Part shown: piece after piece, positions 1 to 64,000 of the stretch
How positions within the stretch are numbered: the first letter of the stretch is position 1
How the letters are laid out: each line of letters begins with the position of its first letter
IMG/VR virus record: IMGVR_UViG_3300033747_000022
Span: 62,001 to 126,000 of that record
Length of the DNA stretch: 64,000 bases
Strand: one strand, 5' to 3'
Source: a virus
Notes under the pieces: generated by a model
Databases searched by the model: none
What the model saw: the letters and a program-made list of their open reading frames with translations, nothing else
Told to the model about the DNA's origin: nothing
Translations under genes and position numbers: made by a program

Positions 1-248
1 ATTTCATCGTCAAATGACTTTCTTTCAAAGTCAGGGTCAATCGCTACGATACGACCTTTAGGAATAACTACCCATCCGTTCTGTCCACCGAAGTGGAACT
101 TGAATTTCTTTTCTAGTCTTGGGTCAACTGCCTTTCTTCCAGAAGGAGCATCCCCCTCATCCTTGATTAAATTAGTCTGAGTTCTGTTATACTCGTCTGC
201 GTTACTTTCAATAATGGAAGGTTCAGGATTCATGTTATATAATGCCAT
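1..248 (-). CDS. head structural protein, N-terminal part (cut by window edge)
   Basis: An open frame starts at ATG 248 and runs off the left edge, about 82 residues visible. A strong AGGAGG site lies just upstream of the start. The visible part has a charged N terminus (MALYNMNPEPS) and then a compact segment with FHFGGQNGW and VVIPKGRIVAID. It follows the prohead protease/scaffold gene, which is where phages usually put the major capsid or a head decoration protein; this placement is the only basis for the call. I do not recognise the fold from the N terminus alone. Confidence 0.6.
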   Translation of the reverse strand, partial: MALYNMNPEPSIIESNADEYNRTQTNLIKDEGDAPSGRKAVDPRLEKKFKFHFGGQNGWVVIPKGRIVAIDPDFERKSFDDE

Positions 249-292
249 TATTAAATTTCCTCCTTGCTTTCTTTTAGTATTTTTTTAAATTA

Positions 293-1534
293 TTATAAGT
301 TTTTTAACTCTTCGTTAATGTCGAACTTATCGTCTAAATCTTCGTTTTCTTCAACAGTCTCTACGTTCTCTTCACCCTCAGCATTGTGTAGGCCTTCTTT
401 GTCAGTTGGCTCGCCGGGTTCTGTAATTTCTGTTTCTCCTTCAGACTCTTCAGCAAGCATTTCAGCTTCTTTTTCCAAATCTTTTAGAGTATCCTTTAAA
501 GACTCTTCTTTTCTACCTACATGCTCCTCAATAGCATCTTCAAGCTCTTCTTCTTTCAGCTTATTCATCTCGATTTTTTTCTGAACAACTTTCTCAGCTA
601 AAATCTTATGCTGTTTGTCTTTCAACTCAGCATTTTCAGCAGTAAGGTCGTCAAGTTCCTTTTCTAAATTTGTAAGCTTAATCTCAAGATTACTATTTTT
701 CTCCGATAAAGTTTTGCTTTCTTCTAAGGCTGCATCTCTTTCATTTTCGATGTTTTCAACTTGTTTTTCTAAAAGAGTTACTCTTTCTTCTTTAGTTTTA
801 TATGACTCATTTAGTTTGTCATATTTAGACTGTAATTCTTTTAAATCCATTTCTTTACCTCCTTGCATATTTTCTTCAACAGCTTTCCCATTTGTTGTTA
901 TATAAAATTCTTCTGTTGTTTTTGCACCCTGTGATTCTTCGACATCTATTATCTTTGCATAGCTGTCTGCCGGCACGTTAACAAATGAAACTTCAACAAA
1001 AGTTAAATCAGCCATCTCAAGTGTTGCTGTCTTCCCATCATATTCATAGCCTGGCCAGTGCTCACATCTTCCTTCTTCCAACCAGTCATTACCACATATA
1101 CTGCAGTATGCATGTTCTGCACTACCACCAATGGATACAGTAACATATCTTCCATCTTTGACCTTTTCTATAGCGTCTTTATCTGTTATCTCAACAGTTA
1201 AGACTATAACAGGTGGTCCAGCCTGTGAACTTTCTTGATATTTAGCTTCTATTACTCTACCAACTGGTTCTCCATTGTATGAGTTGTGGTGTGTTAATAC
1301 TGGCTTATTGTAAGGATGTGTCCATGAAAATGCACCAGTTCTTTTGGTTACATCTCCTCTAAGCTCCTTTGCAGGATAAGTATTATAATTTCCTGTAGTT
1401 ATTGCATGTATTGCTTCGATTTTTACTGTAAGCTTATCCTCTTTGTCGTTTAAAAAAGACTCTTTGACTTTTGTTTTTTTTAAATCTTTTGATTCGTTTA
1501 TCTTGAAGTTTTCTTTAAATTCAAGCCTCTTCAC
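293..1534 (-). CDS. prohead protease fused to a coiled-coil scaffold-like tail
   Basis: 413 residues. The N-terminal half (about 30-200) has the look of a phage prohead protease: a VLTHHNSYNGEPVGRV stretch, then a beta-rich region and a Cys/His cluster (CSICGNDW followed by CEHW) that could bind zinc. Residues about 225-370 are a long charged coiled coil, and the C terminus is very acidic, as in scaffold or delta domains that the protease later removes. The gene overlaps the portal gene by 14 bases and precedes a head gene, the standard portal-protease-capsid order. An internal AGGAGG-ATG unit (near 849, MDLKELQ) could produce the coiled-coil part separately as a scaffold; this is inference. 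The catalytic residues are not certain. Confidence 0.72.
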   Translation of the reverse strand: MKRLEFKENFKINESKDLKKTKVKESFLNDKEDKLTVKIEAIHAITTGNYNTYPAKELRGDVTKRTGAFSWTHPYNKPVLTHHNSYNGEPVGRVIEAKYQESSQAGPPVIVLTVEITDKDAIEKVKDGRYVTVSIGGSAEHAYCSICGNDWLEEGRCEHWPGYEYDGKTATLEMADLTFVEVSFVNVPADSYAKIIDVEESQGAKTTEEFYITTNGKAVEENMQGGKEMDLKELQSKYDKLNESYKTKEERVTLLEKQVENIENERDAALEESKTLSEKNSNLEIKLTNLEKELDDLTAENAELKDKQHKILAEKVVQKKIEMNKLKEEELEDAIEEHVGRKEESLKDTLKDLEKEAEMLAEESEGETEITEPGEPTDKEGLHNAEGEENVETVEENEDLDDKFDINEELKNL

Positions 1535-3467
1535 TAGCTTCCCCCCTTTCTTTGAGGGGTTTTATATTTTCAATTCTATATTGTGGTACCGTATTTAGCA
1601 TATTTTCATCTACATCTAATTCTATGTTTTCGCCTTTTTTGAAGCTTATATCTAATTTTTCATTACTTCCTTTAAAGGCTTCTATAGCTCCTGTGTTGTA
1701 GGCTTCATTGTTTTGGATATTAAAGCCTTTGCTGAATTCACTTTCGAAAGATTTAAGGAATATTTTCTTATCTCCCTCATCTAAATTTCTTAGCTTCTCT
1801 ATGAACTCATTCTTTAAGGAGTTTAGTTTAACTTCGACAGCTTCTACAAGTTCTTGCAGGTTTTTACTTTCTTCAAAGTCAAAGTCTGAATACTCTTCAA
1901 AACCAGAGCTGAAAGATTTTCTGACACTGTTTCTTACATAAAATAGCGACTTCTGGAAAAACTGTTCTGTTATTGATTCAAGGGCCTCAAGCTCCTCGGC
2001 TTCAATAAACTTTTCTTTAAAGTCGATATATAATCTCTTTATTCTGCTCTCGTATGGATAATAAATGTCCACCTTATTTTCAGACTCAGCATTTGAGTGC
2101 TGATTTTGTGGTTGATTTTTATTATCTGTATCTGCCTGATTTTCTAAGTTATTAAACATATTAGACTGCAGTCTTGATTCATCAGCAACAGGTTCTTTGC
2201 CAAGTGCTTTTCTCATTTCTTCATGAGTCCAGGCGTTGTGTTCAAACATGTATACTGCATGGTTTTGAGTTTTGATTTTTAAGTCTGCATCTATTTCTTC
2301 AAATTCAAAATCTACATCATGGTCAGGATTTAAAAGGGGGTCATATCCACCCTCTAAAAGAAGCTCCCTGATAATAAAGTGATTTACATAATCTTCTATT
2401 ACTGTCTGGAAAGCACGAACTCTATCTCTCATCTCTGAAGACTGATTTTCGGCTGTTGAGCGATTTGAAGTGTCTGCCCTTCCCATTAGGGTCTGGCTTA
2501 CTCCAAGCCCTGTAAATACCCGTTTCTCGTAGTATTCAAGGTACTTTTCTGCCGGAATGCTTCCGTTTGTGTTTAGAAGTTCAACATTATGCCTTTCTGG
2601 TAGAACAAGCCCACCATCAATCGGCATATTTCGTATTTCCTGCTGCATCTTTTGTATCTCTTCATCTGTTGATTCATAGCCTGCCTTATCAAGACCTACT
2701 TTGTAAATAAATAAAGGATACAAAAATCGGTATAAAAGTCGAGCAACATTATCCTCTACCTGCCTTAAAAGTTTTACATCATCTATAACGGGTACTAAAA
2801 ACGGTACCCCGAAAAATTTTCCGGCCGGCTTCTTATAAGGAATGTGAATTACATCCATAGGATTAAACTCAACCTGCTCTTCTCCATTATCCTGCTGGTA
2901 TTTTTTTATTGTTCCATTTATATCTACTTTTATCTTCATTGTTTCTGCAGGAAGTATAAAGTATGCTCCTACAGGTTTTTTCTTGCCGAGCCCTTTGTAT
3001 GTTAACCCATTAACCTTCGGCATTTTCGAAGGGTCCATCCTCTTTTTAACAATGAAAACATTGTGATGTTTTACTAATGCGTCAGCTATATCCTTCCAGA
3101 ACTGGTTCATCGGAAGTCCCATCATGTCAGATAAAATTGAAAATCTTTTATTGATATAATCTTTAACATTTTCATCCTTACCGACAAAGTGAAAACCTGC
3201 TTTAAACATCAATTCTATGTGCTTATCAATAGCCTGTCTTACATAGGAGTCTGTGTTGTAAGCCCTGTTTATTTCTTCTAAGTCAAAGTCGGGGCCACTA
3301 AACTCATCAGCTCTTGCGTCTCCGTCAAACATCGCATAACCTATCTTTTTTATAGCTCGGGCAAATGGGTTTTCATCATCAGCTGCTTGATTGAAATATT
3401 TTATTGGATGCCTGACAAATTCTTTAACTTTATCAAAAAATGATTTTTTTATTTTTTTTCTTCTCAC
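1521..3467 (-). CDS. portal protein
   Basis: 648 residues, the size of a phage portal. After a basic N terminus there is the typical portal pattern: an early helix with VRQAIDKHIELMFKAG, a middle beta-rich stem/wing region (MDVIHIPYKKPAGKFFG, VPVIDDVKLLRQVEDNV), and the conserved AETxxS-like stretch TAENQSSEMRDRVRAFQ followed by YVNHFI. The C-terminal third is charged and helical. It forms the dodecameric channel through which DNA enters the capsid. It lies between the packaging genes and the protease, as expected. Confidence 0.82.
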   Translation of the reverse strand: MRRKKIKKSFFDKVKEFVRHPIKYFNQAADDENPFARAIKKIGYAMFDGDARADEFSGPDFDLEEINRAYNTDSYVRQAIDKHIELMFKAGFHFVGKDENVKDYINKRFSILSDMMGLPMNQFWKDIADALVKHHNVFIVKKRMDPSKMPKVNGLTYKGLGKKKPVGAYFILPAETMKIKVDINGTIKKYQQDNGEEQVEFNPMDVIHIPYKKPAGKFFGVPFLVPVIDDVKLLRQVEDNVARLLYRFLYPLFIYKVGLDKAGYESTDEEIQKMQQEIRNMPIDGGLVLPERHNVELLNTNGSIPAEKYLEYYEKRVFTGLGVSQTLMGRADTSNRSTAENQSSEMRDRVRAFQTVIEDYVNHFIIRELLLEGGYDPLLNPDHDVDFEFEEIDADLKIKTQNHAVYMFEHNAWTHEEMRKALGKEPVADESRLQSNMFNNLENQADTDNKNQPQNQHSNAESENKVDIYYPYESRIKRLYIDFKEKFIEAEELEALESITEQFFQKSLFYVRNSVRKSFSSGFEEYSDFDFEESKNLQELVEAVEVKLNSLKNEFIEKLRNLDEGDKKIFLKSFESEFSKGFNIQNNEAYNTGAIEAFKGSNEKLDISFKKGENIELDVDENMLNTVPQYRIENIKPLKERGEASEEA

Positions 3468-3499
3468 TTTTATTTCACCACCTGCCTCGTAAAAGATAT

Positions 3500-5005
3500 T
3501 TATTGTATGTTGTCAAAAAATACATTATGTTCATCTGTCAGCCCTTCTCCGTCTTCTACCACGAAAATCTGCTGGCCCGGTCTTGCTCCAGTCTGCATCA
3601 TGTTAGCAGAAAGCCTATCTCCTCCAACGAGGCTTGGTAAAAGAATTCTTCTGTAAGAAGGCCCTTCAGCTGCTCTGTGATGTAAGTGTCCCTGGCATAA
3701 GTAACTTCTCTTTTTAGGAAGCCCTTCAAGCTCTAATATGCTTAAGGCTTGTTTTTGTGCTGTAGGACTGTCCACTTTTGTTGTCAGGAAGTTGCCGTGG
3801 AACTGTACAAGATAATAGTCGTAAATCTCATGTACTTTGTATTCTATGTTTTCAGAATCTACTTTGATATCTTCATAATCTTTAAGTAATTCCTTAATGA
3901 ACATATTAGCTAAAACATCCCAGTTGATATTGCCTTTTGAGTGGTTTCCTGGCACTCCAGCATACTCTACATGCTGATGGTGCTGGTGGATTGTTAGGAT
4001 AAAATCAACAACATCCTGAACATAACCCATTACCTGCTCTTCGTACAATACGTCCTGATGTTCTCTCTGGCCCGGGTAAACATCTGCATTAGGAGAGTCT
4101 GGGCCATCACCGTAGTTTAAAATTAATACCTTTTCCGGTTTATGTCTCTCTAGCATCATTAAAACTTTTTCTATGAATTTATCTATTCTCTGCTGGTATA
4201 TAACTTTGTTTAACTCATTGTTTCCTAAAATCTTGGCACTTAAAACAGTTTTACCTTTGTGCCAGTCAGAGATATTAACTACTAAAGTGTTTTTGTTCAA
4301 CTTCTTTTCTTCATTTAAGTGAACAATTTCTGGAGGCCTGTACTCTACTTGTTCTAAGTTTTCTAAAATTCTATCGGCCTGTTTTTTTAGAAGATAATCT
4401 TTTTCTTTGTATTTCTTGTTTTCTCTGATAGCTTTTTTGTACTGTTTTTGCTCTATCTCTCTGTAGTATAACGCTTCCTTTTGCTCAAGACTTAAGTCTG
4501 CCATCTCCTGTGGAGTTAGCTCTCTTTGAACTTCTTTTCTAAAAGGAATGCTGTCGTGGATTACTCCGTAGCCTTTTAAGATTACGTGAACTTCTTTAAT
4601 TGAAAGCCCGACATCTCTTGCAGTCTCTTTTTTAGTAAGTCCTATATTACAGTAGTCTTCCAAGACTCTATCCAAAATGTCCTTGCTTACATCAAACTCT
4701 CCGAAAGGAGCTCTAAAAATGTAAATGTCATCTATCTTCTCATAAGGATATTTGTTTTCATCATTTAGGTAGTAGTCGCCATCTAGTTCTTCTTCAGTAA
4801 AATCTACATATTTCTCTTTACCAGAAAACTCCAACTCATCTTCATATTGTTCATAATCCTCAACTGTAATACCATACTTATCCATCCAGTACTTAATTGC
4901 TTTATGGTCGCAGTCAAGCTCTCTTGCGAGAGGTCTCTGGCCACCATACTCTCTAAGTAAGGACAGTAAAGTTTCCCTGTCTTTTTTAGCCTCGTTATAA
5001 TCCAA
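3500..5005 (-). CDS. calcineurin-like metallophosphoesterase with N-terminal HTH region
   Basis: 501 residues. The C-terminal half carries the metallophosphoesterase motifs in order: SDWHKG (DxH) near residue 248, YGDGPDSP (GD) near 300, GVPGNHSKG (GNH) near 360, QFHGN near 420 and CQGHLHHR (GHxH) near 450. These bind two metal ions and cleave phosphoesters. The N-terminal half has two segments that look like helix-turn-helix units (about 10-50 and 110-150), so the enzyme probably acts on DNA. It sits between terminase and portal, so a role in packaging or end processing is possible; that is inference. Confidence 0.8.
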   Translation of the reverse strand: MDYNEAKKDRETLLSLLREYGGQRPLARELDCDHKAIKYWMDKYGITVEDYEQYEDELEFSGKEKYVDFTEEELDGDYYLNDENKYPYEKIDDIYIFRAPFGEFDVSKDILDRVLEDYCNIGLTKKETARDVGLSIKEVHVILKGYGVIHDSIPFRKEVQRELTPQEMADLSLEQKEALYYREIEQKQYKKAIRENKKYKEKDYLLKKQADRILENLEQVEYRPPEIVHLNEEKKLNKNTLVVNISDWHKGKTVLSAKILGNNELNKVIYQQRIDKFIEKVLMMLERHKPEKVLILNYGDGPDSPNADVYPGQREHQDVLYEEQVMGYVQDVVDFILTIHQHHQHVEYAGVPGNHSKGNINWDVLANMFIKELLKDYEDIKVDSENIEYKVHEIYDYYLVQFHGNFLTTKVDSPTAQKQALSILELEGLPKKRSYLCQGHLHHRAAEGPSYRRILLPSLVGGDRLSANMMQTGARPGQQIFVVEDGEGLTDEHNVFFDNIQ

Positions 5006-5017
5006 ACCTATTCCCCC

Positions 5018-6760
5018 TTAATAGTTTAGGTCCTTATTTTCTATATAATTTGCTGCCAATATCGGTACATCTTTATCGGCAATATCTATATCTTTTTTGA
5101 GTTTCTCTAATAGATTTTTGTTCTCTTCATTTTTTGCATCTGTATTCAACTCACATGAGAAGCTAACAGCTTTATCATCTTTAATCCACTTTTTATATTC
5201 TTGGTTATTTGCGAATTCTATTCTTGGTATATCTGAAGGGTACTCTGGTATGAAGTTGTTGTAAGAGCCGTCATAATCAAAAGGACTTATACAACCTCCA
5301 ACATTTACATTTTTATAAGTACCTGATTCATTGTCGTAGTAGGTTCCAAAACCACTATCAACCAGGAATCCTTCTATCCACTGTTCTATCCCCTGGCTTA
5401 GCGAGAATTTATCTAATGTATTCAATACCTTAGAGAACTTGGTTAAAAGGTCGTAAACAGCCTGTGTTTTTGCCTTCTCAAAAAGCTTTACAGAATCCTC
5501 ATCGTAAATATCTATCTGTTGATGGATGGCTCTGTAGATATCTAAAAGGCATTCTTCTATTTTCTCAAATACCTCATCCATTTTGTCAAAAGTAAAATCC
5601 ATCAGCTCTTCTAAATATATACAGTCTAATATATTATCTGGATTATCAAAATCACCGCTTACACTGTCGAAAAGTTTATATACATTTCTAAATGCTGATA
5701 TTTCTAAATCCCTCAGCATACTTATTGACTTTCCAAGCAGAGCTTTTAGCGGAGCTGTGAGTATGTCTATCAGCTCATTTTCTATTTGTGCCAGAATTTT
5801 AGACGCATCATTATAAGATAGGGCAAGAAGCGCCCTTATCGTATCAACCGCATCCTTTAACTCTTTGATGTTTAATCTCTCCAGCCTATCATCGATATCC
5901 TCTATATCGTCATCTAAGCCTGCCTGCTTTAAAAGTGCCTTTAACATACAGCAGACAGTACCATCAAAGTTGTCATAAGGTGAAGCTATAACCATATATC
6001 CTATTTTCTGAACAAAACTATCTGTCTTTTCTAATTTTTTGTAGATGCTGTAAGAATGGCTTGCTGTATAACCTAAGCTGTTTTTAGTTCTTGAAATTTC
6101 TTTTCTAACTCTATCCATTTCAAACTGAATTGAGCGGGCTTTATCAGCATTGCCTCTTCTACTCTCTTTTTTAAATTCTTCTTTTAAATTCTCTCTTTTT
6201 CTTTCCAGCTCTAAAAATATATCATTTAAAATCTCAATCTTTTTCTTTGAGTCATCTATTACATCCTGTCTGTAGATTATGTCTAAATAATCTTCCTCTA
6301 GGTCAAACCCATAAGCTAAATCTTTTATATAATTTACCAGACCCTTAGCCTCAAACTTCATCAAGTCTAAAATAGCATCAAGGTCATTTTCGTTTTCTCT
6401 TTTTAAGCTTAAGAGTCTTTTGTAATAGTCAATAGCCATATTGCCAGTTATGTCAGACTGTCTTCCTTCAAACTCTGTGACATAGCTATTGTCCTCATCG
6501 CTTAAGATTTGCTGGCAATAATATTTTTTTACAGCTTTTGGCCTGTAATCTTCAAAACCATCTTCTTTTGCAAGTTCTTTTTCTGTTTTGTCAATTAGAA
6601 AATCGATTTTTACATTAAGCTCTTCTACTTTTTCTTCATTATCTTTTGAGCTTACATAATTTTCGGATTTGATTATCCTTTTTTTATACTGGTTTGGCGG
6701 AGCCTCATCCAGCTTGTAAAAAATATTCGGACTGTATTCAATTCCGTAGTTTTTAGCCAA
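5018..6760 (-). CDS. unknown 580-residue helical protein of the packaging module
   Basis: The likely start is TTG 6760, preceded by GGGTGA. The protein is mostly helical and charged, with a coiled-coil stretch around residues 150-230 and a more hydrophobic helical region around 280-360. The C-terminal third contains a possible beta-rich part with VNVGGCISPFDYDG. It lies between terminase and the phosphoesterase in a tightly spaced head operon, so it is likely a virion or assembly protein. I do not recognise a family. Confidence 0.7.
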   Translation of the reverse strand: MAKNYGIEYSPNIFYKLDEAPPNQYKKRIIKSENYVSSKDNEEKVEELNVKIDFLIDKTEKELAKEDGFEDYRPKAVKKYYCQQILSDEDNSYVTEFEGRQSDITGNMAIDYYKRLLSLKRENENDLDAILDLMKFEAKGLVNYIKDLAYGFDLEEDYLDIIYRQDVIDDSKKKIEILNDIFLELERKRENLKEEFKKESRRGNADKARSIQFEMDRVRKEISRTKNSLGYTASHSYSIYKKLEKTDSFVQKIGYMVIASPYDNFDGTVCCMLKALLKQAGLDDDIEDIDDRLERLNIKELKDAVDTIRALLALSYNDASKILAQIENELIDILTAPLKALLGKSISMLRDLEISAFRNVYKLFDSVSGDFDNPDNILDCIYLEELMDFTFDKMDEVFEKIEECLLDIYRAIHQQIDIYDEDSVKLFEKAKTQAVYDLLTKFSKVLNTLDKFSLSQGIEQWIEGFLVDSGFGTYYDNESGTYKNVNVGGCISPFDYDGSYNNFIPEYPSDIPRIEFANNQEYKKWIKDDKAVSFSCELNTDAKNEENKNLLEKLKKDIDIADKDVPILAANYIENKDLNY

Positions 6761-6836
6761 AATAAATCACCCTTTTCATTTTTAAATCTATATAAACACG
6801 GGAGGAAGGGGGAGGAAACCTCCCATGTCTATAACA

Positions 6837-8585
6837 TTATAAGTTCTTTCTTCCCGGGGGTCGTCTTTGCGTGCCACGAGAGCCCCAGGTATTATTACTC
6901 TTTCTAAAATTTCCATACTCTATTGATTTCATATGTTTAACATATTCCGGCTCTCCCTCAAGCTCTTTTTCAAGCTGCCTTTGTTTCTTTGTTTTATTCC
7001 GGTCATTGTTAAACTGTAATTTCTCTTTTACACTTTCAAGCCGTTTGTTTACCTTGGCCATGATTGTTGCTTTTCTTCTTTTTTCTAAAAGTTTTGTGAT
7101 ATCAGGAAACTCCTGGTTGAAGGCAAGCACTGTCAATACAAAAGCATCATGAGCGTGCTCGTTTTCAGAAGTATATATCGGCTTACCGACAGAACTTCTT
7201 TTGACAACCTGATAGTTTTCCATCTGCTTTACTAGAAGGTCATCATGTGCTGAAAACATTAACTGGTCTCTTTCTAGAAGTATCTGAGCCTGTGTAATCA
7301 TGAAGTGTTTTGTTTCTTTTTTGTCTATTGTGTTATCTGCCGGGTCTAAAACTTCTATCTTAGAGTTAAAGGCTATACCTTTTACGATATCTTTACCTAT
7401 ACTCTTTTTTAAGACCTCAACCTGATACTCACCATAACCTCTATCGAGGTAGATTTTGTCAGGTTTCCAGAAATTATTTAACTCCTGTATCTTTTTAACC
7501 GCATTATCAAATGTATATTCAGTTGATGGTATCTCTGCTCTTTCGATAACCCTTATCTTTTTATTTTCTTCATCATATTCGGAAACAACAATTTCTGTTG
7601 CGGCTCCGTATTTATCCCAGTCAGAAGCGATAATTCTAACTCTCTGTGGCATCGGAGAACGCTGTCTCATTTCTTCATATGTGTAATCATATTTTGAGTC
7701 ATCTAATTTTGATTTATTGTAAACGCCTGTTGTGGCATCACCAAAATCAGCATCAACCTCGTGCACATAACCCTGAGCACTAAACATGGCCTTAAGTTCT
7801 TTATCCATATCATCAGACCATTTAGGGTTAACCCATGATGGATAATGATACTGAACCCAGCCGTTTGCAAGGTTGTCATCTCTTTCAATATAATTTTCGC
7901 ATCGGTCAATATCTTTAGTTTGAAGCCATAATTCTTTATCATCCACGGTATAGGTCTTACTTGCGTAAGTACACCACTCCCAGAACATCTTTCTCTGTCC
8001 TGTTGGAGTTGAAGAACACCAGATACCAATCGACTCCATATCTTCAAGCTGCATACCCATGATGGAGTTAATATCGCCTTCTGTTAAATAATCTGTCTCG
8101 TCAAGGAAGATGTATGTTGCTCCCTGTCCACGAATAGAGCTTGCACCCTTACCTGAACCAGAGCCTGCTGATAGACCAATTATCATCGAGCCGTTTCCAA
8201 ACTCAATCCTTTGTGGACTTTGGACACTTCTTGTGACCGAAGCCTGCAGTATAGGAGAGTTCTGGATAAGCTTTCTCAGCTCATCAAAGATTGTGTCTAC
8301 CTGAATTCCGTATGGACCGATAACTAAAAGTCTTTCATCCTTGCCATCTGGCTGAACAAAAGCCCTCCATATCATATATAAAACCATGCCCAAAGTTTTT
8401 CCTGAACGGCGGCCCCAACGGGCAACCTTCTTTAAATTCTTATCCCTCAGTATCTTCTTCTGATACCAGCGAGGGTTAATTCCTAAAACAGCCTTTGAGA
8501 ATACAACAGGGTCATCAAAAATACCGCTTAACTCAGGGTCGTTCATTAATTCCTCTATTAAGCTATGCATTTCATTTTTTGCCAT
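6837..8585 (-). CDS. terL: terminase large subunit (ATPase plus nuclease)
   Basis: 582 residues. The N-terminal ATPase has the Walker A WGRRSGKT near residue 57, Walker B with TYIFLDETDYL near 160 and the coupling motif CSSTPTGQ near 190. The C-terminal RNase H-like nuclease shows IIASDWDKYG near 322, YLDRGYGEYQVE near 383 and HDAF near 475, the three acidic positions expected for DNA cleavage. It packages and cuts phage DNA. ATG 8585 is preceded by AGGGGA. The C-terminal tail is basic. A promoter-like sequence lies just upstream on the same strand. Confidence 0.93.
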   Translation of the reverse strand: MAKNEMHSLIEELMNDPELSGIFDDPVVFSKAVLGINPRWYQKKILRDKNLKKVARWGRRSGKTLGMVLYMIWRAFVQPDGKDERLLVIGPYGIQVDTIFDELRKLIQNSPILQASVTRSVQSPQRIEFGNGSMIIGLSAGSGSGKGASSIRGQGATYIFLDETDYLTEGDINSIMGMQLEDMESIGIWCSSTPTGQRKMFWEWCTYASKTYTVDDKELWLQTKDIDRCENYIERDDNLANGWVQYHYPSWVNPKWSDDMDKELKAMFSAQGYVHEVDADFGDATTGVYNKSKLDDSKYDYTYEEMRQRSPMPQRVRIIASDWDKYGAATEIVVSEYDEENKKIRVIERAEIPSTEYTFDNAVKKIQELNNFWKPDKIYLDRGYGEYQVEVLKKSIGKDIVKGIAFNSKIEVLDPADNTIDKKETKHFMITQAQILLERDQLMFSAHDDLLVKQMENYQVVKRSSVGKPIYTSENEHAHDAFVLTVLAFNQEFPDITKLLEKRRKATIMAKVNKRLESVKEKLQFNNDRNKTKKQRQLEKELEGEPEYVKHMKSIEYGNFRKSNNTWGSRGTQRRPPGRKNL

Positions 8586-8617
8586 AATAATCCCCTGCTG
8601 TTTTAATATTTATGTTT

Positions 8618-8646
8618 AGTTAAGATGTCTTTACTATACTAAACAA
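8618..8646 (-). promoter_or_regulatory. probable promoter for the terminase operon
   Basis: Read on the minus strand this is TTGTTT (8646-8641), 17 bases, TTAACT (8623-8618). The same spacing and a similar -10 (TAAACT or near) occur at five other intergenic sites in the window, on both strands. Confidence 0.5.
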
Positions 8647-8659
8647 CCTAGTTAAATTT

Positions 8660-8887
8660 TTAAGTAAGCTCTTCAGTTAGTATGTCTTCTATATTTTCAA
8701 AGTCCCAATACGGAATCTCTATTAGCTTATATTCGTTTTCTTTGCAAAATTCTTTTTTTCTTTTATCATGTTCTTTTTGCTTTTTTAATTTTTCATACCC
8801 GCCCCAAGCCTTTATAGGCTCATAATGCTGTCTTCCATTATATTCTATAAACCAGTATAAATCATATAAAACATCTCTTTTTTCCAT
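8660..8887 (-). CDS. Vsr-like (EDxHD type) endonuclease, short or degraded copy
   Basis: The frame starting at ATG 8887 has a good GGAGGT site and gives 75 residues; an open frame without a good site continues back to ATG 8980. The protein matches the C-terminal catalytic part of the two larger copies in this window (14313-15023 and 54982-56316): FIEYNGRQHY, then KKEFCKENEYKLIEIPYWDFENI. The usual EYDG is EYNG here, so the acidic position after the Glu is changed. It has no DNA-binding N terminus. It lies next to the terminase gene, a favourite site of free-standing homing endonucleases. It is probably a remnant. Confidence 0.6.
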   Translation of the reverse strand: MEKRDVLYDLYWFIEYNGRQHYEPIKAWGGYEKLKKQKEHDKRKKEFCKENEYKLIEIPYWDFENIEDILTEELT

Positions 8888-9006
8888 ATTAAATACCTCC
8901 GATAGTATTTTCCGAATTTTATTAGAGGGCAAGAAATCAGTTCGGAATCTGACTTTCGGTAATGAGCCTATCTTGCCCATATTTAATTATATCATATTTT
9001 AATTTC

Positions 9007-9549
9007 CTAAAAATGGTAACGCTTAGCTTCTCCTCCGACGCTGCTGGCAATCGTTGAGCGGCTTCTTTTAATTTGCTCTAAAGCCCTTGCTCTGCTGCTG
9101 TAGTTAGATTGAGCGTCTAAATAGTTGCCACCTAAATAATTCATGTTTTTAGAGTAGTACTCTTTTTGAGAAGCAGCATCCTTGATTGCAGGATATGCCT
9201 GAACAGCAGCCTTACCTATCATTCCAATCATAAGCTGTGGGGCAACACCATAAACTGTGTTCTCTACAAGCTCTTTACCTAAAGAGGGAAGTAATGCTTC
9301 GCCCTGCTTTAACCTGTAGTTAGTACCCCAAATAGTACCTGCTGTTTCTGCTATTAACCCAAAACCACCAATACCGAAATTCAAATCATCAATCTTACTT
9401 GATAGTGTTTTGTATCCGTCAGATGTCAGAAAAGATTTGGCAGCTTTTTTACCGCTACTTGCAGTAGCCCGGCCAAGTCCTACGGCTTCACTTCCGGTTT
9501 CTCTTGCGTAATCAATACCTCTATTAAGATAATCTTTTGGATTAATCAT
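9007..9549 (-). CDS. unknown Gly/Ala-rich virion-like protein
   Basis: 180 residues, alternating helical and small-residue-rich segments (FGIGGFGLIAETAGT, APQLMIGMIGKAAVQAY) that could insert into or cross a membrane. It is first of three similar small, Gly/Ala-rich proteins encoded head to tail between terminase and its putative small subunit. Internal virion or injection proteins look like this, but I recognise no family. Confidence 0.6.
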   Translation of the reverse strand: MINPKDYLNRGIDYARETGSEAVGLGRATASSGKKAAKSFLTSDGYKTLSSKIDDLNFGIGGFGLIAETAGTIWGTNYRLKQGEALLPSLGKELVENTVYGVAPQLMIGMIGKAAVQAYPAIKDAASQKEYYSKNMNYLGGNYLDAQSNYSSRARALEQIKRSRSTIASSVGGEAKRYHF

Positions 9550-9555
9550 TAATTA

Positions 9556-9840
9556 TCATCTCGTTTCAAATCCGTATTTGCTGAGTGCTAATGTTAAATC
9601 TCCAGATGTTCCAAGAGCCGTATTCTGCCTTAAGTCATAGCTCATTGATTCAGCCTGAGATATTCCCGGCTGAACATTAGAAATTGTTGGCTTACCGTAT
9701 TTGTTCTGCATAACAGCTCCACCAATCATTCCAGCAGAAGCTCCAAAACCAACAGCATGACCAAGACCTGTAAGCTTAACACCACTTAAAGCATTATTTA
9801 TTGTCCTTTTATGACCACCTGTTGCTAATCTCCAATCCAT
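9556..9840 (-). CDS. unknown small Gly-rich protein
   Basis: 94 residues with a central small-residue-rich segment (GLGHAVGFGASAGMIGGAV) that resembles a glycine-zipper membrane helix. It lies 6 bases upstream of the preceding entry and 13 bases after the next one in the operon. A virion or membrane-active role is plausible but unproven. Confidence 0.55.
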   Translation of the reverse strand: MDWRLATGGHKRTINNALSGVKLTGLGHAVGFGASAGMIGGAVMQNKYGKPTISNVQPGISQAESMSYDLRQNTALGTSGDLTLALSKYGFETR

Positions 9841-9853
9841 TTAAATCAGCCTC

Positions 9854-10129
9854 CTATAAGAAAGGAACTAAAGGAACATTATGGCCCGGGTCTCTTACTT
9901 TTCTGTAACCCTGATAACCAGCAGCAGCAGTCATTGCTTTACCTGTTTTAGACATTCCTGGAGCAAAAGTTTTTATGCCACCAGACTGTTTTACAAGACC
10001 ACCTTTCCAGCTTTTACTCATCTGCTTTCTGGCTCCTGTAAACCCATTTTCAAGTAATTCAGAGCCAGTTCTTCTGTAAAAGTCTGCAACTTCGCCAACT
10101 CCTCTTCTGAAACCATTAATAAGACCCAT
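9854..10129 (-). CDS. unknown small basic protein
   Basis: 91 residues, basic and Gly-rich (FRRGVGEVADFYRRTG, SKSWKGGLVKQSGG). It lies 2 bases from the putative small terminase gene and is part of the same run of small virion-like genes. No recognised family. Confidence 0.55.
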   Translation of the reverse strand: MGLINGFRRGVGEVADFYRRTGSELLENGFTGARKQMSKSWKGGLVKQSGGIKTFAPGMSKTGKAMTAAAGYQGYRKVRDPGHNVPLVPFL

Positions 10130-10131
10130 CT

Positions 10132-10821
10132 TTATTCCTCCTCTATTTCAGCTTCATTTGTTACATCTATAGTGTTTTCTTTTTCCTGTTTAAATTTATC
10201 CAGTTGTGCTCTCATATCAGAAATAACTGAGCTTGGGTCAAGGTTATTAGCCCTTCCAGCTTCAGCCTTATCTTTTCTTGTACCCTGCAGAAGCTTTAAT
10301 GTGTCCTGTCTTCTTTTTAATAGTCTGCTCTGCAGTTCATAAGCTTTGTTTATCTGAGGCTGTCTTATAGGCTGACCTTCTTCGGTAAGCCCGATAATTA
10401 TATCCTGTACAATCTCAGCATCCTTAGCTAATTTTTTATTACATCTTAAAAGTGATATATCCAAGTCAACTAAATTTCTAATCATTGTGATATCTACCAT
10501 ATCCTTTTCCTCAACCTCAAATTCAACCATGTATCTTTTTACAAGGTCTTCTATAGTTGAGATTTCTATAGGACACGGGTCTTTATAAGGAGCATTGCCG
10601 TTTTTTGCTAGATGGCATACATCAGCATATGGGCAGTCCTGACCTTTGCACCTGATTGGTACGTTGGCATACAATCCGTGTTTTAAATTGACCATTTGGT
10701 CTGATATTTTTTTAGCTTTTCTTCCTTCTGGCGACATATCCCAAACATCTTTTGGCAAATTCTTAGCACAAATTGCTTTGCCCTGTTCAGTGAAAGGCCC
10801 TGTTTGGCCTGTATTAGCCAT
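10132..10821 (-). CDS. putative terminase small subunit with zinc-binding cluster
   Basis: 229 residues. The N-terminal third contains a Cys cluster (RCKGQDCPYADVC, then PCPIE) preceded by KHGLYANVPI, followed by helical regions suitable for oligomerisation and an acidic C terminus. The KHG and zinc-cluster arrangement and the position upstream of terL suggest the DNA-recognition subunit of the packaging motor, but this is inferred from layout more than from a decisive motif. Confidence 0.5.
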   Translation of the reverse strand: MANTGQTGPFTEQGKAICAKNLPKDVWDMSPEGRKAKKISDQMVNLKHGLYANVPIRCKGQDCPYADVCHLAKNGNAPYKDPCPIEISTIEDLVKRYMVEFEVEEKDMVDITMIRNLVDLDISLLRCNKKLAKDAEIVQDIIIGLTEEGQPIRQPQINKAYELQSRLLKRRQDTLKLLQGTRKDKAEAGRANNLDPSSVISDMRAQLDKFKQEKENTIDVTNEAEIEEE

Positions 10822-10837
10822 AAAAACACCCCCGTTT

Positions 10838-11563
10838 CTACTTAATAGCTCTTACTATATCCGGATAAACAAAAAACCTTTTATCTGCTACCTCTCTTAG
10901 TAGGTCCTTACCTATTAAAAGGCAGACCGGCTTTTCCGGCAGGCTTTCAGAATAGCAGTAGTCAAAATGTTTGTGGCCCTGTTTTGACCTGCCACCAATG
11001 TTTTTGTCTACAATATTTTTTGTATCCGAAATCATTCGCTCTTTTGTGTATCCTAAATCGTTTAATTTATTTAACAGCTTCCTTTTATCAATCATTAAGA
11101 TGTCAAGCTGGGCTATATTTTTTGTTCTAAATTTGTTTATTTTACCTCTATGCCAACCTTTTCCCTCTTTCGAAAAAGGGAATATCACAAAATAGAATTC
11201 TGTTTCAAGCTCCTCATCAACAAACCAACCACCAACTCTTTTGTCTAATCTCTGGTGGAAAAAGCTTATCTCAAAAGCATTGGTCTGTAAGTTCTTATCT
11301 ATATAATGTGACTGTATCTTCTCGTCAATCTTAATATTTTCATAAAAAGAGCCATCCTGAAATTTAAAGGTGGCAATTGTATCAATTCCTGCTAGCTGTT
11401 TATCTCTGTCAAATACTCTTTGATATGAACTTGCCACCATACTATAAAAGTTCTCATCTAAATATCTGCTAAATTCGTTGTCTAAACTTAAATCTATTCC
11501 ATACTGTGCCCCCACTATTAATAACCCCTTTGTTTTTTGTATTCGAATCCTGGATAAAACCAC
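10838..11563 (-). CDS. PD-(D/E)XK-like nuclease-fold protein
   Basis: 241 residues. The segment AGIDTIATFKF followed about 15 residues later by IDEKIQ and then FEISFF follows the D-x(n)-(D/E)xK pattern of restriction-endonuclease-like folds, as in phage proteins with the GID...DEKAQ arrangement. It overlaps the next gene by 46 bases; that gene also carries a nuclease-like signature, so the two may work as a pair. Substrate and role are unknown. Confidence 0.5.
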   Translation of the reverse strand: MVLSRIRIQKTKGLLIVGAQYGIDLSLDNEFSRYLDENFYSMVASSYQRVFDRDKQLAGIDTIATFKFQDGSFYENIKIDEKIQSHYIDKNLQTNAFEISFFHQRLDKRVGGWFVDEELETEFYFVIFPFSKEGKGWHRGKINKFRTKNIAQLDILMIDKRKLLNKLNDLGYTKERMISDTKNIVDKNIGGRSKQGHKHFDYCYSESLPEKPVCLLIGKDLLREVADKRFFVYPDIVRAIK

Positions 11564-12132
11564 ACTCCTCTAAATGCAGCATCATTCGTATAATCCTGAA
11601 GCATATGGTCCCTTACAACTTCAAGCCAGGCCTCTCTTTTCTTCCTTCTAAAATTTATCCTTTTGGGTTCTCTTATAATTTCAACCCCACCTATTGGTAC
11701 AAATCCGTTTTCCCATTTTAAATTATCAAGGTCAACTTCTATATACCCCATAAACGGGAGAACATTACTCTCTTTTATAGGAGAATCCTTAGTAGTTATA
11801 ATGTAATTTAAATCTCCTGAAGTGCAGTATCCATTTTCTAAGTCAGCAAAAGTCATCTTTGCTTCGATATTTCTGACTATAAACTCATAGTCTTTAGTCT
11901 TCTTAATGTATTTTCTCTGGATACCTACTGCATCAGCTACTTTTTTCTTCCACTTAAAATCTCTGTATTTTTCTCTGAGCTCTGTGTTGTAAAAAAGCCC
12001 AAGCTCAACTTCTGTTCCGGCAAATTTTGAGCTAAACTTAGTTTTAAGCAGTGATAATGCTACATGTTTTAGTAGGAAGTGTTTTTCAGTTTCGTTTCTC
12101 GGAATCCTAATATCAGTATTTGGTTTTAACAT
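11518..12132 (-). CDS. PD-(D/E)XK-like nuclease-fold protein with EAK motif
   Basis: 204 residues. VADAVG near residue 65, then IEAKMTFADLENGYC about 30 residues on, then DLNYIITT, fits the Asp...(Glu-x-Lys) core of PD-(D/E)XK nucleases. The basic stretch FRRKKREAWLEVV follows. Its 3' end overlaps the neighbouring nuclease-like gene. It may act in host DNA breakdown or recombination; the call rests on motif shape only. Confidence 0.45.
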   Translation of the reverse strand: MLKPNTDIRIPRNETEKHFLLKHVALSLLKTKFSSKFAGTEVELGLFYNTELREKYRDFKWKKKVADAVGIQRKYIKKTKDYEFIVRNIEAKMTFADLENGYCTSGDLNYIITTKDSPIKESNVLPFMGYIEVDLDNLKWENGFVPIGGVEIIREPKRINFRRKKREAWLEVVRDHMLQDYTNDAAFRGVWFYPGFEYKKQRGY

Positions 12133-12160
12133 TGTAAATCACCACTTATCCTTTTTATCT

Positions 12161-12319
12161 TTAAAACATTCTGTACAATTCTATTTGCTCCATAGTCGAT
12201 AAACTGTCTGAAATACCTTTGCTTGTGCTCGGGTAGTTGTAATTAGAACCGTAATCTTTTGAAATGTCTTCTTTTTTGTTTCTTTTAAACGCCTTAACTA
12301 TTTTTGATAGATTAATCAA
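12161..12319 (-). CDS. small unknown protein
   Basis: A TTG start at 12319, preceded by GGTGG, opens a 52-residue frame: a basic N-terminal helix (INLSKIVKAFKRNKK) and a polar Ser/Tyr-rich C terminus ending ELYRMF. It lies 28 bases before the next gene of the same strand and leaves no other use for this interval. No family is recognised. Confidence 0.4.
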   Translation of the reverse strand: MINLSKIVKAFKRNKKEDISKDYGSNYNYPSTSKGISDSLSTMEQIELYRMF

Positions 12320-12403
12320 AATTACCACCGTCCTTTTATAAAGACTGGCGGCTACTAGTTACGTTTCTACTCTGCCGTAATTAAATTTCTACTCTTTTAC
12401 TTT

Positions 12404-12488
12404 TGGTGGGAGGAGGAGGATTTGAACCTCCGAACCCTTTGGGACTAGATTTACAATCTAGCGTCTTTAACCACTCGACCACCCTCCC
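12404..12488 (-). tRNA. tRNA-Tyr (GUA)
   Basis: Complete class II tRNA with CCA encoded. The acceptor arms gggaggg and tcctccc pair apart from a G-T wobble, the anticodon loop is TTGTAAA, a long variable arm is present as in bacterial tRNA-Tyr, and the T loop is ttcaaat. First of five intact tRNA genes in a row. The same anticodon recurs in the interrupted tRNA at 40481-40611. Confidence 0.93.
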
Positions 12489-12489
12489 T

Positions 12490-12564
12490 TGGCTGTCCAG
12501 GTTAGATTCGAACTAACGACCTTCTCATTAACAGTGAGCTGCTCTACCGCTGAGCTACAAGACA
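12490..12564 (-). tRNA. tRNA-Asn (GUU)
   Basis: Intact cloverleaf with CCA encoded. The anticodon arm is gctca, CTGTTAA, tgaga; the T arm is gttag, ttcgaat, ctaac. It sits 1 base from the tRNA-Tyr gene and in the same strand. Confidence 0.92.
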
Positions 12565-12568
12565 AAAA

Positions 12569-12645
12569 TGGTAAGGCTATCCGGACTCGCACCGGAAGTC
12601 TTCAGGATGAAAACCTGATGTGTTAACTATTTCCACTATAGCCTC
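12569..12645 (-). tRNA. tRNA-Glu (UUC)
   Basis: Intact tRNA with CCA encoded. Acceptor gaggcta pairs with tagcctt, the anticodon stem tcagg/cctga encloses TTTTCAT, and the T loop is tgcgagt. The D arm is slightly irregular. Confidence 0.88.
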
Positions 12646-12654
12646 TTAAAATTT

Positions 12655-12729
12655 TGGCGGAGATAAAGAGAATCGAACTCTTACTCTATGCTTGACAAGC
12701 ACACGTGCTAACCGTTACACCATACCTCC
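12655..12729 (-). tRNA. tRNA-Asp (GUC)
   Basis: Intact tRNA with CCA encoded. Acceptor ggaggta pairs with tatctcc, the anticodon stem tgtgc/gcata encloses TTGTCAA, and the T loop is tcgattc. A second tRNA with this anticodon, but interrupted, lies at 37592-37710. Confidence 0.92.
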
Positions 12730-12734
12730 ATAAT

Positions 12735-12810
12735 TGGAGCTAACAAAAGGAATCGAACCTTCAACCTGCTCATTACAAGTGAGCTGCTCTGCCAATTGGG
12801 CTATGTTAGC
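12735..12810 (-). tRNA. tRNA-Thr (UGU)
   Basis: Intact tRNA with CCA encoded. Acceptor gctaaca pairs with tgttagc, the anticodon stem gctca/tgagc encloses CTTGTAA, and the T arm is gaagg, ttcgatt, ccttt. Its 5' end lies 3 bases from the stop codon of the zinc microprotein gene, so the tRNAs may be processed from that transcript. Confidence 0.93.
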
Positions 12811-12813
12811 ATA

Positions 12814-12921
12814 TTAATAAAGTTCATTACTGCAGTGCCTACAAAAAACATCACTTACCCAGTTTTCTTTGAAGCAATCTCCACAAACATTCTTGCCGTT
12901 TCCAATGTAAATTTTTTTCAT
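12814..12921 (-). CDS. zinc-ribbon microprotein (35 residues)
   Basis: ATG 12921 is preceded by AAGGTGT. The product has two CxxC knuckles (VCGDCF and FCRHCS) 11 residues apart, enough for one zinc ribbon and little else. It directly precedes the five-tRNA row. Free zinc ribbons of this type are frequent in this phage. Function unknown. Confidence 0.6.
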   Translation of the reverse strand: MKKIYIGNGKNVCGDCFKENWVSDVFCRHCSNELY

Positions 12922-13028
12922 TTTTAAACACCTTCTTATATTGTTATATTCTTATAATGTTTAATTTTAAAATTCTTAAATTCTTAAGTTCTTATCCATC
13001 ACGATTAATAGAGTCTTTTTTAAATAAG

Positions 13029-13075
13029 ACCAAAGGCTGAGGGCTCATACCCTCACCGCCCTATGGCCTTGTCTA
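13029..13075. terminator. GC-rich hairpin downstream of the vWA gene
   Basis: The stretch holds a perfect hairpin (tgaggg, ctcata, ccctca) inside an outer aaggc/ggcctt stem. It lies about 60 bases past the stop codon of the minus-strand vWA gene, so it probably ends that transcript; the T-run on the minus side is weak. Confidence 0.4.
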
Positions 13076-13133
13076 CTTCCAAAAAACATCTGAAGCTTTA
13101 TTCCTAAATTACAAACTTCAAAACTTCCTAGTT

Positions 13134-14048
13134 TCAAACATTCATATCAACCTTTAACCTGTAGCCGTCCTCATCTTCATCAAAAAGAGAATCAGTACTA
13201 AGATTGTTGCTGTCGTAATATGCCATAGTTTTTACATTCATGGTTTGACTTGCACTTCTCATGCCAGCACTTGTAGCTTCAAACTCAAGCATATTATCTT
13301 TAGGAATCGCAATCATATCTGAAAGCTCATCAAGGTTTTGATTCGCTCCCATATAAGTGAAGGTCCAATTTCCTTCTTCCTTTAATCCATCTATCTTTTT
13401 TCTTATATCCTCAAAAGTGTAATCTAAAGAACAGTTCTCATTACCGTCTGAGATAATTATTACTAAAAATCTATGTTTAAACCCATCATCAAAATCTCTT
13501 TTGTTAACTAAATCTAATGTATGCCCTACTGCATCAAGCATAGCTGTTGTTCCGCTTGGCTGATAATTGAGTTTATTTCTTGGCTTAACTTCTCTTGCAT
13601 CCTTTTCTACAAATTCAACATGTATATTGTTGTTAAATGTAGTAAAGGTAACTTTCGCATTCTTTTCTTTTTCAATTATTGTTTCTAACTGCTCATTGAA
13701 TGCATCACGAGCTTCTTTTTCTATTGAGGTCATTGAACCTGATTTATCGAGTATAAATAAAACATGTGTCTTTAAATTAGAATCTTCCTTCTTTAACCAG
13801 ACACCATCCTCGAATCGATATTCGTCAGCTTTTAAGAAAAAATCCTCAGCCATGGTCACTGTGTGTGTTTGGTAACCATAATCTCCAGCATCTTCTCTTC
13901 TGTACTCAGCAGTAATTTGAACTCCGCTTTTATCTTTCGAAATCTTTATTACCTTGCCTGGTTCATTTAAGCTAGAACCGAATGTCTTAGTCTTTTCTCC
14001 TTTTAATAGAACCTCATCACCGATTTCAAATTTCAAACTTAAACTCAT
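13134..14048 (-). CDS. von Willebrand A domain protein with N-terminal SH3-like segment
   Basis: 304 residues. Residues about 5-85 look like a small beta barrel (EIGDEVLLKGE, PGKVIKISKDK). The vWA domain follows with a complete metal-ion-dependent adhesion site: FILDKSGSM near 98 (DxSxS), SGTTAML near 167 (Thr) and IISDGNEN near 203 (Asp). Such domains bind protein partners through a metal ion. The gene ends upstream of the intact tRNA row, mirroring the Ro60-like vWA gene beside the interrupted tRNAs, which may or may not be meaningful. Confidence 0.8.
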   Translation of the reverse strand: MSLSLKFEIGDEVLLKGEKTKTFGSSLNEPGKVIKISKDKSGVQITAEYRREDAGDYGYQTHTVTMAEDFFLKADEYRFEDGVWLKKEDSNLKTHVLFILDKSGSMTSIEKEARDAFNEQLETIIEKEKNAKVTFTTFNNNIHVEFVEKDAREVKPRNKLNYQPSGTTAMLDAVGHTLDLVNKRDFDDGFKHRFLVIIISDGNENCSLDYTFEDIRKKIDGLKEEGNWTFTYMGANQNLDELSDMIAIPKDNMLEFEATSAGMRSASQTMNVKTMAYYDSNNLSTDSLFDEDEDGYRLKVDMNV

Positions 14049-14202
14049 TTTAAATCCCCCTGTCTTACTTTTTTGCTTCTTTTATTCTTACCTTCATAGT
14101 AATTTAACAATATATATTCAAAAGCATAAGGGGGCAAGAATTGATATTTCAGCATTTTAATTTTGAAAATCAAACCGAGTTTTAAAGGTGAAAGGTGAAG
14201 TC

Positions 14203-14231
14203 GGTTTAGTTTGATTAACTTTACTAAACAA
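14203..14231 (-). promoter_or_regulatory. probable promoter upstream of the vWA gene
   Basis: On the minus strand: TTGTTT (14231-14226), 17 bases, TAAACC (14208-14203). It matches the promoter family seen upstream of terL and of several plus-strand operons. The same bases also form the inverted pair GTTTAGT and ACTAAAC. Confidence 0.45.
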
Positions 14232-14312
14232 GGTAGCCGTAGAAAAAGGTCACGCCAATGCCGCGGACCTTAATTATAGCTTTTTTATTTAGTTTTGCCC
14301 CCTAAATCTTTT

Positions 14313-15023
14313 TTAAACTTTAATAAAATCATCTATTAAAACATCTATGTTATCAAAATCCCAGTATGGAATTCTGAGTAAGTCTATATTATTTTCTTTA
14401 CAGTATTTATCTTTTATTTTGTCGTTTGCTTGGGTGGTTGCTAAATGGGTGGTTGCTAAATTAGAATCTCCGCCCCAATATTCAACTGACTCGAAGTGCT
14501 GCTTTCCATCATACTCTATAAGTTTTATTTCATTATCAAAAAATATTGCAAAATCAAATCTTAGGTAACCATCATTAATACCTCTGCAATCATTAAATGT
14601 AAATTCTTTTTCAAATTCATAATCATTTAAAGAAAGGTATTGGTATATTTTTTCTTCTCCCTTCGAAGAAGATAATAATGGGTGATTAGCATTAAGCTGT
14701 ACAAAACTGGCCAACTTAACCTCAAACTCTCTATCAACATAATCAGGAATATTGTCTCCAATATACTTAAATATATATTTTCCTTCAAGACCACCTGAAC
14801 CTTTTATAAATTCATAATTTGGCCTTTCATTTAAACAGAACTTTTTAATTCTCTCTTCTGTCCATATTTCAAAACCAGTATCAATACTAAACTCTTTTAG
14901 TTTTTTACTAATGTCTGCTTGACATAAATTGCACATCTTACCTATAGACTTTTGTGACAAACCATCAACTTCATAAGCCTGCCTTAAGAAATCTTCTGTT
15001 GTGGGTTCAAAGTAGTATTCCAT
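14313..15023 (-). CDS. Vsr-like (EDxHD type) homing endonuclease
   Basis: Start chosen at ATG 15023, 9 bases after AGGAG; an ATG three codons upstream sits on the ribosome site itself. 236 residues. The N-terminal part (about 1-55) is a helix-turn-helix-like DNA-binding region. The C-terminal nuclease shows LRFDFAIFF, LIEYDGKQHFE, and KDKYCKENNIDLLRIPYWDFDNI, the Asp, Glu, Asp-x-His and Asp of the Vsr-related phage homing enzymes. A 15-base tandem duplication inserts five extra residues (ATTHL) before the last motif. It is flanked by the origin-like repeat region. Confidence 0.72.
   Translation of the reverse strand: MEYYFEPTTEDFLRQAYEVDGLSQKSIGKMCNLCQADISKKLKEFSIDTGFEIWTEERIKKFCLNERPNYEFIKGSGGLEGKYIFKYIGDNIPDYVDREFEVKLASFVQLNANHPLLSSSKGEEKIYQYLSLNDYEFEKEFTFNDCRGINDGYLRFDFAIFFDNEIKLIEYDGKQHFESVEYWGGDSNLATTHLATTQANDKIKDKYCKENNIDLLRIPYWDFDNIDVLIDDFIKV
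14431..14460. repeat. perfect 15-base tandem duplication inside the endonuclease gene
   Basis: Two adjacent copies of tgggtggttgctaaa keep the reading frame and add five residues next to the catalytic C-terminal motif, consistent with a recent slippage event. Confidence 0.9.
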
Positions 15024-15032
15024 TTTTAACAT

Positions 15033-16200
15033 CTCCTGTAATGTGATTTCCTGATGTATAAATAAGGCAGGCAGTCAGGATACTGCTTTTCGGGAGCTAC
15101 CCTAGCCATATTTTTTGTTATTAAAAGGGCAAAACTTATCCCCTCTCGATTTACGATGTATAGAAAAACACCCCATTTGTTGCAGGTTCATGTTAATAAA
15201 ATATGGCAATAACCCTAGATACCAAGCCTTAATGCCGCTTTACGCTCCTATATTGCTATATTCACACCCAATTCGTTTTGTACCTACAATAAATATTAAT
15301 AGTGGGTACAAAGGTTTTAAACTTACAAACTTCACACCTTCCTGTGAATTTAAGATTATATGACGGTGATGACGCTTGTGACGGTGGATTTTATATTTTC
15401 TAATGACGCAATGACGCGATGACGGCATTATATTTGATTTTAAATTATAAGCCTTACTTTAACCTTACTTTACTGCTCATCCTCTAGTAAGGTGGCTCCT
15501 TCCCTAAATAGCGGGCGGGAGAGCTATTTTCTTACTAATCTTACCGCAAATTTAAATGTTTATAATATATATCATAATAACTGGCTGGTATCTAAAAAAA
15601 CGGTAAGGTCGGTAAGGTTTTGGCTATAAGCTCTGTCATGACAGTAAGGAGACGTCTTACCGCAAAGAGTAAGATTCTTACTCTTAAAAGTAAGGTTTTT
15701 GCATTTAAAACCTAAAACCCTCCATCACGAAAAAGTATGTCTGACCTTTTAATGCTAAAGCACCGTCATCACCGTCATCACCGTCACAAAGTTTTTTGTC
15801 ATGATAGACGATTTTAAGATTTAATAACTAAAACCTCACGCTTAACTGTTATTTCTCACACTCAACTGTGAGCTTTAGATGACTGAAGTAACAGGGTTTT
15901 TGGCAGTTTCTCACACTTCTCACACTTAAAATTAACTTCATGCTAAATAAATTATCATATATACTCTGAAGTTAAGAATAGCTGTGAGGTGAGTTAATTT
16001 AAATTAAAATTAGAAACAACGCCGTCATCGCGTCATCGCGTCATTACAATAACAAAAGTTCTTTTTCGTGATAGACAGGGTTGTGAAGTAAGGAAGGTGT
16101 GAAGTTATGAAGTTAAGATTATAAAAATAAAGATTGCTTACAAACTAAGAATATGGTAATATAAGGTCAAAGAAAACTAAAAAGGGGTGAATATAAGAAT
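15033..16200. repeat. repeat-rich non-coding region, probable origin or partition site
   Basis: About 1.17 kb without a convincing gene. It contains CGTCATCAC/GTGATGACG arrays (15362-15425, 15762-15790, 16020-16046) in opposite orientations, TAAGG/CCTTA repeats (about 15455-15705), TCACACT repeats (about 15855-15930), and copies of ATCACGAAAAAG/CTTTTTCGTGAT (15722, 16060; also near 17355). This mix of iterons and inverted repeats directly upstream of parA is typical of plasmid centromeres and replication origins. No Rep gene is visible here. Confidence 0.55.
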
Positions 16201-17004
16201 ATGAATCGCACTAGGATAATTTCAATCTGCAATGAAAAGGGTGGAGTTGGAAAGACTACTACTGCTATTAACTTAGCTTACGGGCTTGCTAACAGGGGTA
16301 AAAAGGTACTTCTTATTGACTTTGACCCACAGGCTAACTCAACAACTGGGCTTGGATTCTACGATACTGTGAGCCCCAATCTGTACGAGGTTATTAAAAG
16401 TGATAAGGATATAAGTGATGTAATTTATGAGACTGAGTTTGAAAACTTAGATTTGGTTCCTGCCGACAAAGGACTAAAAGAACTTATTGTGAAACTAAAC
16501 TCAAAGGGCATAGGTAGAGAGTTTGCTCTGGCTAAATCCATGATTCGTGATGGAGGAAGTAAATTATCAACTTATGATTTTATCTTTATTGATAACAATC
16601 CGAGTTTAGGAGTATTGGCCGTTAATTCGATGGCTGTTAGTGACTATGTTTTAATTCCACTTGAGGCTTCAGCCTTTTCTGCCGAAGGTTTAAATGGTTT
16701 AATTGAGGTTATTAGAGATGTGCAGTCTATTAATGATAAGCTAAAAATTTTAGGACTTGTGTTCTTAATGGTTTCAAAAAGGGAGAATTTAGAGGAGTCT
16801 TTTAGAGAGGGCTTTGAAAGCATTGCTGATTCTATCTTTAAAACATCAATCAGGAGAAGTGTTGCTGTCCACCGTTCTCAGGGTGCTGGTGAGCCGCTTT
16901 TAGAATATGATGATACCGCAATTGCTGCCGTTGACTTTGAGGACTTTACAAATGAATTCTTAGAACGTATCGAAAATATCGAAAAAGAAGCGGAGGTTGT
17001 TTAA
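16201..17004 (+). CDS. parA: ParA/Soj-type partition ATPase
   Basis: 267 residues. The deviant Walker A KGGVGKTTT is near residue 13, followed by LLIDFDPQANST near 37, FIFIDNNPSLG near 118 and VLIPLEASAFSAEGL near 145, all standard ParA family motifs. These ATPases position and segregate low-copy plasmids. ATG 16201 follows GGGGTGA. A small gene follows at once, the usual place of the centromere-binding partner. The upstream repeats are likely the centromere, which suggests the phage can persist as a plasmid. Confidence 0.93.
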   Translation: MNRTRIISICNEKGGVGKTTTAINLAYGLANRGKKVLLIDFDPQANSTTGLGFYDTVSPNLYEVIKSDKDISDVIYETEFENLDLVPADKGLKELIVKLNSKGIGREFALAKSMIRDGGSKLSTYDFIFIDNNPSLGVLAVNSMAVSDYVLIPLEASAFSAEGLNGLIEVIRDVQSINDKLKILGLVFLMVSKRENLEESFREGFESIADSIFKTSIRRSVAVHRSQGAGEPLLEYDDTAIAAVDFEDFTNEFLERIENIEKEAEVV

Positions 17005-17005
17005 G

Positions 17006-17347
17006 ATGGCAAATAAAAAAAAGGATTTTAATAAGGGAAGAATGAGTGAAATTGTTAGTAATTCTGAAAATATTTTAAATCCTAATAAAAAAAATAAAGA
17101 AACAAAAATAAATAATGAAAATAATTTGAAGTCTAAAAATATTGACTTCGGCCCTTATAATGACCTGGTGTATACTGAAGACTTTGAAAAAGAAATTAGA
17201 AGAACTTATAAAATAACTAAAAAGCATATTAATATCCTAAACTTAATTAAAATGAAATCAGAGAATGAACTTGATTTAAGAGAAGCTGTCATGGAAGCGA
17301 TTGAGCTTTTATGGAAGGTTAAGTTTGAAACAGAAGCTAAAAGCTAA
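17006..17347 (+). CDS. small ParA partner, probable centromere-binding protein
   Basis: Start chosen at ATG 17006 with GGAGG 15 bases upstream; it follows parA by one base. 113 residues: a long Lys/Asn-rich unstructured N terminus, then a compact helical domain from about residue 60 (TYKITKKHINILNLIKMK, DLREAVMEAIELLW) that could be ribbon-helix-helix-like. Size, position and layout fit a type Ib-like ParB replacement; no ParB N motif is present. Confidence 0.55.
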   Translation: MANKKKDFNKGRMSEIVSNSENILNPNKKNKETKINNENNLKSKNIDFGPYNDLVYTEDFEKEIRRTYKITKKHINILNLIKMKSENELDLREAVMEAIELLWKVKFETEAKS

Positions 17348-17422
17348 AGTTCGTCCATCACGAGAAAAGATGGTTTGGGATTTTTGACCCCTGCCGTTTA
17401 AAATTTAATATATAATTTTTGA

Positions 17423-17448
17423 GGTCGCCTTAATTGGCGGCCTTTTTT
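17423..17448 (+). terminator. intrinsic terminator after the par operon
   Basis: The stem ggtcgcc/ggcggcc with a 6-base loop is followed by six T. Confidence 0.8.
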
Positions 17449-17488
17449 GTTTGTATATATCTAGCCCCACCCCCTTTGGTAATTAAAG

Positions 17489-17604
17489 GAATTTACCCAC
17501 CTGGGTCGTTGGTTAGTTGGTGAGTTGAAAAAATTTACCCCCCTGGGTCGTTGGTTAGTTGAAAAAATTTACCCCCCTGGGTCGTTGGTTAGTTGGTGAG
17601 TTGA
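17489..17604. repeat. three direct repeats of about 30-38 bases
   Basis: AATTTACCC-A/C-CCTGGG followed by TCGTTGGTTAGTT is repeated three times, with an optional GGTGAGTT extension in copies 1 and 3. The copies lie just past the par terminator and before the next operon. The remainder of 17605-17720 has no gene. An operator or second iteron role is possible. Confidence 0.85.
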
Positions 17605-17723
17605 GTGCAACTATTATGATTAATAAGGGTTTGTGAATCTTTCGGAGCCCGACCCCTTAACTATGCTACACCATAAAGGGTAGACCAAGTTAGCAAGGGT
17701 AAAATTAAGGAGATGTTTATATT

Positions 17724-17885
17724 ATGACAGATTTAACAAAGGCAATTATTAAAAAGGACATTGCTGAGCTGGAGGATGCTATTCATGAAGTCTATCTTAG
17801 TGGTGCAGATGTAACAGATGAGGGTAGTAAAGAGATAGCAAGATTAGAAGAATCAATAAGAGAACTAGAAGCTTTATTAGAATAA
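17724..17885 (+). CDS. small unknown helical protein
   Basis: ATG 17724 follows AAGGAGATG. 53 residues forming an acidic helical hairpin-like protein (KKDIAELEDAIHEVY, IARLEESIRELEALLE). It is the first gene of an operon whose members share the AAGGAGATG leader. Confidence 0.55.
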   Translation: MTDLTKAIIKKDIAELEDAIHEVYLSGADVTDEGSKEIARLEESIRELEALLE

Positions 17886-18053
17886 ATGGGGGTTAGATAC
17901 TTTAAAGAACTTCCATTTGTTTAAATTAAGACTAATGGAGCTCATCTATAATTAGGTGGGCTCTAATGAGTTTTAATTAACTCTAGCCTGTATTATGCCT
18001 GACTCTTAGAGCAGGAACAAGTTAAGCAGGTAAAAATTAAGGAGATGTTTCAA

Positions 18054-18221
18054 ATGTTAAAGATTAATGAGGTATTAGCACTAATGGACTTTTTGGAGAA
18101 AGAACCTAAGAATGAGTTTTTAAGATTAGAAATTGAGGCATGGTTAGATTATATGTCTGCTTTTGCTGATGTATGGTCATTAGAGGCTAGATATGCAGCA
18201 ATTATAAAGGAGGTGAAATAG
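18054..18221 (+). CDS. small unknown protein
   Basis: ATG 18054 follows AAGGAGATG. 55 residues, helical and acidic, rich in aromatics at the centre (EAWLDYMSAFADVWSLEARY). Its stop codon abuts the ATG of the LysM gene, so the two are translated together. The 170 bases before it (17886-18053) hold no gene. Confidence 0.55.
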   Translation: MLKINEVLALMDFLEKEPKNEFLRLEIEAWLDYMSAFADVWSLEARYAAIIKEVK

Positions 18222-18515
18222 ATGACTAAATTAATTATTATTTTATTATTAGTTGGTATATTCTTTGGTGTTTTAGGTGGAGCTATGAACAGTTGGGCAA
18301 AAGATGTAAATCAGTCAGTTGAGGATTATGAGACATATGAGTACACAGTGCGTTCAGGAGATACCTTGAATGGTATTGTGTATCGAGAGTATTCAGAACA
18401 TTCTGGATATGATGTAAGAGAAGTAGTGTGGGAGATACGTAATGTATATAATGATGAGCTTGATGCAATGCTTAGTGTTGGCCAGACAATAAATCTACCA
18501 AAGGAGTTGAATTAA
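18222..18515 (+). CDS. membrane-anchored LysM protein
   Basis: 97 residues. Residues 1-25 are a signal-anchor helix (LIIILLLVGIFFGVLGG). Residues about 46-95 form a LysM domain: YEYTVRSGDTLNGIV at its start and VGQTINLP at its end. LysM binds peptidoglycan, so the protein should face the cell wall. There is no catalytic domain. Confidence 0.8.
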   Translation: MTKLIIILLLVGIFFGVLGGAMNSWAKDVNQSVEDYETYEYTVRSGDTLNGIVYREYSEHSGYDVREVVWEIRNVYNDELDAMLSVGQTINLPKELN

Positions 18516-18839
18516 ATGTATAAACTTAATCATTTCTTAGCTGGTGCTGGTCTGGACCATGAGTTCTGTACAGTAGGGTTTAGTCAAGGTTCTGTTAATA
18601 ATCTTAGAGGCATAGATGAGGACATGATTTTAGATACTATCTGCCATAAGGGTGGTAAGATAGTTAATCATGACAGGTTTGCTATTGTTAACCGCAAATC
18701 TCAGAGCTATGCCTGCTGTAGTCTTAGAAAAAGCATATCAGGCCTTGGCTACTTTATCAAGGTCTATTTTGTGGGCAATCTGAAAAAGAATGGGCCAACA
18801 AAGGGGATAAGCCATGAAGCTATATTCTTTTGTGACTAA
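18516..18839 (+). CDS. unknown protein
   Basis: The ATG follows the LysM stop codon directly. 107 residues with five Cys, a Gly-rich start and a C-terminal beta-rich part. No Shine-Dalgarno of its own is obvious, so translation would be coupled. Moderate doubt that it is a real gene. Confidence 0.4.
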   Translation: MYKLNHFLAGAGLDHEFCTVGFSQGSVNNLRGIDEDMILDTICHKGGKIVNHDRFAIVNRKSQSYACCSLRKSISGLGYFIKVYFVGNLKKNGPTKGISHEAIFFCD

Positions 18840-18903
18840 GCTACTATGTTGGTGTGAAGGTATATTCTTAGAATGGTGTAGTGGTGAGAGCAGACGCTGG
18901 TAA
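18814..18903 (+). CDS. Trp/Cys-rich micro-ORF
   Basis: ATG 18814 follows AAGGGG. It overlaps the end of the previous frame and gives 29 residues (KLYSFVTKLLCWCEG, then EWCSGESRRW). Good ribosome site, but the size alone makes it uncertain. Confidence 0.3.
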   Translation: MKLYSFVTKLLCWCEGIFLEWCSGESRRW

Positions 18904-18986
18904 GTTCCTATAGTCCTGAGCAAGACTCTAAAAGGCTCAAACTCTACCTGAATTTTAGGAGAGTAAATTTTAAGGAGATGATAGAT

Positions 18987-19394
18987 ATGAAAAACGAAAC
19001 TCTTTTTCCACAAAACAGAACAGAAGAGGATATTAGAAATCAATACATGCACTTTGCAGCAGAATTTGCAATGTGTCAACTTCTCTCTAAAGATACATCT
19101 CATGCAGGAAACTGGATGTATGACTTAGAGAAAAATTATGGCGAAATTTCTTTTACTATAGACGATGTTAGGAGGGCTATTTCTGAAGCCGAAGAGAGAT
19201 ATGAGTATTACTCAGAAATGATAAAGCAAAAGGAGGAGAGGGAAAGAAAAGCTGCTCCAAAAACTTATGAGCAGATACTGAACGAAATAGATGACCCCTG
19301 CCCGAGCTTAGAGTATGAACTACAAAGCAACGAGAGGAATGCTATAGATAATCTGTCGGTTCTCTTAACAAAAATGAAAAAGGAGATGAAGTAA
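18987..19394 (+). CDS. unknown acidic protein
   Basis: Start chosen at ATG 18987, 9 bases after AAGGAG; an earlier ATG touches the ribosome site. 135 residues, helical, no Cys-rich motif beyond single residues. It overlaps the start of the metallopeptidase gene by one base, so they probably act in one pathway. No family recognised. Confidence 0.6.
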   Translation: MKNETLFPQNRTEEDIRNQYMHFAAEFAMCQLLSKDTSHAGNWMYDLEKNYGEISFTIDDVRRAISEAEERYEYYSEMIKQKEERERKAAPKTYEQILNEIDDPCPSLEYELQSNERNAIDNLSVLLTKMKKEMK

Positions 19395-19975
19395 TGAAGA
19401 ATATATTAATGTTTGAAGATGACAAAAGAGTTATGGATATGGTGGAAGAAGCTAATAGTATTGGGGCTGCTGTAATTTACAACGACGTAGAGGCCCTTAT
19501 AGACTATCAGAAAAATCTTGAAATTTCTTCTCTTGCTGAGGTAAGGGATAAATTTCTGAAAGAAGATAAAACATTCGGGATGATGAACACAAAGGTTAGC
19601 GAGGATAAGAGAAGCCTTAGTCATCAGTTTGTGTTTGTAACATCAAGAAAAGACCAGAAAGAATACTCTATAATTACTATGGCTCATGAGATTGGTCATT
19701 TGCTGGACCTAAATAGAAGGGGTGATGAATTCTTAGCTTACCATATCTCGACTCCAAAATTTGAAATCGAGATAAATGCCTGGAAAGAAGGGTTTAAGTT
19801 ACTAAAAAGAAAGGGGGTGAGGTTAAATCTAAGCCTTAACGAAATACTAATGGACTTTTTAACTTCAATAGATACTTACAGTCTTGAATTTAGCAATGAC
19901 TATGAAGAACTTTTAAAATCTGAGGTTGCAGAATTAATAAAGGACTACTACAAGGAGGTAGTTATTAATGGCTAA
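19394..19975 (+). CDS. zinc metallopeptidase-like protein (HEIGH)
   Basis: 193 residues. The zinc motif HEIGHLLDL near residue 98 is followed by EIEINAWKEGFKLL about 30 residues later, which can supply the third ligand. This is the arrangement of ImmA/IrrE-type and related short peptidases. A phage enzyme of this type could cleave a repressor or a host regulator. The substrate is not evident. Confidence 0.65.
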   Translation: MKNILMFEDDKRVMDMVEEANSIGAAVIYNDVEALIDYQKNLEISSLAEVRDKFLKEDKTFGMMNTKVSEDKRSLSHQFVFVTSRKDQKEYSIITMAHEIGHLLDLNRRGDEFLAYHISTPKFEIEINAWKEGFKLLKRKGVRLNLSLNEILMDFLTSIDTYSLEFSNDYEELLKSEVAELIKDYYKEVVING

Positions 19976-21098
19976 AAATATTCAGAATCTTCAAAAAGAA
20001 AATGATAATAATGTGAAGTCTTTTAATAATAAAAAGGAGGAGTTAAATATGAAAAATGTAACAGTTAAGTTTTTATCTAAGTTTGAGGCAGAGGTACTTG
20101 GTCAAGACATGAAATTTAGAAAAGGTGATGAGGCAGATATGAAGTTAAGAGAGGATGGAGATGTTCAATTTGTTCTGGGAGACGAAGTGTTTTTCTTTAC
20201 TCCTGGTGAAGATGTGAAAGTTTTAGAGTCTGAAGAAAATGCTGATGTTGATGAGTCTAAAAATAATAAGGAGGAAAATAAAATGAAAGAAATTAATGTA
20301 AGCATTGAGAAGTTAGAGGCTCTTAATAATGGTGAGGTTATCTCTTTAATGAGAGAGGGTATTGAGTTTGTCAATCAGGAGACATATGAAGCTGTTGTTT
20401 CCGTTATCGGTAGTGACAGACTATTAGAGGTACTTGAATCATATGTACCAGAAGAAAAGGAGGTGGAAAATAAGATGGAGATTACAAGTAAGGAATATGT
20501 TGAGAAGTCAGAGTATAAGATTGAGCTGGCTGAAGTTGGATTCATGACTAACAGAGAGGCTATTAACCTTGGCCTTAAGGGAATTAAGTATCTAACCCCT
20601 GAAAATCTTGAAGATGTAGTTGAGGTTGTAGGAGATAAGGCACACAAGTTACTGCCTAATCCTAAGAAATATGTAGAGTATGCTAAAGAAGGTACTCCAT
20701 TCTGCTTAATTATTAACAATATGCATGAGAAAGTTAGTGCAGTTGAGTGGAACTTCTTATCAATTACAGAAGCATCTGAAGCCAAATTAGATAAATTCAA
20801 AGCTTTAGAGTCTATTGATGGTATCGACTACCTTGGAAAACTTAAAGGTAAATCTTCAAAGAAAGAATGGGAGGTTGATTTCATGGTAGAGGTAGATGGA
20901 CAAATTAGCTTCTTTAATTCTAAGTTTAATGTTGGCAAATCCAGAGTCCGGGCCAGCGTTAGAAAGCTAAGAGCTATTGTTGCTGATGCTCAGTCAAGAT
21001 TAATGGAAGCTGAAGCATCTATTTCTGAGGACGACTTTGATGAATTAGAAGCTGAAATTAATAAAGAGGCTGAAGTAGAGGAGACTGTAAATGCATAG
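19968..21098 (+). CDS. unknown 376-residue protein with internal ribosome-site/start units
   Basis: One continuous frame, but it contains three in-frame ATG codons each preceded by a strong ribosome site: ATG 20049 (AAGGAGG), ATG 20283 (AAGGAGG) and ATG 20475 (AAGGAGGTGG). These would start at residues 28, 106 and 170. The encoded segments differ: a short basic leader, a beta-rich acidic part (FRKGDEADMKL), a helical part (EVISLMREGIEFV) and a large C-terminal domain. Segments 106-170 and 170-230 resemble each other loosely (REGIEFVNQETYEAVVSVIG and LKGIKYLTPENLEDVVEVVG). It may be a fusion of once separate genes, or give several products. Confidence 0.7.
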   Translation: MAKNIQNLQKENDNNVKSFNNKKEELNMKNVTVKFLSKFEAEVLGQDMKFRKGDEADMKLREDGDVQFVLGDEVFFFTPGEDVKVLESEENADVDESKNNKEENKMKEINVSIEKLEALNNGEVISLMREGIEFVNQETYEAVVSVIGSDRLLEVLESYVPEEKEVENKMEITSKEYVEKSEYKIELAEVGFMTNREAINLGLKGIKYLTPENLEDVVEVVGDKAHKLLPNPKKYVEYAKEGTPFCLIINNMHEKVSAVEWNFLSITEASEAKLDKFKALESIDGIDYLGKLKGKSSKKEWEVDFMVEVDGQISFFNSKFNVGKSRVRASVRKLRAIVADAQSRLMEAEASISEDDFDELEAEINKEAEVEETVNA

Positions 21099-21134
21099 TG
21101 TTATCCGGACACATTGGCATTTATTTATAGATGG

Positions 21135-21164
21135 AGCTGGTGCTAGCCTTCGGCACCGGCTTTT
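21135..21164 (+). terminator. intrinsic terminator
   Basis: The stem agctggtgc/gcaccggct with a 9-base loop is followed by TTTT. A second copy of the gcaccagct arm lies 30 bases on and could form an alternative pairing. The rest of 21165-21398 holds no gene, apart from an inverted repeat ttaagcta/tagcttaa around 21268-21302. Confidence 0.6.
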
Positions 21165-21398
21165 AAGTACTTCAGCCTTCGGCACCAGCTTTAACAGCAC
21201 CTGACCGAAAAACAAACGGACCAGAGTGATGCAAAGCTGCTAAGTAGTGGACAGGGTGAGAGGAAATTAAGCTAGCAAAATTGGAGATTTATTTAGCTTA
21301 AACGAACCAATCACCCTACCCATTACTATTTTATCATTTTTAAAGTAATAGTCAATACTGCACACAAAGACTTAACAAATAAAAAGGAGATGTTAATT

Positions 21399-21875
21399 AT
21401 GATTGATGTTAAACAGGTAATATTCGCAAAGAGTTGGGGTAACAAGCTAATGGAAAGACTAATAGATGCAGGGATAGAAGTAATCAGCCTTGACAATTTA
21501 GATGAAGTCCGGGCCATCAAGTATGTAGGTTCTAAAAGGATGTGGCAGCTTAGGAAGTATTTAGCCTGGTATGGAAAGTATGAGAGGTATTTAGTAGAGA
21601 GAACGAACCAGCATGAGCTATATAGGATGGATGACGGCAAGGTTGTTATCCGTTTTAATCTTGAATTTAATAATGGTTTTATTGTTAATAAGGTAGTAGC
21701 TAAGCCTTCTTCCTCTGATGTAGTTGAAGGTAGATTGTTTGGTGAATATAATGATAGACTTGTTTCTTTCTCATTCAGGGTTAGTAGTGCTAGTTGCTGG
21801 ATGGAAAACATGAGCATCCCTCGGGCGCTCCAGGCTGTATTCAAACGAACCCGAGAGGTCACTCTTCAGAAGTAA
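21399..21875 (+). CDS. unknown protein with helix-hairpin-helix-like N terminus
   Basis: Start chosen at ATG 21399, 9 bases after AAGGAG. 158 residues. The first 60 residues (LMERLIDAGIEVISLDNLDEV, then IKYVGSKRMWQLRKYL) resemble a helix-hairpin-helix DNA-binding unit. The rest is beta-rich (RFNLEFNNGFIVNKVV). Likely a nucleic-acid binding protein; the family is not identified. Confidence 0.55.
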   Translation: MIDVKQVIFAKSWGNKLMERLIDAGIEVISLDNLDEVRAIKYVGSKRMWQLRKYLAWYGKYERYLVERTNQHELYRMDDGKVVIRFNLEFNNGFIVNKVVAKPSSSDVVEGRLFGEYNDRLVSFSFRVSSASCWMENMSIPRALQAVFKRTREVTLQK

Positions 21876-21901
21876 ATACTCTATTAAAGGTAAGGCTACG
21901 T

Positions 21902-21936
21902 TTTTAACCCCTCGCATTAAATTGAAGGGGTTAAAA
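21902..21936 (+). terminator. strong hairpin between operon genes
   Basis: The arms ttttaacccct and aggggttaaaa pair over 11 bases with a 13-base loop. No T-run follows, so it may be a processing site or attenuator rather than a terminator. Confidence 0.4.
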
Positions 21937-21996
21937 GCCTCGCCATCAGCATATATCAAGGTTTACAAATACAATCATTTTAAGGAGATGATTAGG

Positions 21997-23331
21997 TTGA
22001 CAAAATTAGAAATGGTATTAGATTATTCAGACAAGGTTTACAAGGCAGAGTTATTTGGCAAGGAGTTTGGTAATGTCCCGCTGATTACTAATGAGGTATC
22101 AGAGGTTATAAAAGAGTTAAAGGGACAATATGGTAAGGCTAAAGATGATGATGATAAGGCCCGGGCCATCGCAGACAAGATAAGAAAGGCTAAGTATCTC
22201 TACGATGAGCTAGTAAAACAGGAAGAGAAATTGTTTTTAAAGGGAGACGCTGAGGTATTTAAGGTTGAGAGATTGATTGAGCAGAACCCTAATAACAGGG
22301 CATTATTATATAAGATGGATGTTAGAGTAGGTGAGAGTCCATTCTCTATGAGGGTAAGTGTTATTAATCCTCATGGTAAGAATAAAGATACAGGTGAGAA
22401 TTATGACTACTTCAAGATAGTTTTACCATTTGAGAGAAGTTGGAAGGTAGAATACGACGATAATGGTGAGACAAAGGAGCGTACTGTTTATGACTATAAT
22501 GGCATGCAGCTTAATAGAACTGGTGATGAGTGGTATAGAGATATCAATCGCACCTGGGAGAATGTTAAGGGAGCTTTATTGAGTGGTTTCTTTAAAATCT
22601 CTGGTATTTATGATAGAGAGTATAAGAAGATATATCAGGCTAAGCGTAAGAAGATGAAGACTAAGAAATATAGTCAGTCTTGTGAGAACTGCCGCTGGCA
22701 TCATTCAGAAGAGATACCTGCTGAGACTGAGAGTGGGGTTACTACTAGCTTCTGGAGACACAAGTGCTATCTAACAGGAGATACTGTTGACGATACAGCT
22801 CATAAGTTTTTAGACCAGGATGGCAAGGAAGATAAAGGTCCACTGCAGAGAGGTAAGGATATCATCGTTAACAAAAACTCCTTTGAAGAGGCAGACTATC
22901 GCCCACACACACAGCGTAAAAAGTATTTGAAACGTAATGCTTTATACGACTTTGGAGAGGATTGTCCATACCACCTATTCTTTACTAACTTTGGTGGAAC
23001 AATAGACGGCTTCTACGATGAGAAAACTACTAAAGGTATTATGCCTTCGCTACAGGAGATAACAGAAGATGATGAGGCTCCTGTTGAGTTTCTGCTGCCT
23101 GACAATATTATAGTTGACTTTGATGATGTTGAATATGTTGAGTGGAAGCAGTTTAAAGAACTTGACGAGTCTGATAAGTGTCCTGAGATACCTGAAGGAA
23201 TGAAAGCTTTAAAGAAGGTAATCGGAGACGATGAAAAGAAGCTACGTAATGCCGCTTCAGAGTATGCTAAACGCAAAGAATTCACTGCTTCTGAGTCAGA
23301 AAACTTCGTCAAGGCATATTTAGCACTCTAA
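21997..23331 (+). CDS. unknown protein with zinc cluster
   Basis: Start chosen at TTG 21997, in the same AAGGAGATG-N6 context as its neighbours. 444 residues. The middle holds a possible zinc site (SQSCENCRWHH near residue 228, then HKCYL and CPYH). The N-terminal part is helical; the centre is beta-rich (FSMRVSVINPHGK, YFKIVLPFERSW). It may be a nucleic-acid binding or modifying protein. No family recognised. Confidence 0.65.
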   Translation: MTKLEMVLDYSDKVYKAELFGKEFGNVPLITNEVSEVIKELKGQYGKAKDDDDKARAIADKIRKAKYLYDELVKQEEKLFLKGDAEVFKVERLIEQNPNNRALLYKMDVRVGESPFSMRVSVINPHGKNKDTGENYDYFKIVLPFERSWKVEYDDNGETKERTVYDYNGMQLNRTGDEWYRDINRTWENVKGALLSGFFKISGIYDREYKKIYQAKRKKMKTKKYSQSCENCRWHHSEEIPAETESGVTTSFWRHKCYLTGDTVDDTAHKFLDQDGKEDKGPLQRGKDIIVNKNSFEEADYRPHTQRKKYLKRNALYDFGEDCPYHLFFTNFGGTIDGFYDEKTTKGIMPSLQEITEDDEAPVEFLLPDNIIVDFDDVEYVEWKQFKELDESDKCPEIPEGMKALKKVIGDDEKKLRNAASEYAKRKEFTASESENFVKAYLAL

Positions 23332-23341
23332 AGAATAACAC

Positions 23342-23380
23342 GCTCTCAGAGGTCAATAAAAGGCTTCTGGGAGCTTTCTT
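23342..23380 (+). terminator. intrinsic terminator
   Basis: The stem gctctcagag/cttctgggagc is followed by TTTCTT. Confidence 0.65.
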
Positions 23381-23433
23381 ATATATATGTAAGTTGTCTA
23401 AAATTATAAATCATTTTAAGGAGATGATGAGTA

Positions 23434-24369
23434 ATGCAATTAAATCATGAAATTTTAAGTGAAAAGTTGGTAGAGGATAAGTTAGTTGGGATGTCAATCA
23501 TTATGATATCTGATGTTGTTGAGGAGCTAAGAGATGACCCCGACTTTAATGAAGAAGCTTATCGTAGTATCTTAACAGCTGAGCTTGAGACTATCCACAA
23601 GGAAATGAAAGATACCTGCCGGATGTGTCAGCTTGAAGATGAGAAGGCTTGTTGTGAAAGTGACTGCAAGTTATTCGAAAAGGCTGTTGAGTATCATGAG
23701 CATATCAACGCTGATTATGATATATGTTATCACTGTCCTGAAAAGGATAAAGGTTGTTTAGGTTTTGACTACTGCAGATTTAGAAACCTAGATGAGAAGT
23801 TGTCTATAAAGGATGTCCATTTATCCGCAGACGCTTTACTCTGGGCTTCCGTTATTACAGAGGACGATTACTTCGCTCTCTGCGATAAAGGACTTCGTTT
23901 TATTTCTGCTTTTGATTATGAAAGTGTCTTAGATGTTGTTGGCCCGGATGTTATGCGAAAGGTTCAACAAAACTTCTTTATCCTGATGGAGAGGCACTTT
24001 GGTTCTTATCTACCAGGACTTGTTGAAGCTGTTGGTGAGAGTGAATCGAAAGTATCTAAGCGAGTCGTCCAGTTTGAAGAAGATTTCAAGGAGTACATTG
24101 CTTCCAAGCGGGCCATCTCTCGCAAGGAAACTTCAGCATCTAAAAACTTCACTATCGCTATCAAAAAGACTTCAGCTAAAAACAGCTTTATCGGAGTCCT
24201 GATAGACAACAGCAGTGAATCTCGCAAGCCTCTAAAGTTTATCATTAAGAGTGAGTACATCTCAGTTAAAGGTAGTTTACCAGAAGGTGCGCTCAATCTT
24301 ATAGAATCTAAAATATGTAATGAATTCAATGAAAATTTCAAGATGCCGAGTAGAGTAATGCGCTACTAA
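23434..24369 (+). CDS. unknown Cys-rich protein
   Basis: 311 residues, ATG 23434 after AAGGAGATG. Residues about 60-125 contain repeated Cys pairs (CRMCQLEDEKACC, CYHCPEKDKGC, DYCRF) that could hold two zinc ions or an iron-sulfur cluster. A later helical part (DDYFALCDKGLRFISAFDY...VLDVVGPDV) resembles the C-terminal module of the 376-residue protein upstream (GIKYL...VVEVVGD). The C-terminal third is basic. Function unknown. Confidence 0.6.
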   Translation: MQLNHEILSEKLVEDKLVGMSIIMISDVVEELRDDPDFNEEAYRSILTAELETIHKEMKDTCRMCQLEDEKACCESDCKLFEKAVEYHEHINADYDICYHCPEKDKGCLGFDYCRFRNLDEKLSIKDVHLSADALLWASVITEDDYFALCDKGLRFISAFDYESVLDVVGPDVMRKVQQNFFILMERHFGSYLPGLVEAVGESESKVSKRVVQFEEDFKEYIASKRAISRKETSASKNFTIAIKKTSAKNSFIGVLIDNSSESRKPLKFIIKSEYISVKGSLPEGALNLIESKICNEFNENFKMPSRVMRY

Positions 24370-24401
24370 AAACGCTTTAAACTTTACTCTGCCGCGATAA
24401 G

Positions 24402-24466
24402 AAGCGATGATTTTCTACAAAACTTTCCACTTGACTTTTCTCTAGAAAATTATCGCTTTTTCCTTT
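24402..24466 (+). terminator. intrinsic terminator with a 16-bp stem
   Basis: The arms from 24402 and 24443 (aagcgatgattttcta with tagaaaattatcgctt) pair over 16 bases with one G-T wobble and run into a T-rich tract. Confidence 0.8.
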
Positions 24467-24479
24467 TTTCTCTCTTTAA

Positions 24480-24900
24480 CTTAAGTCATTAGACATAGAT
24501 TACCCTAAGTGGCGTGAAATACACTTAGAATAAAGAATCTGTGTTTGCTTAAATATTCTGCACAGACAGTATAAATACTCAACAGGCTTAGGTATAGTGA
24601 CTGTCCATATACCATAATTGCCTTGTTGTACCCTAATCCCAATGCGACTACCAGTCTTCCCCCGAGCTATGTTCGTTTTACCTGGATATGAGCTCAACAA
24701 TCCAGTTACGCACGGGAATATTGGCCAGAATAACCTCACCTGCCGGCTCTACTTATTGCATCGGCTAGAGCTCACCTTATACGTTTTAGGGTGTAACGGC
24801 ATCCACCACCTCAAAAGAGGGCTCATCTAAAAGAGATTCACCAGCCCCTCGCTCCCGGTCACAGCATTGGTAGACCATAGGGTTAAAGAACACTAATGAA
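24480..24900. other. gene-free stretch of higher GC content
   Basis: No credible gene lies in 24470-25188. This part is clearly richer in GC than its surroundings and holds local hairpins such as ctaagtg/cacttag near 24507. Its origin could be a decayed insertion or a structured RNA. Short frames on both strands here have no ribosome site. Confidence 0.4.
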
Positions 24901-24960
24901 TATTAAAGACTGTTTATATTTAGTTGTATAGGTTAAACTAAACCAAGTTAGCTTAGCAAA

Positions 24961-24987
24961 GCCTACCGGCCCATTAATCCGATAGGC
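24961..24987. other. 9-bp hairpin
   Basis: The arms gcctaccgg and ccgataggc pair with one mismatch around a 9-base loop, nested within an aagc/gctt pair. It lies in the leader region of the next operon and may be regulatory. Confidence 0.4.
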
Positions 24988-25023
24988 GAAGCTAAACTTG
25001 AAAAAAGTTGCCAAAACTCATTT

Positions 25024-25130
25024 CCTAATATTAGTATACCACAAGCCACTTCATTTTTCAAGTGTTTTGTTTAATATACTAAACTTTTAACCTAATATTA
25101 TTATAGCACAAAGCTAACCACTTTTCAAGT
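25024..25130. repeat. duplicated 40-base upstream element
   Basis: Two similar 40-base units start with CCTAATATTA (25024 and 25091) and end with TTTCAAGT (or TTTTCAAGT). They sit just before the 25189 gene, with TTGTTT and ACTAAAC between them, so they look like a doubled promoter or operator. Confidence 0.6.
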
Positions 25131-25188
25131 TTTAAGTCGTGAAGGTTGTCAGAACAAGGATTACAAAAAATCAAAAGGAGTGATTTAG

Positions 25189-25680
25189 ATGAAACTTAGT
25201 ACACTAAAAGAAAAAGGTATTGCAAATGAGCAGGAGATTTTGGAACTGGCTATGAACGATGTGGCTGAGGTTACTATGGAGAATGTAGAAAAGGTGCCGC
25301 TGACAGCTAAGTCTAAGAGAAAGTTTAAGGATTATTCCGCCCGGGCCAAAGCAAAGAAAGTCCCTTATCAATTCCTGACCGATGAAAATGATAAGATTTA
25401 CGGTGTAGAGATGGATGTCTCTTTAACTTTTCCATCAGGAAAGGCTGAGTATTCTTATTTAAAGCTGCAGGAAAGCGACTGGGACGAGACAGACTACTAC
25501 GGCCACACCAAATGTACCTTCAAGGGAAGAACAATCACCACACTCGTGGCTGTAAGCCTAAACACAAATGTCTCCTTCGGCGACTATAACTTCCCGTCCA
25601 AGAAGTTGGAACATCAGGTGGCTAAGTTCATTCAGAAGGTAGCAAATAGACTTGACGAAAGAATTAAATCTCAAAAATAA
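25189..25680 (+). CDS. unknown protein
   Basis: 163 residues, ATG after AAAGGAGTG. N-terminal helical part, then a beta-rich centre (YGVEMDVSLTFPSGKAEYSYL) and a helical C terminus. No known motif. First gene after the 800-base gene-free region. Confidence 0.6.
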   Translation: MKLSTLKEKGIANEQEILELAMNDVAEVTMENVEKVPLTAKSKRKFKDYSARAKAKKVPYQFLTDENDKIYGVEMDVSLTFPSGKAEYSYLKLQESDWDETDYYGHTKCTFKGRTITTLVAVSLNTNVSFGDYNFPSKKLEHQVAKFIQKVANRLDERIKSQK

Positions 25681-25692
25681 AGGAGTGGTAAT

Positions 25693-26076
25693 TTGCTGTT
25701 TTGGATTTTAGTTGCAGGATTTTTGTTCGTTTTGTATAAAAACTATAAGGAGGAAGAAAAAATGTCAAACAATAAAAATAAGAGCGCAGTTGTAAAAGAA
25801 GAAACAGACTTTCAGGACAGCCAGGAGTATATTGAGCTAATTAAAAAAGAAACTATAAAAACTGTCGAAGAAGGCAACCTGAAGAAAACAGAGGAGTTAG
25901 TCAAGTTGTGGTCGAAAAAGGAAAAACAGATGGAAGCAGCTAAGTCATTTAAAAAGAAATTAAAAGAAAAACAAATTGATAATGACGAGGAAAAGAAAAC
26001 TATAGGCTATAGATTAGGTAAATCTGTAGGTTCACTATTTTCAGGCTTCAAAGAAGGAGTTAATCAAAAAAGCTAA
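25693..26076 (+). CDS. unknown protein with N-terminal membrane helix and a second start
   Basis: Start TTG 25693 after GGAGTGG gives 127 residues with a membrane helix at 2-16 (FWILVAGFLFVLY) and a charged helical body. An internal ATG at 25762 has its own AAGGAGG site and would give a soluble form lacking the helix. The C-terminal part is basic. Function unknown. Confidence 0.55.
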   Translation: MLFWILVAGFLFVLYKNYKEEEKMSNNKNKSAVVKEETDFQDSQEYIELIKKETIKTVEEGNLKKTEELVKLWSKKEKQMEAAKSFKKKLKEKQIDNDEEKKTIGYRLGKSVGSLFSGFKEGVNQKS

Positions 26077-26089
26077 AGGGAGTGATTTA

Positions 26090-26434
26090 ATGCCAGAATA
26101 TGAATATATTCCAGAAGGACACAGTAAATTATTAGATAAATGGATGAGTGATGAAAGCCGGATTGTCACCCTGATTGATAATACTAAAGAATATGGTAAC
26201 TATACAGACAACTCAGCTTTATATATTACAGCTAACCTTAACAAAAACAATAAAATAACAGCTTTCAGAGCTTATTATATCTTCCCGGTACCAACCCCGG
26301 GCCAGCAAACAAAGAAAGAATATCAACTGTCCGTAGACATAGACAAAAGATTAAACGAACCAATGAACTATGAAAATTTCAAGCTGATTGTAGGTGGTCT
26401 CTGTAAAATATTTGAACGCAGATTTAATCTTTAG
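26090..26434 (+). CDS. unknown protein, related to the 34475 gene product
   Basis: 114 residues. It shares the layout of the protein at 34475-34804: an N-terminal LLDKWMSDESRIVTLIDNTKEY-like helix (there KLEEWFDYQRIYKLIDFYENY), a middle YIFPVPTPG (there YIYPTPDNKEY) and a C-terminal helix. The two are probably paralogues. Function unknown. Confidence 0.55.
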   Translation: MPEYEYIPEGHSKLLDKWMSDESRIVTLIDNTKEYGNYTDNSALYITANLNKNNKITAFRAYYIFPVPTPGQQTKKEYQLSVDIDKRLNEPMNYENFKLIVGGLCKIFERRFNL

Positions 26435-26586
26435 ACAAAAACACCCCCTGCGGGTGTGATTAGATGCGCATTCTGCTAAAGAAATTCCTTTTTAAACTTC
26501 ACACACACCATGCAGGTGGGCTACATTTTAGTGGGAGGGGCCTTAAATACTAATTTTTCACTTAAATTTGCCCCTCTTTTTATACT

Positions 26587-27030
26587 TTACACCGTAAAAA
26601 ACACCATTTTTTATGATTTACACCGTAAAAAACACCATTTTTTATGTTTCAACCCATAAAAATCACCATAAATTCTAAAATGTAGAATGAAAACAAGCGT
26701 ATCCGGGCGTACAGAGCGAAGTGACGGAGTATCCTACTCCTAATCGAGCGATGTGGGCTTATTCAAGGGCTTCGGGCGGTATATGAGCCTTTTTTCATCT
26801 CCTTAACTCTAATGCTGAGCTGGAGCCTTTAAATATTCCTATATTTCTCCCTTTTTATTCTCTTTAAAGCTCATTTCTATGCTTTTACCCGCATATTACA
26901 CCATTTTTTATGGTTTACACCGTAAAAAACATCATTTTTTATACTTTACACCGTGGAAATCACCATTTTTAGTGTTTCAAGGCGTAGAAATCAGCATAAT
27001 CTGTGTTTCAAGCCGTGAAAAACATCATAA
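26587..27030. repeat. two clusters of about 30-base tandem iterons
   Basis: The unit TTTACACCGTAAAAAACACC plus ATTTTTTATG is repeated with a 30-base period at 26587, 26617 and 26647, then again in more diverged copies between about 26890 and 27030. There is no spacer between units, so this is not a CRISPR array. No gene is convincing in 26435-27563. Tandem iterons of this kind suggest a replication origin or a large operator. Confidence 0.75.
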
Positions 27031-27230
27031 ACTAGTCTCAAATGATATCCATCCGCATCTCTCTTCTATTTTTCTGGCCTATTTTATGCCGTGGGGCTTT
27101 GAAGTGATGTAATTGCCGTTTAAAAGGGCTAAATCGTCCATTCTAGACGCTTAGGCGTTAGAGGAAGGGGGTAGGTAGGCTTTAGCGGGGACTATCTAAA
27201 TCCGCACAATTAACGTCTCAAATTTAATCT

Positions 27231-27290
27231 ATTTTAGATTGTTTTAAGCTATTTTAGATTGTTTTAAGCTATTTTAGATTGTTTTAAGCT
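27231..27290. repeat. three perfect 20-base tandem repeats
   Basis: attttagattgttttaagct occurs three times without interruption. ATCCGCA-type 12-15-base repeats (near 27210, 27291, 27345) flank it. Confidence 0.9.
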
Positions 27291-27463
27291 AATCCGCATA
27301 TTTAACACTCTAAATTAAAAGTTTATCAGCACATTTAAAAGAAGTTTATCCGCACATTTAACTCTAGATTTGAGGGTTTATACTTTTTCTCATTTCAGTT
27401 TTTAACTTTTCAATTTCAAATTAGGTTTCACTTTCTTTGTTGTAACAGGGATTATAAGGATAG

Positions 27464-27538
27464 GTTGTAAGGATAATCGACATACGAAGTTGTAAGGATA
27501 ATCGACATACGAAGTTGTAAGAATAATCGACATATGAA
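27464..27538. repeat. three 25-base tandem repeats before a gene
   Basis: Units of 25 bases starting gttgtaaggataatcgac occur at 27464, 27489 and 27514, the last with two changes. They end 25 bases before the start codon of the next gene, so they may serve as operator sites for it. Confidence 0.9.
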
Positions 27539-27563
27539 ATAAATATACGAAAGGGGTTTTAAT

Positions 27564-27881
27564 ATGTTAATGGAATTAAAAAACGTTGAAGAAGTAGGAA
27601 ATATTAAGAGTAAAAGTCTTGTAAATAATAAGTATGGCTTAATAGAGGATTCTCGCATATATCTTTTAACTTTAAATGATGATGGTTCTTATACTTGGGA
27701 GGATTTAAATTTTATTTTAGGAGAAACTGATACTAACAATAATTTAAAGCATAACAGTATTGAGACTGCATTAGAGTTTGTTATTAAGCGTAAGGAGACT
27801 AGGGAATGTATATTATATAGTAGTAATGATATTGATAGTTTGTTATATAAGTTATTAAGTTTAAAAAAGAGAGGGCTTTAG
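27564..27881 (+). CDS. unknown protein, member of a local three-gene family
   Basis: 105 residues, ATG after GAAAGGGG. Pattern: short N-terminal strand, YGLIEDSRIYLLTLNDDGSYTWEDL in the centre, then helices. The genes at 28205 and 28572 encode the same pattern (GVIEDGKAFILCYD, AAIINDDVYFLVFSERDGSFLW), so these are paralogues. Function unknown. Confidence 0.6.
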   Translation: MLMELKNVEEVGNIKSKSLVNNKYGLIEDSRIYLLTLNDDGSYTWEDLNFILGETDTNNNLKHNSIETALEFVIKRKETRECILYSSNDIDSLLYKLLSLKKRGL

Positions 27882-27883
27882 AT

Positions 27884-27961
27884 TTGAATATCTTTTATTT
27901 AAGTTTGATTTTGTTTATAATATTAATCTTTATAGAGTTCTTGTTTATATATTTTAATTAA
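27884..27961 (+). CDS. hydrophobic micro-ORF
   Basis: A TTG start at 27884 gives 25 residues that are almost entirely one membrane helix (FYLSLILFIILIFIEFLFIY). The upstream GAGGG is a weak ribosome site. Small phage membrane peptides of this kind exist, but the call is tentative. Confidence 0.3.
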   Translation: MNIFYLSLILFIILIFIEFLFIYFN

Positions 27962-28101
27962 TGAGAGGTAGGTGGTAAGGAGTAATTATAGAGATTGTTT
28001 GTTTTTATTATTTATCATTCAGGATAAGATGTTTTGGACTGGCCCGGCCGGCTCAGCTTAAATTGGTAAATTATTACATCAACAATAATTATGACTAATT
28101 A

Positions 28102-28134
28102 AGCACTGCTATTATAAGTGCTGGTGTTTTTTTT
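28102..28134 (+). terminator. intrinsic terminator
   Basis: The stem agcact/agtgct with a 9-base loop is followed, after ggtg, by eight T. Confidence 0.7.
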
Positions 28135-28144
28135 GTGATTTAGC

Positions 28145-28173
28145 TTGCTTTTTATTTGTTTATATGTTAAGTT
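28145..28173 (+). promoter_or_regulatory. probable promoter
   Basis: TTGCTT, 17 bases, TAAGTT, 32 bases before the 28205 start codon and just after a terminator. It fits the promoter family found elsewhere in the window. Confidence 0.4.
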
Positions 28174-28204
28174 TAGTTTATACAACTAACGAAAGGGGTA
28201 TTAT

Positions 28205-28540
28205 ATGAAGAAAATCATAAGTGACAAAGTTGAGAGTATACCTTTAGATTCTTTAAGTGGTTCTCATTTTGATAGTTATAATTTTGGGGTTATAGAAGAT
28301 GGTAAAGCTTTTATATTATGCTATGATAGTCATCATAAGAAGTATTACTGGAAAAGATTTGAGAGGTTGAACACTCACAATAGCTATCAGTTGTGTTCTT
28401 ATAAGAATTATAATGACGTTATAGGTGCTTTGGGGTTGTGGGTAGATGTAGATGACAGTATTAAAAATAATGTTAGTATTTATATGGATAGGTCTTTAAC
28501 CTCTTTAATTGTTGGTATGTCTAATTATTTTAGTGTTTAA
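28205..28540 (+). CDS. unknown protein, second member of the local family
   Basis: 111 residues after GAAAGGGG. Same architecture as the products of 27564 and 28572 (see VIEDGKAFILCYDSHHKKYYW). Probably a recent family expansion. Confidence 0.6.
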   Translation: MKKIISDKVESIPLDSLSGSHFDSYNFGVIEDGKAFILCYDSHHKKYYWKRFERLNTHNSYQLCSYKNYNDVIGALGLWVDVDDSIKNNVSIYMDRSLTSLIVGMSNYFSV

Positions 28541-28571
28541 TTTTTATCTATCAGGAAAAAGGAGGGATTTT

Positions 28572-28892
28572 ATGTTTCAGAAAGTAGTAGAAGATGTAAA
28601 TACTGTTACTTTATATGATTTAAGCGGCTTAGAAATAGAAAATAGTCATTATGCAGCAATAATAAATGATGATGTTTATTTTTTAGTTTTTTCAGAAAGA
28701 GATGGTTCTTTTCTTTGGAGAGAAGGAAAATATTTATTTGGCAAAGGCTCAGGCTCAGACATAGGCTGTTTTGAGAATAAAAAAAGTGCTGTTGAATATA
28801 TACAAGGTAAAAACAATAGTATATATAAAAGTGGCTCTGTTATGGAACTGTTAGAAGGTTTATTTGATGTTTTAGCACAGGGGGGAGTTTAA
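28572..28892 (+). CDS. unknown protein, third member of the local family
   Basis: Start chosen at ATG 28572 after AGGAGGG; the frame is open further upstream but overlaps the previous gene. 106 residues with IINDDVYFLVFSERDGSFLW. Same family as the two preceding genes. Confidence 0.6.
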   Translation: MFQKVVEDVNTVTLYDLSGLEIENSHYAAIINDDVYFLVFSERDGSFLWREGKYLFGKGSGSDIGCFENKKSAVEYIQGKNNSIYKSGSVMELLEGLFDVLAQGGV

Positions 28893-28894
28893 AG

Positions 28895-29131
28895 ATGTTA
28901 ACAAATTGTGATTTATGTAAGGCAGAAAAAGAGCAGGAAGAGCTTGTTAATATTGACCCTGCTATTACAGAGGATGTGGGTGACTTAAAAAAAGAGTATC
29001 AAAACTTTGATGGTATGGTTTGCCCTGATTGTTATGCAGATGAGATGATAACTCTTAAGTTTAGAAAAGAGGATATGCTAAGAGCTAAGGCTCAGACAGT
29101 TGCTGAGTATAAGAAGGCTATTACAAAATAG
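28895..29131 (+). CDS. zinc-ribbon protein
   Basis: 78 residues with CDLC near the N terminus and CPDC near residue 44, the two knuckles of a zinc ribbon, and a helical charged C terminus. ATG 28895 follows GGGGGAG of the previous gene end. Confidence 0.6.
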   Translation: MLTNCDLCKAEKEQEELVNIDPAITEDVGDLKKEYQNFDGMVCPDCYADEMITLKFRKEDMLRAKAQTVAEYKKAITK

Positions 29132-29140
29132 GGGGTTATT

Positions 29141-29515
29141 ATGAGCTATATTAAATTAAAAGAAGAAATTTTTGAAATTGATGGAATGTATAAAGTAAAA
29201 GGGTATTCATTTGGAGATTACTGGAACGGATTTGATTGTCCATTTTTTACTGAAGATGTAGCAACAGATATTGTGGAAGAAACTTTAGACGCTGATTTAA
29301 CTCAGGATTATTTTTTATCTTATGAATATGATGAAGAAAAAGATATGTTTATTTTAGGAACAAGAAATGCCGATTTAGAATTCGAGGCTATATATATAGA
29401 AACAGAAGCTGGTAAAAGAATTGCGCTTTATCCTATAGGAAGTTGGATATGGTGCTGGAGTAAGTCTGAAAAACAACCAGATAATCCCAATGTAATTAAA
29501 GCTAGGAGGCTGTAA
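29141..29515 (+). CDS. unknown acidic protein
   Basis: 124 residues, acidic and aromatic-rich (YSFGDYWNGFDCPFF, YPIGSWIWCWSK). No family recognised. Three bases separate it from the next gene, so it is in an operon. Confidence 0.55.
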   Translation: MSYIKLKEEIFEIDGMYKVKGYSFGDYWNGFDCPFFTEDVATDIVEETLDADLTQDYFLSYEYDEEKDMFILGTRNADLEFEAIYIETEAGKRIALYPIGSWIWCWSKSEKQPDNPNVIKARRL

Positions 29516-29517
29516 AG

Positions 29518-29883
29518 ATGATAAAGAAAGGTCACAAAGTAAAGATTGATGTTCTGGCACATAAGATAGCTAAGTTGTTATCTGATTATTACTACGACAG
29601 TGATACAGCTATATATTTTAACGGCAAAAGATTGCAGTGCTTTACTACTAATGATAGAGGGGGCTGGATAGAAGAAGAAGGTTTTAAAGGCTCTGACTAT
29701 TGTGACTATGCTAATGATGAATCCATCACGATGACTTTTGAGGGGTGTGGCTCAATATATGATGTAATTAACGGTTACAGCCGAAATTCTAACTTTGCTG
29801 AGGCGTTTAATCAGCTTTTAGATAGATACGGTTATTACTATGAGTTGGGCAACGCCTGGAATCTTTCACTTTATAAACTCTAG
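29518..29883 (+). CDS. unknown protein
   Basis: 121 residues, ATG after AGGAGG. Tyr-rich (YYYDSDTAIYFNG, YGYYYELG), with a predicted alpha/beta mix. No family recognised. Confidence 0.55.
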   Translation: MIKKGHKVKIDVLAHKIAKLLSDYYYDSDTAIYFNGKRLQCFTTNDRGGWIEEEGFKGSDYCDYANDESITMTFEGCGSIYDVINGYSRNSNFAEAFNQLLDRYGYYYELGNAWNLSLYKL

Positions 29884-29894
29884 GAGGGGCAAAA

Positions 29895-30395
29895 ATGGAA
29901 TATTTTGAAACAGAAGAACACAAGCAAAGTTTATTAGATGATTTTTATAGTATTTACGAAGACGAAGTTTATAATTTTACAGAAGATGTTTTTGAAAGAG
30001 GTGTGTTAAATGCTCATTTTGAAAACGAACATGGAGAGCTGAGGTTTTTAACTATAGCCTGTGACAAGTTTGGTAGATTTTTTAATATATCAACATTAGA
30101 AGAGGCGCAAGCTACACCAGATGTTGATTATGATAATTTAAGATACAGCAATTTAATTATTATATCACCGTTCAAAGATTACAAAAATATACAGGAGTTT
30201 ATAAAAGAACAGTCAGAAGAATTTCTTTTCAATAAAGAAGAGGGGGACTTAACAGATGTTAAAGGTTTAAGAAAATATAGTTTTGGTGTTGGATATGCAA
30301 GAAAAATTCCTAGAAGATATTTTAAAGAAACAGTTTTGTGTGAAGAACATGAAAAAGGAGCAGAAAAAGTATATTATTTAAAAATAAATGAATAG
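29895..30395 (+). CDS. unknown acidic protein
   Basis: 166 residues, ATG after AGGAGGGG. Glu/Asp-rich N terminus, beta-rich centre (RFLTIACDKFGRFFNIS). It precedes the macrodomain gene by 11 bases. No family recognised. Confidence 0.55.
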   Translation: MEYFETEEHKQSLLDDFYSIYEDEVYNFTEDVFERGVLNAHFENEHGELRFLTIACDKFGRFFNISTLEEAQATPDVDYDNLRYSNLIIISPFKDYKNIQEFIKEQSEEFLFNKEEGDLTDVKGLRKYSFGVGYARKIPRRYFKETVLCEEHEKGAEKVYYLKINE

Positions 30396-30406
30396 GGGGT
30401 TATTTA

Positions 30407-30844
30407 ATGAAAGCAAGAACTGGTGACCTTCTTAAAGCTGAAGAACTTGTTATTATGCACGGCTGTAACTGTCAAGGAGTTATGGGTGCTGGTGTGGCCA
30501 AGCAAATTAAGACTAAATGGCCTGTTGTATTTGAGGAATATAGTAAGTACTGTCCTGATAATAACTTGATAGGTAAAATACAAGCTGTTGATGTCGGCAG
30601 TAAGCTTATAATCAATGCTTTCACTCAAGTTTATTATGGTAAAAAGCACAAAAGATTTAATTATAGCAAATTCAAAGAAATTGTTCGTAAAGTCAAAGAT
30701 TTATGTTTAAAGTATGGTTTTAAGAAGGTCGCTATACCCTGTATAGGTGCTGGTTTAGGTAAAGGTAGTTGGTCTAAAATTAAAAAAATATTACAGAGTT
30801 TTGAGGTTGAAGATAAGTTTGAGTTTATAGTATATTCACTATAG
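30407..30844 (+). CDS. macrodomain protein, ADP-ribose phosphatase-like
   Basis: 145 residues, one macrodomain. It has GDLLKAEELVIMHGCNCQG near the N terminus, then VMGAGVAKQIK, and AIPCIGAGLGKGSW near residue 108, the ligand-binding loops of the Poa1p/TARG1-like branch. Such proteins hydrolyse ADP-ribose-1''-phosphate, a by-product of one tRNA splicing route, or remove ADP-ribose from macromolecules. The first role would fit the RNA-repair genes downstream; reversal of host ADP-ribosylation defence is the alternative. Confidence 0.85.
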   Translation: MKARTGDLLKAEELVIMHGCNCQGVMGAGVAKQIKTKWPVVFEEYSKYCPDNNLIGKIQAVDVGSKLIINAFTQVYYGKKHKRFNYSKFKEIVRKVKDLCLKYGFKKVAIPCIGAGLGKGSWSKIKKILQSFEVEDKFEFIVYSL

Positions 30845-30900
30845 CTTATATCAATCAGGAAGAATAAGTTTTTAAAATTCTAAAACAGGAGTGATTTAAA

Positions 30901-31680
30901 ATGGGAGAATTAATTGATTTAAAAAAAGTAAGACAAGATAAGTTTGGCATGGTTGAGTGTGATTTTTACGAAGACAAATACTCTGATAAAATCTATATGA
31001 CAGCAGAACAGTTGGGAAGAGCTTTAGAGTATTCAAAGCCAAGAAGGGCAATAAATAATTTAATTAGTAGAAACACAAGGCTTAGAGATAAGAAATTTTC
31101 AACTGACATCAAATTGATGTCGGTTGAGGGAAGCCGTGAAGTAAAAAGAAATACCAAGGTTTTTACCGAAGACGGAATACTTGAAGTAACATTCTTATCA
31201 GGTCAGCCTAAAGCACAGGAATTTAGAGATTTTGCCAGAGAAGTAATCAAAGAATTAAGAAGGACAGGTAAGGTAGTGGTTACAAAAGAAGACTTTAGCA
31301 GTGTAGATATTTTACAGACCATGGTTGACGCACTTAGAGAACAAAATGAAAAAATGGATATTATTAAATCACGACAGGATACACATGAAAAAGAATTAAA
31401 GCAGGTATCCAGTGCTATTATGGTAGATGATACATCAACTACAAGACAGCAATTTAACCAGGCTGTTAGAGAGTATGCAGCTAAAGCTAAAATTCCTTAT
31501 AAGTATGCATATAATAAAGTTTATAAAACAATTAATAATAATCGTTGTATGAATCTTCAAGTCCGGGCCAGAAATAGAAGTATGAAAGTTATTGACTATC
31601 TACAAGAAAACAATTTATTAGAATATGCACTTAGAATAACAATAAACTTACTTGATGAGGTTAAAAATACAGCTGTATAA
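30901..31680 (+). CDS. BRO-N family antirepressor-like protein
   Basis: 259 residues. The N-terminal 120 residues follow the BRO-N pattern (YMTAEQLGRALEYSKPRRAINNLISRN, then VFTEDGILEVTFLSGQPKAQEFRDFAREVIKELRR). A coiled-coil linker and a C-terminal helical domain follow. Phage BRO-N proteins bind DNA and often act as antirepressors. Confidence 0.8.
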   Translation: MGELIDLKKVRQDKFGMVECDFYEDKYSDKIYMTAEQLGRALEYSKPRRAINNLISRNTRLRDKKFSTDIKLMSVEGSREVKRNTKVFTEDGILEVTFLSGQPKAQEFRDFAREVIKELRRTGKVVVTKEDFSSVDILQTMVDALREQNEKMDIIKSRQDTHEKELKQVSSAIMVDDTSTTRQQFNQAVREYAAKAKIPYKYAYNKVYKTINNNRCMNLQVRARNRSMKVIDYLQENNLLEYALRITINLLDEVKNTAV

Positions 31681-31693
31681 GGAGGATAAATAA

Positions 31694-32119
31694 ATGCCAG
31701 TTATTATAAGAAAAGGTTTTATAAAAGTCATACCAGAAGAAAGGGTGTATAATATGAAATTTACTGAAGGAGAACCTGTTATGTTTCAAAAAAGAATGAA
31801 GGCAACTGTTGTTGCTGTAATTAAGGAGTTTAACAAGCCTTATGGAATTGTCTACACTACCCCAAATAATAAGGACAGAACACTTTTCACAACTGCTGAG
31901 CACCTGTCTAAAAGAAAAAATGCAGATGAACTTTCCGTGGGAGACAGGTTTAAAACAAAGAATAAAGACATATATGAAGTTATATTCATAACAAGGGAAG
32001 AATGTAAGAATGAAACTGTATATATTGCCAGAATTATTAAAAAGCACGGAATAACTGCACCAACTTTAGACTATATTAGAAAAGTATACCCAAATGATGT
32101 CTGCCAAATAATATATTAA
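31694..32119 (+). CDS. unknown beta-rich protein
   Basis: 141 residues, ATG after AAGGAGG. Several strands (EGEPVMFQKRMKATVVAV, VGDRFKTKNKDIYEVIFI) suggest SH3-like or barrel folds that bind nucleic acid or protein. No family recognised. Confidence 0.55.
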   Translation: MPVIIRKGFIKVIPEERVYNMKFTEGEPVMFQKRMKATVVAVIKEFNKPYGIVYTTPNNKDRTLFTTAEHLSKRKNADELSVGDRFKTKNKDIYEVIFITREECKNETVYIARIIKKHGITAPTLDYIRKVYPNDVCQIIY

Positions 32120-32130
32120 GGAGTGATTTT

Positions 32131-32340
32131 ATGATTTGTAGTCTCTGTGGCAAAAGGATAATAACTGATAACTTTGATAAGAAAGAAATGACAATTTGTG
32201 ATGAGTGCAGAGAGTCTAAGAAAATAAAAAAGTTAAAAATTGAAATAAAAAACACCAAAAAAGATATAAAAAACAAAGGGTCAGAATGGAAAGACGGATA
32301 TCTTGCGGGATTAAACAAAGCGTTAAAAATATTTAGATAG
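32131..32340 (+). CDS. zinc-ribbon protein with coiled coil
   Basis: 69 residues: CSLCGKRII, then CDECR, a single zinc ribbon, followed by a Lys-rich coiled coil. ATG after AAGGAGTG. Confidence 0.6.
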   Translation: MICSLCGKRIITDNFDKKEMTICDECRESKKIKKLKIEIKNTKKDIKNKGSEWKDGYLAGLNKALKIFR

Positions 32341-32350
32341 GAGTGGTTTT

Positions 32351-32542
32351 ATGAGTTACTATTCAAACGAGCGTTTTTATAGAATTAAAGAATACAAAAG
32401 ATTATCTGGTCACTCAAGACATAAAACTAAAGATATCAATGCTGAAAACATTATAGAAATAGTAAAAGATAACGATAAAGAACTCGGAAAAGTTGTTAGA
32501 TTACCAGAAGGTTATTGCCACAACCCAATAGAAGAATATTAG
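32351..32542 (+). CDS. small unknown protein
   Basis: 63 residues, basic N terminus, acidic centre. ATG after AGGAGTG. No family recognised. Confidence 0.5.
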   Translation: MSYYSNERFYRIKEYKRLSGHSRHKTKDINAENIIEIVKDNDKELGKVVRLPEGYCHNPIEEY

Positions 32543-32583
32543 ACTTGAAAAAAGTGTTATTTGAAAAGAGAGGGGTTATAATA

Positions 32584-32835
32584 ATGAGTCAAGCTAGAAG
32601 AGTTTCAACAAGTCCTGATAATAGAATTAAATGTGAGAGATGTGAAAGAAAAGTAATATCTGTAGGTTATGATAGTGGGTTATGTCCTAGCTGTGAATTA
32701 GAGATTAGAAATGAGAAGATTAAAGAGTTAGCAAGTAGTTTTGAAGTTTCAGTTGATGAGTTGGAGGATAGAGCAAAGGAATTTGATTTAAAGGTTATTG
32801 AGATTGATACCTTTGAGAGTTTAATCAATGATTAA
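32584..32835 (+). CDS. zinc-ribbon protein
   Basis: Start chosen at ATG 32584 after AGAGGGG. 83 residues with CERCERK and CPSCELE knuckles, then an acidic helical tail. Confidence 0.6.
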   Translation: MSQARRVSTSPDNRIKCERCERKVISVGYDSGLCPSCELEIRNEKIKELASSFEVSVDELEDRAKEFDLKVIEIDTFESLIND

Positions 32836-33016
32836 GATGAGTAGGCATAAGGATAAATCCTATAAGTGTAGGATAGTAGATGGAGATGAGCATTTAGGTG
32901 AGGAGGGGTATGTAGTATCAATATATGAAGGTATAACTTTTACAGCATGTATAGTTTCAATAGATAGTTCGGAGGAGCCTCTATTTCTACCATTTGATTA
33001 TATAGAGGGGGTGTAG
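32828..33016 (+). CDS. small unknown beta-rich protein
   Basis: 62 residues, overlapping the previous stop codon by 8 bases. Strands around YKCRIVDGDEHLGEEGYVVSIYEG suggest a small SH3-like barrel. No family recognised. Confidence 0.5.
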   Translation: MIKMSRHKDKSYKCRIVDGDEHLGEEGYVVSIYEGITFTACIVSIDSSEEPLFLPFDYIEGV

Positions 33017-33017
33017 A

Positions 33018-33317
33018 ATGTTTGATATATTATTAGATTTATTTAGACCTAATAAAGAAGAAAAAGGTATCATACTATTAAAAGAGGAACCAGAATATAA
33101 ATATACATCTATAGAAGGTAAGAAATATAGGAGATGTTGGATACAGACTGGACCATATTATGGACAGGGAGATAAACCTAGAAGGTCTTGGGCTTATATT
33201 AATAGAGATTATTGTTCTAATTATTATAGAGAGTTAAATATTAATGTAAGTAGAGATGGATGTAGTAAAGAGAAAATAGATAGGTGCTGGAGGGATAGCG
33301 ATGAATATTTTCAGTAA
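33018..33317 (+). CDS. unknown basic protein
   Basis: 99 residues, basic, Tyr- and Trp-rich (YRRCWIQTGPYYGQGD). It overlaps the next gene by 17 bases. No family recognised. Confidence 0.5.
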   Translation: MFDILLDLFRPNKEEKGIILLKEEPEYKYTSIEGKKYRRCWIQTGPYYGQGDKPRRSWAYINRDYCSNYYRELNINVSRDGCSKEKIDRCWRDSDEYFQ

Positions 33318-33510
33318 TGAAGAAAAAGATGTATGTCAGGAATGTGGATATATAGGCAAGGATTTTCCAGAAATGACTAGAAAGAATGGTCTTATATTTT
33401 GGACTGTTAAGGAGACTGTAAAAAGATGTCCAGAATGTGGTAGCTTAGAAGTTAGAGATTTAGCTAGTTGTTTAGAGGAGATAGTATCGGATAAGATTAG
33501 ATATGAATAA
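33301..33510 (+). CDS. zinc-ribbon protein
   Basis: 69 residues with CQECGYIG and CPECGSLEV 29 residues apart, a classical zinc ribbon. Confidence 0.6.
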   Translation: MNIFSNEEKDVCQECGYIGKDFPEMTRKNGLIFWTVKETVKRCPECGSLEVRDLASCLEEIVSDKIRYE

Positions 33511-33579
33511 AAAGAAGAGAGATAATCTAATTTGTCGTCAACAACTTAATACTTTCGAGGTTATCGGCAACAAATATGA

Positions 33580-33804
33580 AAATCAAGAGTTGAAGATTTT
33601 ATCGAAAATGTATTAGATGAGCATTTAGAAATGGACAAAGAATTTGAGGGTATAGCTGAAATGATTGAATATAGACCAGAAAATGCACCGAGGGAAGTTT
33701 TAAATGAACTATTAGATGATATTAAGGATATAGCTGATAATAATTATGGAAAATGGAGGAATGTAGAAGATGTTGAAGAATTGCTCAAAAAGGAGGAAGG
33801 ATAA
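33580..33804 (+). pseudogene. 5'-truncated copy of the gene at 60135-60491
   Basis: The open frame 33580-33804 encodes MDKEFEGIAEMIEYRPEN, then VLNELLDDIKDIADNNYGKW, nearly the same as the C-terminal half of the 60135 product (MDKEFEGISEMIEFTPED, NYGKW). The N-terminal half is missing and the frame upstream meets TGA at 33577. ATG 33631 could still start a 57-residue product, but no ribosome site precedes it. The gap 33511-33579 has no gene. Confidence 0.6.
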
Positions 33805-34184
33805 TGTATAATATTAAATTAAGAAAAAATGATGATAGCTACACAGCGATAATAGAAGCTGATTTCAGCATAAATAAAATACATGAAAAAAGTAAAAACA
33901 AAATGGCTATTAACATAACTGCCAATGTTAAAAGTATGCAGCAGGCATATAAGGATAAGCTTAATGAGATGGCTGGAATGCTTGAATATAATAAAAAAGA
34001 GGAGCGTGATAACTTTAATGAGGCACTTCAGGAATATGTGGACTATCATATCTTAGAAGCTTTATCGATAGAGAAAACTCCTTTAAGGATTATCACAGAT
34101 GATGAGGGTAAACCTATTGAGGTTGAGGGTTTAGAAGATGATGTTGATTATAAGTTAATTGTTGAGGAGGATAATAATGAATAG
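33804..34184 (+). CDS. unknown acidic protein
   Basis: 126 residues, ATG overlaps the preceding stop; AAGGAGG upstream. Helical centre, acidic end. No family recognised. Confidence 0.55.
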   Translation: MYNIKLRKNDDSYTAIIEADFSINKIHEKSKNKMAINITANVKSMQQAYKDKLNEMAGMLEYNKKEERDNFNEALQEYVDYHILEALSIEKTPLRIITDDEGKPIEVEGLEDDVDYKLIVEEDNNE

Positions 34185-34461
34185 CAAAAAAAAGGCTGTT
34201 GAGTTTCTAAATAATATCGGCTATGAATGTGAGTATGACAGTGAAAAAGATGATATTCATATTTGGAAACAGGTATCTCCATTTTTTAAGTTAATATATT
34301 TTGATACAAATATAAAAGCCGAGCCTGACCCTAAATTTGAATTAAATATAGGAACCATGAATTTAGATTTTGAATCACAAAAAGCTCATATAAAAAGACT
34401 AAACTCTTTAATTGAAGTTTTAGATAAAATAAAAGAACTTGATGAAATAAGAGTTTTATAA
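34177..34461 (+). CDS. small unknown protein
   Basis: Start chosen at ATG 34177 after GAGGAGG. 94 residues, alpha/beta. It overlaps the previous gene by 8 bases. No family recognised. Confidence 0.55.
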   Translation: MNSKKKAVEFLNNIGYECEYDSEKDDIHIWKQVSPFFKLIYFDTNIKAEPDPKFELNIGTMNLDFESQKAHIKRLNSLIEVLDKIKELDEIRVL

Positions 34462-34474
34462 AGAGGTGGTAAGT

Positions 34475-34804
34475 TTGTTTTATGCTCATAAATATATTGA
34501 TGGAGAACATTATAAAAAGCTTGAGGAGTGGTTTGACTACCAGAGAATTTATAAGCTTATTGATTTTTATGAAAATTATGAATTAAATAATAAAAAAGCC
34601 TGTCTTTATTATATAGGCAGGCACTCAGAAAAAGAGAAAGCCTCTTTTGATAAAATTATATCAATTTATATATATCCAACACCAGACAATAAAGAATATA
34701 ATTATATGACGACAGTTTACGACGAATTTATGGTGGATAATATATCTATAAAAAATGCTGAGAAAATAATATCATGTGTTATAGAAAATTTGGGAGAAAT
34801 TTAG
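34475..34804 (+). CDS. unknown protein, paralogue of the 26090 product
   Basis: Start chosen at TTG 34475 after GAGGTGG. 109 residues with the same segment order as the 26090 protein (helix, YIYPTPDNKEY, C-terminal helix). Function unknown. Confidence 0.5.
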   Translation: MFYAHKYIDGEHYKKLEEWFDYQRIYKLIDFYENYELNNKKACLYYIGRHSEKEKASFDKIISIYIYPTPDNKEYNYMTTVYDEFMVDNISIKNAEKIISCVIENLGEI

Positions 34805-34813
34805 TTTAAAAAC

Positions 34814-34842
34814 TTGCTTAGTTGTGTTTTGTATGATAAACT
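34814..34842 (+). promoter_or_regulatory. probable promoter
   Basis: TTGCTT, 17 bases, TAAACT. A TATGA stretch precedes the -10, as in the RNA-cluster promoter at 36902. It lies 20 bases before the next start codon and directly after a gene end. Confidence 0.55.
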
Positions 34843-34862
34843 AAATGAAGGGAGTTGAGAAA

Positions 34863-34979
34863 ATGACTGTCATTCTTGCTGCTATTTTATTTCTATCAGC
34901 AATAGCAAACTTTTTTAGCGGTAATATATTGGTTGGAGTAGTTGCCTTACTGCTTGCAATAGGAGCTGCTGGAGCTTAG
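34863..34979 (+). CDS. small membrane protein (38 residues)
   Basis: ATG 34863 after GGGAG. Two short hydrophobic segments (VILAAILFLSAIANFF and LVGVVALLLAIGAAGA) form a membrane hairpin. It follows its own promoter. Confidence 0.5.
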   Translation: MTVILAAILFLSAIANFFSGNILVGVVALLLAIGAAGA

Positions 34980-34991
34980 AAAGGAGTTAAG

Positions 34992-35204
34992 ATGAGTACT
35001 AACTTTAAAAGTATACTTTATTACACGGCAAAACTTCAGGAAATTAGAGAAAAAATAGATGAGGCCTTCAAAGAATATGAGGACTCAGGAAAAGATAGTT
35101 ATGACAGATACAGTTCTGAAGAAGCTTTAATGAAGTATGGAGCTCAAGCTCAATCTCTAAAGGCTAAAATTAAATCTTTACAGCGTAAGACAAAAATCTC
35201 TTAA
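34992..35204 (+). CDS. small helical protein
   Basis: 70 residues, ATG after AAAGGAG. Two charged helices, no motif. Confidence 0.5.
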   Translation: MSTNFKSILYYTAKLQEIREKIDEAFKEYEDSGKDSYDRYSSEEALMKYGAQAQSLKAKIKSLQRKTKIS

Positions 35205-35207
35205 TAG

Positions 35208-35492
35208 GTGGTGGTCTATATTGATTTGATTAGAAAGTTTGGTGCTAATTTATTTTATTTTATTGTTGGGCTTTTAGCTTCAGCTTTTATTATTGTTGCT
35301 ATGGGAGTGGTTACGGCAGAGTTTTTTGAAATGATAGAGTTTTTATGGAGCTTAATACCATTTACTATCCCTCTATCAGGACAAAATGCTGTTTTATTTT
35401 TAATTATTGTGTTTTTTGTTTTGTTTTTTACCTATTGTTTTATAGAAATTGGTAAAGACGTCGTTAAGAGTATTAAGAAATTAAAAAACTAA
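35208..35492 (+). CDS. two-helix membrane protein
   Basis: 94 residues with membrane helices at about 15-45 (LFYFIVGLLASAFIIVAMGVV) and 60-85 (VLFLIIVFFVLFFTYCFI). Start could be GTG 35208 or TTG 35223. Function unknown. Confidence 0.5.
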   Translation: MVVYIDLIRKFGANLFYFIVGLLASAFIIVAMGVVTAEFFEMIEFLWSLIPFTIPLSGQNAVLFLIIVFFVLFFTYCFIEIGKDVVKSIKKLKN

Positions 35493-35507
35493 AAGGAGTG
35501 GTTTAAA

Positions 35508-35960
35508 ATGTTAAACAGAATAGTATTAATTGGAAGATTGACAAGAGACCCGGAGCTTCGCTATACATCTAATGGAACTCCAGTATGTAATTTTACACTG
35601 GCGGTAGAGAGAAACTACACTAATCGTGATGGAGAAAGAGATGTGGACTTCATCAATATCGTAACCTGGAGAGGTCTTGCAGAAAGCTGTGCTAAGCACC
35701 TTGGTAAAGGAAGACTTGTAGGAGTTGACGGTTCACTGCAGATTAGGAACTCAGAAAACAACGGCCGTAAGTACATCAACCCTGAAGTAAGGGCTGACAA
35801 TGTACGCTTCCTTGACTTTGGAGATAATAACGGTGGCGGAAAGTCAAGCAGTAACTCAAATAAGGGCTCTTACAACAATAATAATAACTCACAAAACCAA
35901 AATCAAAACCAGAACCAAAGTTCACAATTTAATGATGACGACTTTGACGTACCGTTTTAG
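35508..35960 (+). CDS. ssb: single-stranded DNA-binding protein
   Basis: 150 residues. The OB fold is typical of bacterial SSB (MLNRIVLIGRLTRDPELRYT, then FTLAVERNY, VDFINIVTWRGLAE, LVGVDGSLQIR). A Gly/Asn/Gln-rich linker leads to the acidic tip DDDFDVPF, which recruits replication and repair proteins. It coats single-stranded DNA during replication. Confidence 0.95.
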   Translation: MLNRIVLIGRLTRDPELRYTSNGTPVCNFTLAVERNYTNRDGERDVDFINIVTWRGLAESCAKHLGKGRLVGVDGSLQIRNSENNGRKYINPEVRADNVRFLDFGDNNGGGKSSSNSNKGSYNNNNNSQNQNQNQNQSSQFNDDDFDVPF

Positions 35961-35965
35961 GCAAA

Positions 35966-36001
35966 AAGGCGGGGCCTTGTGCCCTGCCTTAATTCTTTTT
36001 T
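35966..36001 (+). terminator. intrinsic terminator after ssb
   Basis: The stem aaggcgggg.../...ccctgcctt is followed, after aattc, by seven T. Confidence 0.75.
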
Positions 36002-36014
36002 AGGGGGTAAAAAA

Positions 36015-36524
36015 ATGAAAGAAATAGAAAAGAAATTTATTGTCAGCAAAAATTATGAGTTTCCTGCTGAATATAAAAGTTATGATATTATGCAAAAGTA
36101 TTTACACATAGACTCTATTTCTGAAATTAGAATCAGACAAAAGCTTCATTTCAACAAGAAAGGAAAGTTTACTAAAAAGACTCAAAAGATAACTATCAAA
36201 GAAGGTAGTGGAGATATCAGAGAAGAAACAGAAATCAGTATCTCGCCATCATTATTTGATAATCTTTGGGAAGTAAACAACAAAAGGGCTATTCATAAAC
36301 TCAGGTATCTAATACCATATAAGGGTAAAATTATAGAAGTTGATGAGTTTCCTTTATATGATAACTTTCCTATTTTTGCTGAAATTGAATTTGACAGTAA
36401 GGAAGAGATGGAAAATTTTGAGTTTCCATACTGGTTTGACAGGGAGACAAAAGTAAAAAACAAGGATATTTTTATGTTTATTAACAGCTATGAGGCTGAT
36501 AAAGATATAAATGACATATTGTAA
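36015..36524 (+). CDS. CYTH-domain phosphohydrolase/cyclase-like protein
   Basis: Start chosen at ATG 36015 after GGGGG. 169 residues. It opens with the CYTH signature MKEIEKKFIV (ExExK) and continues with EIRIRQKL, ITIKEGSG, REETEISI, KLRYLIPYKG and EVDEFP, the alternating charged strands of the triphosphate tunnel. Family members hydrolyse inorganic or organic triphosphates, including RNA 5' triphosphates in some lineages. The substrate is not evident. Confidence 0.82.
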   Translation: MKEIEKKFIVSKNYEFPAEYKSYDIMQKYLHIDSISEIRIRQKLHFNKKGKFTKKTQKITIKEGSGDIREETEISISPSLFDNLWEVNNKRAIHKLRYLIPYKGKIIEVDEFPLYDNFPIFAEIEFDSKEEMENFEFPYWFDRETKVKNKDIFMFINSYEADKDINDIL

Positions 36525-36651
36525 TGAAGGTATGAAGTTAAGAAGCTATATTTCTAGCTCCATATATTCATAAGTTCACAAGAAGCTAAACTAATATCCA
36601 AAAAATAAAAAGAGAGGAATGATAAAAGCTTAGCTAAAAGGAGGATAAAAA

Positions 36652-36834
36652 ATGAAAAATGCAGTTGTAATTTGTAGAACAGAGGACAAAAAGCATCATT
36701 TAATTTTAGAAGAGGGAGAAGTTGTTAGAGTTGTAGGAAGAAGCAAAAATAAAGTAAAAGTAAATACAGAAGATGGTAAAACATTATGGTGTAACTTCAG
36801 AAATTTAAGTGAAAAATTAGTATTTAGGGGTTAA
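36652..36834 (+). CDS. small SH3-like protein
   Basis: 60 residues, ATG after AAAGGAGG. Beta-rich (EEGEVVRVVGRSKNKVKVNTED), KOW/SH3-like in shape. It is the last protein gene before the RNA cluster. The gap 36525-36651 holds a small hairpin and no gene. Confidence 0.5.
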   Translation: MKNAVVICRTEDKKHHLILEEGEVVRVVGRSKNKVKVNTEDGKTLWCNFRNLSEKLVFRG

Positions 36835-36857
36835 GGAAAATTTCAAAGGGGTTAAAA

Positions 36858-36876
36858 GGCCATATTTATTATGGCC
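36858..36876 (+). terminator. hairpin ahead of the RNA-cluster promoter
   Basis: ggccata/tatggcc with a 5-base loop, followed by an AT-rich tract. It probably separates the upstream gene from the RNA cluster. Confidence 0.45.
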
Positions 36877-36901
36877 AGAAATTATATTTATTTTATATTA
36901 T

Positions 36902-36930
36902 TTGAAAAATGTAGTGAAGTATGATATAAT
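36902..36930 (+). promoter_or_regulatory. strong promoter of the RNA cluster
   Basis: TTGAAA, 17 bases, TATAAT, a near-consensus sigma-A promoter. Transcription should start near 36937. The spacer (AATGTAGTGAAGT...) closely resembles the spacer of the promoter at 42496 (AATGAAGTGAAGT...), which drives the RNA ligase operon. Confidence 0.75.
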
Positions 36931-36949
36931 AAACTTAACAGATAAACAA

Positions 36950-37153
36950 GTCATTGGTGGCGGAATAAGTAGACGCTATAATGGTAAGGCATTCGGTGGG
37001 AAACATAATAACCAGAGGGGCATATGCTTACACAATTAAAAGCAGCTCTGCAACATGCGAATGTTCATGTGAGGTGTAAACCCTCACCCATGACATTATA
37101 TATATGCCGGTTCGGGAAACTACAGGTTAGTTACCTGCCCTGCCGGCTCCAAA
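36950..37153 (+). ncRNA. structured RNA of unknown type, first product of the RNA cluster
   Basis: No protein gene fits. The 5' part has a tRNA-Leu-like D arm (TGGCGGAATAAGTAGACGC at 36959). A long-range stem ggcatat/atatgcc (near 37019 and 37109) encloses hairpins at gcag/ctgc, acatg/catgt and gtgagg/cctcac. The 3' end (ACAGG...CCTGC, then GCCGGCTCCA) looks like a T arm with acceptor end, but the 5' acceptor partner is absent. It may be a decayed or rearranged tRNA or another structured RNA. Confidence 0.4.
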
Positions 37154-37160
37154 ATTTAAA

Positions 37161-37245
37161 GGAAGAGTGTCCGAGTGGTTTAAGGAGACAGTTTGCTAAA
37201 CTGTTACCGACAGGTTCAGGGGTTCAAATCCCCTCTCTTCCTCCA
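37161..37245 (+). tRNA. tRNA-Ser (GCU)
   Basis: Intact class II tRNA with CCA encoded. Acceptor ggaagag pairs with ctcttcc, the anticodon stem acagt/actgt encloses TTGCTAA, the T loop is ttcaaat. It is the only uninterrupted tRNA of this cluster. Confidence 0.93.
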
Positions 37246-37251
37246 TTTTTT

Positions 37252-37366
37252 CGGGAGATAGCTCAGCAGGCTAGAGCAGCTAAAATATGTCTTGTATAAG
37301 GTATTAACAGCAATCACATCCCATTAAAGGAGCGTGTCGCAGGTTCGAATCCTGCTCTCCCGGTCA
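37252..37366 (+). tRNA. interrupted tRNA, anticodon uncertain (UUA if spliced as proposed)
   Basis: Acceptor cgggaga pairs with tctcccg; the D arm gctc/gagc and T arm gcagg, ttcgaat, cctgc are perfect. The anticodon arm is broken by an insertion, proposed as 37282-37319 (38 bases): AAAAT, then a 7-bp hairpin (atgtctt/aaggtat), then TAACAGCAATC. Removal gives a 77-base tRNA with anticodon stem gctcc/ggagc and loop CATTAAA. Position 33 would be A instead of U, and the anticodon UUA would read the stop codon UAA, so either the junction or the function is unusual. The 3' end is GTCA, not CCA. Confidence 0.7.
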
Positions 37367-37371
37367 TTTTT

Positions 37372-37586
37372 AGTCGCAGTGATAGTTTTTGGCAATTTAA
37401 ACTATCTTCAAATAAATGCGACAGAATTAAGATTCCTCTACAAAATTGCCAGAGGGCTTAATTCAAAATTAATCTGTCAGCAACATGTAAACAGCCTGGC
37501 TACAATATTAAAAACAAACTGCCAGGCTTAGGAAATACATGGAAACAACTGCCGAGCTCTGTGGGCTAGCTGTTGCGACGGGTTAA
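37372..37586 (+). ncRNA. structured RNA with kissing loops and a CAGCAAC core
   Basis: This interval between two interrupted tRNAs has no gene. It holds: an outer stem gtcgca/tgcgac with inner hairpin gatagttt/aaactatc; a stem gacagAattaa/ttaatctgtc with inner hairpin cctct/agagg; and a third hairpin agcctggc/gccaggct. The loops of the first two hairpins share seven complementary bases (GGCAATT and AATTGCC), a probable kissing interaction. CAGCAAC (37478) follows the second stem at the same place as in the tRNA insertions. Confidence 0.55.
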
Positions 37587-37591
37587 TTTAC

Positions 37592-37710
37592 GGTGAGGTA
37601 GCCAAGATGGAAAGGCTCCGGCGCAAAAAGAAAGTGTGACTAGTTTAGTCACCAACAGCAATTCTTCTATGTCAAGCCGGGATTCGCGGGTTCAACTCCC
37701 GTCCTCACCA
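37592..37710 (+). tRNA. interrupted tRNA-Asp (GUC)
   Basis: Acceptor ggtgagg pairs perfectly with cctcacc; the anticodon stem ccggc/gccggg and the T arm (ttcaact loop) are intact. Between the 5' stem arm (ends 37622) and the loop ATGTCAA (37669-37675) lies an insertion of about 46 bases with hairpin gtgact/agtcac followed by CAACAGCAATT. Its removal leaves 73 bases plus CCA to be added. The same anticodon is present in the intact tRNA at 12655. Confidence 0.85.
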
Positions 37711-37722
37711 ATTACAATTTTT

Positions 37723-37840
37723 CGAAGGGTAGCTCAACTGGTAGAGCAGCTAAAATATATGCTTAGTTTTAAGCGTTAACAGCAATCAATTTTCCTTGAG
37801 GAGGAGCTTGCTGCAGGTTCGAATCCTGCCCCTTCGACCA
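37723..37840 (+). tRNA. interrupted tRNA, anticodon uncertain (GAG if spliced as proposed)
   Basis: Acceptor cgaaggg pairs with cccttcg, CCA is encoded, the D arm gctc/gagc and the T arm gcagg, ttcgaat, cctgc are perfect. The proposed insertion is 37752-37793 (42 bases): AAAAT, a 7-bp hairpin (atgctta/taagcgt), TAACAGCAATC and a T-rich end. Removal gives 76 bases with anticodon stem gctcc/ggagc and loop TTGAGGA. The 5' exon and the start of the insertion are nearly the same as in the tRNA at 37252. Confidence 0.72.
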
Positions 37841-37848
37841 TTTTTTAA

Positions 37849-37971
37849 GGAGAGATTCTCCTAATGGCAAAGGTACCGGCCAAAATATGTTTAGATTAAA
37901 CATTAACAGCAAAAAAAGTGAAAAGCCGGCGGTCGATGACCATGGTGGTTCGAATCCACCACTCTCCACCA
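37849..37971 (+). tRNA. interrupted tRNA, anticodon GAA (Phe), with a long variable arm
   Basis: Acceptor ggagag pairs with ctctcc, CCA is encoded and the T arm ggtgg, ttcgaat, ccacc is perfect. The anticodon stem is ccggc/gccgg. The insertion, proposed as 37882-37918 (37 bases), has AAAAT, a 7-bp hairpin (atgttta/taaacat) and TAACAGCAA. Removal gives loop CTGAAAA, a canonical Phe loop. The variable arm (ggtc/gacc) is of class II, which is odd for Phe, so the true identity is open. Confidence 0.78.
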
Positions 37972-38007
37972 ACTTTAGGAATTAAAGATTAATTTTTTGT
38001 AATTTTT

Positions 38008-38087
38008 AAAGACGGCACACAGCAACCAAACTATTATATAATAAAAGACGAATAAGGCTGACACTTTTTTATCCCTGAGCCGTCTTG
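38008..38087 (+). ncRNA. stand-alone CAGCAACC hairpin element 1
   Basis: The arms aagacggc (38009-38016) and gccgtctt (38079-38086) form an 8-bp stem. ACACAGCAACC follows the 5' arm at once, then about 50 AT-rich bases close the loop. It is the same core as in the tRNA insertions, but the stem is closed from the outside, not by a short loop. Confidence 0.55.
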
Positions 38088-38199
38088 TTATAGATTTTAG
38101 GCACTAGAAAACCTAGTAGGCTTGCCCCTATGGATGAATAGTACCTAATTTTGAAGTAACTCATTGTAATATATAATATTAGTATAGGAGGTGAAGATA

Positions 38200-39321
38200 A
38201 TGATTAAGAAGTTCAAGCCAATCAACAAAGCATATAAATTTAGAATTTATCCTAATCAAGAACAACAAGAGTTAATTGATAAAACAATAGGTTGTAGTCG
38301 ATTCATCTATAATGAATTTCTGGCAAAGTCTAAAGATAATCAATATAAATCTTATTCTAAAAACTCTAAAGAGTTAACTCAACTAAAGAAAGAATATACT
38401 TGGCTTAAAGAAGTAGATTCTATAGCATTACAACAAAGTCTTAAAGACTTAGATAGAGCTTTTAAAAACTTCTTTAGTGGTAAATATAACTTTCCTAAGT
38501 TTAAGTCTAAAAGAAAAGCTAGATTATCTTATCGCACTCAAAAATTTATTAGACCTAGTGGTAGCACTAACATTGAGATTAATGATAATAAAATCAAACT
38601 ACCTAAGCTATCTTGGGTTAGATTCGCTAAATCTAAAGAGGTTAAAGGTAAAATTAATAATGTTACAGTTTCTAAATCTAAAGTAGGCAAATATTATATC
38701 TCAATTAATGTTAGTCAAGTCTTAGTAACTACTGTTAAAGACAATCAAGGTGAATTAGGATTAGATTTGGGTATTAAAGACTTTCTAACTACATCTAATG
38801 GTGAACATATATCTAACCCTAGACACTTATCGAAATATCAAGATAAACTAGCTAAACTACAAAGAAGATTAGCTAAAAAACAGAAATTCTCTAACAATTG
38901 GTATAAACTTAAAAAGAAAATTGCCAAAGTGCATACTAAAATCAAAAATGTAAGATTGGACTTCCTTCACAAATTATCTACTAGATTAGTTAAGGAGAAT
39001 CAACTGCTAGTCATAGAAGATTTAAATGTGAAGGGGATGATTAAAAATTCTAAACTGGCTAAACATATCGCAGATTGTAGCTGGTCTAAGTTTACTACTA
39101 TGCTTGAATATAAAGGAAAATGGTATGACTGCATTTTACACAAAGTAAATCGCTTTTTTGCTAGTAGTCAAACTTGTAATATATGTGGTACTAAAAACCC
39201 TAAAGTCAAAGATTTGTCTGTCAGAGATTGGACTTGTAGCTGTGGTGCAACTCATAACAGAGATACAAATGCTAGTCTAAACCTCTTAAAACAAGGTAAA
39301 TTAGACTTAGGACTTAGATAG
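38200..39321 (+). CDS. tnpB: TnpB, RNA-guided endonuclease
   Basis: Start chosen at ATG 38200 after AGGAGG. 373 residues, usual length. The N-terminal KAYKFRIYPNQEQQELI and CSRFIYNEFL are typical. The RuvC site is complete: LGLDLGIKDF (Asp) near 188, LLVIEDLNV (Glu) near 270 and HNRDTNAS (Asp) near 355. The zinc ribbon is CNICGTKNP and CSCGATHNRD. It cuts DNA under guidance of an RNA from the right end of the element, which helps the element persist. It appears intact. Confidence 0.93.
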   Translation: MIKKFKPINKAYKFRIYPNQEQQELIDKTIGCSRFIYNEFLAKSKDNQYKSYSKNSKELTQLKKEYTWLKEVDSIALQQSLKDLDRAFKNFFSGKYNFPKFKSKRKARLSYRTQKFIRPSGSTNIEINDNKIKLPKLSWVRFAKSKEVKGKINNVTVSKSKVGKYYISINVSQVLVTTVKDNQGELGLDLGIKDFLTTSNGEHISNPRHLSKYQDKLAKLQRRLAKKQKFSNNWYKLKKKIAKVHTKIKNVRLDFLHKLSTRLVKENQLLVIEDLNVKGMIKNSKLAKHIADCSWSKFTTMLEYKGKWYDCILHKVNRFFASSQTCNICGTKNPKVKDLSVRDWTCSCGATHNRDTNASLNLLKQGKLDLGLR

Positions 39322-39462
39322 ATTACATACTGTCGGACTGACAGGAATTTACGCTTTTGGAGAGAGCATAAGACCTAACTTAATCTGATTAAATAATTAG
39401 CTTTAAGTAGGCAATTCTCGTTGAAAAAAGAATCCCCGCAGGCTTGCCTCGGGGTAGGTCAA
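39322..39462 (+). ncRNA. probable omega RNA scaffold of tnpB
   Basis: The 140 bases after the tnpB stop carry hairpins (gtcggactgac, ccccg/cgggg) and end at the right end of the element, as omega RNAs do. The guide would be the 16-20 flanking bases after about 39463. The gap 39466-39578 has no gene. Confidence 0.55.
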
Positions 39463-39578
39463 TAAAGGGCGATATCTTGGTGTTAGTTTATCTTTATGAT
39501 TTTGTTCATTATAATATATTCTTTCGAACTTGCCGGTGCTTTTAAACCCGGTTAATTTTGTATAAAGAGGTGTAAAAA

Positions 39579-40400
39579 TTGTTTATAGCAGAAGTTGGTA
39601 TTAACCACAACGGAAATTTAGAGTATGCCTATGAGTTAATAGATATGGCATATAAAGCTGGAGCAGATGTAGTTAAATTTCAGAAAAGAAACCCTAAAAA
39701 GTGTGTGCCCAAAGACCAGTGGCATAAAAAGAAAAAAACACCGTGGGGTGAGATGGACTATATTGATTATAAATACAGAATGGAATTTGGTTATAGCGAA
39801 TATGTAGCACTGAATGCTTACTGTCACAAGCTGGGAGTTAAATGGACAGCAAGTGTATGGGATATTGAATCTCTTGAATTTCTAACTGATTTTAATGTGC
39901 CGTTCATAAAAATTGCTAGTGCCTCAATCACAGATATGAAGCTTTTAGAAGCTGTAAGAAAGACAGGAATCCCTGTAGTTTTATCCACTGGTATGAGTAC
40001 AGAAGAAGAAATTGATAAAGCAGTTAATGTTTTTGAAGGATATGAAGATAAGTTAAGTATCATGCACTGCAACAGCAGTTATCCATCAGCTGAGAATGAG
40101 CTTGACTTAAGAATAATTGAAAGACTTAAAGAAAAGTATCCTTTAAATATTATAGGTTACAGCGGCCACGAAAAAGGGATTCAACCGACAATAGCAGCTA
40201 AAGTTTTAGGAGCTGAGATAATTGAAAGACATATCACTCTAGATAAGGATATGTGGGGCAGCGACCACAGTGCAAGTCTAGAATACAAAGAGCTAAAAGA
40301 GCTTATCGACAATCTTAACAGAGTTGATAACTGGCTCGGGAGTGATAATATTAAAGTTTATGAATCTGAAGAAAAAGTAAAAGAAAAACTTAGAAAATAA
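39579..40400 (+). CDS. NeuB-type N-acylneuraminate synthase, catalytic barrel only
   Basis: Start TTG 39579 after AGAGGTG. 273 residues cover the TIM barrel: FIAEVGINHNGN at the start, DVVKFQKR near 35, KIASASITD near 109, PVVLSTGMS near 131, YSGHEKGI near 192 and IERHITLDKDMWGSDH near 214. It would condense phosphoenolpyruvate with an N-acyl hexosamine to a sialic acid-like sugar. The usual C-terminal antifreeze-like domain is absent. No other sugar-acid genes are nearby, so the product and role are unclear. Confidence 0.85.
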   Translation: MFIAEVGINHNGNLEYAYELIDMAYKAGADVVKFQKRNPKKCVPKDQWHKKKKTPWGEMDYIDYKYRMEFGYSEYVALNAYCHKLGVKWTASVWDIESLEFLTDFNVPFIKIASASITDMKLLEAVRKTGIPVVLSTGMSTEEEIDKAVNVFEGYEDKLSIMHCNSSYPSAENELDLRIIERLKEKYPLNIIGYSGHEKGIQPTIAAKVLGAEIIERHITLDKDMWGSDHSASLEYKELKELIDNLNRVDNWLGSDNIKVYESEEKVKEKLRK

Positions 40401-40408
40401 AAATCTTA

Positions 40409-40472
40409 AAGGCGCCAACAGCAAACTTACTAAATCAAACTTCCAATTTGAATCCAATAGTAATGGTGCCTT
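40409..40472 (+). ncRNA. stand-alone CAGCAA hairpin element 2, with Gly-type anticodon-like loop
   Basis: The stem aaggcgcc (40409-40416)/ggtgcctt (40465-40472) has 8 pairs with one wobble. AACAGCAA follows the 5' arm directly. The loop contains ttact/agtaa pairing and a perfect 5-bp hairpin tcaaa/tttga around the 7-base loop CTTCCAA, which is the shape and sequence of a Gly (UCC) anticodon loop. Confidence 0.6.
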
Positions 40473-40480
40473 GTATATAT

Positions 40481-40611
40481 GGCAGTATAGCTCAACTGGT
40501 AGAGAGCAAACAAAGTTAATGGGCATAGGCCGGCGGGCCCTTACAGCAAACTACAACTAACAATTCTATGTAAAAGAAAAGACGTAGGTTCAAATCCTGC
40601 TACTGCCACCA
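40481..40611 (+). tRNA. interrupted tRNA-Tyr (GUA)
   Basis: Acceptor ggcagta pairs with tactgcc, CCA is encoded, T arm gtagg, ttcaaat, cctgc. Removing 40505-40560 (56 bases, with a GC-rich hairpin around gggc/gccc and then TTACAGCAAAC) joins GAG to CA and restores the D stem gctc/gagc, position 26 A, anticodon stem ttct/agaa and loop ATGTAAA: a 75-base tRNA-Tyr. The insertion here lies in the D arm, not the anticodon arm. The variable arm is short, unlike the intact tRNA-Tyr at 12404. Confidence 0.78.
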
Positions 40612-40655
40612 TCAGCCGGCAATTAAATTAAGTTAACCAACACTCCTTTCAAATT

Positions 40656-40723
40656 AAAGACAGATGCAGCAACCAATTCTTATGAAGGTATCATAAAACC
40701 CGCGAAATGCGGATACTGTCTTG
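40656..40723 (+). ncRNA. stand-alone CAGCAACC hairpin element 3
   Basis: The stem aagacag (40657-40663)/ctgtctt (40716-40722) is perfect. ATGCAGCAACC follows the 5' arm. The enclosed part contains ccgc/gcgg and a TATCATAAA stretch that resembles a Met-type anticodon loop, though the flanking pairing is weak. Confidence 0.5.
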
Positions 40724-40746
40724 TAGTAGAGTCTTAGGAATTAAAT

Positions 40747-40803
40747 TTAGGCACAATCAGCAACCAAATCAAGGACTGTAAATCCAACAAAATATGTGCC
40801 TAG
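40747..40803 (+). ncRNA. stand-alone CAGCAACC hairpin element 4, circularly permuted, with Tyr-type loop
   Basis: The stem taggcac (40748-40754)/gtgccta (40796-40802) is perfect. AATCAGCAACC follows the 5' arm, and AAAATAT (40789-40795) directly precedes the 3' arm. In the tRNA insertions the order is AAAAT, stem, loop, stem, ACAGCAA; here the same parts occur in permuted order. The payload holds gga-CTGTAAA-tcc, a Tyr (GUA) anticodon loop on a 3-bp stem. It lies 28 bases before the Ro60-like gene. Confidence 0.55.
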
Positions 40804-40830
40804 TATAAAAACAAAAGGGGGATTATTAAT

Positions 40831-42336
40831 ATGTCAAATAAATTTTTAGACGCAATGGAAGATAAAGTTAATTACACAGCAACAGAAAATGGTGCAACAG
40901 CAAAACATACAACTAAAGATAACCTACTCGATTTCTTTGCTCAGGTGGGAGCTTTAAGAAACAGGAATAAAGAAGATATTATAAGGCTTTTTGATAAGGC
41001 TTTAACAGAAGATGACCTTCTAGCAGTAAAAACTCTTTTTTATGCCAGAAATGTTAGGGGTGGGCTAGGAGAAAGAAGAATATTTAGAGTTATTTTAAAA
41101 TATCTGACACAGGTAAAGCCTGAGGTAGTTCTAAAAAACTTAGAACACATACCTCATTATGGTCGATGGGACGATTTATATGCCTTATTTGATACAAGAC
41201 TTGAAGGCTATGCAGCAAACTTTATGAAAGCCCAGTTCTTTAAGGATATCAATTCTGAAAAACCAAGCTTATTAGCAAAATGGCTTAAATCAGAAAATGC
41301 AAGCTCAGACGAAACAAAAAGACTTGCCAGAAAGACCAGAAAACATTTTGAGATGACCGCAAGAGGATATAGAAAAACACTTTCTAAGCTGAGAAAGAAA
41401 ATAGGTGTTGTCGAAAGAAAAATGTCTAATAATGACTGGGAAGATATTGACTACTCATCTGTTCCTTCAAGAGCACAAATGATTTACAATAATGCTTTTG
41501 AAAGACATGACCCTGAAGGCTACCATGAATATATTGAAAATGTTAAGTCTGGAGAGGACAAAATTAATGCCTCAACTTTATATCCTTATGATTTAGTAAG
41601 AAAAGTTATCGGTCATGGTTGGGGCCATTCAGTTTCTGAAAGTGAAAGAGATGTTTTAAATGAGCAGTGGAAAGCATTACCTGATTATATCAATGATAAA
41701 AATGAAAATTCTATTTGCGTTGTAGATACTTCAGGCTCTATGATGAGCTCAGATGGGTTGCCACTTCATATTGCCCTTTCATTAGGATTATATATGGCAG
41801 AAAGAAACTCAGGACCCTTTAAAGATAGGTTTATTACCTTCTCTGCCAGTCCTGATTTAGTAAAAGTAGAAGGCAGTGATTTTGTGCAGAAAATTAAGAA
41901 CATGAGAAGAGCTCACTGGGATATGAATACCGATATCGAAGCTGTATTTAATCTTATTTTAGATACTGCTATAGAAAATCATCTCCATCAGGATGAAATA
42001 CCTCAAAAGTTATACATTATTTCTGATATGGAATTTGACCAGTGTACAAATAATAGTTATGGACTTAGTTCTCGTAACAAAGTAACTAAAACACTTTTTG
42101 AAAAGTTAAAGGAATCATTCAAATATTATGGCTACAAAATGCCGGATTTAGTCTTCTGGAATGTTGAAGCAAGAAATGAAGTTTTTCAGTTTGACAAAGA
42201 CGAAAGAGGATTCCAGCTTGTAAGCGGAGCTTCTCCAGTTGTTTTTGAGCACACAATGAAGGGTGAGTTTGTTTCCGCCTACGACTTGATGCTCGATGTA
42301 ATCACAGACGAACAGTACGATAGAATTACAGTTTAA
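40831..42336 (+). CDS. Ro60-like RNA-binding protein (DUF2828/TROVE plus vWA)
   Basis: 501 residues. The N-terminal half is a helical-repeat ring of the DUF2828/TROVE type: FFAQVGALRNRNKEDIIRLFDKA, VKTLFYARNVRGGLGERRIF, VVLKNLEHIPHYGRWDDLYAL. The C-terminal half is a vWA domain with CVVDTSGSMM near 300 (DxSxS), WDMNTDIEAV near 370 and ISDMEFDQ near 399. Ro60 proteins hold tRNA-like Y RNAs and misfolded RNAs, and in many bacteria their genes sit beside rtcB. Here it directly follows the CAGCAA RNA elements, which are good candidates for its RNA partners. Confidence 0.78.
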   Translation: MSNKFLDAMEDKVNYTATENGATAKHTTKDNLLDFFAQVGALRNRNKEDIIRLFDKALTEDDLLAVKTLFYARNVRGGLGERRIFRVILKYLTQVKPEVVLKNLEHIPHYGRWDDLYALFDTRLEGYAANFMKAQFFKDINSEKPSLLAKWLKSENASSDETKRLARKTRKHFEMTARGYRKTLSKLRKKIGVVERKMSNNDWEDIDYSSVPSRAQMIYNNAFERHDPEGYHEYIENVKSGEDKINASTLYPYDLVRKVIGHGWGHSVSESERDVLNEQWKALPDYINDKNENSICVVDTSGSMMSSDGLPLHIALSLGLYMAERNSGPFKDRFITFSASPDLVKVEGSDFVQKIKNMRRAHWDMNTDIEAVFNLILDTAIENHLHQDEIPQKLYIISDMEFDQCTNNSYGLSSRNKVTKTLFEKLKESFKYYGYKMPDLVFWNVEARNEVFQFDKDERGFQLVSGASPVVFEHTMKGEFVSAYDLMLDVITDEQYDRITV

Positions 42337-42346
42337 TAAAATTACT

Positions 42347-42378
42347 AAGGCAGGCCTTAATCGGTCTGTCTTTTTTTT
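42347..42378 (+). terminator. intrinsic terminator after the Ro60-like gene
   Basis: The stem aaggcaggcc/ggtctgtctt (with wobble pairs) ends in eight T. Confidence 0.75.
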
Positions 42379-42393
42379 ATTGGGGTGAAAAAA

Positions 42394-42537
42394 ATGGATA
42401 AAGAGTTTAAGTATGCAAAAGTGCTGCCACAAGAGCTAGATAAGACAATATTTGGCTTTTACGTAGAAAAAAATAAAAAAATATTAGAAAAAGACTTGAA
42501 TAATGAAGTGAAGTGTAGTAAACTAAACTTAAGATAG
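42394..42537 (+). CDS. small unknown protein
   Basis: ATG 42394 after GGGGTG gives 47 residues (DKEFKYAKVLPQELDKTIFGFYVEK at its start, in parts). Its 3' end carries the promoter of the ligase operon. No family recognised. Confidence 0.45.
   Translation: MDKEFKYAKVLPQELDKTIFGFYVEKNKKILEKDLNNEVKCSKLNLR
42496..42524 (+). promoter_or_regulatory. probable promoter of the RNA ligase operon
   Basis: TTGAAT, 17 bases, TAAACT. Eleven of the first thirteen bases agree with the RNA-cluster promoter at 36902, and the AAACTTAA stretch after the -10 is shared too. Confidence 0.6.
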
Positions 42538-42553
42538 TAAATAGGAGGTTTTT

Positions 42554-42850
42554 ATGGAGTTAGGAGAAAAAATTAAATTTAAAGAATATCTAAAAAAGAA
42601 ACCTTATGTAAACTCTTATTACAGCAAAATCGACAAGGACACCGGGTATTTGAAGTATGACACTATAGAACTTGAAGAATTTAAAGAAGGCATATTTTGT
42701 GGCTATAGAACAATAGGTTATAGGGGCTATACCACACAAAATGATTATGGAATGGATTATAACCCTTTAGAAAATAAAAAAATTGCACTAATAGCATGTG
42801 ACACTCGTGGTTTTTATAGAGTAGATACAGAAAAAATAATAATGGAGTGA
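42554..42850 (+). CDS. unknown protein
   Basis: 98 residues, ATG after AGGAGG. Lys/Tyr-rich, beta-containing (CGYRTIGYRGYTT). It precedes the RNA ligase gene by 4 bases. No family recognised. Confidence 0.55.
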   Translation: MELGEKIKFKEYLKKKPYVNSYYSKIDKDTGYLKYDTIELEEFKEGIFCGYRTIGYRGYTTQNDYGMDYNPLENKKIALIACDTRGFYRVDTEKIIME

Positions 42851-42854
42851 TTTG

Positions 42855-43772
42855 ATGGATAAAGATAAGTTAGAGGAATTAAGAGAGTACAATAAAATTT
42901 ATATTTTAGGCAGTAGTAGCAATCAAGAGATTACAAATTACAAAGAAGATGAAATTGTAATTGAAGAAAAAATTGACGGCAGTAACTTTAGGTTCTGGAG
43001 AGAAGGAGACAGGATTGTATATAGTTCCAGAAAAGTTAAAGATGTCAGACCTCGTGATGGATGGGGCAAACAGATTGAATACCTAAATAAAAAGCTTGAT
43101 GTAAATGCTCTTGGCAGAGATATTATTTATGTCGGAGAGGCAATGAAAAAACACATAGTAAATTATGATTTTGATAATTATCCACCATTTATAGGGTTTG
43201 ACCTTCTGGATAAAGAAACTGGAATGCCACTTGATTATAAAGTCGCCAAAAAGACTTTTGAAAGTCTGGGTTTAGAATTTGTAAATATCTTATTTGAGGG
43301 AACAATGGAAGAATATCTTGGGATGGACAGAGATAAACTTTTAGAAATTTCTAAGTACAACTCAAAAAAGCCTGAAGGTTATGTTATTAAAAATTATAAC
43401 AGGTTAAGCCAATACAATGAGCCTCTATTTGCCAAAGTTTTAAATGATGAGTATTTGGAAAGACAAAAAGCTAAAGCTAAAAAGCCAAAGCCTAAAGAAA
43501 CAGACACTCCTTTAGCAGTTGAGCTTTATGTAAATGAGGCGAGAATTAAAAAGATGATAGCTAAAATGGTTGTTGATGAAGGACATAAACTTGAAAGAAC
43601 GCTAATGCATAAGCTTATCCCGAGAGTTATCAAGGATTTTTTAAGAGAAAATATTCTTGAAATCTATGAGGATAATAGAATAAAAGATGTAAACTTTAAT
43701 ATTCTACACAAAGAAGTTCCAAAAAGATGTATTAAAGTTTTGGATAAGATGATTGAAAGTAATGCATTCTAA
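42855..43772 (+). CDS. Rnl2-like RNA ligase
   Basis: Start chosen at ATG 42855 after GGAGTG. 305 residues. The nucleotidyl-transfer motifs are all present: EEKIDGSNFRFW (motif I, Lys is AMP-bound) near 38, YVGEAMK near 97, GFDLLDKETG (IIIa) near 115, PEGYVIKNY (IV) near 175 and LFAKVLNDEY (V) near 193. A helical C-terminal domain follows. Rnl2 enzymes seal 3'-OH and 5'-phosphate ends at nicks in RNA, often to repair cleaved tRNAs. Confidence 0.88.
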   Translation: MDKDKLEELREYNKIYILGSSSNQEITNYKEDEIVIEEKIDGSNFRFWREGDRIVYSSRKVKDVRPRDGWGKQIEYLNKKLDVNALGRDIIYVGEAMKKHIVNYDFDNYPPFIGFDLLDKETGMPLDYKVAKKTFESLGLEFVNILFEGTMEEYLGMDRDKLLEISKYNSKKPEGYVIKNYNRLSQYNEPLFAKVLNDEYLERQKAKAKKPKPKETDTPLAVELYVNEARIKKMIAKMVVDEGHKLERTLMHKLIPRVIKDFLRENILEIYEDNRIKDVNFNILHKEVPKRCIKVLDKMIESNAF

Positions 43773-43792
43773 AAATAAATAAGGAGGTTAAA

Positions 43793-44065
43793 ATGCCTGA
43801 TTATTTTAAAGAATATACAGCTGATTATAAAGGAAATAGTGAGTGGTACTGTCAAAAAGAAAAATGTATATCCTGTAAATTCAGCTACGGGCCCTTGAGT
43901 TTTAAGCAGGACTCAGTAATTAATTTAAGGTGCAAAAGGCCTACGGTAGATTGCGAGCATGAATTTTTAAACAAAATAGTCCTAAAGAAAATAGTAGATA
44001 AAAAGCGCGTTAAAAGCGACAATCCTTTAATGGTCAAATATCAATATGTTGTGGAGGAGGAATAA
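43793..44065 (+). CDS. Cys-rich unknown protein
   Basis: 90 residues, ATG after AGGAGG. Cys/His pattern CQKEKCISCKF, then RCKRPTVDCEHEF suggests one zinc site. It is in the ligase operon. Confidence 0.55.
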   Translation: MPDYFKEYTADYKGNSEWYCQKEKCISCKFSYGPLSFKQDSVINLRCKRPTVDCEHEFLNKIVLKKIVDKKRVKSDNPLMVKYQYVVEEE

Positions 44066-44082
44066 AAATCAGCTACAAAAAA

Positions 44083-44577
44083 ATGTGGTCTTACTTCAAG
44101 GAAGACCTAAAAGATGTAATCTCTTACAGTCACCGCTTTAAAAACAGCGACTATGATGCAAATGGGATTACAGAATCCGTTGCAAGAAGGTTAATGTTTC
44201 AAATGGATACTTATGAAAAACATATAGGTAAAAAAGCAGAAATTACAGACTATAGACTAAAAGGTTGGGACTGGGGTGAGCTCTGTGACAAATTTGGGCT
44301 TGAAGATTATGAAGTTCCAAAAGGTAATAGAGGTAATTATATGCATCTTAAAGTTGAAGGCACTTTAGAATATAACAAAGTGATTCATTATCTTGAAGAC
44401 AGATGGATGGAAGATAATGAGATAGTAGAGGTATTAAAAGGCCATTTAAGGTCTATGATACCTGATGAAGGGCCTTATACTCACTATGATGCAGTCTGGA
44501 ACGCTATGCTTGATATAAAAGACAATACGGTATTTATGCAGTTTGTATTTGCACTCTTAGGACACATGTGGACCTAA
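44083..44577 (+). CDS. unknown protein
   Basis: 164 residues from ATG 44083. The good ribosome site (GGAGGAGG) lies 23 bases upstream, next to an in-frame ATC, so the true start may be non-standard. Trp-rich (YRLKGWDWGELCDKFGL). No family recognised. Confidence 0.5.
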   Translation: MWSYFKEDLKDVISYSHRFKNSDYDANGITESVARRLMFQMDTYEKHIGKKAEITDYRLKGWDWGELCDKFGLEDYEVPKGNRGNYMHLKVEGTLEYNKVIHYLEDRWMEDNEIVEVLKGHLRSMIPDEGPYTHYDAVWNAMLDIKDNTVFMQFVFALLGHMWT

Positions 44578-44600
44578 AACTATAAATGGAGGAAATTAAA

Positions 44601-44960
44601 ATGGGATTAATAAAATCAAAACAATTTGCCAAAAGAGCTGACTACTGGGAAAGAAACGGGCTTAATGTAATTTACTCAGAAAAGTTTTATATTCTTAAAG
44701 GAAACAGAAAGAAAAGAAGATTAACTCAAAATAAATTTAATAAAATTAAAGCAGACTTTATAGAAAACATTAAAAACATGAAGGAAGTAAAAGAAGAAAA
44801 TACACAATCTCAATTTGATGATATATGCCAGCTTGAAACAAAGCTAGAAACCATAGTAGGACAATATATTGACTCATATGGAGACTTAATTGAGCAGGAC
44901 ATAGAACAAGACCCATCAACTATAAAACCTGTAAAACACGCCAAAAACAAACTTAAATAA
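44601..44960 (+). CDS. small basic protein
   Basis: Start chosen at ATG 44601 after GGAGG. 119 residues, basic N-terminal half (NRKKRRLTQNKFNKIKADF), acidic C-terminal half. No family recognised. Confidence 0.55.
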   Translation: MGLIKSKQFAKRADYWERNGLNVIYSEKFYILKGNRKKRRLTQNKFNKIKADFIENIKNMKEVKEENTQSQFDDICQLETKLETIVGQYIDSYGDLIEQDIEQDPSTIKPVKHAKNKLK

Positions 44961-44971
44961 GGAGAGTTCAA

Positions 44972-45178
44972 ATGGATATTATCTATATGATTTTAGGAGT
45001 TTACTTTCTTGGAGTGATTGTAAATAGCTTTATAGTTTTAGTTTTAATCGCAAACCACAAAAGAACTCATATCGTAACATCTGTTAGTGAGAGTTTTGAT
45101 TTTTTAAAGATGCTTAAGTTTGTATTTTTAAGCTGGTACTCATTTGATAAGGCAGTTGTTAAAGTTTTAAATAGTTAA
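44972..45178 (+). CDS. small membrane protein
   Basis: 68 residues, one long N-terminal membrane helix (IIYMILGVYFLGVIVNSFIV), then a cytoplasmic amphipathic part. ATG after AAGGAG. Confidence 0.5.
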   Translation: MDIIYMILGVYFLGVIVNSFIVLVLIANHKRTHIVTSVSESFDFLKMLKFVFLSWYSFDKAVVKVLNS

Positions 45179-45209
45179 AATAGTTAAAATAAATTAAAAG
45201 GAGTAAACT

Positions 45210-45683
45210 ATGAGTACTATTTTTTTAGATATAGATGGAGTTTTAAATTCAACTAAATCTATAGAAGAAAATTATCTTAAAGGAAACAAAGTTGATGCAG
45301 CTAAAATTTTTATACCTCAATCTGTATTTTTAATAAATATGCTTACAAGTGTAAAAAGTGCAGATGTAGTAATATCAAGTACGTGGCGTTACAACATGGA
45401 AAAGGTTATAAAAGTTTTTAAAAAAAACAATCTAAAAACAAGAAATATAGTTGGGAGAACTCCCTTTTTAGAATCTACAAGGGGTGCAGAAATCAAAAAG
45501 TATTTAAAGTCAAATAAAAATATAAAAGATTTTATAATAATTGACGACGATAAAGATATGGAGCCATTTTTAGATAAACTAGTACACATAAAAAGAGAAA
45601 CGGGTTTTGACAATCATGATTACGTTAAATCTTTAAAAATGTTAGGTGGTAAAAATGTACCAGAAAAAATGTCCAAAGTGTAA
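45210..45683 (+). CDS. HAD-family phosphatase of the RNA-repair type
   Basis: 157 residues. It opens with FLDIDGVLNS (DxDG), then VVISSTWRYN near 52, VGRTPFLESTRGAEIKKYL near 80 and FIIIDDDKDME near 107. This pattern (ISSTWR, GRTP...RG.EI, DDD) is that of HAD domains found in multi-domain 'Swiss army knife' RNA repair proteins. A role removing phosphates at RNA ends next to the Rnl2-like ligase is likely but inferred. Confidence 0.75.
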   Translation: MSTIFLDIDGVLNSTKSIEENYLKGNKVDAAKIFIPQSVFLINMLTSVKSADVVISSTWRYNMEKVIKVFKKNNLKTRNIVGRTPFLESTRGAEIKKYLKSNKNIKDFIIIDDDKDMEPFLDKLVHIKRETGFDNHDYVKSLKMLGGKNVPEKMSKV

Positions 45684-45777
45684 GAAATAAAGCCACTTGG
45701 CAAGTAAAGGTGGTAAGTGGATATGCCCTTACTGTAATGAGGATTTAACAGATATTGAAACAATAAAAAAGGGGTGA
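45655..45777 (+). pseudogene. zinc-ribbon gene with an in-frame UAA
   Basis: ATG 45655 after GGTGG reads MYQKKCPKCKK, then UAA at 45688-45690, then continues in the same frame SHLASKGGKWICPYCNEDL to UGA at 45775. The two CxxC knuckles (CPKC and CPYC) lie on either side of the stop, so the intact product needs read-through or the gene is broken by one base change. Confidence 0.55.
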
Positions 45778-45781
45778 AAAA

Positions 45782-46111
45782 ATGTTTTTAGCAAAAGGAG
45801 TTTATAGGGATTGTAATATAGATGACTTTATAAATGGAGAACTTCCAAACACAGGCTATTCAATTGGTTGGGATGTTGACTTTAAGGCAAAAACAAAAGA
45901 AGATTTATTTAAAAAAATAGCCAATTTTCACGATATAAAAATAGAAAATATTTATACTGAAGACGGAAGAATTTATATCCAAAAATATGAAATTCCAAAT
46001 CCAAGAGGTTGGAATGATGCCACAGAAGAAGATATGAGGTTATGGGAAAAAGGAAAAAAAGAATTATTTTTGGTTGATTATGTTTATGACTTATTTGAAA
46101 AAGTATCTTAA
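45782..46111 (+). CDS. unknown protein
   Basis: 109 residues, ATG after GGGGTG. Alpha/beta mix, acidic. No family recognised. The gap 46112-46222 has no gene. Confidence 0.55.
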   Translation: MFLAKGVYRDCNIDDFINGELPNTGYSIGWDVDFKAKTKEDLFKKIANFHDIKIENIYTEDGRIYIQKYEIPNPRGWNDATEEDMRLWEKGKKELFLVDYVYDLFEKVS

Positions 46112-46222
46112 TATAAAAATTACAAATAATAAAAGGGGGTGATTCCAATGCTCTTTAAATAAAGATAAAGCTATCATAATATATACTAAAAAATATAGCA
46201 AATATAATAGGAGGTAGAATTT

Positions 46223-47131
46223 GTGAAGCACGCCCAAGTAAGCCAGGAATTCCTACAGTCAGTATTTCAAAACAAGAAAATAAGCTCAAATGGCTACGAT
46301 TTAGAGGATGGATATTATCATATATATGCTTATGATAATTTGCAATCCCTATCTGTCGATTCAAAAAGTTATGATGGGTTTCCAGCATCAACTTATTTTT
46401 ATCCGGCAGGAGCAATAGTTTATTATAATAACGGAATGGTAGAAATTGTCGACCACAATATATCAATTAATGGTCAGACAGGAAATAACCCATATCAGTG
46501 GGCCACAATTGATGCTTTATTAAGAGACAATATTGAGCTTGTAATACTTACAGGAGTTGCTGGAAGTGGTAAGACTTTCTTGTCACTTGCGTATGCACTT
46601 TCAAAAGTAGAAAACAGTCAATACAACAAGATAGTTTTATCAAGACCTAAACAAACGCTAGAAAGAGATGAGGGGTTTCTCCCTGGTGGAGAAGATGACA
46701 AAATTATGCCATATATGATGCCATTTTATGATAATGCCCGTTCTATGGGAGCAAGTCAGGATTTTCAAAGAATGGTAAATAGAGGCGAAGATACATTCGG
46801 TATTACTTTTCAGCCTTTGGAAAAAATTAAAGGTAGAAGTTTTGAGAATACAATTGTTATTGTTGATGAGGCCGAAGACATGCGATATAGAGAAATAGAG
46901 TCTCTTTTAACAAGGCTTAACAATTCAAAGGTTATTATTTGCGGCGATATCAAGCAAATAGATGACAAAACATTTTCAAAAAACAACATACCTTTAACAT
47001 ATGCAATACAAAAATTTTATGGACAGGATTTTGTCGCTCATATAGATAATCCTATCACTTCTAGAAAAGGTAAAGTAACTCAATTTGTTATTAAAAACTT
47101 TTCTTATGAAGAGTATAAAAAAGCAAATTAA
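46223..47131 (+). CDS. PhoH-like ATPase
   Basis: Start GTG 46223 after GGAGG. 302 residues. N-terminal 90 residues are unlike PhoH and may bind a partner. The ATPase core follows: LTGVAGSGKTFLSL (Walker A) near 115, LSRPKQTLERDEGFLPG near 140, MPYMMPFYDN near 165, PLEKIKGRSFENTIVIVDEAEDM (Walker B) near 200 and VIICGDIKQID near 240. PhoH-like proteins couple ATP hydrolysis to RNA handling in many phages. Confidence 0.88.
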   Translation: MKHAQVSQEFLQSVFQNKKISSNGYDLEDGYYHIYAYDNLQSLSVDSKSYDGFPASTYFYPAGAIVYYNNGMVEIVDHNISINGQTGNNPYQWATIDALLRDNIELVILTGVAGSGKTFLSLAYALSKVENSQYNKIVLSRPKQTLERDEGFLPGGEDDKIMPYMMPFYDNARSMGASQDFQRMVNRGEDTFGITFQPLEKIKGRSFENTIVIVDEAEDMRYREIESLLTRLNNSKVIICGDIKQIDDKTFSKNNIPLTYAIQKFYGQDFVAHIDNPITSRKGKVTQFVIKNFSYEEYKKAN

Positions 47132-47181
47132 AACTTAGGGGCGGGTTAAACCGCTCCTTTTTAAAGTTAAGGAGGTTAAAA

Positions 47182-47523
47182 ATGCAAAAAATAAAAGTTT
47201 ATTATATTAAACATCCACCAGAAGATGACAGAGAGAGAGGAACTGAAGTTTGGCAAAGGTATTTAAGAATGACAACAGGTTATAGAGAAGAAAAAGAGAT
47301 TCCTTTAAAAAAAGATTACAGAAAAGTTTTAGAATTTGAGCTGGATAACGATATTCCCGAAAATACAATTTTAAATAAACTCTGGCATGATTGTCAGAAT
47401 TTAGACTATCATGAGAATGCAGTAAAGCATGACCGTTCAATGATGGTTGGTGACGTTATCCAAATAGATGAAAAAGTATTTACTGTTGCTAGTATAGGGT
47501 TTACTGAAACTGAATGGTATTAA
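47182..47523 (+). CDS. unknown protein
   Basis: 113 residues, ATG after AAGGAGG. Two halves: a charged start and a beta-rich end (MMVGDVIQIDEKVFTVASIGF) that looks like a YodL-like or SH3-like fold. No family certain. Confidence 0.55.
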   Translation: MQKIKVYYIKHPPEDDRERGTEVWQRYLRMTTGYREEKEIPLKKDYRKVLEFELDNDIPENTILNKLWHDCQNLDYHENAVKHDRSMMVGDVIQIDEKVFTVASIGFTETEWY

Positions 47524-47535
47524 GGGGGTGTTTAA

Positions 47536-47793
47536 ATGTTTACAGAATATGGTTCAGAAGATGATGAGGTTTTTATCACAACAACAGTTACCAGAATGGA
47601 AATAAGAAACGAATTTAAACAATATGGAGTGGAAAAAGTTCCTATGGAGCTTGTTGAAGAAGTCTTAGATGTTTACTGTATGGATAAGGATATTGACGGT
47701 TTACTTTCAGAAAAACCTATTGCTAGTTTAGGTCAGGTTATAAAAGAAGTCGCAGAATACTATAAAAAGGAAATTTCAGATGACGAAATTTAA
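47536..47793 (+). CDS. small acidic protein
   Basis: 85 residues, ATG after GGGGG. Helical, acidic. It overlaps the next gene by 14 bases. No family recognised. Confidence 0.5.
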   Translation: MFTEYGSEDDEVFITTTVTRMEIRNEFKQYGVEKVPMELVEEVLDVYCMDKDIDGLLSEKPIASLGQVIKEVAEYYKKEISDDEI

Positions 47794-48109
47794 TGAATAT
47801 ATAAAAGAAATAAGAGAGAAGAATAAATATGACCCTAGGCGTGACTTAGTAAAGGATTCAAAACTCTGGTATATACTCTTAAATATTGCCGAAAGAAAGG
47901 ATGAAAATCTATACAATATCTTACACGGTTTAAGATGTGTTGGAGCCAGACTTTTATATAAAAACAAAAAACTACAAATGGTACAGGGTAAAGAAATAGA
48001 AAATTCAAGTTGGGAGCAGTACAGGACAGACTGGCTTTTTCCATATGCAAAAAATGTAAAAGAAATTTTTAGTGATGCAGAAAGATACATTCAAAAATCC
48101 AAAAAATAA
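47780..48109 (+). CDS. unknown basic protein
   Basis: 109 residues, helical and basic (ILHGLRCVGARLLYKNKKLQM). Overlap suggests translational coupling with the preceding gene. No family recognised. Confidence 0.5.
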   Translation: MTKFNEYIKEIREKNKYDPRRDLVKDSKLWYILLNIAERKDENLYNILHGLRCVGARLLYKNKKLQMVQGKEIENSSWEQYRTDWLFPYAKNVKEIFSDAERYIQKSKK

Positions 48110-48132
48110 TTTAAAGGGAGAGATTTTTTATT

Positions 48133-48486
48133 ATGAAAAGACAAAGATTACCACACAGACATGACATTAATTTTTTATCACCAGACGGAAAAGTAGCAAA
48201 AGCTAAAGGATTTATTTCACTTTATAATAATGGGATTATTTACATTAATAAGGAACTTTCAAAACATTTTGACAAAAATACAAACTTTATGAAAATTGGA
48301 ATAGATGAAGACAGAAAACTACTTGTTCTTCAGCCTTCCAAAACTCCAATCAACTCTTTTAAGGTTGAAAAACATGGCAATACAATGATGGTTAGGCACG
48401 TACCAACAAGAAGATTAAAAATAGCTATAAAAAACAGACTAGAAGTATATGCTACTAAAGATGGTTTTTTAAGTTCACTAATATAA
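48133..48486 (+). CDS. unknown basic beta-rich protein
   Basis: 117 residues, basic. Strands ISLYNNGIIYINKEL and LLVLQPSKTP suggest a swapped-hairpin or DNA-binding fold. No family recognised. Confidence 0.5.
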   Translation: MKRQRLPHRHDINFLSPDGKVAKAKGFISLYNNGIIYINKELSKHFDKNTNFMKIGIDEDRKLLVLQPSKTPINSFKVEKHGNTMMVRHVPTRRLKIAIKNRLEVYATKDGFLSSLI

Positions 48487-48495
48487 TTTAAAAAA

Positions 48496-48518
48496 GCCCC
48501 GGGCTTTATGCTCGGGGC
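48496..48518 (-). terminator. GC-rich hairpin, terminator-like on the minus strand
   Basis: gccccg/cggggc stem. The T-run (six T) follows on the minus-strand side; on the plus side it is followed by aataaaaaa. It may limit antisense transcription or simply mark the operon boundary. Confidence 0.45.
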
Positions 48519-48538
48519 AATAAAAAAGGGGGTTAAGA

Positions 48539-48712
48539 ATGAGATTTAAAGCAGTATTATATGTAGATGAAGAAGTTGTTGTAGATGCAGCTGATTTAGT
48601 TGATGGAAATTATGAAATTGATGATGGTTTAATAACTGACTCTATTTATAGTGAAATGGAGTGGGCTAATGGTGTTCATATAGAAAGCCTGGAAAAGATA
48701 GAGGAGGAATAA
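48539..48712 (+). CDS. small acidic protein
   Basis: 57 residues, ATG after GGGGG. Strongly acidic (EEVVVDAADLVDGNYEIDDG). No family recognised. Confidence 0.5.
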   Translation: MRFKAVLYVDEEVVVDAADLVDGNYEIDDGLITDSIYSEMEWANGVHIESLEKIEEE

Positions 48713-48715
48713 ATA

Positions 48716-49081
48716 ATGAAACTTATAACTAAAGAGCTAGAAAAGAAAATTGCTGGCCCTGGCGAACAGGAAGATGTTAAAGACCCAATAGTTTATATTT
48801 CATTTTTTCACGGAATAAGTCCATGGCGGTGGTACGCAACAGAATATGACCCTGAAAGAAGAATGTTTTTTGGTTTGGTATGCGGCAATGAAAATGAGCT
48901 CGGCTATTTTTCTCTTAATGAGCTTGAAAGTGTTAATGTAAAAGGATTCAAAATTGAGAGAGATTTATACTTTGAGCCCAAAAAGTTAAGTGAAGTAATA
49001 AAAGAAAGAAAAAAACTTGAAGACACAATCTCAGATAATTTTCCGGACTGGATATACGAGGAGAGTGAAGATAATGAATAA
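48716..49081 (+). CDS. unknown protein
   Basis: 121 residues, ATG after AGGAGG. Beta-rich centre ([25 protein letters not shown]). No family recognised. Confidence 0.55.
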
Positions 49082-49376
49082 AAACAATAAAGTTTTTAAT
49101 AAATGTCTTGATTGTGGACTTGTTTCAAAAAAAGCAATTTGGCTATGGAAAAATGAAGACAGAGACATAATACATTCAGATGTTGAAATAAATGAAGAAG
49201 GTTTTTTTGACTTGGATAAAATAATTTATGTAGCTGGAGGGCCTGATTCAAAAAATGCAGAAAATATAGCTGATGGTGATGCAATATGTCCAGAATGTAA
49301 AAGCCTTTATTATGTAGCCGCAGACAAATCTGAAGTAGAAACATACTTTAAAAAAAGAAAAAAAGAGGGAAACTAA
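49074..49376 (+). CDS. zinc-ribbon protein
   Basis: Start chosen at ATG 49074, overlapping the previous stop. 100 residues with CLDCGLV near residue 11 and CPECKSLYY near 78, a split zinc ribbon around an acidic insert. Confidence 0.6.
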
Positions 49377-49388
49377 CGGAGTGGTAAT

Positions 49389-51197
49389 ATGATAATTTTT
49401 GATTTAAATGATAAAGATGAGCTGGTTGTGCAGCCTACAGGAAGCAGGAATCAATTTTTTAAAGCACTTGATTATATAAAAAGTATAAATGGAAGCAGCT
49501 ACAACCCTGATATTAAGGAATGGACAATACCTAAGAACATGTCAAACATTAAAAGGATACAAAATAAATTTATGACAGGCTCAAATTATGACATTTATGA
49601 ATTGTCGGGTACCAAAGCTCCATATGTTAAGACTTCTGCTGATATATTCCTAAAAGAAATAGATGGAAATATAAAAAAGTTTATGAGAGACAAAGAAATT
49701 AACAGTTTGAACCTGACCTTGAAGGATTTTCAAAAACTTGGCGTTTCTACAGCAATTCATTTTTTAGAAAAAGAAAACGGATTTTTAATAGCTGATGACA
49801 TGGGGCTTGGTAAAACGATTCAGGCTCTCGCAGTAATCAACAGTTTAAAAAAGAGAGGTAAAATAAAAAAGGTTCTTGTCAGCTGTCCTAAAAACGTAAA
49901 GCTACAGTGGGGGCATGAAATAGAAAAATTCTCTGATTTAACCTTCACAGTTATAGATGGTTACAACAGAGATAAGCGATTTGAATGTTATGATGAAGAT
50001 TCTGATATATTTATTATCAATCATGACTTGCTTATCAGCGATGATGATTTTGAGATGATTAAAAAGAAAATAAAGCCAGATTTAGTCGTGGCCGATGAAA
50101 TTCATTACTTTAAATCTCACGGAGCACTAAGAACTAAGGCTATTAAAAAATTAAAACCTAGATATCGCCTTGGGCTAACAGGTACTCCTATGCAAAACAA
50201 GCCTGTTGATGTACACAGTATATTTGAATTCTTATTACCTGGCTATTTGGGTAAGATAACAGATTTCAGAAAAGAATATGTATTATTTGATTACACCAGA
50301 GGTTATCCTGTATCTTACAGAAATCTTTTTGACTTGAAGAAAATTGTAGGCAAAAGAATGATTAGAAGAAAATCGGATGATTTAGATGAAGAATTACCAA
50401 AACCACATCACAGAATACACCTTGTAGAACAGGATATTCAGCAGTTTAGGGTTCATGAAGAGATAGAGCAAATGATAGATGGAGCAAAGCTTGAAGCTGA
50501 TTCAATAGCTGACTCTAAGATGAAGAAAAGCAAAAAAGAAAAAGAGATGGAAGAGATTAGCGGTAAAATTATGGGACTTAAAAATATACAGGCTTCAGCA
50601 GCAGATGACTTAAGAACACTATCGATGTCAGAAGAAGTCTGGATACAGAAGCTTGTAAGTATAGATAGTAACTATACCTCACCAAAAACCAAAAAGCTAA
50701 AATCGCTTGTAAAAGCAATTGTTGATTACAATGATGACTTCAAGGTTATAATATTTTCTCGTTTTGCCAGAATGGTAAATATACTAGAAGATGAGCTTTC
50801 TCAGATGCCAGAAGTTAAGAAAACAGCCAAAATCTACGGAGCTTTTAATGAGAATAGAAGAGATGAAGAAATACAGAAATTCTTAAACGATGATGAATGT
50901 AGAATTATTATCATGTCCGATGCAGGTGCTGAGGGGTATAATTTGCAGAATGCCAGCCATCTAATCAACTTTGATGAACCTTGGAACCCAGCAACCTTAG
51001 ACCAAAGAAACGGTCGTATACGTCGTATAGGCTCTAAATGGAAGGATATTTTCATTACTAATTTAATTACTAGAAATAGTGTAGACATTCAAATTCATGA
51101 AACAATTACTAAAAAGCGAAAGTACTTCGATAAAATTGTCGAAAATACTGACAGCCAAACAAAAGCGTTAAAGGAATTTTTAAAGAAGGTCATTTAA
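49389..51197 (+). CDS. SNF2-family DNA helicase/translocase
   Basis: 602 residues. N-terminal 95 residues are a small HARP-like or adaptor domain. The helicase motifs are complete: LIADDMGLGKTIQAL (I) near 135, VVADEIHYFKSHG (II, DEIH) near 236, LGLTGTPMQNKP (III) near 257, KVIIFSRFARM near 452, SDAGAEGYNLQ (V) near 517 and DQRNGRIRRIGS (VI) near 540. It should move along duplex DNA with ATP. The absence of nuclease domains suggests a remodelling or replication role. Confidence 0.9.
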   Translation: MIIFDLNDKDELVVQPTGSRNQFFKALDYIKSINGSSYNPDIKEWTIPKNMSNIKRIQNKFMTGSNYDIYELSGTKAPYVKTSADIFLKEIDGNIKKFMRDKEINSLNLTLKDFQKLGVSTAIHFLEKENGFLIADDMGLGKTIQALAVINSLKKRGKIKKVLVSCPKNVKLQWGHEIEKFSDLTFTVIDGYNRDKRFECYDEDSDIFIINHDLLISDDDFEMIKKKIKPDLVVADEIHYFKSHGALRTKAIKKLKPRYRLGLTGTPMQNKPVDVHSIFEFLLPGYLGKITDFRKEYVLFDYTRGYPVSYRNLFDLKKIVGKRMIRRKSDDLDEELPKPHHRIHLVEQDIQQFRVHEEIEQMIDGAKLEADSIADSKMKKSKKEKEMEEISGKIMGLKNIQASAADDLRTLSMSEEVWIQKLVSIDSNYTSPKTKKLKSLVKAIVDYNDDFKVIIFSRFARMVNILEDELSQMPEVKKTAKIYGAFNENRRDEEIQKFLNDDECRIIIMSDAGAEGYNLQNASHLINFDEPWNPATLDQRNGRIRRIGSKWKDIFITNLITRNSVDIQIHETITKKRKYFDKIVENTDSQTKALKEFLKKVI

Positions 51198-51211
51198 GAA
51201 AGGAGACCAAA

Positions 51212-51454
51212 ATGTATGAAAGATTAAATCCTGGAGACATGGTTTTAATTAGAGATGATGCTGAGCATATTCCAGAAAATGTTAAAAGAAATCTTTATGT
51301 TGTAAACGCTGTTGAAAGAGAAGAAGAAAAGGGAGTAATAACAGAGCAGAATGTAAGCTTAAGAGAAATAGATGGTTTACCTATATTTATTGATGACGCT
51401 CCATATACTTCAATTTTTTTAGATTCAAAATATGTATATAAAAGAGGTAGTTAA
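51212..51454 (+). CDS. small unknown protein
   Basis: 80 residues, ATG after AAAGGAG. Beta-rich start (LNPGDMVLIRDDAEHIP), possibly SH3-like. No family recognised. Confidence 0.5.
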   Translation: MYERLNPGDMVLIRDDAEHIPENVKRNLYVVNAVEREEEKGVITEQNVSLREIDGLPIFIDDAPYTSIFLDSKYVYKRGS

Positions 51455-51455
51455 A

Positions 51456-51662
51456 ATGAATTTATTTTTAATAGGACTTTTTGTAGGTGTTATAGCTGGA
51501 GCCCTGACAATAGGGCTTTTTGCAGGAGGCAAAATCACAAGCCTTGAATCTGATTTAAGGTCTGCTAAGTCTCAAATTAAAATGTACCAGAAAGACTACA
51601 TTGAGAACAATGCTAAAAGGAAGGTTCAGAATGAAAAAACCAAAAAAAGAAGTTCTGCTTAA
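51456..51662 (+). CDS. membrane-anchored coiled-coil protein
   Basis: Start chosen at ATG 51456, overlapping nothing but one base after the previous stop. 68 residues: membrane helix (FLIGLFVGVIAGALTIGLFAG), then a coiled coil and a Lys-rich tail. It resembles small phage spanin- or Rz-like layouts, but no lysis genes are near. Confidence 0.5.
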   Translation: MNLFLIGLFVGVIAGALTIGLFAGGKITSLESDLRSAKSQIKMYQKDYIENNAKRKVQNEKTKKRSSA

Positions 51663-51792
51663 GTGGAAAAAAGAAAAATGCGGAAGCTGTCCTTATCATA
51701 TGAGAAATTTTAAAAAGAGTATTAATTGTGATGGAAGTTTCTACAGTATCTTAAAAAAATGTGTATTCTGGAAGGAGGAAAAAAATGATTAG
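51631..51792 (+). CDS. small Cys-rich protein
   Basis: Start chosen at ATG 51631 after AAGGAAGG. 53 residues with KCGSCPYH, NCDG and KKCVFW, four Cys that could bind zinc or an iron-sulfur cluster. It overlaps both neighbours. Confidence 0.5.
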   Translation: MKKPKKEVLLKWKKEKCGSCPYHMRNFKKSINCDGSFYSILKKCVFWKEEKND

Positions 51793-52168
51793 TACAATAG
51801 AAAAAGTTAAGACTGATATAGAAAATGTCAGAGACTTGTTGATTAGATTAAGCAGTAACTGGGAAAAAATGGACGACCACGAAAGAGAACAGCTTGAACA
51901 GGTTGCAGATGAAGTAGGGTTCTCTTATGATATTGAAGAGTTAACTTATCAATTTAAACTTTTTAATGAACATGCAAAAAATACAACTGTGATAAATGGT
52001 GTGCAGGTTTATATTGATGACTACAATAGAATTTATATTATTGTTGGAAATCAACAAAAGCGAATTGAAAGTCTTTCAGATTTAAGAGGGCAAATAAGGG
52101 GTAAATTTTTAGAACCAAATACTGCAACAGAAATTATGAGATGGTATATCAATAGATATGTAGACTAA
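51785..52168 (+). CDS. unknown protein
   Basis: Start chosen at ATG 51785 after GGAGG. 127 residues, helical first half, beta-rich second half (VQVYIDDYNRIYIIVG). No family recognised. Confidence 0.5.
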   Translation: MISTIEKVKTDIENVRDLLIRLSSNWEKMDDHEREQLEQVADEVGFSYDIEELTYQFKLFNEHAKNTTVINGVQVYIDDYNRIYIIVGNQQKRIESLSDLRGQIRGKFLEPNTATEIMRWYINRYVD

Positions 52169-52193
52169 AATTTATAAAAGGGAGCAATTTTAA

Positions 52194-52379
52194 ATGCCAA
52201 AATATAATGTAAGAACTAATATTCAAGGATATAAAGATATAGTATATGCAGCAAATGTCAAAGATGCAATAGAAAGTTTCAAAGAAAAACTAAATCTTGT
52301 CAACCAGGATAAAGAACCTGAGTTTGAAGTTATTGAGGTTTTCGACTTGGGTGTAAAAAAGGAGTGGGTCTTCAATTAG
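52194..52379 (+). CDS. small unknown protein
   Basis: 61 residues, ATG after GGGAG. Short alpha/beta protein (VYAANVKDAIESFKEKL). No family recognised. Confidence 0.5.
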   Translation: MPKYNVRTNIQGYKDIVYAANVKDAIESFKEKLNLVNQDKEPEFEVIEVFDLGVKKEWVFN

Positions 52380-52447
52380 GGGTATTTTTTTATTTTATTA
52401 GTTTAGTTTAATTTTTTAAACAAATCTATAATTGGAGGTCAACAAAA

Positions 52448-53383
52448 TTGAATGTACTAAGCTTATTTGACGGAATTAGTTGCGGCCAGATTGCACTAGA
52501 AAAAAACGGAATAAAAGTTGATAAATATTATGCAAGCGAAATAGATAAATATGCAGTAAAAATTACAAAGAAAAACTATCCAGAAACAATCCATGTTGGA
52601 GACATAAAAGAAATAGATGATAGTTTTATAAAAGAGATATCACCTATACATCTTTTAATTGGAGGTAGTCCCTGTCAAAACTTAAGCAGAGCAGTTATTA
52701 ATCGTGACAGTTACAACCAGGGGCTTAAGGGAGAGAAATCAAAACTTTTTTATGAGTTTGTGAGGGTTCTTGACCTTGTAGAAAAATATAATCCAACTTT
52801 TAAATTTATGTTTGAAAATGTGGCCAGCATGAAAGATGAAGACAAAGAGATTATATCAGAGACTCTTTATACAAAACCTCAATTAATAAATAGTGCTTTA
52901 TTTTCAGCACAGGACAGAAAAAGATATTACTGGACAAACATTAACATAAATAAAAAACCAGAAAAGAATACTCAAGTTTTAAGAGATATCTTAGAACCGG
53001 CAGATGTTGTTACAGAAATAGAAAATAACGGCAGAATGAATTTTTGGTATGACGAAAAGCTAAAAATAGATATGAACAAAAGGGTAGTAGCTAAATTAAG
53101 TATATCAAGTTATGACACTATAAATAGAGTTTATAACCCTAATCATAAATCACCTACTTTAACAACAGCACAGGGAGGACACAGACAGGCTAAGGTACTT
53201 CAAGACGGAAGAGCAAGAAAGTTGCTACCTATTGAATATGAAAGACTGCAAAATGTTCCAGACAACTACACTGAAGGCGTAAGCAATACCCAAAGATATA
53301 AGATGCTTGGAAATGGCTGGACAGTTAATGTTATCAGCTTTATATTTAATAATTTAGTTCTAGAGGAGGAAAAAGTAGCTTAA
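52448..53383 (+). CDS. C5-cytosine DNA methyltransferase
   Basis: Start TTG 52448 after GGAGG. 311 residues. Motif I is VLSLFDGISCGQIAL, motif IV is GGSPCQNLS (catalytic Cys) near 76, motif VI is FENVASM near 121, motif VIII is QDRKRYYW near 155 and motif X is KMLGNGWTVNVISFI. The recognition domain (TLTTAQGGHRQAK) lies before motif X. It probably protects phage DNA from restriction. No partner endonuclease is seen. Confidence 0.92.
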   Translation: MNVLSLFDGISCGQIALEKNGIKVDKYYASEIDKYAVKITKKNYPETIHVGDIKEIDDSFIKEISPIHLLIGGSPCQNLSRAVINRDSYNQGLKGEKSKLFYEFVRVLDLVEKYNPTFKFMFENVASMKDEDKEIISETLYTKPQLINSALFSAQDRKRYYWTNININKKPEKNTQVLRDILEPADVVTEIENNGRMNFWYDEKLKIDMNKRVVAKLSISSYDTINRVYNPNHKSPTLTTAQGGHRQAKVLQDGRARKLLPIEYERLQNVPDNYTEGVSNTQRYKMLGNGWTVNVISFIFNNLVLEEEKVA

Positions 53384-53402
53384 GAATTCAGGTGATAAAA
53401 AA

Positions 53403-53696
53403 ATGAAAAAGAAAATAAAAGAACTTATAAGAAGAAGACGAAGACAAATCTTAGTACACAGCTGTATTTACTATAGATTTGGAACAAGCATTGTTGAAGA
53501 TAGCACATTCGATGAGTGGGCTTATGAACTTGTTGAATTGCAGAAAAATAATCCAGAAATATCAAAATCAACTCTCCTGTATGATGAATTTAAAGATTTT
53601 GACGGCTCAACAGGCTTTGATTTACCAACAGGAGAGCCATGGGTTGTTGACAAAGCATATCGATTAATAAAAGAAGAAAAGATAAGGAGTAAATAA
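53403..53696 (+). CDS. unknown protein
   Basis: 97 residues with a basic start (KIKELIRRRRRQILVHS). It is short and alpha-helical. It follows the methyltransferase by 19 bases. No family recognised. Confidence 0.5.
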   Translation: MKKKIKELIRRRRRQILVHSCIYYRFGTSIVEDSTFDEWAYELVELQKNNPEISKSTLLYDEFKDFDGSTGFDLPTGEPWVVDKAYRLIKEEKIRSK

Positions 53697-53697
53697 G

Positions 53698-54024
53698 ATG
53701 GATATAAAAAATATGTCTTATGAGAAGTTTAAAAATTTAGAGTTTAAGTGTTTTAAAAAAAATTACGAAATAGATTGGGATAATCACTGCTATAATCCCG
53801 AAAAACACAACTGCACAGGAGGCTGTCAGGGTTGTTCTGACTGTCTTTTAGCTAAACATTACAGAGGAGAGCTTAAAGAAAGACCAACAGTAAATGAGAT
53901 GATAGAGAGCATCTATTTACAGGAATACACTAGCATCGCTTTTAATAAATTTATGGAAACTGATGAGGGCAAAGAAATAACAAGACAGCTTAAAGAAGAT
54001 ATTAAAGAATATTTTGGGGGGTAA
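53698..54024 (+). CDS. small Cys-rich protein
   Basis: 108 residues, ATG after AAGGAG. The stretch HNCTGGCQGCSDCLLAKH suggests a zinc or iron-sulfur cluster. Function unknown. Confidence 0.5.
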   Translation: MDIKNMSYEKFKNLEFKCFKKNYEIDWDNHCYNPEKHNCTGGCQGCSDCLLAKHYRGELKERPTVNEMIESIYLQEYTSIAFNKFMETDEGKEITRQLKEDIKEYFGG

Positions 54025-54030
54025 ATAAAA

Positions 54031-54186
54031 ATGACTGAAGCTTTTATAACATTAGACGAAGTAGTTTGTCCAGAATGCGGAAGTGATAATTATGACGAAA
54101 TTATGAAAACTGCACCAGATGAGTTCTTATTAAACTGCAATTCTTGTAATGAAGAATTTGAAGTTGTGATAATGAGTATGTTTTAA
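54031..54186 (+). CDS. zinc-ribbon protein
   Basis: 51 residues: VVCPECGSDNY and NCNSCNEEFE, one compact zinc ribbon. ATG 54031 after GGGGGG. Confidence 0.65.
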   Translation: MTEAFITLDEVVCPECGSDNYDEIMKTAPDEFLLNCNSCNEEFEVVIMSMF

Positions 54187-54199
54187 AGGAGGAAAAATA

Positions 54200-54967
54200 T
54201 TGAATGAAATAACTAATACAGAACAGTACAATAACTCGATGTCAAAAAGTGTCTTAGATAAGATGTTTTTCTTAGATAAGATACCGGACGATGTCGTTAT
54301 TGTAGATTGGGGTTGTGCTGACGGCTCTTTACTAAAAGAAGTTATGCGTTTTTTTCCTGATAATAAATATGTCGGCTATGATATAGATGAAAAGATGGCC
54401 GAAAAAGCAAGAGAGAACACAAATGCAAAAATTTTTTTCAATTTCACAAGAATGTTTAAATTTCTAAATGAAAATTACAAGAAAGAAAAAATAGTTATTA
54501 ATTTATCTTCTGTTGTTCATGAAGTTTACTCTTATAGAAATGTGGAAGAAATTGATGATTTTTGGGCAACAGTATTTGCACTAGCAGATATTGTTGTTAT
54601 TCGTGACATGATATTTGAACAGAGTATGGACCGGGCGAGCAATCCTAATGATGTTAAGAAGATACGCTCTAAATCAGATAGAAGATACCTTCAGGATTAT
54701 GAGTCAATTGAAGGTTCTATTAAAAATAATAAGAATCTTATTCACTACCTGATGAAATATCGTTATAAAGATAACTGGGAGCGTGAAGTAAGGGAGAACT
54801 ACTTTCCTCTATCACGGGAAAGGCTTGATATGTTGATTCCAGACAACTTCATGATTCGCTATGAAACTATGTTTGCCCTGCCCTACACTCAAAGGGTTGT
54901 AGAGCGGGACTTTGGTATCGAAATCAAAGATAATACACATTTAAAAATGATTTTAGAAAAAATATAA
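54200..54967 (+). CDS. class I SAM-dependent methyltransferase-like protein
   Basis: Start TTG 54200 after AGGAGG. 255 residues. The SAM site is VVIVDWGCADGSLLKEV near 32 and VGYDIDEKMAEKAREN near 55; NLSSVVHEVYSY near 98 fits the next conserved strand. The substrate is not evident; small-molecule or protein/RNA methylation are all possible. Confidence 0.75.
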   Translation: MNEITNTEQYNNSMSKSVLDKMFFLDKIPDDVVIVDWGCADGSLLKEVMRFFPDNKYVGYDIDEKMAEKARENTNAKIFFNFTRMFKFLNENYKKEKIVINLSSVVHEVYSYRNVEEIDDFWATVFALADIVVIRDMIFEQSMDRASNPNDVKKIRSKSDRRYLQDYESIEGSIKNNKNLIHYLMKYRYKDNWEREVRENYFPLSRERLDMLIPDNFMIRYETMFALPYTQRVVERDFGIEIKDNTHLKMILEKI

Positions 54968-54981
54968 AAGGGTGAGATAAT

Positions 54982-56316
54982 ATGCTGGACCTTATATCAG
55001 AAGAAGAATTAAATAAAAAGCGCAGCTATAAAGATATAGATAAGGACAATGGAGAGAGGTTAAGAGAGCTTATCGAGGATAAATTTTTAAATCAGATTGA
55101 ATTAGCTGAGTATTTTAATTGTTGCACTGATACTATTAGACAAAAAATAAAAAAGTACAATTTAAATTATAGGAAAAAATCAAACAAGCAGTTTAAATAT
55201 GAAGTAAATAAATTAGTTGGTGATGAATACACTGTTTTGGGAGAATATATTAATTCTGATATTAAAATAAAAATTAAACATAATAAATGTGGGAATATAT
55301 ATAACACAAAACCAATAAACTTTTTAAAGGGACGTAGATGTCCTAAATGTTGTTGGAATGCTCAAAAAACAACAAATAAATTTAAAAAAGAAGTTTATAA
55401 ATTAGTTGGTGATGAATACACTGTTTTGGGAGAATATATTAATTCTGATATTAAAATAAAAATGAAACACAATAAATGTGGCTATTTATATACTATTGAG
55501 CCAACTAATTTTTTGCAAGGGACAAGATGCGCTAAATGTGCTGGAAACGCTAAAAAAACAACAGAAGAATTTAAAAAAGAAGTTTATGAATTAGTTGGTG
55601 GTGAATACACTGTTTTAGGAGAATATAATAATTGTCAAACTGAAATAAAAATTAAACATAATGAATGTGGGCATATATATAAAATAAAACCCTCTAGTTT
55701 TTTAATAGGAACAATATGCCCTAAATGTCGTTGGAATGGAAGAAAAACAACAGAAGAATTTAAAAAAGAAGTTTATGAATTAGTTGGTGATGAATATACT
55801 GTTTTAGGAGAATATGCTAGTAATAAAACTAAAATTAAAATGAGACATAATAAATGTGGACATATATATAAAGTAAAACCACAAAAATTTTTACAAGGAA
55901 GTAGGTGTCCAATTTGTAGTTTAGCTTCTAAATCAGAATTAAAAATATTTAATTGGTTAAATGATAAAAATTATAATTTTAAATATAATTATACTAATCA
56001 TAAATGCGAAGACAAAAGAAAATTAAGATTTGATTTTTATTTGGATAATTTAATAATAGAATATGACGGTTTACAACATTTTAAAAAAGAAGATTTTTTT
56101 AGAACCAATTTAAAAATTAGAAGAAGAAGAGACAACATCAAAAACCAGTACTGTAAAGAAAACGATATAAGGTTAATACGCATTCCCTACTGGCAGAAAG
56201 ACAATATAGAAAATATTTTAGAATCAATCTTTATAAATGAGGAGTTAAATCAAAGATGGTCATTAAAAGAATACTGGTCAGAAAATAAGGATATTGATTA
56301 TTTAGTTGTATGTTAA
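54982..56316 (+). CDS. Vsr-like (EDxHD) homing endonuclease with four tandem zinc-repeat modules
   Basis: 444 residues. Residues about 20-65 form a helix-turn-helix. Then four repeats of about 58 residues follow, each with VYELVGDEYTVLGEY, IKHNKCGHIY and a CPKC-type knuckle after FLxG, spaced as zinc-binding DNA-reading modules. The nuclease is at the end: LRFDFYLDN, IEYDGLQHFK, KNQYCKENDIRLIRIPYWQKDNI, which has the family's Asp, Glu, Asp-x-His and Asp positions. It is a larger paralogue of the enzymes at 8660 and 14313. The base composition of the repeats is more AT-rich than its surroundings. Confidence 0.82.
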   Translation: MLDLISEEELNKKRSYKDIDKDNGERLRELIEDKFLNQIELAEYFNCCTDTIRQKIKKYNLNYRKKSNKQFKYEVNKLVGDEYTVLGEYINSDIKIKIKHNKCGNIYNTKPINFLKGRRCPKCCWNAQKTTNKFKKEVYKLVGDEYTVLGEYINSDIKIKMKHNKCGYLYTIEPTNFLQGTRCAKCAGNAKKTTEEFKKEVYELVGGEYTVLGEYNNCQTEIKIKHNECGHIYKIKPSSFLIGTICPKCRWNGRKTTEEFKKEVYELVGDEYTVLGEYASNKTKIKMRHNKCGHIYKVKPQKFLQGSRCPICSLASKSELKIFNWLNDKNYNFKYNYTNHKCEDKRKLRFDFYLDNLIIEYDGLQHFKKEDFFRTNLKIRRRRDNIKNQYCKENDIRLIRIPYWQKDNIENILESIFINEELNQRWSLKEYWSENKDIDYLVVC

Positions 56317-56335
56317 AGATAAAAGGGGGTAAAAA

Positions 56336-56554
56336 ATGAATAACAACTCAAAAATAATGGAAAAGTTGGCAGGAGAAATTGCTATTACAAATCCAGATGA
56401 ATATTCTGATAAAGCCATAAATTTATACAAATCAATGGATTCAAAAGAGCAAAAAGCGGTAGATAATTTTATTATGGAATATGCTGGTGTCAGTCTTGAT
56501 TTTTATCTTAAAGAAGAAGATAAAAGATTGTGGGGTTCAGGTGATAAAAAATGA
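56336..56554 (+). CDS. small acidic helical protein
   Basis: 72 residues, ATG after AAGGGGG. No family recognised. It overlaps the next gene by 4 bases. Confidence 0.5.
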   Translation: MNNNSKIMEKLAGEIAITNPDEYSDKAINLYKSMDSKEQKAVDNFIMEYAGVSLDFYLKEEDKRLWGSGDKK

Positions 56555-57180
56555 GAAAAGTAGTACATGGATGGTTGGTTAATTTCACTGACGATAACGG
56601 TGACCAACAAACTCTTGAATACTGTGATAAAGAATATATGATGGCACACCTTTCTAATGATATAGAAAATTCATCAATGCCAGAAAATGTTTTTATTATA
56701 CCTCCAGGAGAAGCTATTAAGGCAATTGATTTTTTAAAAAGAGAAAGAAAAAAAGAAAATTACTTTAAAAAAAGGTATCAGAATATATTAGGAAATTATG
56801 TAATTGGTTTAGAAAAATTCCCTATTAAATTTGATATTGGTGATTTACACCAATCTGATTATGCAGTAACAGGGGATTTTGCAGATTACCAGGGAGTTTT
56901 AAGTCTTAAAAATGGTGGCTATATAGAAGTATGGGCTGCTTTAGAGTATAAAGAACATGAATCAGGTGCTACAGGCGCATTCTTAAATAGTATAATTTTT
57001 GAAGACAATCAACAAAATATATACTATGAAAACGAAAACTTAATGTCAGCTTTTATGCTACAAAAATTATGGTTTTTTGTTAAAGATGTAGTTGATGTTA
57101 TTTTCGATGAAGATGAACTCTTGAACGAAAACGAAAGAGAAATTTATTATAGCTTTGGCTTTTGTCCTAGACTTAAATAA
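56551..57180 (+). CDS. unknown protein
   Basis: 209 residues, 4-base overlap with the previous stop. Alpha/beta mix with a beta-rich middle (LSLKNGGYIEVWAALEYKEH). No family recognised. Confidence 0.55.
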   Translation: MRKVVHGWLVNFTDDNGDQQTLEYCDKEYMMAHLSNDIENSSMPENVFIIPPGEAIKAIDFLKRERKKENYFKKRYQNILGNYVIGLEKFPIKFDIGDLHQSDYAVTGDFADYQGVLSLKNGGYIEVWAALEYKEHESGATGAFLNSIIFEDNQQNIYYENENLMSAFMLQKLWFFVKDVVDVIFDEDELLNENEREIYYSFGFCPRLK

Positions 57181-57200
57181 AAAAATAGGAGGAATAAATT

Positions 57201-57647
57201 ATGAAAATGGAAAGAAGTAATTATGCTGATGGTGTTCTGATAGAAAAGACAGACTTAAGAGAGTTCTTAGAGAATAACGAAAGTGAAAGATGGGAGATTT
57301 ATAATGTCGATGATATGCCAGACAGTTATTATTTAAAATTAGAATCAGGAGTTATTGAAGCTGACAAGCTAAAAACTAAATCAACATTTTTAACAAAGCA
57401 TAACGCAACCTCAACTGCAAATCATATTATGGATAAACTTAATATGAAAAAGAATGAGGATACACTTTATTTTGTTGACAGACCGGCTTACCTTTTAATA
57501 GGTGAAAAATTAGAGCTAATCAGAAGTATAAAATATAAAAATCTAGCTTTTAACCCAGTTAGAGATGTTGAAAGTTTTAAAATTGCAATTGAATGTTTAG
57601 CTGACTCTAAATATGAACATTTCTTAGATGTAAGTGAGGGACTATAA
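57201..57647 (+). CDS. unknown protein
   Basis: 148 residues, ATG after AGGAGG. Acidic, alpha/beta. No family recognised. It begins a run of similarly sized, mostly acidic genes that continues to rtcB. Confidence 0.55.
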   Translation: MKMERSNYADGVLIEKTDLREFLENNESERWEIYNVDDMPDSYYLKLESGVIEADKLKTKSTFLTKHNATSTANHIMDKLNMKKNEDTLYFVDRPAYLLIGEKLELIRSIKYKNLAFNPVRDVESFKIAIECLADSKYEHFLDVSEGL

Positions 57648-57658
57648 GGAGGTGTCAA

Positions 57659-58285
57659 ATGAAAAATAAAAAAGAAAAGTTTGAGTTTGGGAGTGTATCA
57701 GGAACCTGTGATACAAGTCTAGAAGATTTTATTTTAGTCGAAGATGCTGATTACCACAAAAGTTATATTTCAAAAAAGGTCTATCAGCACAGAGAACCCG
57801 ACCTTAATTTTGATTATAGGTATGTACTACACGGAAGTTTTTGGGAAGGCTACCTTATTAAAGAGATTTTTGGCATTGACCCTTATGATTTTGAAGACCA
57901 ACCTTTAAGTATTGATATCTATATGGTTCCTACTTTGGACAGCCTTTCAGATGAAACCATATCTGATATTATGAGCGCTTACGGCTGGGAGGGTGAATGG
58001 AAGAATTTCGAAACAGACTTCATTGAATATATAATCGTTGAGACCGGATACGGAATGCGAATGGATGGCTCTGAAGACTTAATCAGATACGAGGATATGG
58101 ATGAAGAGTTCTTCAATGCAGCAAATGCTATAACAGCTATTGATGGATTATTTGGGTTTTATATGGACCAGGTTGTAAATGGTATCGGGACAACCAACTG
58201 GGATTTATTACAGGAACGACTAGAAATAATTGATAATGCCTTTTCTGTATCATTAGATAGAGCCGCTAAAACTATAAATGCTTAA
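57659..58285 (+). CDS. unknown acidic protein
   Basis: 208 residues, ATG after AGGAGGTG. Very acidic and Tyr-rich (YMVPTLDSLSDETISDIMSAYGWEGEW). No family recognised. Confidence 0.55.
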   Translation: MKNKKEKFEFGSVSGTCDTSLEDFILVEDADYHKSYISKKVYQHREPDLNFDYRYVLHGSFWEGYLIKEIFGIDPYDFEDQPLSIDIYMVPTLDSLSDETISDIMSAYGWEGEWKNFETDFIEYIIVETGYGMRMDGSEDLIRYEDMDEEFFNAANAITAIDGLFGFYMDQVVNGIGTTNWDLLQERLEIIDNAFSVSLDRAAKTINA

Positions 58286-58299
58286 AGGAGGTGAATTAG

Positions 58300-58572
58300 A
58301 TGGCTGCAGGACCAAAACGTTTAATTGAATACTATATTGAAACCTTAGAAAATCAAAAAGAATCAATAAAAGAATTAAATACAGGTCTGGAATATGCTCC
58401 GGGCTGGTCAGTAATGCATGACATGGACAGCTGGTTTGATATCAAAGAAAGTATTGAAAAAATAGATAAGGAAATCAGGGAAGCTCTTCAAATTTTAAAT
58501 TACGAGTTGCCACAATACGAAGATAAAACTTATGAAGAAATGGCAGATGAAAAGTACGGGACACCAAAATAA
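58300..58572 (+). CDS. small acidic helical protein
   Basis: 90 residues, ATG after AAAGGAGGTG. Helical, acidic, ends EEMADEKYGTPK. No family recognised. Confidence 0.55.
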   Translation: MAAGPKRLIEYYIETLENQKESIKELNTGLEYAPGWSVMHDMDSWFDIKESIEKIDKEIREALQILNYELPQYEDKTYEEMADEKYGTPK

Positions 58573-58587
58573 AAGGAGGTTTTTAAT

Positions 58588-59106
58588 TTGATTAAATTTA
58601 AAGAATATAATTTTGATGTTATAACAGGCAGAGAACAGGAAATGCTAGATGACTTTGTAGATATGGAAGGGATAAGCGAAACTGATTATATCGGCGATGC
58701 TATTGCAGAATACGGGGACAGATATGCAGATGTTTACTGGGAAAAAGGAAAAGAGCTGCAGGGTTATGTTAAAGAAGCAATGAGAAACGGTTTAGTTGAT
58801 ATGTCTCAGCCTTTTACTGATTTAGATGATGCCTTTTTTAGTGGATGCTCTTTATATCTAACAGATGTTTTATATGACAATTTATACCAGCTTGTTTTTA
58901 ATATAGCTGCTGATTATATCAATAAAGATTTGGATATCCACCCAAAAATAAAGAGATTTATTAATGATAATCAGAAAATGGTTGAAGATAAACTTGAAAT
59001 GGAATTAGACCACATCGACAATAACAGTCGCTTTGAAAGAATAATTATTGCTGCCGATAATTTATTAGAAGAATACCACTCATCTGGAGAACTTGCTGGT
59101 TATTAA
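58588..59106 (+). CDS. unknown acidic protein
   Basis: Start TTG 58588 after AGGAGG. 172 residues, acidic and helical. It shares a helical, acidic character with the next two proteins (EYGDRYADVYWEKGK), which may be distant relatives. No family recognised. Confidence 0.55.
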   Translation: MIKFKEYNFDVITGREQEMLDDFVDMEGISETDYIGDAIAEYGDRYADVYWEKGKELQGYVKEAMRNGLVDMSQPFTDLDDAFFSGCSLYLTDVLYDNLYQLVFNIAADYINKDLDIHPKIKRFINDNQKMVEDKLEMELDHIDNNSRFERIIIAADNLLEEYHSSGELAGY

Positions 59107-59126
59107 TATTTAAAAGGAGGGTTACA

Positions 59127-59660
59127 ATGGACTTTAAAAAAGAATTAGAACTTTTAAGGTGGCTGGCCCAGGGGGTCAGCTTAAAAAAGGGAGAATTTTC
59201 TAAAGGGCTTACTTTCGACAATATAAATAGCTCAATTGCTGATTATATCAATCATTACTATAGTATTGGTGCTAAATCTGAAACGAGAGAGTGGGAATGT
59301 TCTAAAGTAAAAACAACACAGCATGATGAAAAAATATATTTAGATATTCCATCTGACCATTATGGTGCCTATGAAAAAAGTTATTTCATGCCTTTAAGAG
59401 AATTTATTTATGATTATCATGAAAGAATAATTGAGGATATTATGGAAGAAAACAATCTTTTTCAGGAAAAATACTATGAAATGCTTGAAGATGGAATTTT
59501 AGATGATGAAATTGACCTACAGGAACCATATGAACTATATTTAATCGAAAAATTTGCCAGTGACTACATTGACTATCTAACAGAGTGGGGCGATATTCAT
59601 ATCCTGATTGAACAAAAAAGAAAAATCAAATCAGGGTGGATGAATTATTTTAAGGAGTGA
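59127..59660 (+). CDS. unknown acidic protein
   Basis: 177 residues, ATG after AAAGGAGG. Acidic, aromatic-rich (YDYHERIIEDIMEENNLFQEKYY). No family recognised. Confidence 0.55.
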   Translation: MDFKKELELLRWLAQGVSLKKGEFSKGLTFDNINSSIADYINHYYSIGAKSETREWECSKVKTTQHDEKIYLDIPSDHYGAYEKSYFMPLREFIYDYHERIIEDIMEENNLFQEKYYEMLEDGILDDEIDLQEPYELYLIEKFASDYIDYLTEWGDIHILIEQKRKIKSGWMNYFKE

Positions 59661-59664
59661 TTTG

Positions 59665-60138
59665 ATGCTTGACTATAATAAAAAAGCAAGGGAAAAAATC
59701 AAAGAAAAAATAAATTACTTTGACGATGAAGAAGAAAAAATAATTGACTGTATGTTAATTGATTACGGACATCAGTTTTTAGATGAAATAAGCCAGTATG
59801 CAAAAGAAACTACCTGGATGGCTGACACCGAATCAGTAATGAAAGAGGATATAATAAACGACGAAATAGATGGTTTAGATGACCTAATTGCTACCTTCGA
59901 AGATGGTTGGCAGGAAACAGATAATTTTAGATTTAAAGTTTGCCTTCCAATTTATAATAAAGTATCAGACGCAGCAAATCAGGTACTTCCAGATAATATT
60001 GACTCAGAATATAAATCACTTACCATTTCTGAAATGACATTCGAAATAATTAAGGAAATTTTCTGGGAGCCATATCATAAGTATCATAATAGTTATGAAA
60101 TAGGAAGAAAATTATTAAAGGAGAGTTTAACTAAATGA
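59665..60138 (+). CDS. unknown acidic protein
   Basis: Start chosen at ATG 59665 after AAGGAGTG. 157 residues, helical, acidic. It overlaps the next gene by 4 bases. Confidence 0.55.
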   Translation: MLDYNKKAREKIKEKINYFDDEEEKIIDCMLIDYGHQFLDEISQYAKETTWMADTESVMKEDIINDEIDGLDDLIATFEDGWQETDNFRFKVCLPIYNKVSDAANQVLPDNIDSEYKSLTISEMTFEIIKEIFWEPYHKYHNSYEIGRKLLKESLTK

Positions 60139-60491
60139 TTGAATATAAGAACCGAGAATATTGCAAAGATGTTGAGTGTGACATACAGGATTTAATTGAT
60201 AATGGTAACGGGACAGAATTGAGCAAAGAACTATCTAAGGTTTTCGCTAAACCGTTTTGTAAAAATCAATGTGAAGCCTATAAATTCCACAAGTGGCTTC
60301 AAGAGCATGATTACAAAATAGTAAAAGCTAAAATTGTAAGCGAACATGAAGAAATGGACAAAGAGTTTGAGGGCATATCAGAAATGATAGAGTTTACACC
60401 AGAAGATTCAAGTAAACAGGTATTAAATGAGTTGCTAAATGATATTAAGGATATAGCAGATACTAATTATGGCAAATGGAGGGATGTATAA
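60135..60491 (+). CDS. unknown protein with Cys pair; intact parent of the 33580 fragment
   Basis: 118 residues. KPFCKNQCEAYKFHKWLQE is followed by an acidic helical tail (MDKEFEGISEMIEF, DIADTNYGKW). The tail is nearly duplicated in the truncated copy at 33580-33804. Function unknown. Confidence 0.55.
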   Translation: MIEYKNREYCKDVECDIQDLIDNGNGTELSKELSKVFAKPFCKNQCEAYKFHKWLQEHDYKIVKAKIVSEHEEMDKEFEGISEMIEFTPEDSSKQVLNELLNDIKDIADTNYGKWRDV

Positions 60492-60492
60492 A

Positions 60493-60873
60493 ATGAAAAC
60501 CAAAAAGTTTGATGATATATTTTACAGAGATAAACTTGCTGATGAGATAGCAAATTCTAGAATTGAAATGAGCGGAGATGACCATGAAGAAGGTTCAAAT
60601 TTATGGGGTGTAGAAATTCTTGTTGACGGAGCTTTGGGACAGTTTAAAACACAGGCTCTACTTGATATTTTCACAGAAGAAGGACTGACAGAAGAAGAAT
60701 ATAAAAAAGACACCTTTAAATACATGGACGAGTGGACTTTATATATCAGACAGGATGTTGAAGAAATGCTCAATGAAGAAATGTCTGAACACTTAGAAGA
60801 AGAGGAGTTTCTTGTTTTAGAACCGGGAGATTCAGGAGATATGTGGATAGCATTACAGAAAGGTGATTTTTAA
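60493..60873 (+). CDS. unknown acidic protein
   Basis: Start chosen at ATG 60493 after GGAGGG. 126 residues, very acidic. Its stop codon overlaps the ATG of rtcB by one base, so its translation is coupled to RtcB. Confidence 0.55.
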   Translation: MKTKKFDDIFYRDKLADEIANSRIEMSGDDHEEGSNLWGVEILVDGALGQFKTQALLDIFTEEGLTEEEYKKDTFKYMDEWTLYIRQDVEEMLNEEMSEHLEEEEFLVLEPGDSGDMWIALQKGDF

Positions 60874-62129
60874 TGTACACTTTTAATGGTTTATATACAG
60901 GCTTGCCTGTTAAAGTCTGGATTGATGAAAGTGAAGATTTAGATGATAACACATTTAAAGAAGCAGTAGAAATATCAAAGCTCCCATACGCTAAATCACA
61001 CATAGCATTGATGCCTGATGTACACGCTACGGGCTACCATATGCCAGTTGGCGGGGTTTTAGCTACAAAGGATGTTATAGTACCTGATGCAGTCTCGAAC
61101 GATATAGGGTGCGGTGTCGCCTTTATACAGACAGATATTGAGGCCTGCTTTATGCAAACAACACACATGGATTCAGGAACAGTTGCTCAGGAACTGGTTG
61201 GGTCAATTATGAGAGATTTACCAACAGGATTTCAGCACTGCAAAAAAGAAGAAAACAAAGATAACATGGAGCTTCTAAATCTAATTAATAATTTAAACTA
61301 TGGTGGAGATATTGAAGAAAAACCTCTTTTAATGGAAGCTGTCATGGAGTCTATGGAAATTGTTGGAAGTCTAGGAGGTGGCAACCACTTCGTTGAGCTA
61401 CAGGAAAACAAAGAGGGTAATCTTGCAATTATGATTCACACCGGCTCCAGAAGTGTTGGCGCTAAAATAAACTCTCATTTTAGTAAGTTAGCAAAAAGTT
61501 TAAATAAAAAATGGTATGTTGATGTTTTATCTGATGATGTAACAATGCCCTTTTTACCACTCGATAGTGATGAGGGTCAGGAATATATGAAATTCATGAA
61601 TTTTGCCTTAAAAGTTGCTGAGTTAAATAGAGATAAAATTATGGATTTAGTTCTAAATAAGACTATTGATTTACTTAAAAAAAGAGGTCTTATTGATAAT
61701 TATAAAATTACAAGAAGATTAAATGTCCACCACAATTATGCTGCCTATGAAAATGTGAACGGTGTTAACTACATGGTGCATAGGAAAGGAGCTGTGCGGG
61801 CCAGAGGTACAGATATGGTGCCTATTCCAGGAGCAATGGGTTCATCTTCCTTTATTGCTCAGGGTCTTGGGAATGATGCTTCATTCAAGTCCTGCAGCCA
61901 TGGAGCCGGGAGAACTCACACCAGAACTGCAGCCAAAGAAGAATATTCAGTGCAAGAGGTTATGGAAGATTTAAAAGAAAAGAATGTTGTACTTGGTAAA
62001 ACTAATAAAAAAGATGTTGCAGAAGAATACATGAAGGCATATAAAGACATTCATCAGGTTATGGAAAATCAAAAAGATTTAGTATCCGTGATTGATGAAC
62101 TAAAAACTATTGCAGTTATTAAAGGTTAG
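60873..62129 (+). CDS. rtcB: RtcB 3'-phosphate RNA ligase
   Basis: 418 residues. All catalytic motifs are present: LMPDVHATGYHMPVGGV near 46, SNDIGCGVAF (metal-binding Cys) near 75, LGGGNHFVELQ near 170, MIHTGSRSVGAK near 192, VHHNYAAYE near 286, VHRKGAVRARG near 303, GAMGSSSF near 320 and CSHGAGRTHTR (guanylylated His) near 341. RtcB joins RNA 2',3'-cyclic-phosphate or 3'-phosphate ends to 5'-OH ends and is the tRNA-splicing ligase of archaea and animals. In a phage with interrupted tRNAs it is the prime candidate for joining their exons; repair of nuclease-cut tRNAs is the alternative. Confidence 0.95.
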   Translation: MYTFNGLYTGLPVKVWIDESEDLDDNTFKEAVEISKLPYAKSHIALMPDVHATGYHMPVGGVLATKDVIVPDAVSNDIGCGVAFIQTDIEACFMQTTHMDSGTVAQELVGSIMRDLPTGFQHCKKEENKDNMELLNLINNLNYGGDIEEKPLLMEAVMESMEIVGSLGGGNHFVELQENKEGNLAIMIHTGSRSVGAKINSHFSKLAKSLNKKWYVDVLSDDVTMPFLPLDSDEGQEYMKFMNFALKVAELNRDKIMDLVLNKTIDLLKKRGLIDNYKITRRLNVHHNYAAYENVNGVNYMVHRKGAVRARGTDMVPIPGAMGSSSFIAQGLGNDASFKSCSHGAGRTHTRTAAKEEYSVQEVMEDLKEKNVVLGKTNKKDVAEEYMKAYKDIHQVMENQKDLVSVIDELKTIAVIKG

Positions 62130-62141
62130 GAGGCATAAATA

Positions 62142-62321
62142 ATGAGAGTATATGAAATAGAGAGCAAAAATGGAAGTACACTTTGTGCTTTTAGAGTAGA
62201 TGATAATGGTAATGTAATAGAAACTTCAAAAAACGTAAGACACCATGACTCTGATGGAGATTATATTTTTGAATCAAAAGACCAATTAGAAAGAATTCAA
62301 CTAAAAAAAAGGGAGGAATAA
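62142..62321 (+). CDS. small unknown protein
   Basis: 59 residues, ATG after AGGAGG. Beta-rich start (RVYEIESKNGSTLCAFRVDDNG in parts). It directly follows rtcB in the operon. No family recognised. Confidence 0.5.
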   Translation: MRVYEIESKNGSTLCAFRVDDNGNVIETSKNVRHHDSDGDYIFESKDQLERIQLKKREE

Positions 62322-62324
62322 ATA

Positions 62325-62657
62325 ATGAGTAAAAAGTTTTTGAAGGATGTAGTAAATGATTACGGTGATAAAATTACGCTAGACTTATATAAGGCAATGA
62401 TTACTGATGACGCTATAGTAGTTTCTGAATATGAAAACCAAAAACATAATGCGTGGTTAGTGGGCAACTTTCAAGTAATAGCTGCCGAGTTAGCTTCCGG
62501 TTTTGGTATGGGTATATTTGTTTACTCAAGCGTGGAAGAATACCTAGACGAACACCAGGATACATGGATATTAGAAGAGAACAAGCACGAAACTTCAATG
62601 AAAAACATCTGTAGTACCCTTGATATTAATTATGCAGAATACGTAAGAGAGGTGTAA
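62325..62657 (+). CDS. unknown protein
   Basis: 110 residues, ATG after GGAGG. Alpha/beta, acidic (FLKDVVNDYGDKITLDLY). No family recognised. Confidence 0.55.
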   Translation: MSKKFLKDVVNDYGDKITLDLYKAMITDDAIVVSEYENQKHNAWLVGNFQVIAAELASGFGMGIFVYSSVEEYLDEHQDTWILEENKHETSMKNICSTLDINYAEYVREV

Positions 62658-62660
62658 ATA

Positions 62661-62990
62661 ATGGATAAATTATTATCAAAAGAATACATCAAAAAAGAAG
62701 GATTTCCTAAAGAATTAAAGATTCAGGTCTATTATGATAAAGGTGGCTGGAATTATTTTAGCGGAGATAAAGAAAAAAGAGGTTATTACCTATCAGTAAC
62801 ACCTGTGACTGTAAATAGAAGAGAAAACGGAAGTATTATGTCTGTAGAAACAACAGCTTTCAGCGGCACTAAAATGCTGATTAAAGAAGTTAATAGAAGA
62901 AGCAAAAAAAGAAGTCAGGAAGCACTTGAGATAGCTGAAGATAAAAAGGAAGAGCTTATTGAGTACGTAATAGCAGACCAAAAAGCTTAA
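62661..62990 (+). CDS. unknown basic protein
   Basis: 109 residues, ATG after GAGGTG. Basic, beta-rich first half (IQVYYDKGGWNYFSGDKEKRG), helical end. No family recognised. Confidence 0.55.
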   Translation: MDKLLSKEYIKKEGFPKELKIQVYYDKGGWNYFSGDKEKRGYYLSVTPVTVNRRENGSIMSVETTAFSGTKMLIKEVNRRSKKRSQEALEIAEDKKEELIEYVIADQKA

Positions 62991-63002
62991 AGGAGGATTA
63001 AG

Positions 63003-63518
63003 ATGAATATTAAAGAAGCAACAAACAAATGGATTAATGAGTTTAATTTTGTTTCAGAGGCTTTAATCAAAAATGCTGTAGGAGATGACTTAAGTGACTG
63101 GATTGATTTGACACGAGATATTATAACAGTAGGTGAAATAGTCTATTATGATGGAGAAGATTGGGAAGTCTTAGAAGTTGACGGCGAATTTCTTACTTTA
63201 GAACCTTTAGACGATGAGCTTGAAAATGTTGAGGTAAAAACTTGGGAGGTTGAACCTGAATACGACGATTATTCGGGATTATTCCCTATGTGGGGGACTC
63301 TTTTTAATCCTAAGAGTAGTTTTGACGAAGAGTGGATACAAAACAATTTAGATAAAGTAAAAGAATGTGGATTAAGAGCCTTTGAATATTACCCAACAGG
63401 AGATATTTTTCTGGGGGTAGACGGTGCCGGCTACAGTTTTATGGATAATCACTGGATACCTTTATATAAGGCCAGAGGCTTACAGTGGCATGACTTTGAA
63501 GAGGAGGTAACAGAGTGA
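63003..63518 (+). CDS. unknown acidic protein
   Basis: 171 residues, ATG after AAAGGAGG. Acidic and arom-rich (VYYDGEDWEVLEVDGEF). The next gene overlaps by 4 bases. No family recognised. Confidence 0.55.
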   Translation: MNIKEATNKWINEFNFVSEALIKNAVGDDLSDWIDLTRDIITVGEIVYYDGEDWEVLEVDGEFLTLEPLDDELENVEVKTWEVEPEYDDYSGLFPMWGTLFNPKSSFDEEWIQNNLDKVKECGLRAFEYYPTGDIFLGVDGAGYSFMDNHWIPLYKARGLQWHDFEEEVTE

Positions 63519-63778
63519 AAAATAAAATTTTAATTGCTGACTCGGTAGAGGATGCTTTTACTAGAATAAATGATATGTACTGGGACTCTAAAAATGAAAA
63601 TTCATTGAGTGATTTACTGGCTGGAATAGAAATTCATGGATTAAGTATAGAAGATGTCAGTAGTGTTTATGGGCTTCTTTTTTATCAAATTGAAGGAGAT
63701 AAAACAGTAAGGCTTTTTTGGGAATATTTAGATGAAGGAAAATATGATATTGATTTAGGCTGGAAATTGTGGGAATAA
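63515..63778 (+). CDS. unknown acidic protein
   Basis: Start GTG 63515 after GAGGAGG. 87 residues, helical and acidic. No family recognised. Confidence 0.5.
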   Translation: MKNKILIADSVEDAFTRINDMYWDSKNENSLSDLLAGIEIHGLSIEDVSSVYGLLFYQIEGDKTVRLFWEYLDEGKYDIDLGWKLWE

Positions 63779-63793
63779 AAAAGGGGGATAAAA

Positions 63794-64000
63794 ATGGAAC
63801 AAAAATATGTAATTATTGACTATATTCCAAACAAAAAAGAGTTAAGAGATTTACCTGTTGATGTTACCTTTAGCTATTCACTAGAGGAGATGATAACAGA
63901 CATTATTACAATAGCTGATAAGAAAGGTTTAAATGTTTTATATGAAGAAGATAACGATGGTGTCAGAAAAATACTTGAAGAATATTATCACAAAGGAGTG
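63794..64000 (+). CDS. unknown protein, cut by the window edge
   Basis: ATG 63794 after AGGGGG opens a frame still open at the right edge (69 codons). Acidic alpha/beta start (YVIIDYIPNKKELRDLPVDV). No family recognised. Confidence 0.5.
   Translation, partial: MEQKYVIIDYIPNKKELRDLPVDVTFSYSLEEMITDIITIADKKGLNVLYEEDNDGVRKILEEYYHKGV

Follow-up and report, generated by a model that had tools for sequence, protein, structure and literature searches.

Five tRNA-like genes (T1-T5) in a 64,000-nucleotide stretch of viral DNA (the window) are interrupted by a short module, and four stand-alone elements of the same stretch (E3-E6) carry the module motif in circularly permuted form. T1-T5 and E3-E6 all lie upstream of a gene for a Ro60-like protein. 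The motif, its covariation and its association with the Ro-like gene were shown by computation, as were the Ro60 fold and the tRNA and anticodon-arm content of the elements. On balance, it appears probable that these RNAs are of Y type and belong to a phage Ro particle, remaining unspliced and displaying mimics of tRNAs or anticodon arms, perhaps as decoys for anticodon nucleases.

The insert would be a putative Ro-docking module, a stem of approximately 7-8 bp (consensus AAGRYRC/GYRYCUUG) flanked by ACAGCAA, and the RNAs that carry it would form a Y-RNA-like family with the adjacent Ro60-like protein (phrog_850, DUF2828/DUF7788) as the partner. Four builds are proposed: the module as a hairpin within a linear tRNA body, in its anticodon arm (T1-T5), and the module as a closing stem around a permuted tRNA, around a linear tRNA, or around a short RNA, which in some cases has one or two bare anticodon stem-loops. 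The Ro-like ring would bind the unspliced RNAs as RNPs displaying tRNA or anticodon-arm mimics unfit for translation, and during infection these mimics may compete for the host's tRNA-attacking enzymes, most likely anticodon nucleases.

Interrupted tRNA-like genes and stand-alone elements in the window

A sequence-only reading of this DNA had described five tRNA-like genes with an insert consisting of a hairpin (P1) and then ACAGCAA, and all five were confirmed (Table 1). The Rfam tRNA model recognised four (T1, T2, T3 and T5) as tRNAs with long insertions; T4 was absent from its matches and was found by our own scan for T-arm, acceptor and D-arm, followed by reading by hand. ARAGORN, run on the window, reported none of the five. 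Insert lengths read by hand were 38 (T1), 46 (T2), 42 (T3), 37 (T4) and 54 nt (T5), and P1 of T1 is AUGUCUU-GUAU-AAGGUAU. The T2 and T4 joins were likewise read by hand, as automatic junction choice was poor where the insert lies inside the loop and, for T4, where the variable arm is also long.

The joined loops were CAUUAAA for T1 (anticodon UUA, with A33 in place of U33), GUGUCAA for T2 (Asp GUC), UUGAGGA for T3 (GAG on a short-variable-loop body), CUGAAAA for T4 (GAA on a long-variable-arm body) and AUGUAAA for T5 (GUA on a short-variable-loop body). For Asp, Phe and Tyr, the earlier claim of a normal loop with U33 was correct, but the body was of the expected class only for Asp.

E3-E6 are closing-stem elements. 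The interior of E4 carries a Gly(UCC) anticodon loop on a 5-bp hairpin (40435-40451, UCAAA CUUCCAA UUUGA), and that of E5 a 7-nt loop, AAGGUAU, on a 5-bp hairpin (40680-40696). In E6, AAAAUAU precedes the 3' arm of P1, and the interior carries a Tyr(GUA) loop, CUGUAAA, on a hairpin of 3 bp only (40773-40785). Two initial candidates, E1 and E2 (37366-37535), were rejected because CAGCAA lacked the preceding A and P1 was not clear. When the window DNA was compared with GenBank phages, 28 records matched, and all 20 of those listed matched in tnpB.

Table 1 Modules, tRNA-like bodies and neighbouring genes located in the window
Feature	Position	Strand	Details and basis
T1 tRNA-like body, module-interrupted	37252..37363	+	Rfam tRNA 43.7 bits; joined product
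T1 insert	37281..37318	+	P1 hairpin 37287-37304; ACAGCAA 37307-37313
T2 tRNA-like body, insert at 32/33	37592..37710	+	Rfam tRNA 44.3 bits; hand join
T2 insert	37624..37669	+	P1 37636-37652; ACAGCAA 37655-37661
T3 tRNA-like body, short variable loop	37723..37837	+	Rfam tRNA 47.4 bits; joined product
T3 insert	37751..37792	+	P1 37759-37776; ACAGCAA 37779-37785
T4 tRNA-like body, long variable arm, insert at 32/33	37849..37971	+	own scan; hand join
T4 insert	37882..37918	+	P1 37887-37903; ACAGCAA 37906-37912
E3 stand-alone element	38009..38087	+	P1 AAGACGGC/GCCGUCUU with ACACAGCAACC; sequence and fold
E4 stand-alone element	40409..40473	+	P1 AAGGCGCC/GGUGCCUU, AACAGCAA; sequence and fold
T5 tRNA-like body, short variable loop	40481..40611	+	Rfam tRNA 43.6 bits (40481-40608); joined product
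T5 insert, 5' of anticodon arm	40509..40562	+	GC-rich hairpin 40521-40540; ACAGCAA 40543-40549
E5 stand-alone element	40657..40723	+	P1 AAGACAG/CUGUCUU, GCAGCAACC; sequence and fold
E6 stand-alone element	40747..40803	+	P1 UUAGGCAC/GUGCCUAg, UCAGCAACC; sequence and fold
Ro60-like protein gene, phrog_850, DUF2828 + DUF7788/vWA	40831..42336	+	AlphaFold2, structure comparison
RNA ligase (PF09414), downstream of Ro-like gene	42852..43772	+	
RtcB-family RNA ligase, 18 kb away	60873..62129	+	

The adjacent gene encodes a predicted Ro60-like protein

The AlphaFold2 model of the protein (pLDDT 92.9) was compared with known structures. It matched Xenopus Ro60 (1yvr; Z 19.6, rmsd 4.0, 419 residues aligned), Ro60 of phage phiLo (9l5y; Z 13.6) and D. 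radiodurans Rsr (2nvo; Z 11.7), and Foldseek placed it with Ro60 at E 2e-6. As modelled, the window protein is a Ro60 fold, a HEAT-repeat ring plus a vWA domain, over approximately its full length. The vWA metal site DxSxS (D299, S301, S303) is nearly invariant among 71 homologues. In Pfam, DUF2828 and DUF7788 were found in all 71 and vWA_Ro60 in three, with TROVE unlisted at E 0.001. A Ro60-fold protein is present in 682 of 50,697 GenBank phage records, and two mycobacteriophage records call the protein Ro-like; DUF2828 occurred in four papers of the literature searched, all on plants as judged by title.

The module motif is under selection and linked to the Ro-like gene

The shared parts of the inserts had been thought to be selected, and stem covariation and CAGCAA enrichment bear this out. 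In noncoding DNA of 112 related loci, CAGCAA ranked first of 4096 hexamers by count beside a 7-bp stem arm, with 177 of 270 occurrences so placed against 12% for all hexamers pooled. The stem arms covaried at 98 of 151 sites, compared with 7.6 +/- 2.5 when arms were re-dealt (max 16, 500 shuffles). Both tests were confined to these 112 loci, retrieved through the protein and including a few that repeat a contig already present (such as L018 and L103), because loci L133-L287 had been fetched by the pattern AAGACAC..ACAGCAA. A motif pattern search blind to the protein matched 81 viral and 74 bacterial-genome stretches. The view that insertion points differ was upheld, the insert recurring at differing tRNA points in many phages. 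A 20-base pattern of the T-type insert gave four matches in viral contigs, none inside a tRNA, which were judged chance or coding.

The Ro-like gene lay inside the fetched DNA at 46/80 viral loci (80 of the 81, L213 being left out) and 54/74 genome loci, and was absent from 34/80 and 20/74, respectively, of these stretches of 1.6-15 kb. The nearest exact-pattern element was on the same strand as the gene in 99/100 cases, upstream in 89/100 and within 500 nt in 82/100. Among named phages, the module adjoins a Ro-like gene in ones that infect E. coli, M. smegmatis, Campylobacter, Listeria, Staphylococcus and Bacillus. No motif was found next to the gene for the Ro-like protein in Salmonella phage PHA46, and Vibrio VH7D gave a single doubtful 6-bp candidate.

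The upstream position would also suit a cis-acting leader, with stems to which the Ro-like protein binds and thereby controls its own message or tRNAs nearby. However, the arrays span tRNA clusters and also lie inside tRNA genes, the interiors carry exact anticodon loops for which a leader has no need, and in nataliec, Samty and S-CoN_Ph14 the elements are downstream of the gene; we consider this reading highly improbable.

RtcB was encoded within the stretch at 12/74 genome loci, 11 of which also held the Ro-like gene, an arrangement resembling Ro/Y RNA repair operons. This pairing, together with the report that tRNA fragments turn on expression of the Salmonella rtc operon (PMC7790460), would fit RNA-repair sensors or baits, whose displayed anticodon arms are cut on purpose so that the ends recruit or activate RtcB or RNA ligase via the Ro-like protein. 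Such a role is quite improbable, RtcB being present in only three of 36 chosen phage records.

Element interiors display tRNAs and bare anticodon arms

A total of 460 closing-stem elements were collected, a count that, like the position profile, is biased towards the fetching pattern AAGACAC..ACAGCAA. The majority are without a tRNA; some enclose permuted tRNAs and others linear tRNAs. Permuted tRNA-like cases with CAGCAA numbered 42, some of them doubtful, and a tRNA in linear order was found by rule within 11 of the 460, not all convincing. Before counting, identical sequences and then near-identical interiors (392 to 364) were removed and viral locus L213 was left out.

Among interiors taken as tRNA-free by a first filter (no 5-bp T-arm), an exact anticodon loop was present in 44/364 and absent from 320/364, and reversed loops gave none. 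As a few interiors that were tRNA-like but had a T-arm of 4 bp (L126 5434, L036 3789) escaped this filter, the arms were recounted under stricter filters, giving 40/352 and 39/334. In the latter set, non-redundant interiors without a T-loop motif, shuffling gave a mean of 1.2 and a maximum of 3 for a 5-bp hairpin with an exact anticodon loop. Before near-identical interiors were removed, arms were found in 52/392, compared with 0-7 of approximately 377 other noncoding windows. The bare arms are chiefly Lys(UUU), Asn(GUU) and Pro(UGG), and the interrupted or permuted tRNAs are frequently Thr (13/61).

Joined halves and the case for splicing

Joining the flanks was said to restore the anticodon stem, and it did so well above chance: a full stem resulted in 34/54 linear cases (shuffled 8.5) and 25/41 permuted cases (shuffled 6.1 +/- 1.9; max 12, 200 shuffles). 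Many joined loops were canonical (CUUGUAA, CUGGUAA, CUUUUAA), and the best alignments of joined products to uninterrupted tRNAs of other phages were gapless at 84-85%. Full-stem cases, picked regardless of loop, had a purine at 37 in 33/36 linear and 24/25 permuted tRNAs and U33 in 27/36 and 17/25, counting junctions at 27-31 only; five of the 17 cases without U33 (L049, L055, L069, L073, L145) have it at junction 33|34. ARAGORN accepted 44/55 and 36/42 joined products, and this test was dropped as uninformative because wrong-partner joins were accepted nearly as often (39-44/55 and 30-35/42).

These stems, loops and alignments, with the RtcB and RNA ligase carried by the window phage, favour a reading in which the module is excised from the anticodon arm of T1-T5 and the halves are ligated by a phage or host ligase. 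In permuted elements the same reaction would circularise the RNA, the circle being opened later at the acceptor, and the Ro-like protein would aid folding or processing. We regard this as possible but doubtful. Of the 36 chosen records, RtcB was found in three, RNA_ligase in 17 (14 over the cut-off) and a Rnl1-type ligase in four; three records of more than 110 kb (G004, G008, G027), which may be fragments, had none of these, and a strict dependence on phage ligase was not seen. Where this stem encloses a linear tRNA there is nothing to splice, and most elements contain no tRNA.

Decoding features are moreover often lost from the interrupted and permuted tRNAs. U33 was present in 44/61 (49/61 with the five junctions at 33|34) against 400/410 normal tRNAs of the same loci, and A34 other than ACG in 8/61 against 1/410. 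A CCA end was encoded in 9/55 linear and 6/42 permuted cases against 309/507 normal tRNAs, and a Leu, Ser or Tyr anticodon lay on a short-variable-loop body in 10/61 against 7/410, the loop class being read from the joined 5-bp stem, so that single genes may be misread.

The sequence-only reading was correct that no known group I or II core is recognisable (Rfam, 36500-41000, E up to 1), and other known ribozymes were likewise rejected for want of an Rfam match. The insert lies off the classical intron site: the best linear junctions ran from 26|27 to 33|34, most commonly 28|29, with a lone poor fit at 37|38 (L042 3711, 2-bp stem). The "distinct, very small class of tRNA intron" that it proposed is nevertheless not the best reading, because the module also closes tRNA-free RNAs, permuted tRNAs and acceptor-attached linear tRNAs, because it is tied to the Ro60-like gene and because decoding features are often lost. 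That the module is a new splicing unit of approximately 40 nt, working with the Ro60-like protein in phages and Firmicutes, is unlikely; were it so, the products would be spliced tRNAs from linear genes, circular RNAs that open to give tRNAs from permuted genes, and, from tRNA-free elements, many small circular RNAs, some presenting anticodon arms.

Restored anticodon stems and canonical joined loops are what a spliced tRNA needs, and count against Ro docking. An unspliced three-way junction would account for the stem pairing, and less simply for inserts within the loop (T2, T4 and the five cases at 33|34, in which U33 is then kept).

Comparison with known systems

The proposed Ro-docking RNAs resemble YrlA (RF02553), the partner of Ro60/Rsr, in that the gene adjoins that of a Ro-fold protein, sometimes near RtcB. 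In a subset, which excludes T1-T5 and E3-E6, a stem likewise encloses a tRNA-like domain in permuted order, with T-arm, acceptor and D-arm, as in the alignment of L111 to YrlA. Rfam matches to YrlA among permuted elements were 48.1 bits for L111 (E 9.5e-8), 39.8 for L089, 35.4 for L107 and 32.9 for L120, with 37.9 for M. smegmatis phage Samty; none reached the gathering cut-off of 69 bits. Partial matches (E 1e-7 to 2e-3) were obtained in 4/6 loci of one set and 1/5 of another, and no match in L290, L288, 4/5 sources of the second set or, at E up to 5, L018. The single match in the window, 24.7 bits, spans two tRNAs. P1 shows no alignment to the Ro-binding stem of YrlA and, unlike in YrlA, anticodon arms are here kept or shown alone, ACAGCAA falls outside the YrlA match and the module also occurs within linear tRNAs. 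An earlier survey of bacterial Y RNAs reportedly may include mycobacteriophage members.

Algae and one archaeon have permuted tRNA genes that likewise place the 3' half before the 5' half and give a cloverleaf when joined. These genes are thought to be processed via a bulge-helix-bulge junction (PMC3978253), whereas here the junction carries P1 with ACAGCAA and the traits of a functional tRNA are often weakened. Archaeal and eukaryal tRNA introns differ by position, lying after 37 at a bulge-helix-bulge. The consulted passages on Ro/TROVE proteins of jumbo phages mention neither an RNA motif nor any anticodon-arm content. In literature matches listed from titles and the starts of abstracts, with few subscription papers or preprints, neither the motif nor anticodon arms in Y RNAs were named, which is weak evidence.

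The phage Ro60-fold protein gains a candidate RNA partner whose motif can be read, which bears on the role of bacterial Ro60 and Y RNAs and on the imitation of tRNAs by Y RNAs. A decoy or bait role is one possibility already raised for YrlA (PMC7790460), and Y RNAs as decoys or baits in tRNA conflict would be directly testable in laboratory phages. The tRNAs with which phage T5 counters the PARIS nuclease AriB offer a parallel, given the Lys(UUU), Asn(GUU) and Pro(UGG) arms and Thr-rich interrupted or permuted tRNAs seen here; those are cut-resistant tRNA variants, whereas the present RNAs are Ro-linked and cannot decode as encoded. The bare anticodon arms correspond mostly to tRNAs known as targets of a defence nuclease.

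A hairpin motif common to interrupted tRNA-like genes and stand-alone elements

The source record is 203,584 bases long, and the window covers its positions 62001-126000. Five insert-bearing tRNA-like genes (T1 to T5, at 37252, 37592, 37723, 37849 and 40481) and one normal tRNA-Ser lie on the + strand at 37161-40611. The sequence-only reading had described inserts with a hairpin and ACAGCAA in five tRNA genes, and this was confirmed: all five contain a hairpin, termed P1, followed by ACAGCAA, and in three of the five AAAAUAU stands before the hairpin. The motif ranges more widely than was claimed, as it also occurs in stand-alone elements and in relatives. Four stand-alone elements carry the same motif without a tRNA; they lie ahead of the next gene, between it and the tRNAs. 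They comprise 57-79 nt enclosed by two P1 arms, in the form AAGRCRC-ACAGCAA...GYGYCUUG. Relative to the T1-T5 inserts, in which it is the P1 loop that is closed, they are circularly permuted. In + strand intergenic stretches of at least 90 nt, CAGCAA was found at nine sites in the whole record, six of them at 37656-40758.

Stand-alone elements and the Ro-like gene of the window
Feature	Position	Description
Stand-alone element	38009-38087	P1 arms close the RNA
Stand-alone element	40409-40473	P1 arms close the RNA; displays a Gly(UCC) anticodon arm
Stand-alone element	40657-40723	P1 arms close the RNA
Stand-alone element	40747-40803	P1 arms close the RNA
phrog_850 (Ro-like) gene	40831-42336	directly after the elements

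Across 112 IMG/VR loci, CAGCAA ranked top of the 4096 hexamers by count for an adjoining stem arm. The two P1 arms vary together at 98 of 151 sites (7.6 +/- 2.5 after shuffling), with 30 different four-base arms. In 41 of 55 linear interrupted tRNAs with CAGCAA, a 5-9-bp P1 hairpin immediately precedes it, and 27 of these 41 hairpins show, as the elements do, [CU]U[UA]G on the outermost part of the stem (4.2 expected with shuffled letters).

Several other features were observed in the window. A structured, tRNA-like noncoding stretch (GGUGGCGGAAUAAGUAGACGC..., then GGUUCGG) directly precedes the tRNA-Ser at 36950-37156, with no Rfam family match at E up to 1. Between T1 and T2, the noncoding stretch 37366-37590 folds strongly (-70 kcal/mol) and has TCAGCAAC at 37477; it does not clearly belong to the element family. 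A TnpB (OrfB_IS605) gene at 38191-39321 lies within the cluster, directly after the first stand-alone element. A second cluster, at 12404-12810 (-), holds five normal tRNAs (Tyr, Asn, Glu, Asp and Thr), so that T5 and T2 duplicate isoacceptors already present in the phage. An int-alpA RNA (Rfam, 44.7 bits) was found at 15049-15112 (-) of this large phage record.

Linkage of the elements to the Ro-like gene

IMG/VR scans with the window protein, a three-relative alignment and a relative from locus L018 gave 2, 80 and 30 loci, at least 112 in all, the alignment scan contributing 80 of 490 confirmed. A motif pattern search that was blind to proteins returned 81 viral and 74 genome matches, the latter mostly Firmicutes as judged by title. 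A phrog_850 relative was present in the fetched DNA of 46 of 80 viral and 54 of 74 genome loci from this search; it shared the strand of the element in 99 of these 100 loci and lay downstream of it in 89.

Clear elements were seen in seven of ten named phages examined, adjoining the Ro-like gene in Bacillus phages FADO and vB_BcoS-136, Listeria phage A511, E. coli phage nataliec, M. smegmatis phage Samty, Campylobacter phage CP30A and Staphylococcus phage S-CoN_Ph14. Staphylococcus phage Alsa_4 has the variant motifs ACAGCCAA/ACAGCUAA, Vibrio VH7D a single doubtful 6-bp candidate, and a search of Salmonella phage PHA46 found no elements. The tRNA region adjoining the Ro-like gene of A511 also contains a full-length ROOL RNA match (L289 2004-2555; 87.5 bits, slightly below the cut-off of 99.1). 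In Clostridium tertium and C. gasigenes (L230 and L275), the Ro-like gene and elements are flanked by a YaaH-family gene and a phage-type integrase, and perhaps lie on a mobile island.

Comparison with Ro proteins and Y RNAs

The AlphaFold2 model of the Ro-like protein (pLDDT 92.9, 71 sequences) aligned with Ro60 along almost the entire chain (Z 19.6, 419 residues), ahead of other vWA domains, which scored Z under 10. Pfam names the family DUF2828 and DUF7788; among the matches listed, two mycobacteriophage records call the protein "Ro-like". TROVE proteins of jumbo phages are already on record (PMC7824862). RtcB is encoded in the same stretch as the Ro-like gene and elements in 11 of the 74 genome loci, for example in Ruminococcus flavefaciens and Anaerocolumna, and this resembles the gene company, including RtcB, of known bacterial Ro/Y RNA repair operons (PMC7790460). 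Given the predicted Ro60 fold and this gene company, the simplest interpretation is that the elements serve as this Ro clade's Y RNAs, which the Ro-like protein would bind.

Rfam YrlA, a bacterial Y RNA family, matched in Samty and, within one test set, in four of six loci (E down to 9.5e-8), in each case to permuted-tRNA members and below the curated cut-off. It gave no match in L018, L288, L290 or the other four loci tested alongside Samty. In the one alignment inspected, the match rested on the tRNA-like domain, which is common to both, whereas the Ro-binding stem of YrlA lay outside it.

Anticodon arms within the elements

Some interiors without any T-loop motif contain a 5-bp hairpin with an exact anticodon loop, defined as a 7-nt loop identical to one in a normal tRNA of the same loci. 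Such hairpins were found in 39 of 334 non-redundant interiors (38 loci; shuffles 1.2, maximum 3). A looser first filter gave 44 of 364 (shuffles 1.2, maximum 5; reversed loops 0), and before redundancy removal there were 52 of 392, against 0-7 of about 377 windows drawn from other noncoding DNA in these loci. Under the looser filter, seven-nt hairpin loops were in excess in element interiors (174 versus 80), with loops of 4-6 and 8-11 nt at 1.1-1.6 times shuffles. The most frequent bare arm was Lys(UUU), CUUUUAA (15 of the 43 strict-set loops versus 25 of 410 in normal tRNAs; P 3e-7), with Asn(GUU) and Pro(UGG) next. Two arms occur together in some elements (Pro and Lys in L110 5433 and L113 4579; Pro and Asn in L105 5451). 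Read by eye, the Ser(GCU) loop CUGCUAA stands on perfect 5-bp stems in both the Samty and CP30A elements. Two apparently orthologous elements (L086 3888 and L099 3880) have, also by eye, a similar anticodon stem with the loop UUGAUAA in one and CUAAAAA in the other, as if retargeted.

The best reading is a variant form of the Ro/Y RNA systems, displaying tRNA and anticodon-arm mimics. We propose that the elements would be transcribed and remain unspliced, and that phages would use such Ro-held RNAs to offer tRNA and anticodon-arm shapes as decoys, with an effect on a nuclease.

Splicing as an alternative

The sequence-only reading had proposed a class of very small tRNA introns. This is possible, but it ranks second to the Ro/Y RNA mimic reading; decoding features are often lost, and we consider it unlikely that the module is an intron. 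When the halves are joined, 34 of 54 linear and 25 of 41 permuted tRNAs regain a full anticodon stem (8.5 and 6.1 with shuffled partners); a three-way junction in unspliced RNA would also account for this pairing. Joined loops include CUUGUAA, CUGGUAA and CUUUUAA, and the products can be aligned to uninterrupted tRNAs, in the best cases gap-free at 84-85%. However, U33 was kept in only 44 of 61 full-stem cases, against 400 of 410 normal tRNAs of the same loci (P 3e-10), or in 49 of 61 with five junctions set between positions 33 and 34 (P 2e-6). The unusual A34 occurred in 8 of 61 versus 1 of 410 (ACG aside). An encoded CCA was present in 9 of the 55 linear and 6 of the 42 permuted cases, compared with 309 of 507 normal tRNAs from these loci. 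A long variable arm characterizes bacterial tRNAs for Leu, Ser and Tyr; in 10 of 61 full-stem cases, versus 7 of 410 normal tRNAs, such an anticodon stood on a body with a short variable loop, and within the window only T2 (Asp) has a body of the expected class after joining. The acceptor of permuted tRNAs is often capped by 3-5 nt (22 of 42). By rule, 11 of 460 elements, not all convincing, enclose a linear-order tRNA attached at its acceptor end; clear examples are L141 1905, L148 9992 and L119 6071, and also L290 at 1444. No splicing in this arrangement could yield a tRNA.

In the permuted elements of L055, L069 and L073 (near 2023, 2843 and 3258), the 5' anticodon-stem arm (AAAGA in the case of L055) is found again in the head of the other half, which could allow either of two anticodon stems to form.

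What the first reader, a model, noticed from the sequence alone, without database searches (positions are those of the whole stretch)
40831..62129. RNA-repair gene set next to the interrupted tRNAs: Ro60-like, Rnl2-like ligase, HAD phosphatase, RtcB
Seen: these genes lie within 22 kb of the RNA cluster on the same strand (40831, 42855, 45210, 60873), with a macrodomain gene at 30407. Known: RtcB and Rnl2 seal RNA with different end chemistries; Ro60 genes are often beside rtcB and bind tRNA-like RNAs; HAD domains of this type occur in RNA-repair fusions; macrodomains of the Poa1 type remove a by-product of eukaryotic-type tRNA splicing. Inference: an integrated tRNA maturation and repair system in which RtcB joins the exons of the interrupted tRNAs.
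Basis: partly seen in the sequence, partly recalled or inferred. Interest (0 to 1): 0.88.

Follow-up and report, generated by a model that had tools for sequence, protein, structure and literature searches.

The report
Phage Ro60-like protein with tRNA-built RNAs

Summary
The proposed system, in which RtcB joins the exons, is not supported. Of 49 viral records with these RNA elements only 4 carry RtcB; 34 carry the Ro60-like gene, usually within a few kb on the same strand. Starting from the protein alone gives the same link: in 78 viral loci the motif ACAGCAA occurs 90 times in the kilobase upstream of the gene against 2 on the other strand; in 80 cellular contigs, 165 against 3. The RNAs share a covarying stem followed by UAACAGCAA. 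They come as hairpins, as 45-nt inserts in tRNA anticodon stems, and as circularly permuted tRNAs. Deleting the element restores a valid anticodon arm in 61 of 116 cases (about 5% in shuffles). Best reading: a phage Ro60/Y-RNA-type particle whose RNAs carry or display tRNA anticodon arms (decoy, holding or maturation role). Whether the elements are spliced cannot be decided from sequence. Closest known kind: Ro60 with YrlA, the tRNA-like Y RNA. New variant; easy to test in Bacillus phage FADO or E. coli phage EC6.

The parts
40831..42336 (+). Ro60-like protein, 501 aa (DUF2828 + DUF7788; helical repeats plus vWA domain with MIDAS DTSGSM)
   Evidence: Pfam; 25-member alignment; AF2 pLDDT 87; Foldseek top 10 PDB hits all Ro60/TROVE
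37252..37366 (+). tRNA with insert in the anticodon arm; P1 hairpin AUGUCUU/AAGGUAU, then UUAACAGCAA (ACAGCAA at 37307); anticodon uncertain
   Evidence: Rfam tRNA 43.7 bits
37592..37711 (+). tRNA with insert; P1 GUGACUA/UAGUCAC + CAACAGCAA (37655); removing 46 nt gives Asp GUC
   Evidence: Rfam 44.3 bits; ARAGORN intron mode Asp(gtc)
37723..37840 (+). tRNA with insert; P1 AUGCUUAG/UUAAGCGU + UAACAGCAA (37779); removal gives GCUCC-UUGAGGA-GGAGC; encoded CCA
   Evidence: Rfam 47.4 bits; solved
37849..37971 (+). tRNA with insert; P1 AUGUUUA/UAAACAU + UAACAGCAA (37906); removal gives Phe GAA; encoded CCA
   Evidence: ARAGORN intron mode
38009..38086 (+). Y-like hairpin RNA: AAGACGGC-ACACAGCAACC ... 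GCCGUCUU
   Evidence: sequence; fold
40409..40472 (+). Y-like hairpin RNA: AAGGCGCCA-ACAGCAA ... UGGUGCCUU, carrying anticodon-arm-like hairpin UCAAA-CUUCCAA-UUUGA
   Evidence: sequence; fold
40481..40611 (+). tRNA with insert; hairpin GGGC..GCCC + UUACAGCAA (40543); 3' part holds anticodon-like loop AUGUAAA (Tyr GUA, by eye); encoded CCA
   Evidence: Rfam 43.6 bits
40657..40722 (+). Y-like hairpin RNA: AAGACAG-AUGCAGCAACC ... CUGUCUU (variant of the motif)
   Evidence: sequence; fold
40747..40803 (+). Y-like hairpin RNA ending about 28 nt before the Ro60-like gene: UUAGGCACA-AUCAGCAACC ... UGUGCCUAG, carrying GGA-CUGUAAA-UCC (Tyr GUA loop)
   Evidence: sequence; fold
42852..43772 (+). ATP-dependent RNA ligase (RNA_ligase family; motifs KIDG, EGYV); ATG at 42855
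   Evidence: Pfam
45210..45683 (+). HAD_SAK_2 phosphatase domain protein
   Evidence: Pfam
60873..62129 (+). RtcB ligase; present but not a consistent partner of the elements in phages
   Evidence: Pfam; motifs; co-occurrence
30407..30844 (+). macrodomain protein; a relative occurs within 8 kb in 5 of 80 viral Ro60-like loci
   Evidence: Pfam

Best explanation
The window encodes a phage Ro60/Y-RNA-type particle. Its protein is the DUF2828+DUF7788 Ro60-like protein; its RNAs are the ACAGCAA elements, at least nine here: four free hairpins and five tRNA chimeras. Shown: the protein has the Ro60 fold by prediction; gene and elements are linked across many phages and bacteria; each element has a real, covarying stem (P1) followed by UAACAGCAA; the RNA attached to it is very often a whole tRNA (with P1 as an insert in the anticodon arm, or with the tRNA permuted so that its ends lie in P1) or an anticodon stem-loop alone. 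Inferred: the protein grips P1 plus the ACAGCAA loop as Ro60 grips Y RNA, and the element thereby holds or displays tRNA anticodon arms. Most likely use (inferred): tRNA mimics that occupy enzymes acting on anticodon arms, such as host anticodon nucleases during infection, with the RNA ligases nearby repairing cleaved tRNAs. RtcB is an optional accessory and not the dedicated exon joiner.
For: Fold: AF2 pLDDT 87, best PDB hits 9kop, 1yvr, 9l5y, 1yvp, 2i91, all Ro60/TROVE, E 3e-7 to 4e-5. RNA to protein: DUF7788 in 34/49 element records against 5/30 tRNA-bearing control records, same strand and within ~3.3 kb in 20 of the 33 with both mapped. Protein to RNA: 78 non-redundant viral loci chosen by protein only, ACAGCAA within 3 kb in 68 (gene strand) against 21 (other strand), 90 against 2 copies in the kilobase upstream; 80 cellular loci, ACAGCAA is the most strand-biased of all 7-mers, 165 against 3 copies upstream. 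P1: in elements picked by tRNA exons, not by pairing, own leader/trailer score 17.6 against 9.9 +/- 0.55 when re-paired, maximum 12.2 in 5000. tRNA content: deleting the element restores a 5-bp/7-nt/U33 anticodon arm in 26/55 insert and 35/61 permuted cases against 33/550 and 24/610 in shuffles; 58 of 61 products are tRNAs to ARAGORN with that anticodon. T-arm-less elements still hold anticodon-like arms in 29/113 and 31/132 against 5.2% and 2.7% in shuffles. Split-tRNA anticodons tend to duplicate intact tRNAs of the same locus (16/32, 11.3 expected), which suits mimics better than missing isoacceptors.
Against: No binding, expression or processing data; every functional step is inferred. The insert-type chimeras keep acceptor ends and an encoded CCA, which a decoy does not need and a spliced tRNA does. 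In 49 records the Ro60-like gene was not found in 15 (some are small fragments). Nothing identifies a target nuclease. The PDB match is a fold match (TM about 0.55) with no sequence similarity to any solved Ro60 chain. The re-pairing result is weak (about P 0.02 for an excess).
Confidence: 0.55

Rival explanations
1. The elements are very small introns. In tRNA genes they are cut out in cis; where the tRNA is permuted the same reaction closes the RNA into a circle that RNase P and 3' processing then open. The Ro60-like protein is the splicing platform and a ligase (phage or host) seals the exons.
For: Exact removal restores canonical anticodon arms far above chance; products read as tRNAs; an uninterrupted tRNA in L163 is 91% identical over 69 nt to the spliced L043 product; encoded CCA ends; the same splice-site context in insert and permuted forms, AAAAU before P1 and UAACAGCAA after it; RNA ligase family in 25/49 records against 7/30 controls.
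Against: Elements with only an anticodon arm, or with D, anticodon and T arms but no acceptor (e.g. L112), cannot yield a tRNA. No ligase family is universal. Restored anticodons are not those missing from the phage. An unspliced RNA can form the same anticodon arm across a three-way junction, so one search does not by itself prove splicing.
Confidence: 0.3
2. One reading: RtcB joins the exons of the interrupted tRNAs within a co-evolved 22-kb repair set.
For: RtcB is intact here and lies next to the Ro60-like gene in 38 of 80 cellular loci and in Listeria phage A511.
Against: RtcB in 4 of 49 element-bearing viral records and near none of 80 viral Ro60-like genes; here it is 18.5 kb away.
Confidence: 0.07
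3. An RNA quality-control system in which the element tethers the Ro60-like protein to an exonuclease, as Y RNA tethers Rsr to PNPase in Deinococcus, and the tRNA parts serve only as folding modules.
For: Ro60 fold; Y-RNA-like terminal stem; permuted members resemble YrlA below its threshold. The Deinococcus precedent is described in PMC7790460.
Against: Does not explain why anticodon arms with U33 and a purine at 37 are kept.
Confidence: 0.08

Closest known systems
Bacterial Ro60 (Rsr) with YrlA Y RNAs, e.g. the rsr-yrlBA-rtcBA operon of Salmonella (PMC7790460)
   Same: Ro60-fold protein, RNAs encoded just beside it, closing stem made of the RNA's own ends, permuted tRNA-like module (T arm, closed acceptor, D arm); RtcB neighbour in cellular copies.
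   Different: Protein is DUF2828/DUF7788 with no TROVE match; RNAs score below the YrlA cut-off (33-46 bits against 69) and have ACAGCAA next to the stem; they keep real anticodon arms and also occur as inserts inside tRNA genes. YrlA's Rfam consensus has no anticodon loop.
Ro60 of Thermus phage phiLo (PDB 9l5y) and mycobacteriophage 'Ro-like RNA binding protein'
   Same: Phage Ro60-type proteins; the mycobacteriophage LeBron protein is DUF2828-like and has the elements downstream.
   Different: The phiLo protein shows no sequence match to the DUF2828 profile; no RNA partner of this kind was found described in the papers held.
Permuted, split and intron-containing tRNA genes of archaea and algae (own knowledge; reviewed in PMC3400036)
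   Same: Same gene topologies: insert in the anticodon region, or 3' half before 5' half.
   Different: Inserts lie mostly in the 5' strand of the anticodon stem (between 27 and 31), not at 37/38; a shared Y-like stem; linked to a Ro60-like gene.
Phage tRNA-repair enzymes: T4 Pnkp/Rnl1, Rnl2, RtcB (jumbo phage survey PMC7824862)
   Same: RNA ligase, HAD phosphatase and RtcB present here; that survey notes Ro/TROVE proteins in a few jumbo phages.
   Different: The ligases are not consistently linked to the elements.

Membership tests
Ro60 / TROVE proteins | TROVE domain by sequence | tested here: not met
   No TROVE match in 25 members even at E<=10; DUF2828 and DUF7788 in all; one vWA_Ro60 match at E 0.098
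Ro60 / TROVE proteins | Helical-repeat ring plus vWA fold | tested here: met
   AF2 model; ten PDB hits at E <= 1e-3, all Ro60/TROVE, TM about 0.5-0.6
Ro60 / TROVE proteins | Binds Y RNA | not testable with these tools
   Genetic linkage only
YrlA Y RNAs (RF02553) | Score above the curated threshold | tested here: not met
   Window 24.7 bits; best relatives 45.9 and 33.2 bits, threshold 69
YrlA Y RNAs (RF02553) | Permuted tRNA-like module closed by a stem of the RNA's own ends | tested here: met
   Met in relatives; the five tRNA chimeras in the window itself are inserts, not permuted
YrlA Y RNAs (RF02553) | Encoded beside a Ro60 gene | tested here: met
   Last element ends about 28 nt before the gene here; 90 vs 2 copies in 1 kb upstream in 78 viral loci; the gene is Ro60-like by fold
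Group I / II introns, known self-cleaving ribozymes | Match to an Rfam model | tested here: not met
   Only tRNA and int-alpA at threshold in the window; only tRNA, YrlA and chance-level hits in the RNA cluster
Archaeal/eukaryal tRNA introns | Bulge-helix-bulge at the exon-intron boundary, usually at 37/38 | tested here: inconclusive
   Positions found are mostly 27-33, not 37/38; the bulge motif itself was not searched
RtcB | RtcB domain with metal and guanylate-site motifs | tested here: met
   308 bits; DIGCG, GGGNH, HTGSR, HGAGR
ATP-dependent RNA ligase (Rnl2-like) | RNA_ligase domain, KxDG and later nucleotidyl-transferase motifs | tested here: met
   72.6 bits; KIDG, EGYV. Assignment to Rnl2 rather than another branch not tested
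HAD_SAK_2 | Domain above cut-off | tested here: met
   86.5 bits, cut-off 27.5
Poa1-type macrodomain | Macro domain; Poa1 subgroup | tested here: inconclusive
   Macro domain met; subgroup not tested

The most novel reading that the evidence does not exclude
Phages and some bacteria carry a previously undescribed tRNA-splicing system: introns of about 45 nt built on a Y-RNA-like stem with UAACAGCAA, used in cis, in permuted (circle-forming) genes and possibly in trans, with a Ro60-like protein as the splicing platform.
Probability: 0.28. Interest if true: 0.93.

Novelty: new variant of a known kind. Interest (0 to 1): 0.78.

Why it matters
What Ro60 and Y RNAs do is a long-standing question, and why bacterial Y RNAs look like permuted tRNAs is unexplained. 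Here is a widespread Ro60-like/RNA pairing, visible from sequence, whose RNAs still carry real anticodon arms, in phages of common laboratory hosts (B. subtilis, E. coli, M. smegmatis). It makes two ideas directly testable: that Ro/Y particles act on, or imitate, tRNA anticodon arms, and that the tRNA-like Y RNAs descend from permuted or interrupted tRNA genes. If the splicing reading is right it would be a new class of very small introns and the first permuted tRNA genes in phages known to this reviewer. It also means tRNA finders miss or mis-call many phage tRNA-like genes.

Tried and rejected
RtcB as the dedicated exon joiner: rejected on co-occurrence. Chance repeats: rejected; the reversed pattern gives 0 hits in 49 records and P1 covaries. 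Group I/II introns or known ribozymes: no Rfam match. YrlA membership: below threshold. Split tRNAs supplying missing isoacceptors: not supported, they rather duplicate intact ones. Trans-split tRNA halves in L017/L025: on inspection these look like permuted genes whose 5' half follows downstream. Blastn of the RNA cluster against phages found mainly the TnpB and NeuB-region genes, not the RNAs. RtcB protein scan of viral contigs gave one related record only, without elements. Literature on permuted or split tRNAs in phages: nothing found in the held library; the primary YrlA papers are not held, so how far phage Y RNAs of this kind have been described could not be checked. From memory, Chen et al. 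2014 reported Y RNAs beside Ro60 in over 250 bacterial and phage species with a tRNA-like domain. BFVD search added only relatives of the protein, some in giant viruses.
Full report
1. The observation. The four genes and the macrodomain gene are present, on the + strand, at the stated places, and pass curated Pfam thresholds. RtcB and the ligase have their catalytic motifs. The Ro60-like gene belongs by sequence to DUF2828+DUF7788 and does not match TROVE, but its predicted structure (25 relatives, pLDDT 87) matches Ro60 and TROVE structures and nothing else at E <= 1e-3. 'Ro60-like' is therefore right at the level of fold.

2. The RNA. The five interrupted tRNAs share, inside the insert, a hairpin followed by (A)ACAGCAA. 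The same motif closes four free hairpins in the cluster (38009-38086, 40409-40472, 40657-40722, 40747-40803), two of them with variants of the first base of ACAGCAA; the last ends about 28 nt before the Ro60-like gene. Scans of IMG/VR for AACAGCAA upstream of a tRNA T arm found many such loci. In them the motif occurs as an insert in a tRNA or in a permuted arrangement: 3' half of a tRNA, linker, 5' half, the whole enclosed by a stem.

3. Tests of the RNA. (a) Deleting the element so that both parts join, with a 5-bp stem, 7-nt loop, U33 and a purine at 37 required, gave a solution in 26/55 insert and 35/61 permuted cases, against 33/550 and 24/610 with the 3' segment shuffled; 58 of the 61 products are tRNAs to ARAGORN with the same anticodon. 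(b) In these elements, chosen without regard to the closing stem, leader and trailer of the same element pair far better than re-paired ones (permuted set 17.6 against 9.9 +/- 0.55, maximum 12.2 of 5000 permutations; insert set 14.1 against 9.0 +/- 0.53). (c) Consensus: exon-(A-rich, often AAAAU)-P1 (7-9 bp)-UAACAGCAA-8 to 14 nt-exon. (d) The pattern read backwards matched nowhere in 49 records.

4. Which gene goes with the RNA. Over 49 element-bearing viral records: RtcB 4, RNA_ligase 25 at E<=1e-3, RNA_lig_T4_1 5, DUF7788 34. In 30 tRNA-bearing control records (at least one of which, L042, does hold an element, so the control is conservative): DUF7788 5, RNA_ligase 7. Positions put the Ro60-like gene within about 3.3 kb of an element, same strand, in 20 of the 33 records where both are mapped. 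The reverse test used the protein only: 78 non-redundant viral loci have ACAGCAA on the gene strand within 3 kb in 68 against 21 for the other strand, with 90 against 2 copies in the kilobase upstream. In 80 bacterial or archaeal contigs chosen the same way ACAGCAA is the most strand-biased of all 7-mers, 165 against 3 copies in the kilobase upstream. Isolated phages have it too: Bacillus FADO and vB_BcoS-136, Listeria A511, E. coli EC6, Mycobacterium LeBron, Campylobacter PC14, Staphylococcus 6ec, Fusobacterium Fnu1; it is not evident beside the gene in Aeromonas Ah1 or, as a paired element, in Vibrio ValKK3.

5. RtcB. In cells the Ro60-like gene has RtcB within 6 kb in 38 of 80 loci, often in the order WYL regulator, second regulator, Ro60-like, RtcB. 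In phages that link is exceptional: A511, and the window at 18.5 kb. So the RNA-repair setting is real, but RtcB cannot be the general joiner of the phage elements, unless the host supplies it.

6. What the RNAs do. Two readings survive. (i) Y-RNA-like mimics: the stem is a handle for the Ro60-like protein and the attached tRNA or anticodon arm is displayed. For: the tRNA part ranges from a complete tRNA, through one without acceptor stem, to an anticodon arm alone; anticodon-like arms occur in 26% and 23% of elements lacking a T arm against 5.2% and 2.7% in shuffles; anticodons duplicate rather than complement the phage's intact tRNAs (16/32 against 11.3 expected); permuted members resemble YrlA below threshold. 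(ii) Introns and permuted genes that are spliced. For: exact restoration of the anticodon arm, encoded CCA ends, and an uninterrupted close relative in L163. The arm can also form unspliced across a three-way junction, so sequence cannot decide. I give (i) about 0.55 and (ii) about 0.3. In both the Ro60-like protein is the likely partner; that it binds these RNAs is inferred.

7. Comparison. Closest is bacterial Ro60/YrlA, where a tRNA-like Y RNA lies beside Ro60 and often RtcB (PMC7790460). That paper already suggests that YrlA may competitively inhibit an anticodon nuclease; RNAs with true anticodon arms fit that idea better. By the tests made the protein is not a TROVE member by sequence and the RNAs are not YrlA by score, so this is a related pair, not a member. 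Jumbo-phage surveys note Ro/TROVE proteins and ligases; the passages read mention no such RNAs (PMC7824862). The primary YrlA literature is not in the held library, so the degree of novelty of phage Y RNAs beside DUF2828 is uncertain.

8. Verdict. Observation confirmed; interpretation partly supported. The link between the Ro60-like gene and the interrupted tRNAs is strong and general; the RtcB mechanism is not supported.

Noticed in passing
L241-L320 (cellular DUF2828 loci), e.g. L252:328-2641: A cellular operon: WYL-domain regulator, second WCX/WYL-like regulator, DUF2828 Ro60-like, RtcB, with ACAGCAA RNAs upstream (Clostridia, Ruminococcus, Butyrivibrio, Synergistetes and others).
   Followed up: partly
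L322:4874-8139 (E. coli phage EC6): A 3.2-kb stretch without annotated genes holds about 18 tRNAs and four ACAGCAA elements, one a permuted tRNA-like RNA; an easy laboratory system.
   Followed up: partly
L321:4961-5200 (mycobacteriophage LeBron): Permuted tRNA-like element with CAGCAAU just downstream of the 'Ro-like RNA binding protein' gene.
   Followed up: no
window 36930-37155 and 37370-37590: Two structured, non-coding stretches in the RNA cluster; the first has pieces resembling tRNA-Leu (GGUGGCGGAAUAAGUAGACGC ... UGCCGGCUCCA) that do not pair as an acceptor. No Rfam match.
   Followed up: no
window 38191-39321: An IS605-type TnpB (RNA-guided nuclease family) gene sits inside the RNA cluster.
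   Followed up: no
window 15049-15112 (-): int-alpA RNA (RF02996), 44.7 bits, above threshold.
   Followed up: no
L159:6504-7055 (Listeria phage A511): ROOL RNA (87.5 bits, just under its threshold of 99.1 but E 3e-16) between the tRNAs and the Ro60-like gene.
   Followed up: no
L024 (rc) 9567-8585: tRNA-Arg(tcg) called with a 905-nt intron that holds a reading frame resembling a homing endonuclease; in-frame TAG codons and a tRNA reading TAG in the same phage.
   Followed up: no
(BFVD): DUF2828/DUF7788 proteins with the same predicted fold occur in giant viruses (Pithovirus LCPAC304, Cafeteria roenbergensis virus, marseille- and mimiviruses).
   Followed up: no
L133, L037 and similar arrays: Neighbouring elements are often separated by UGAUAA between the trailer of one and the leader of the next; possibly a processing site.
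   Followed up: no
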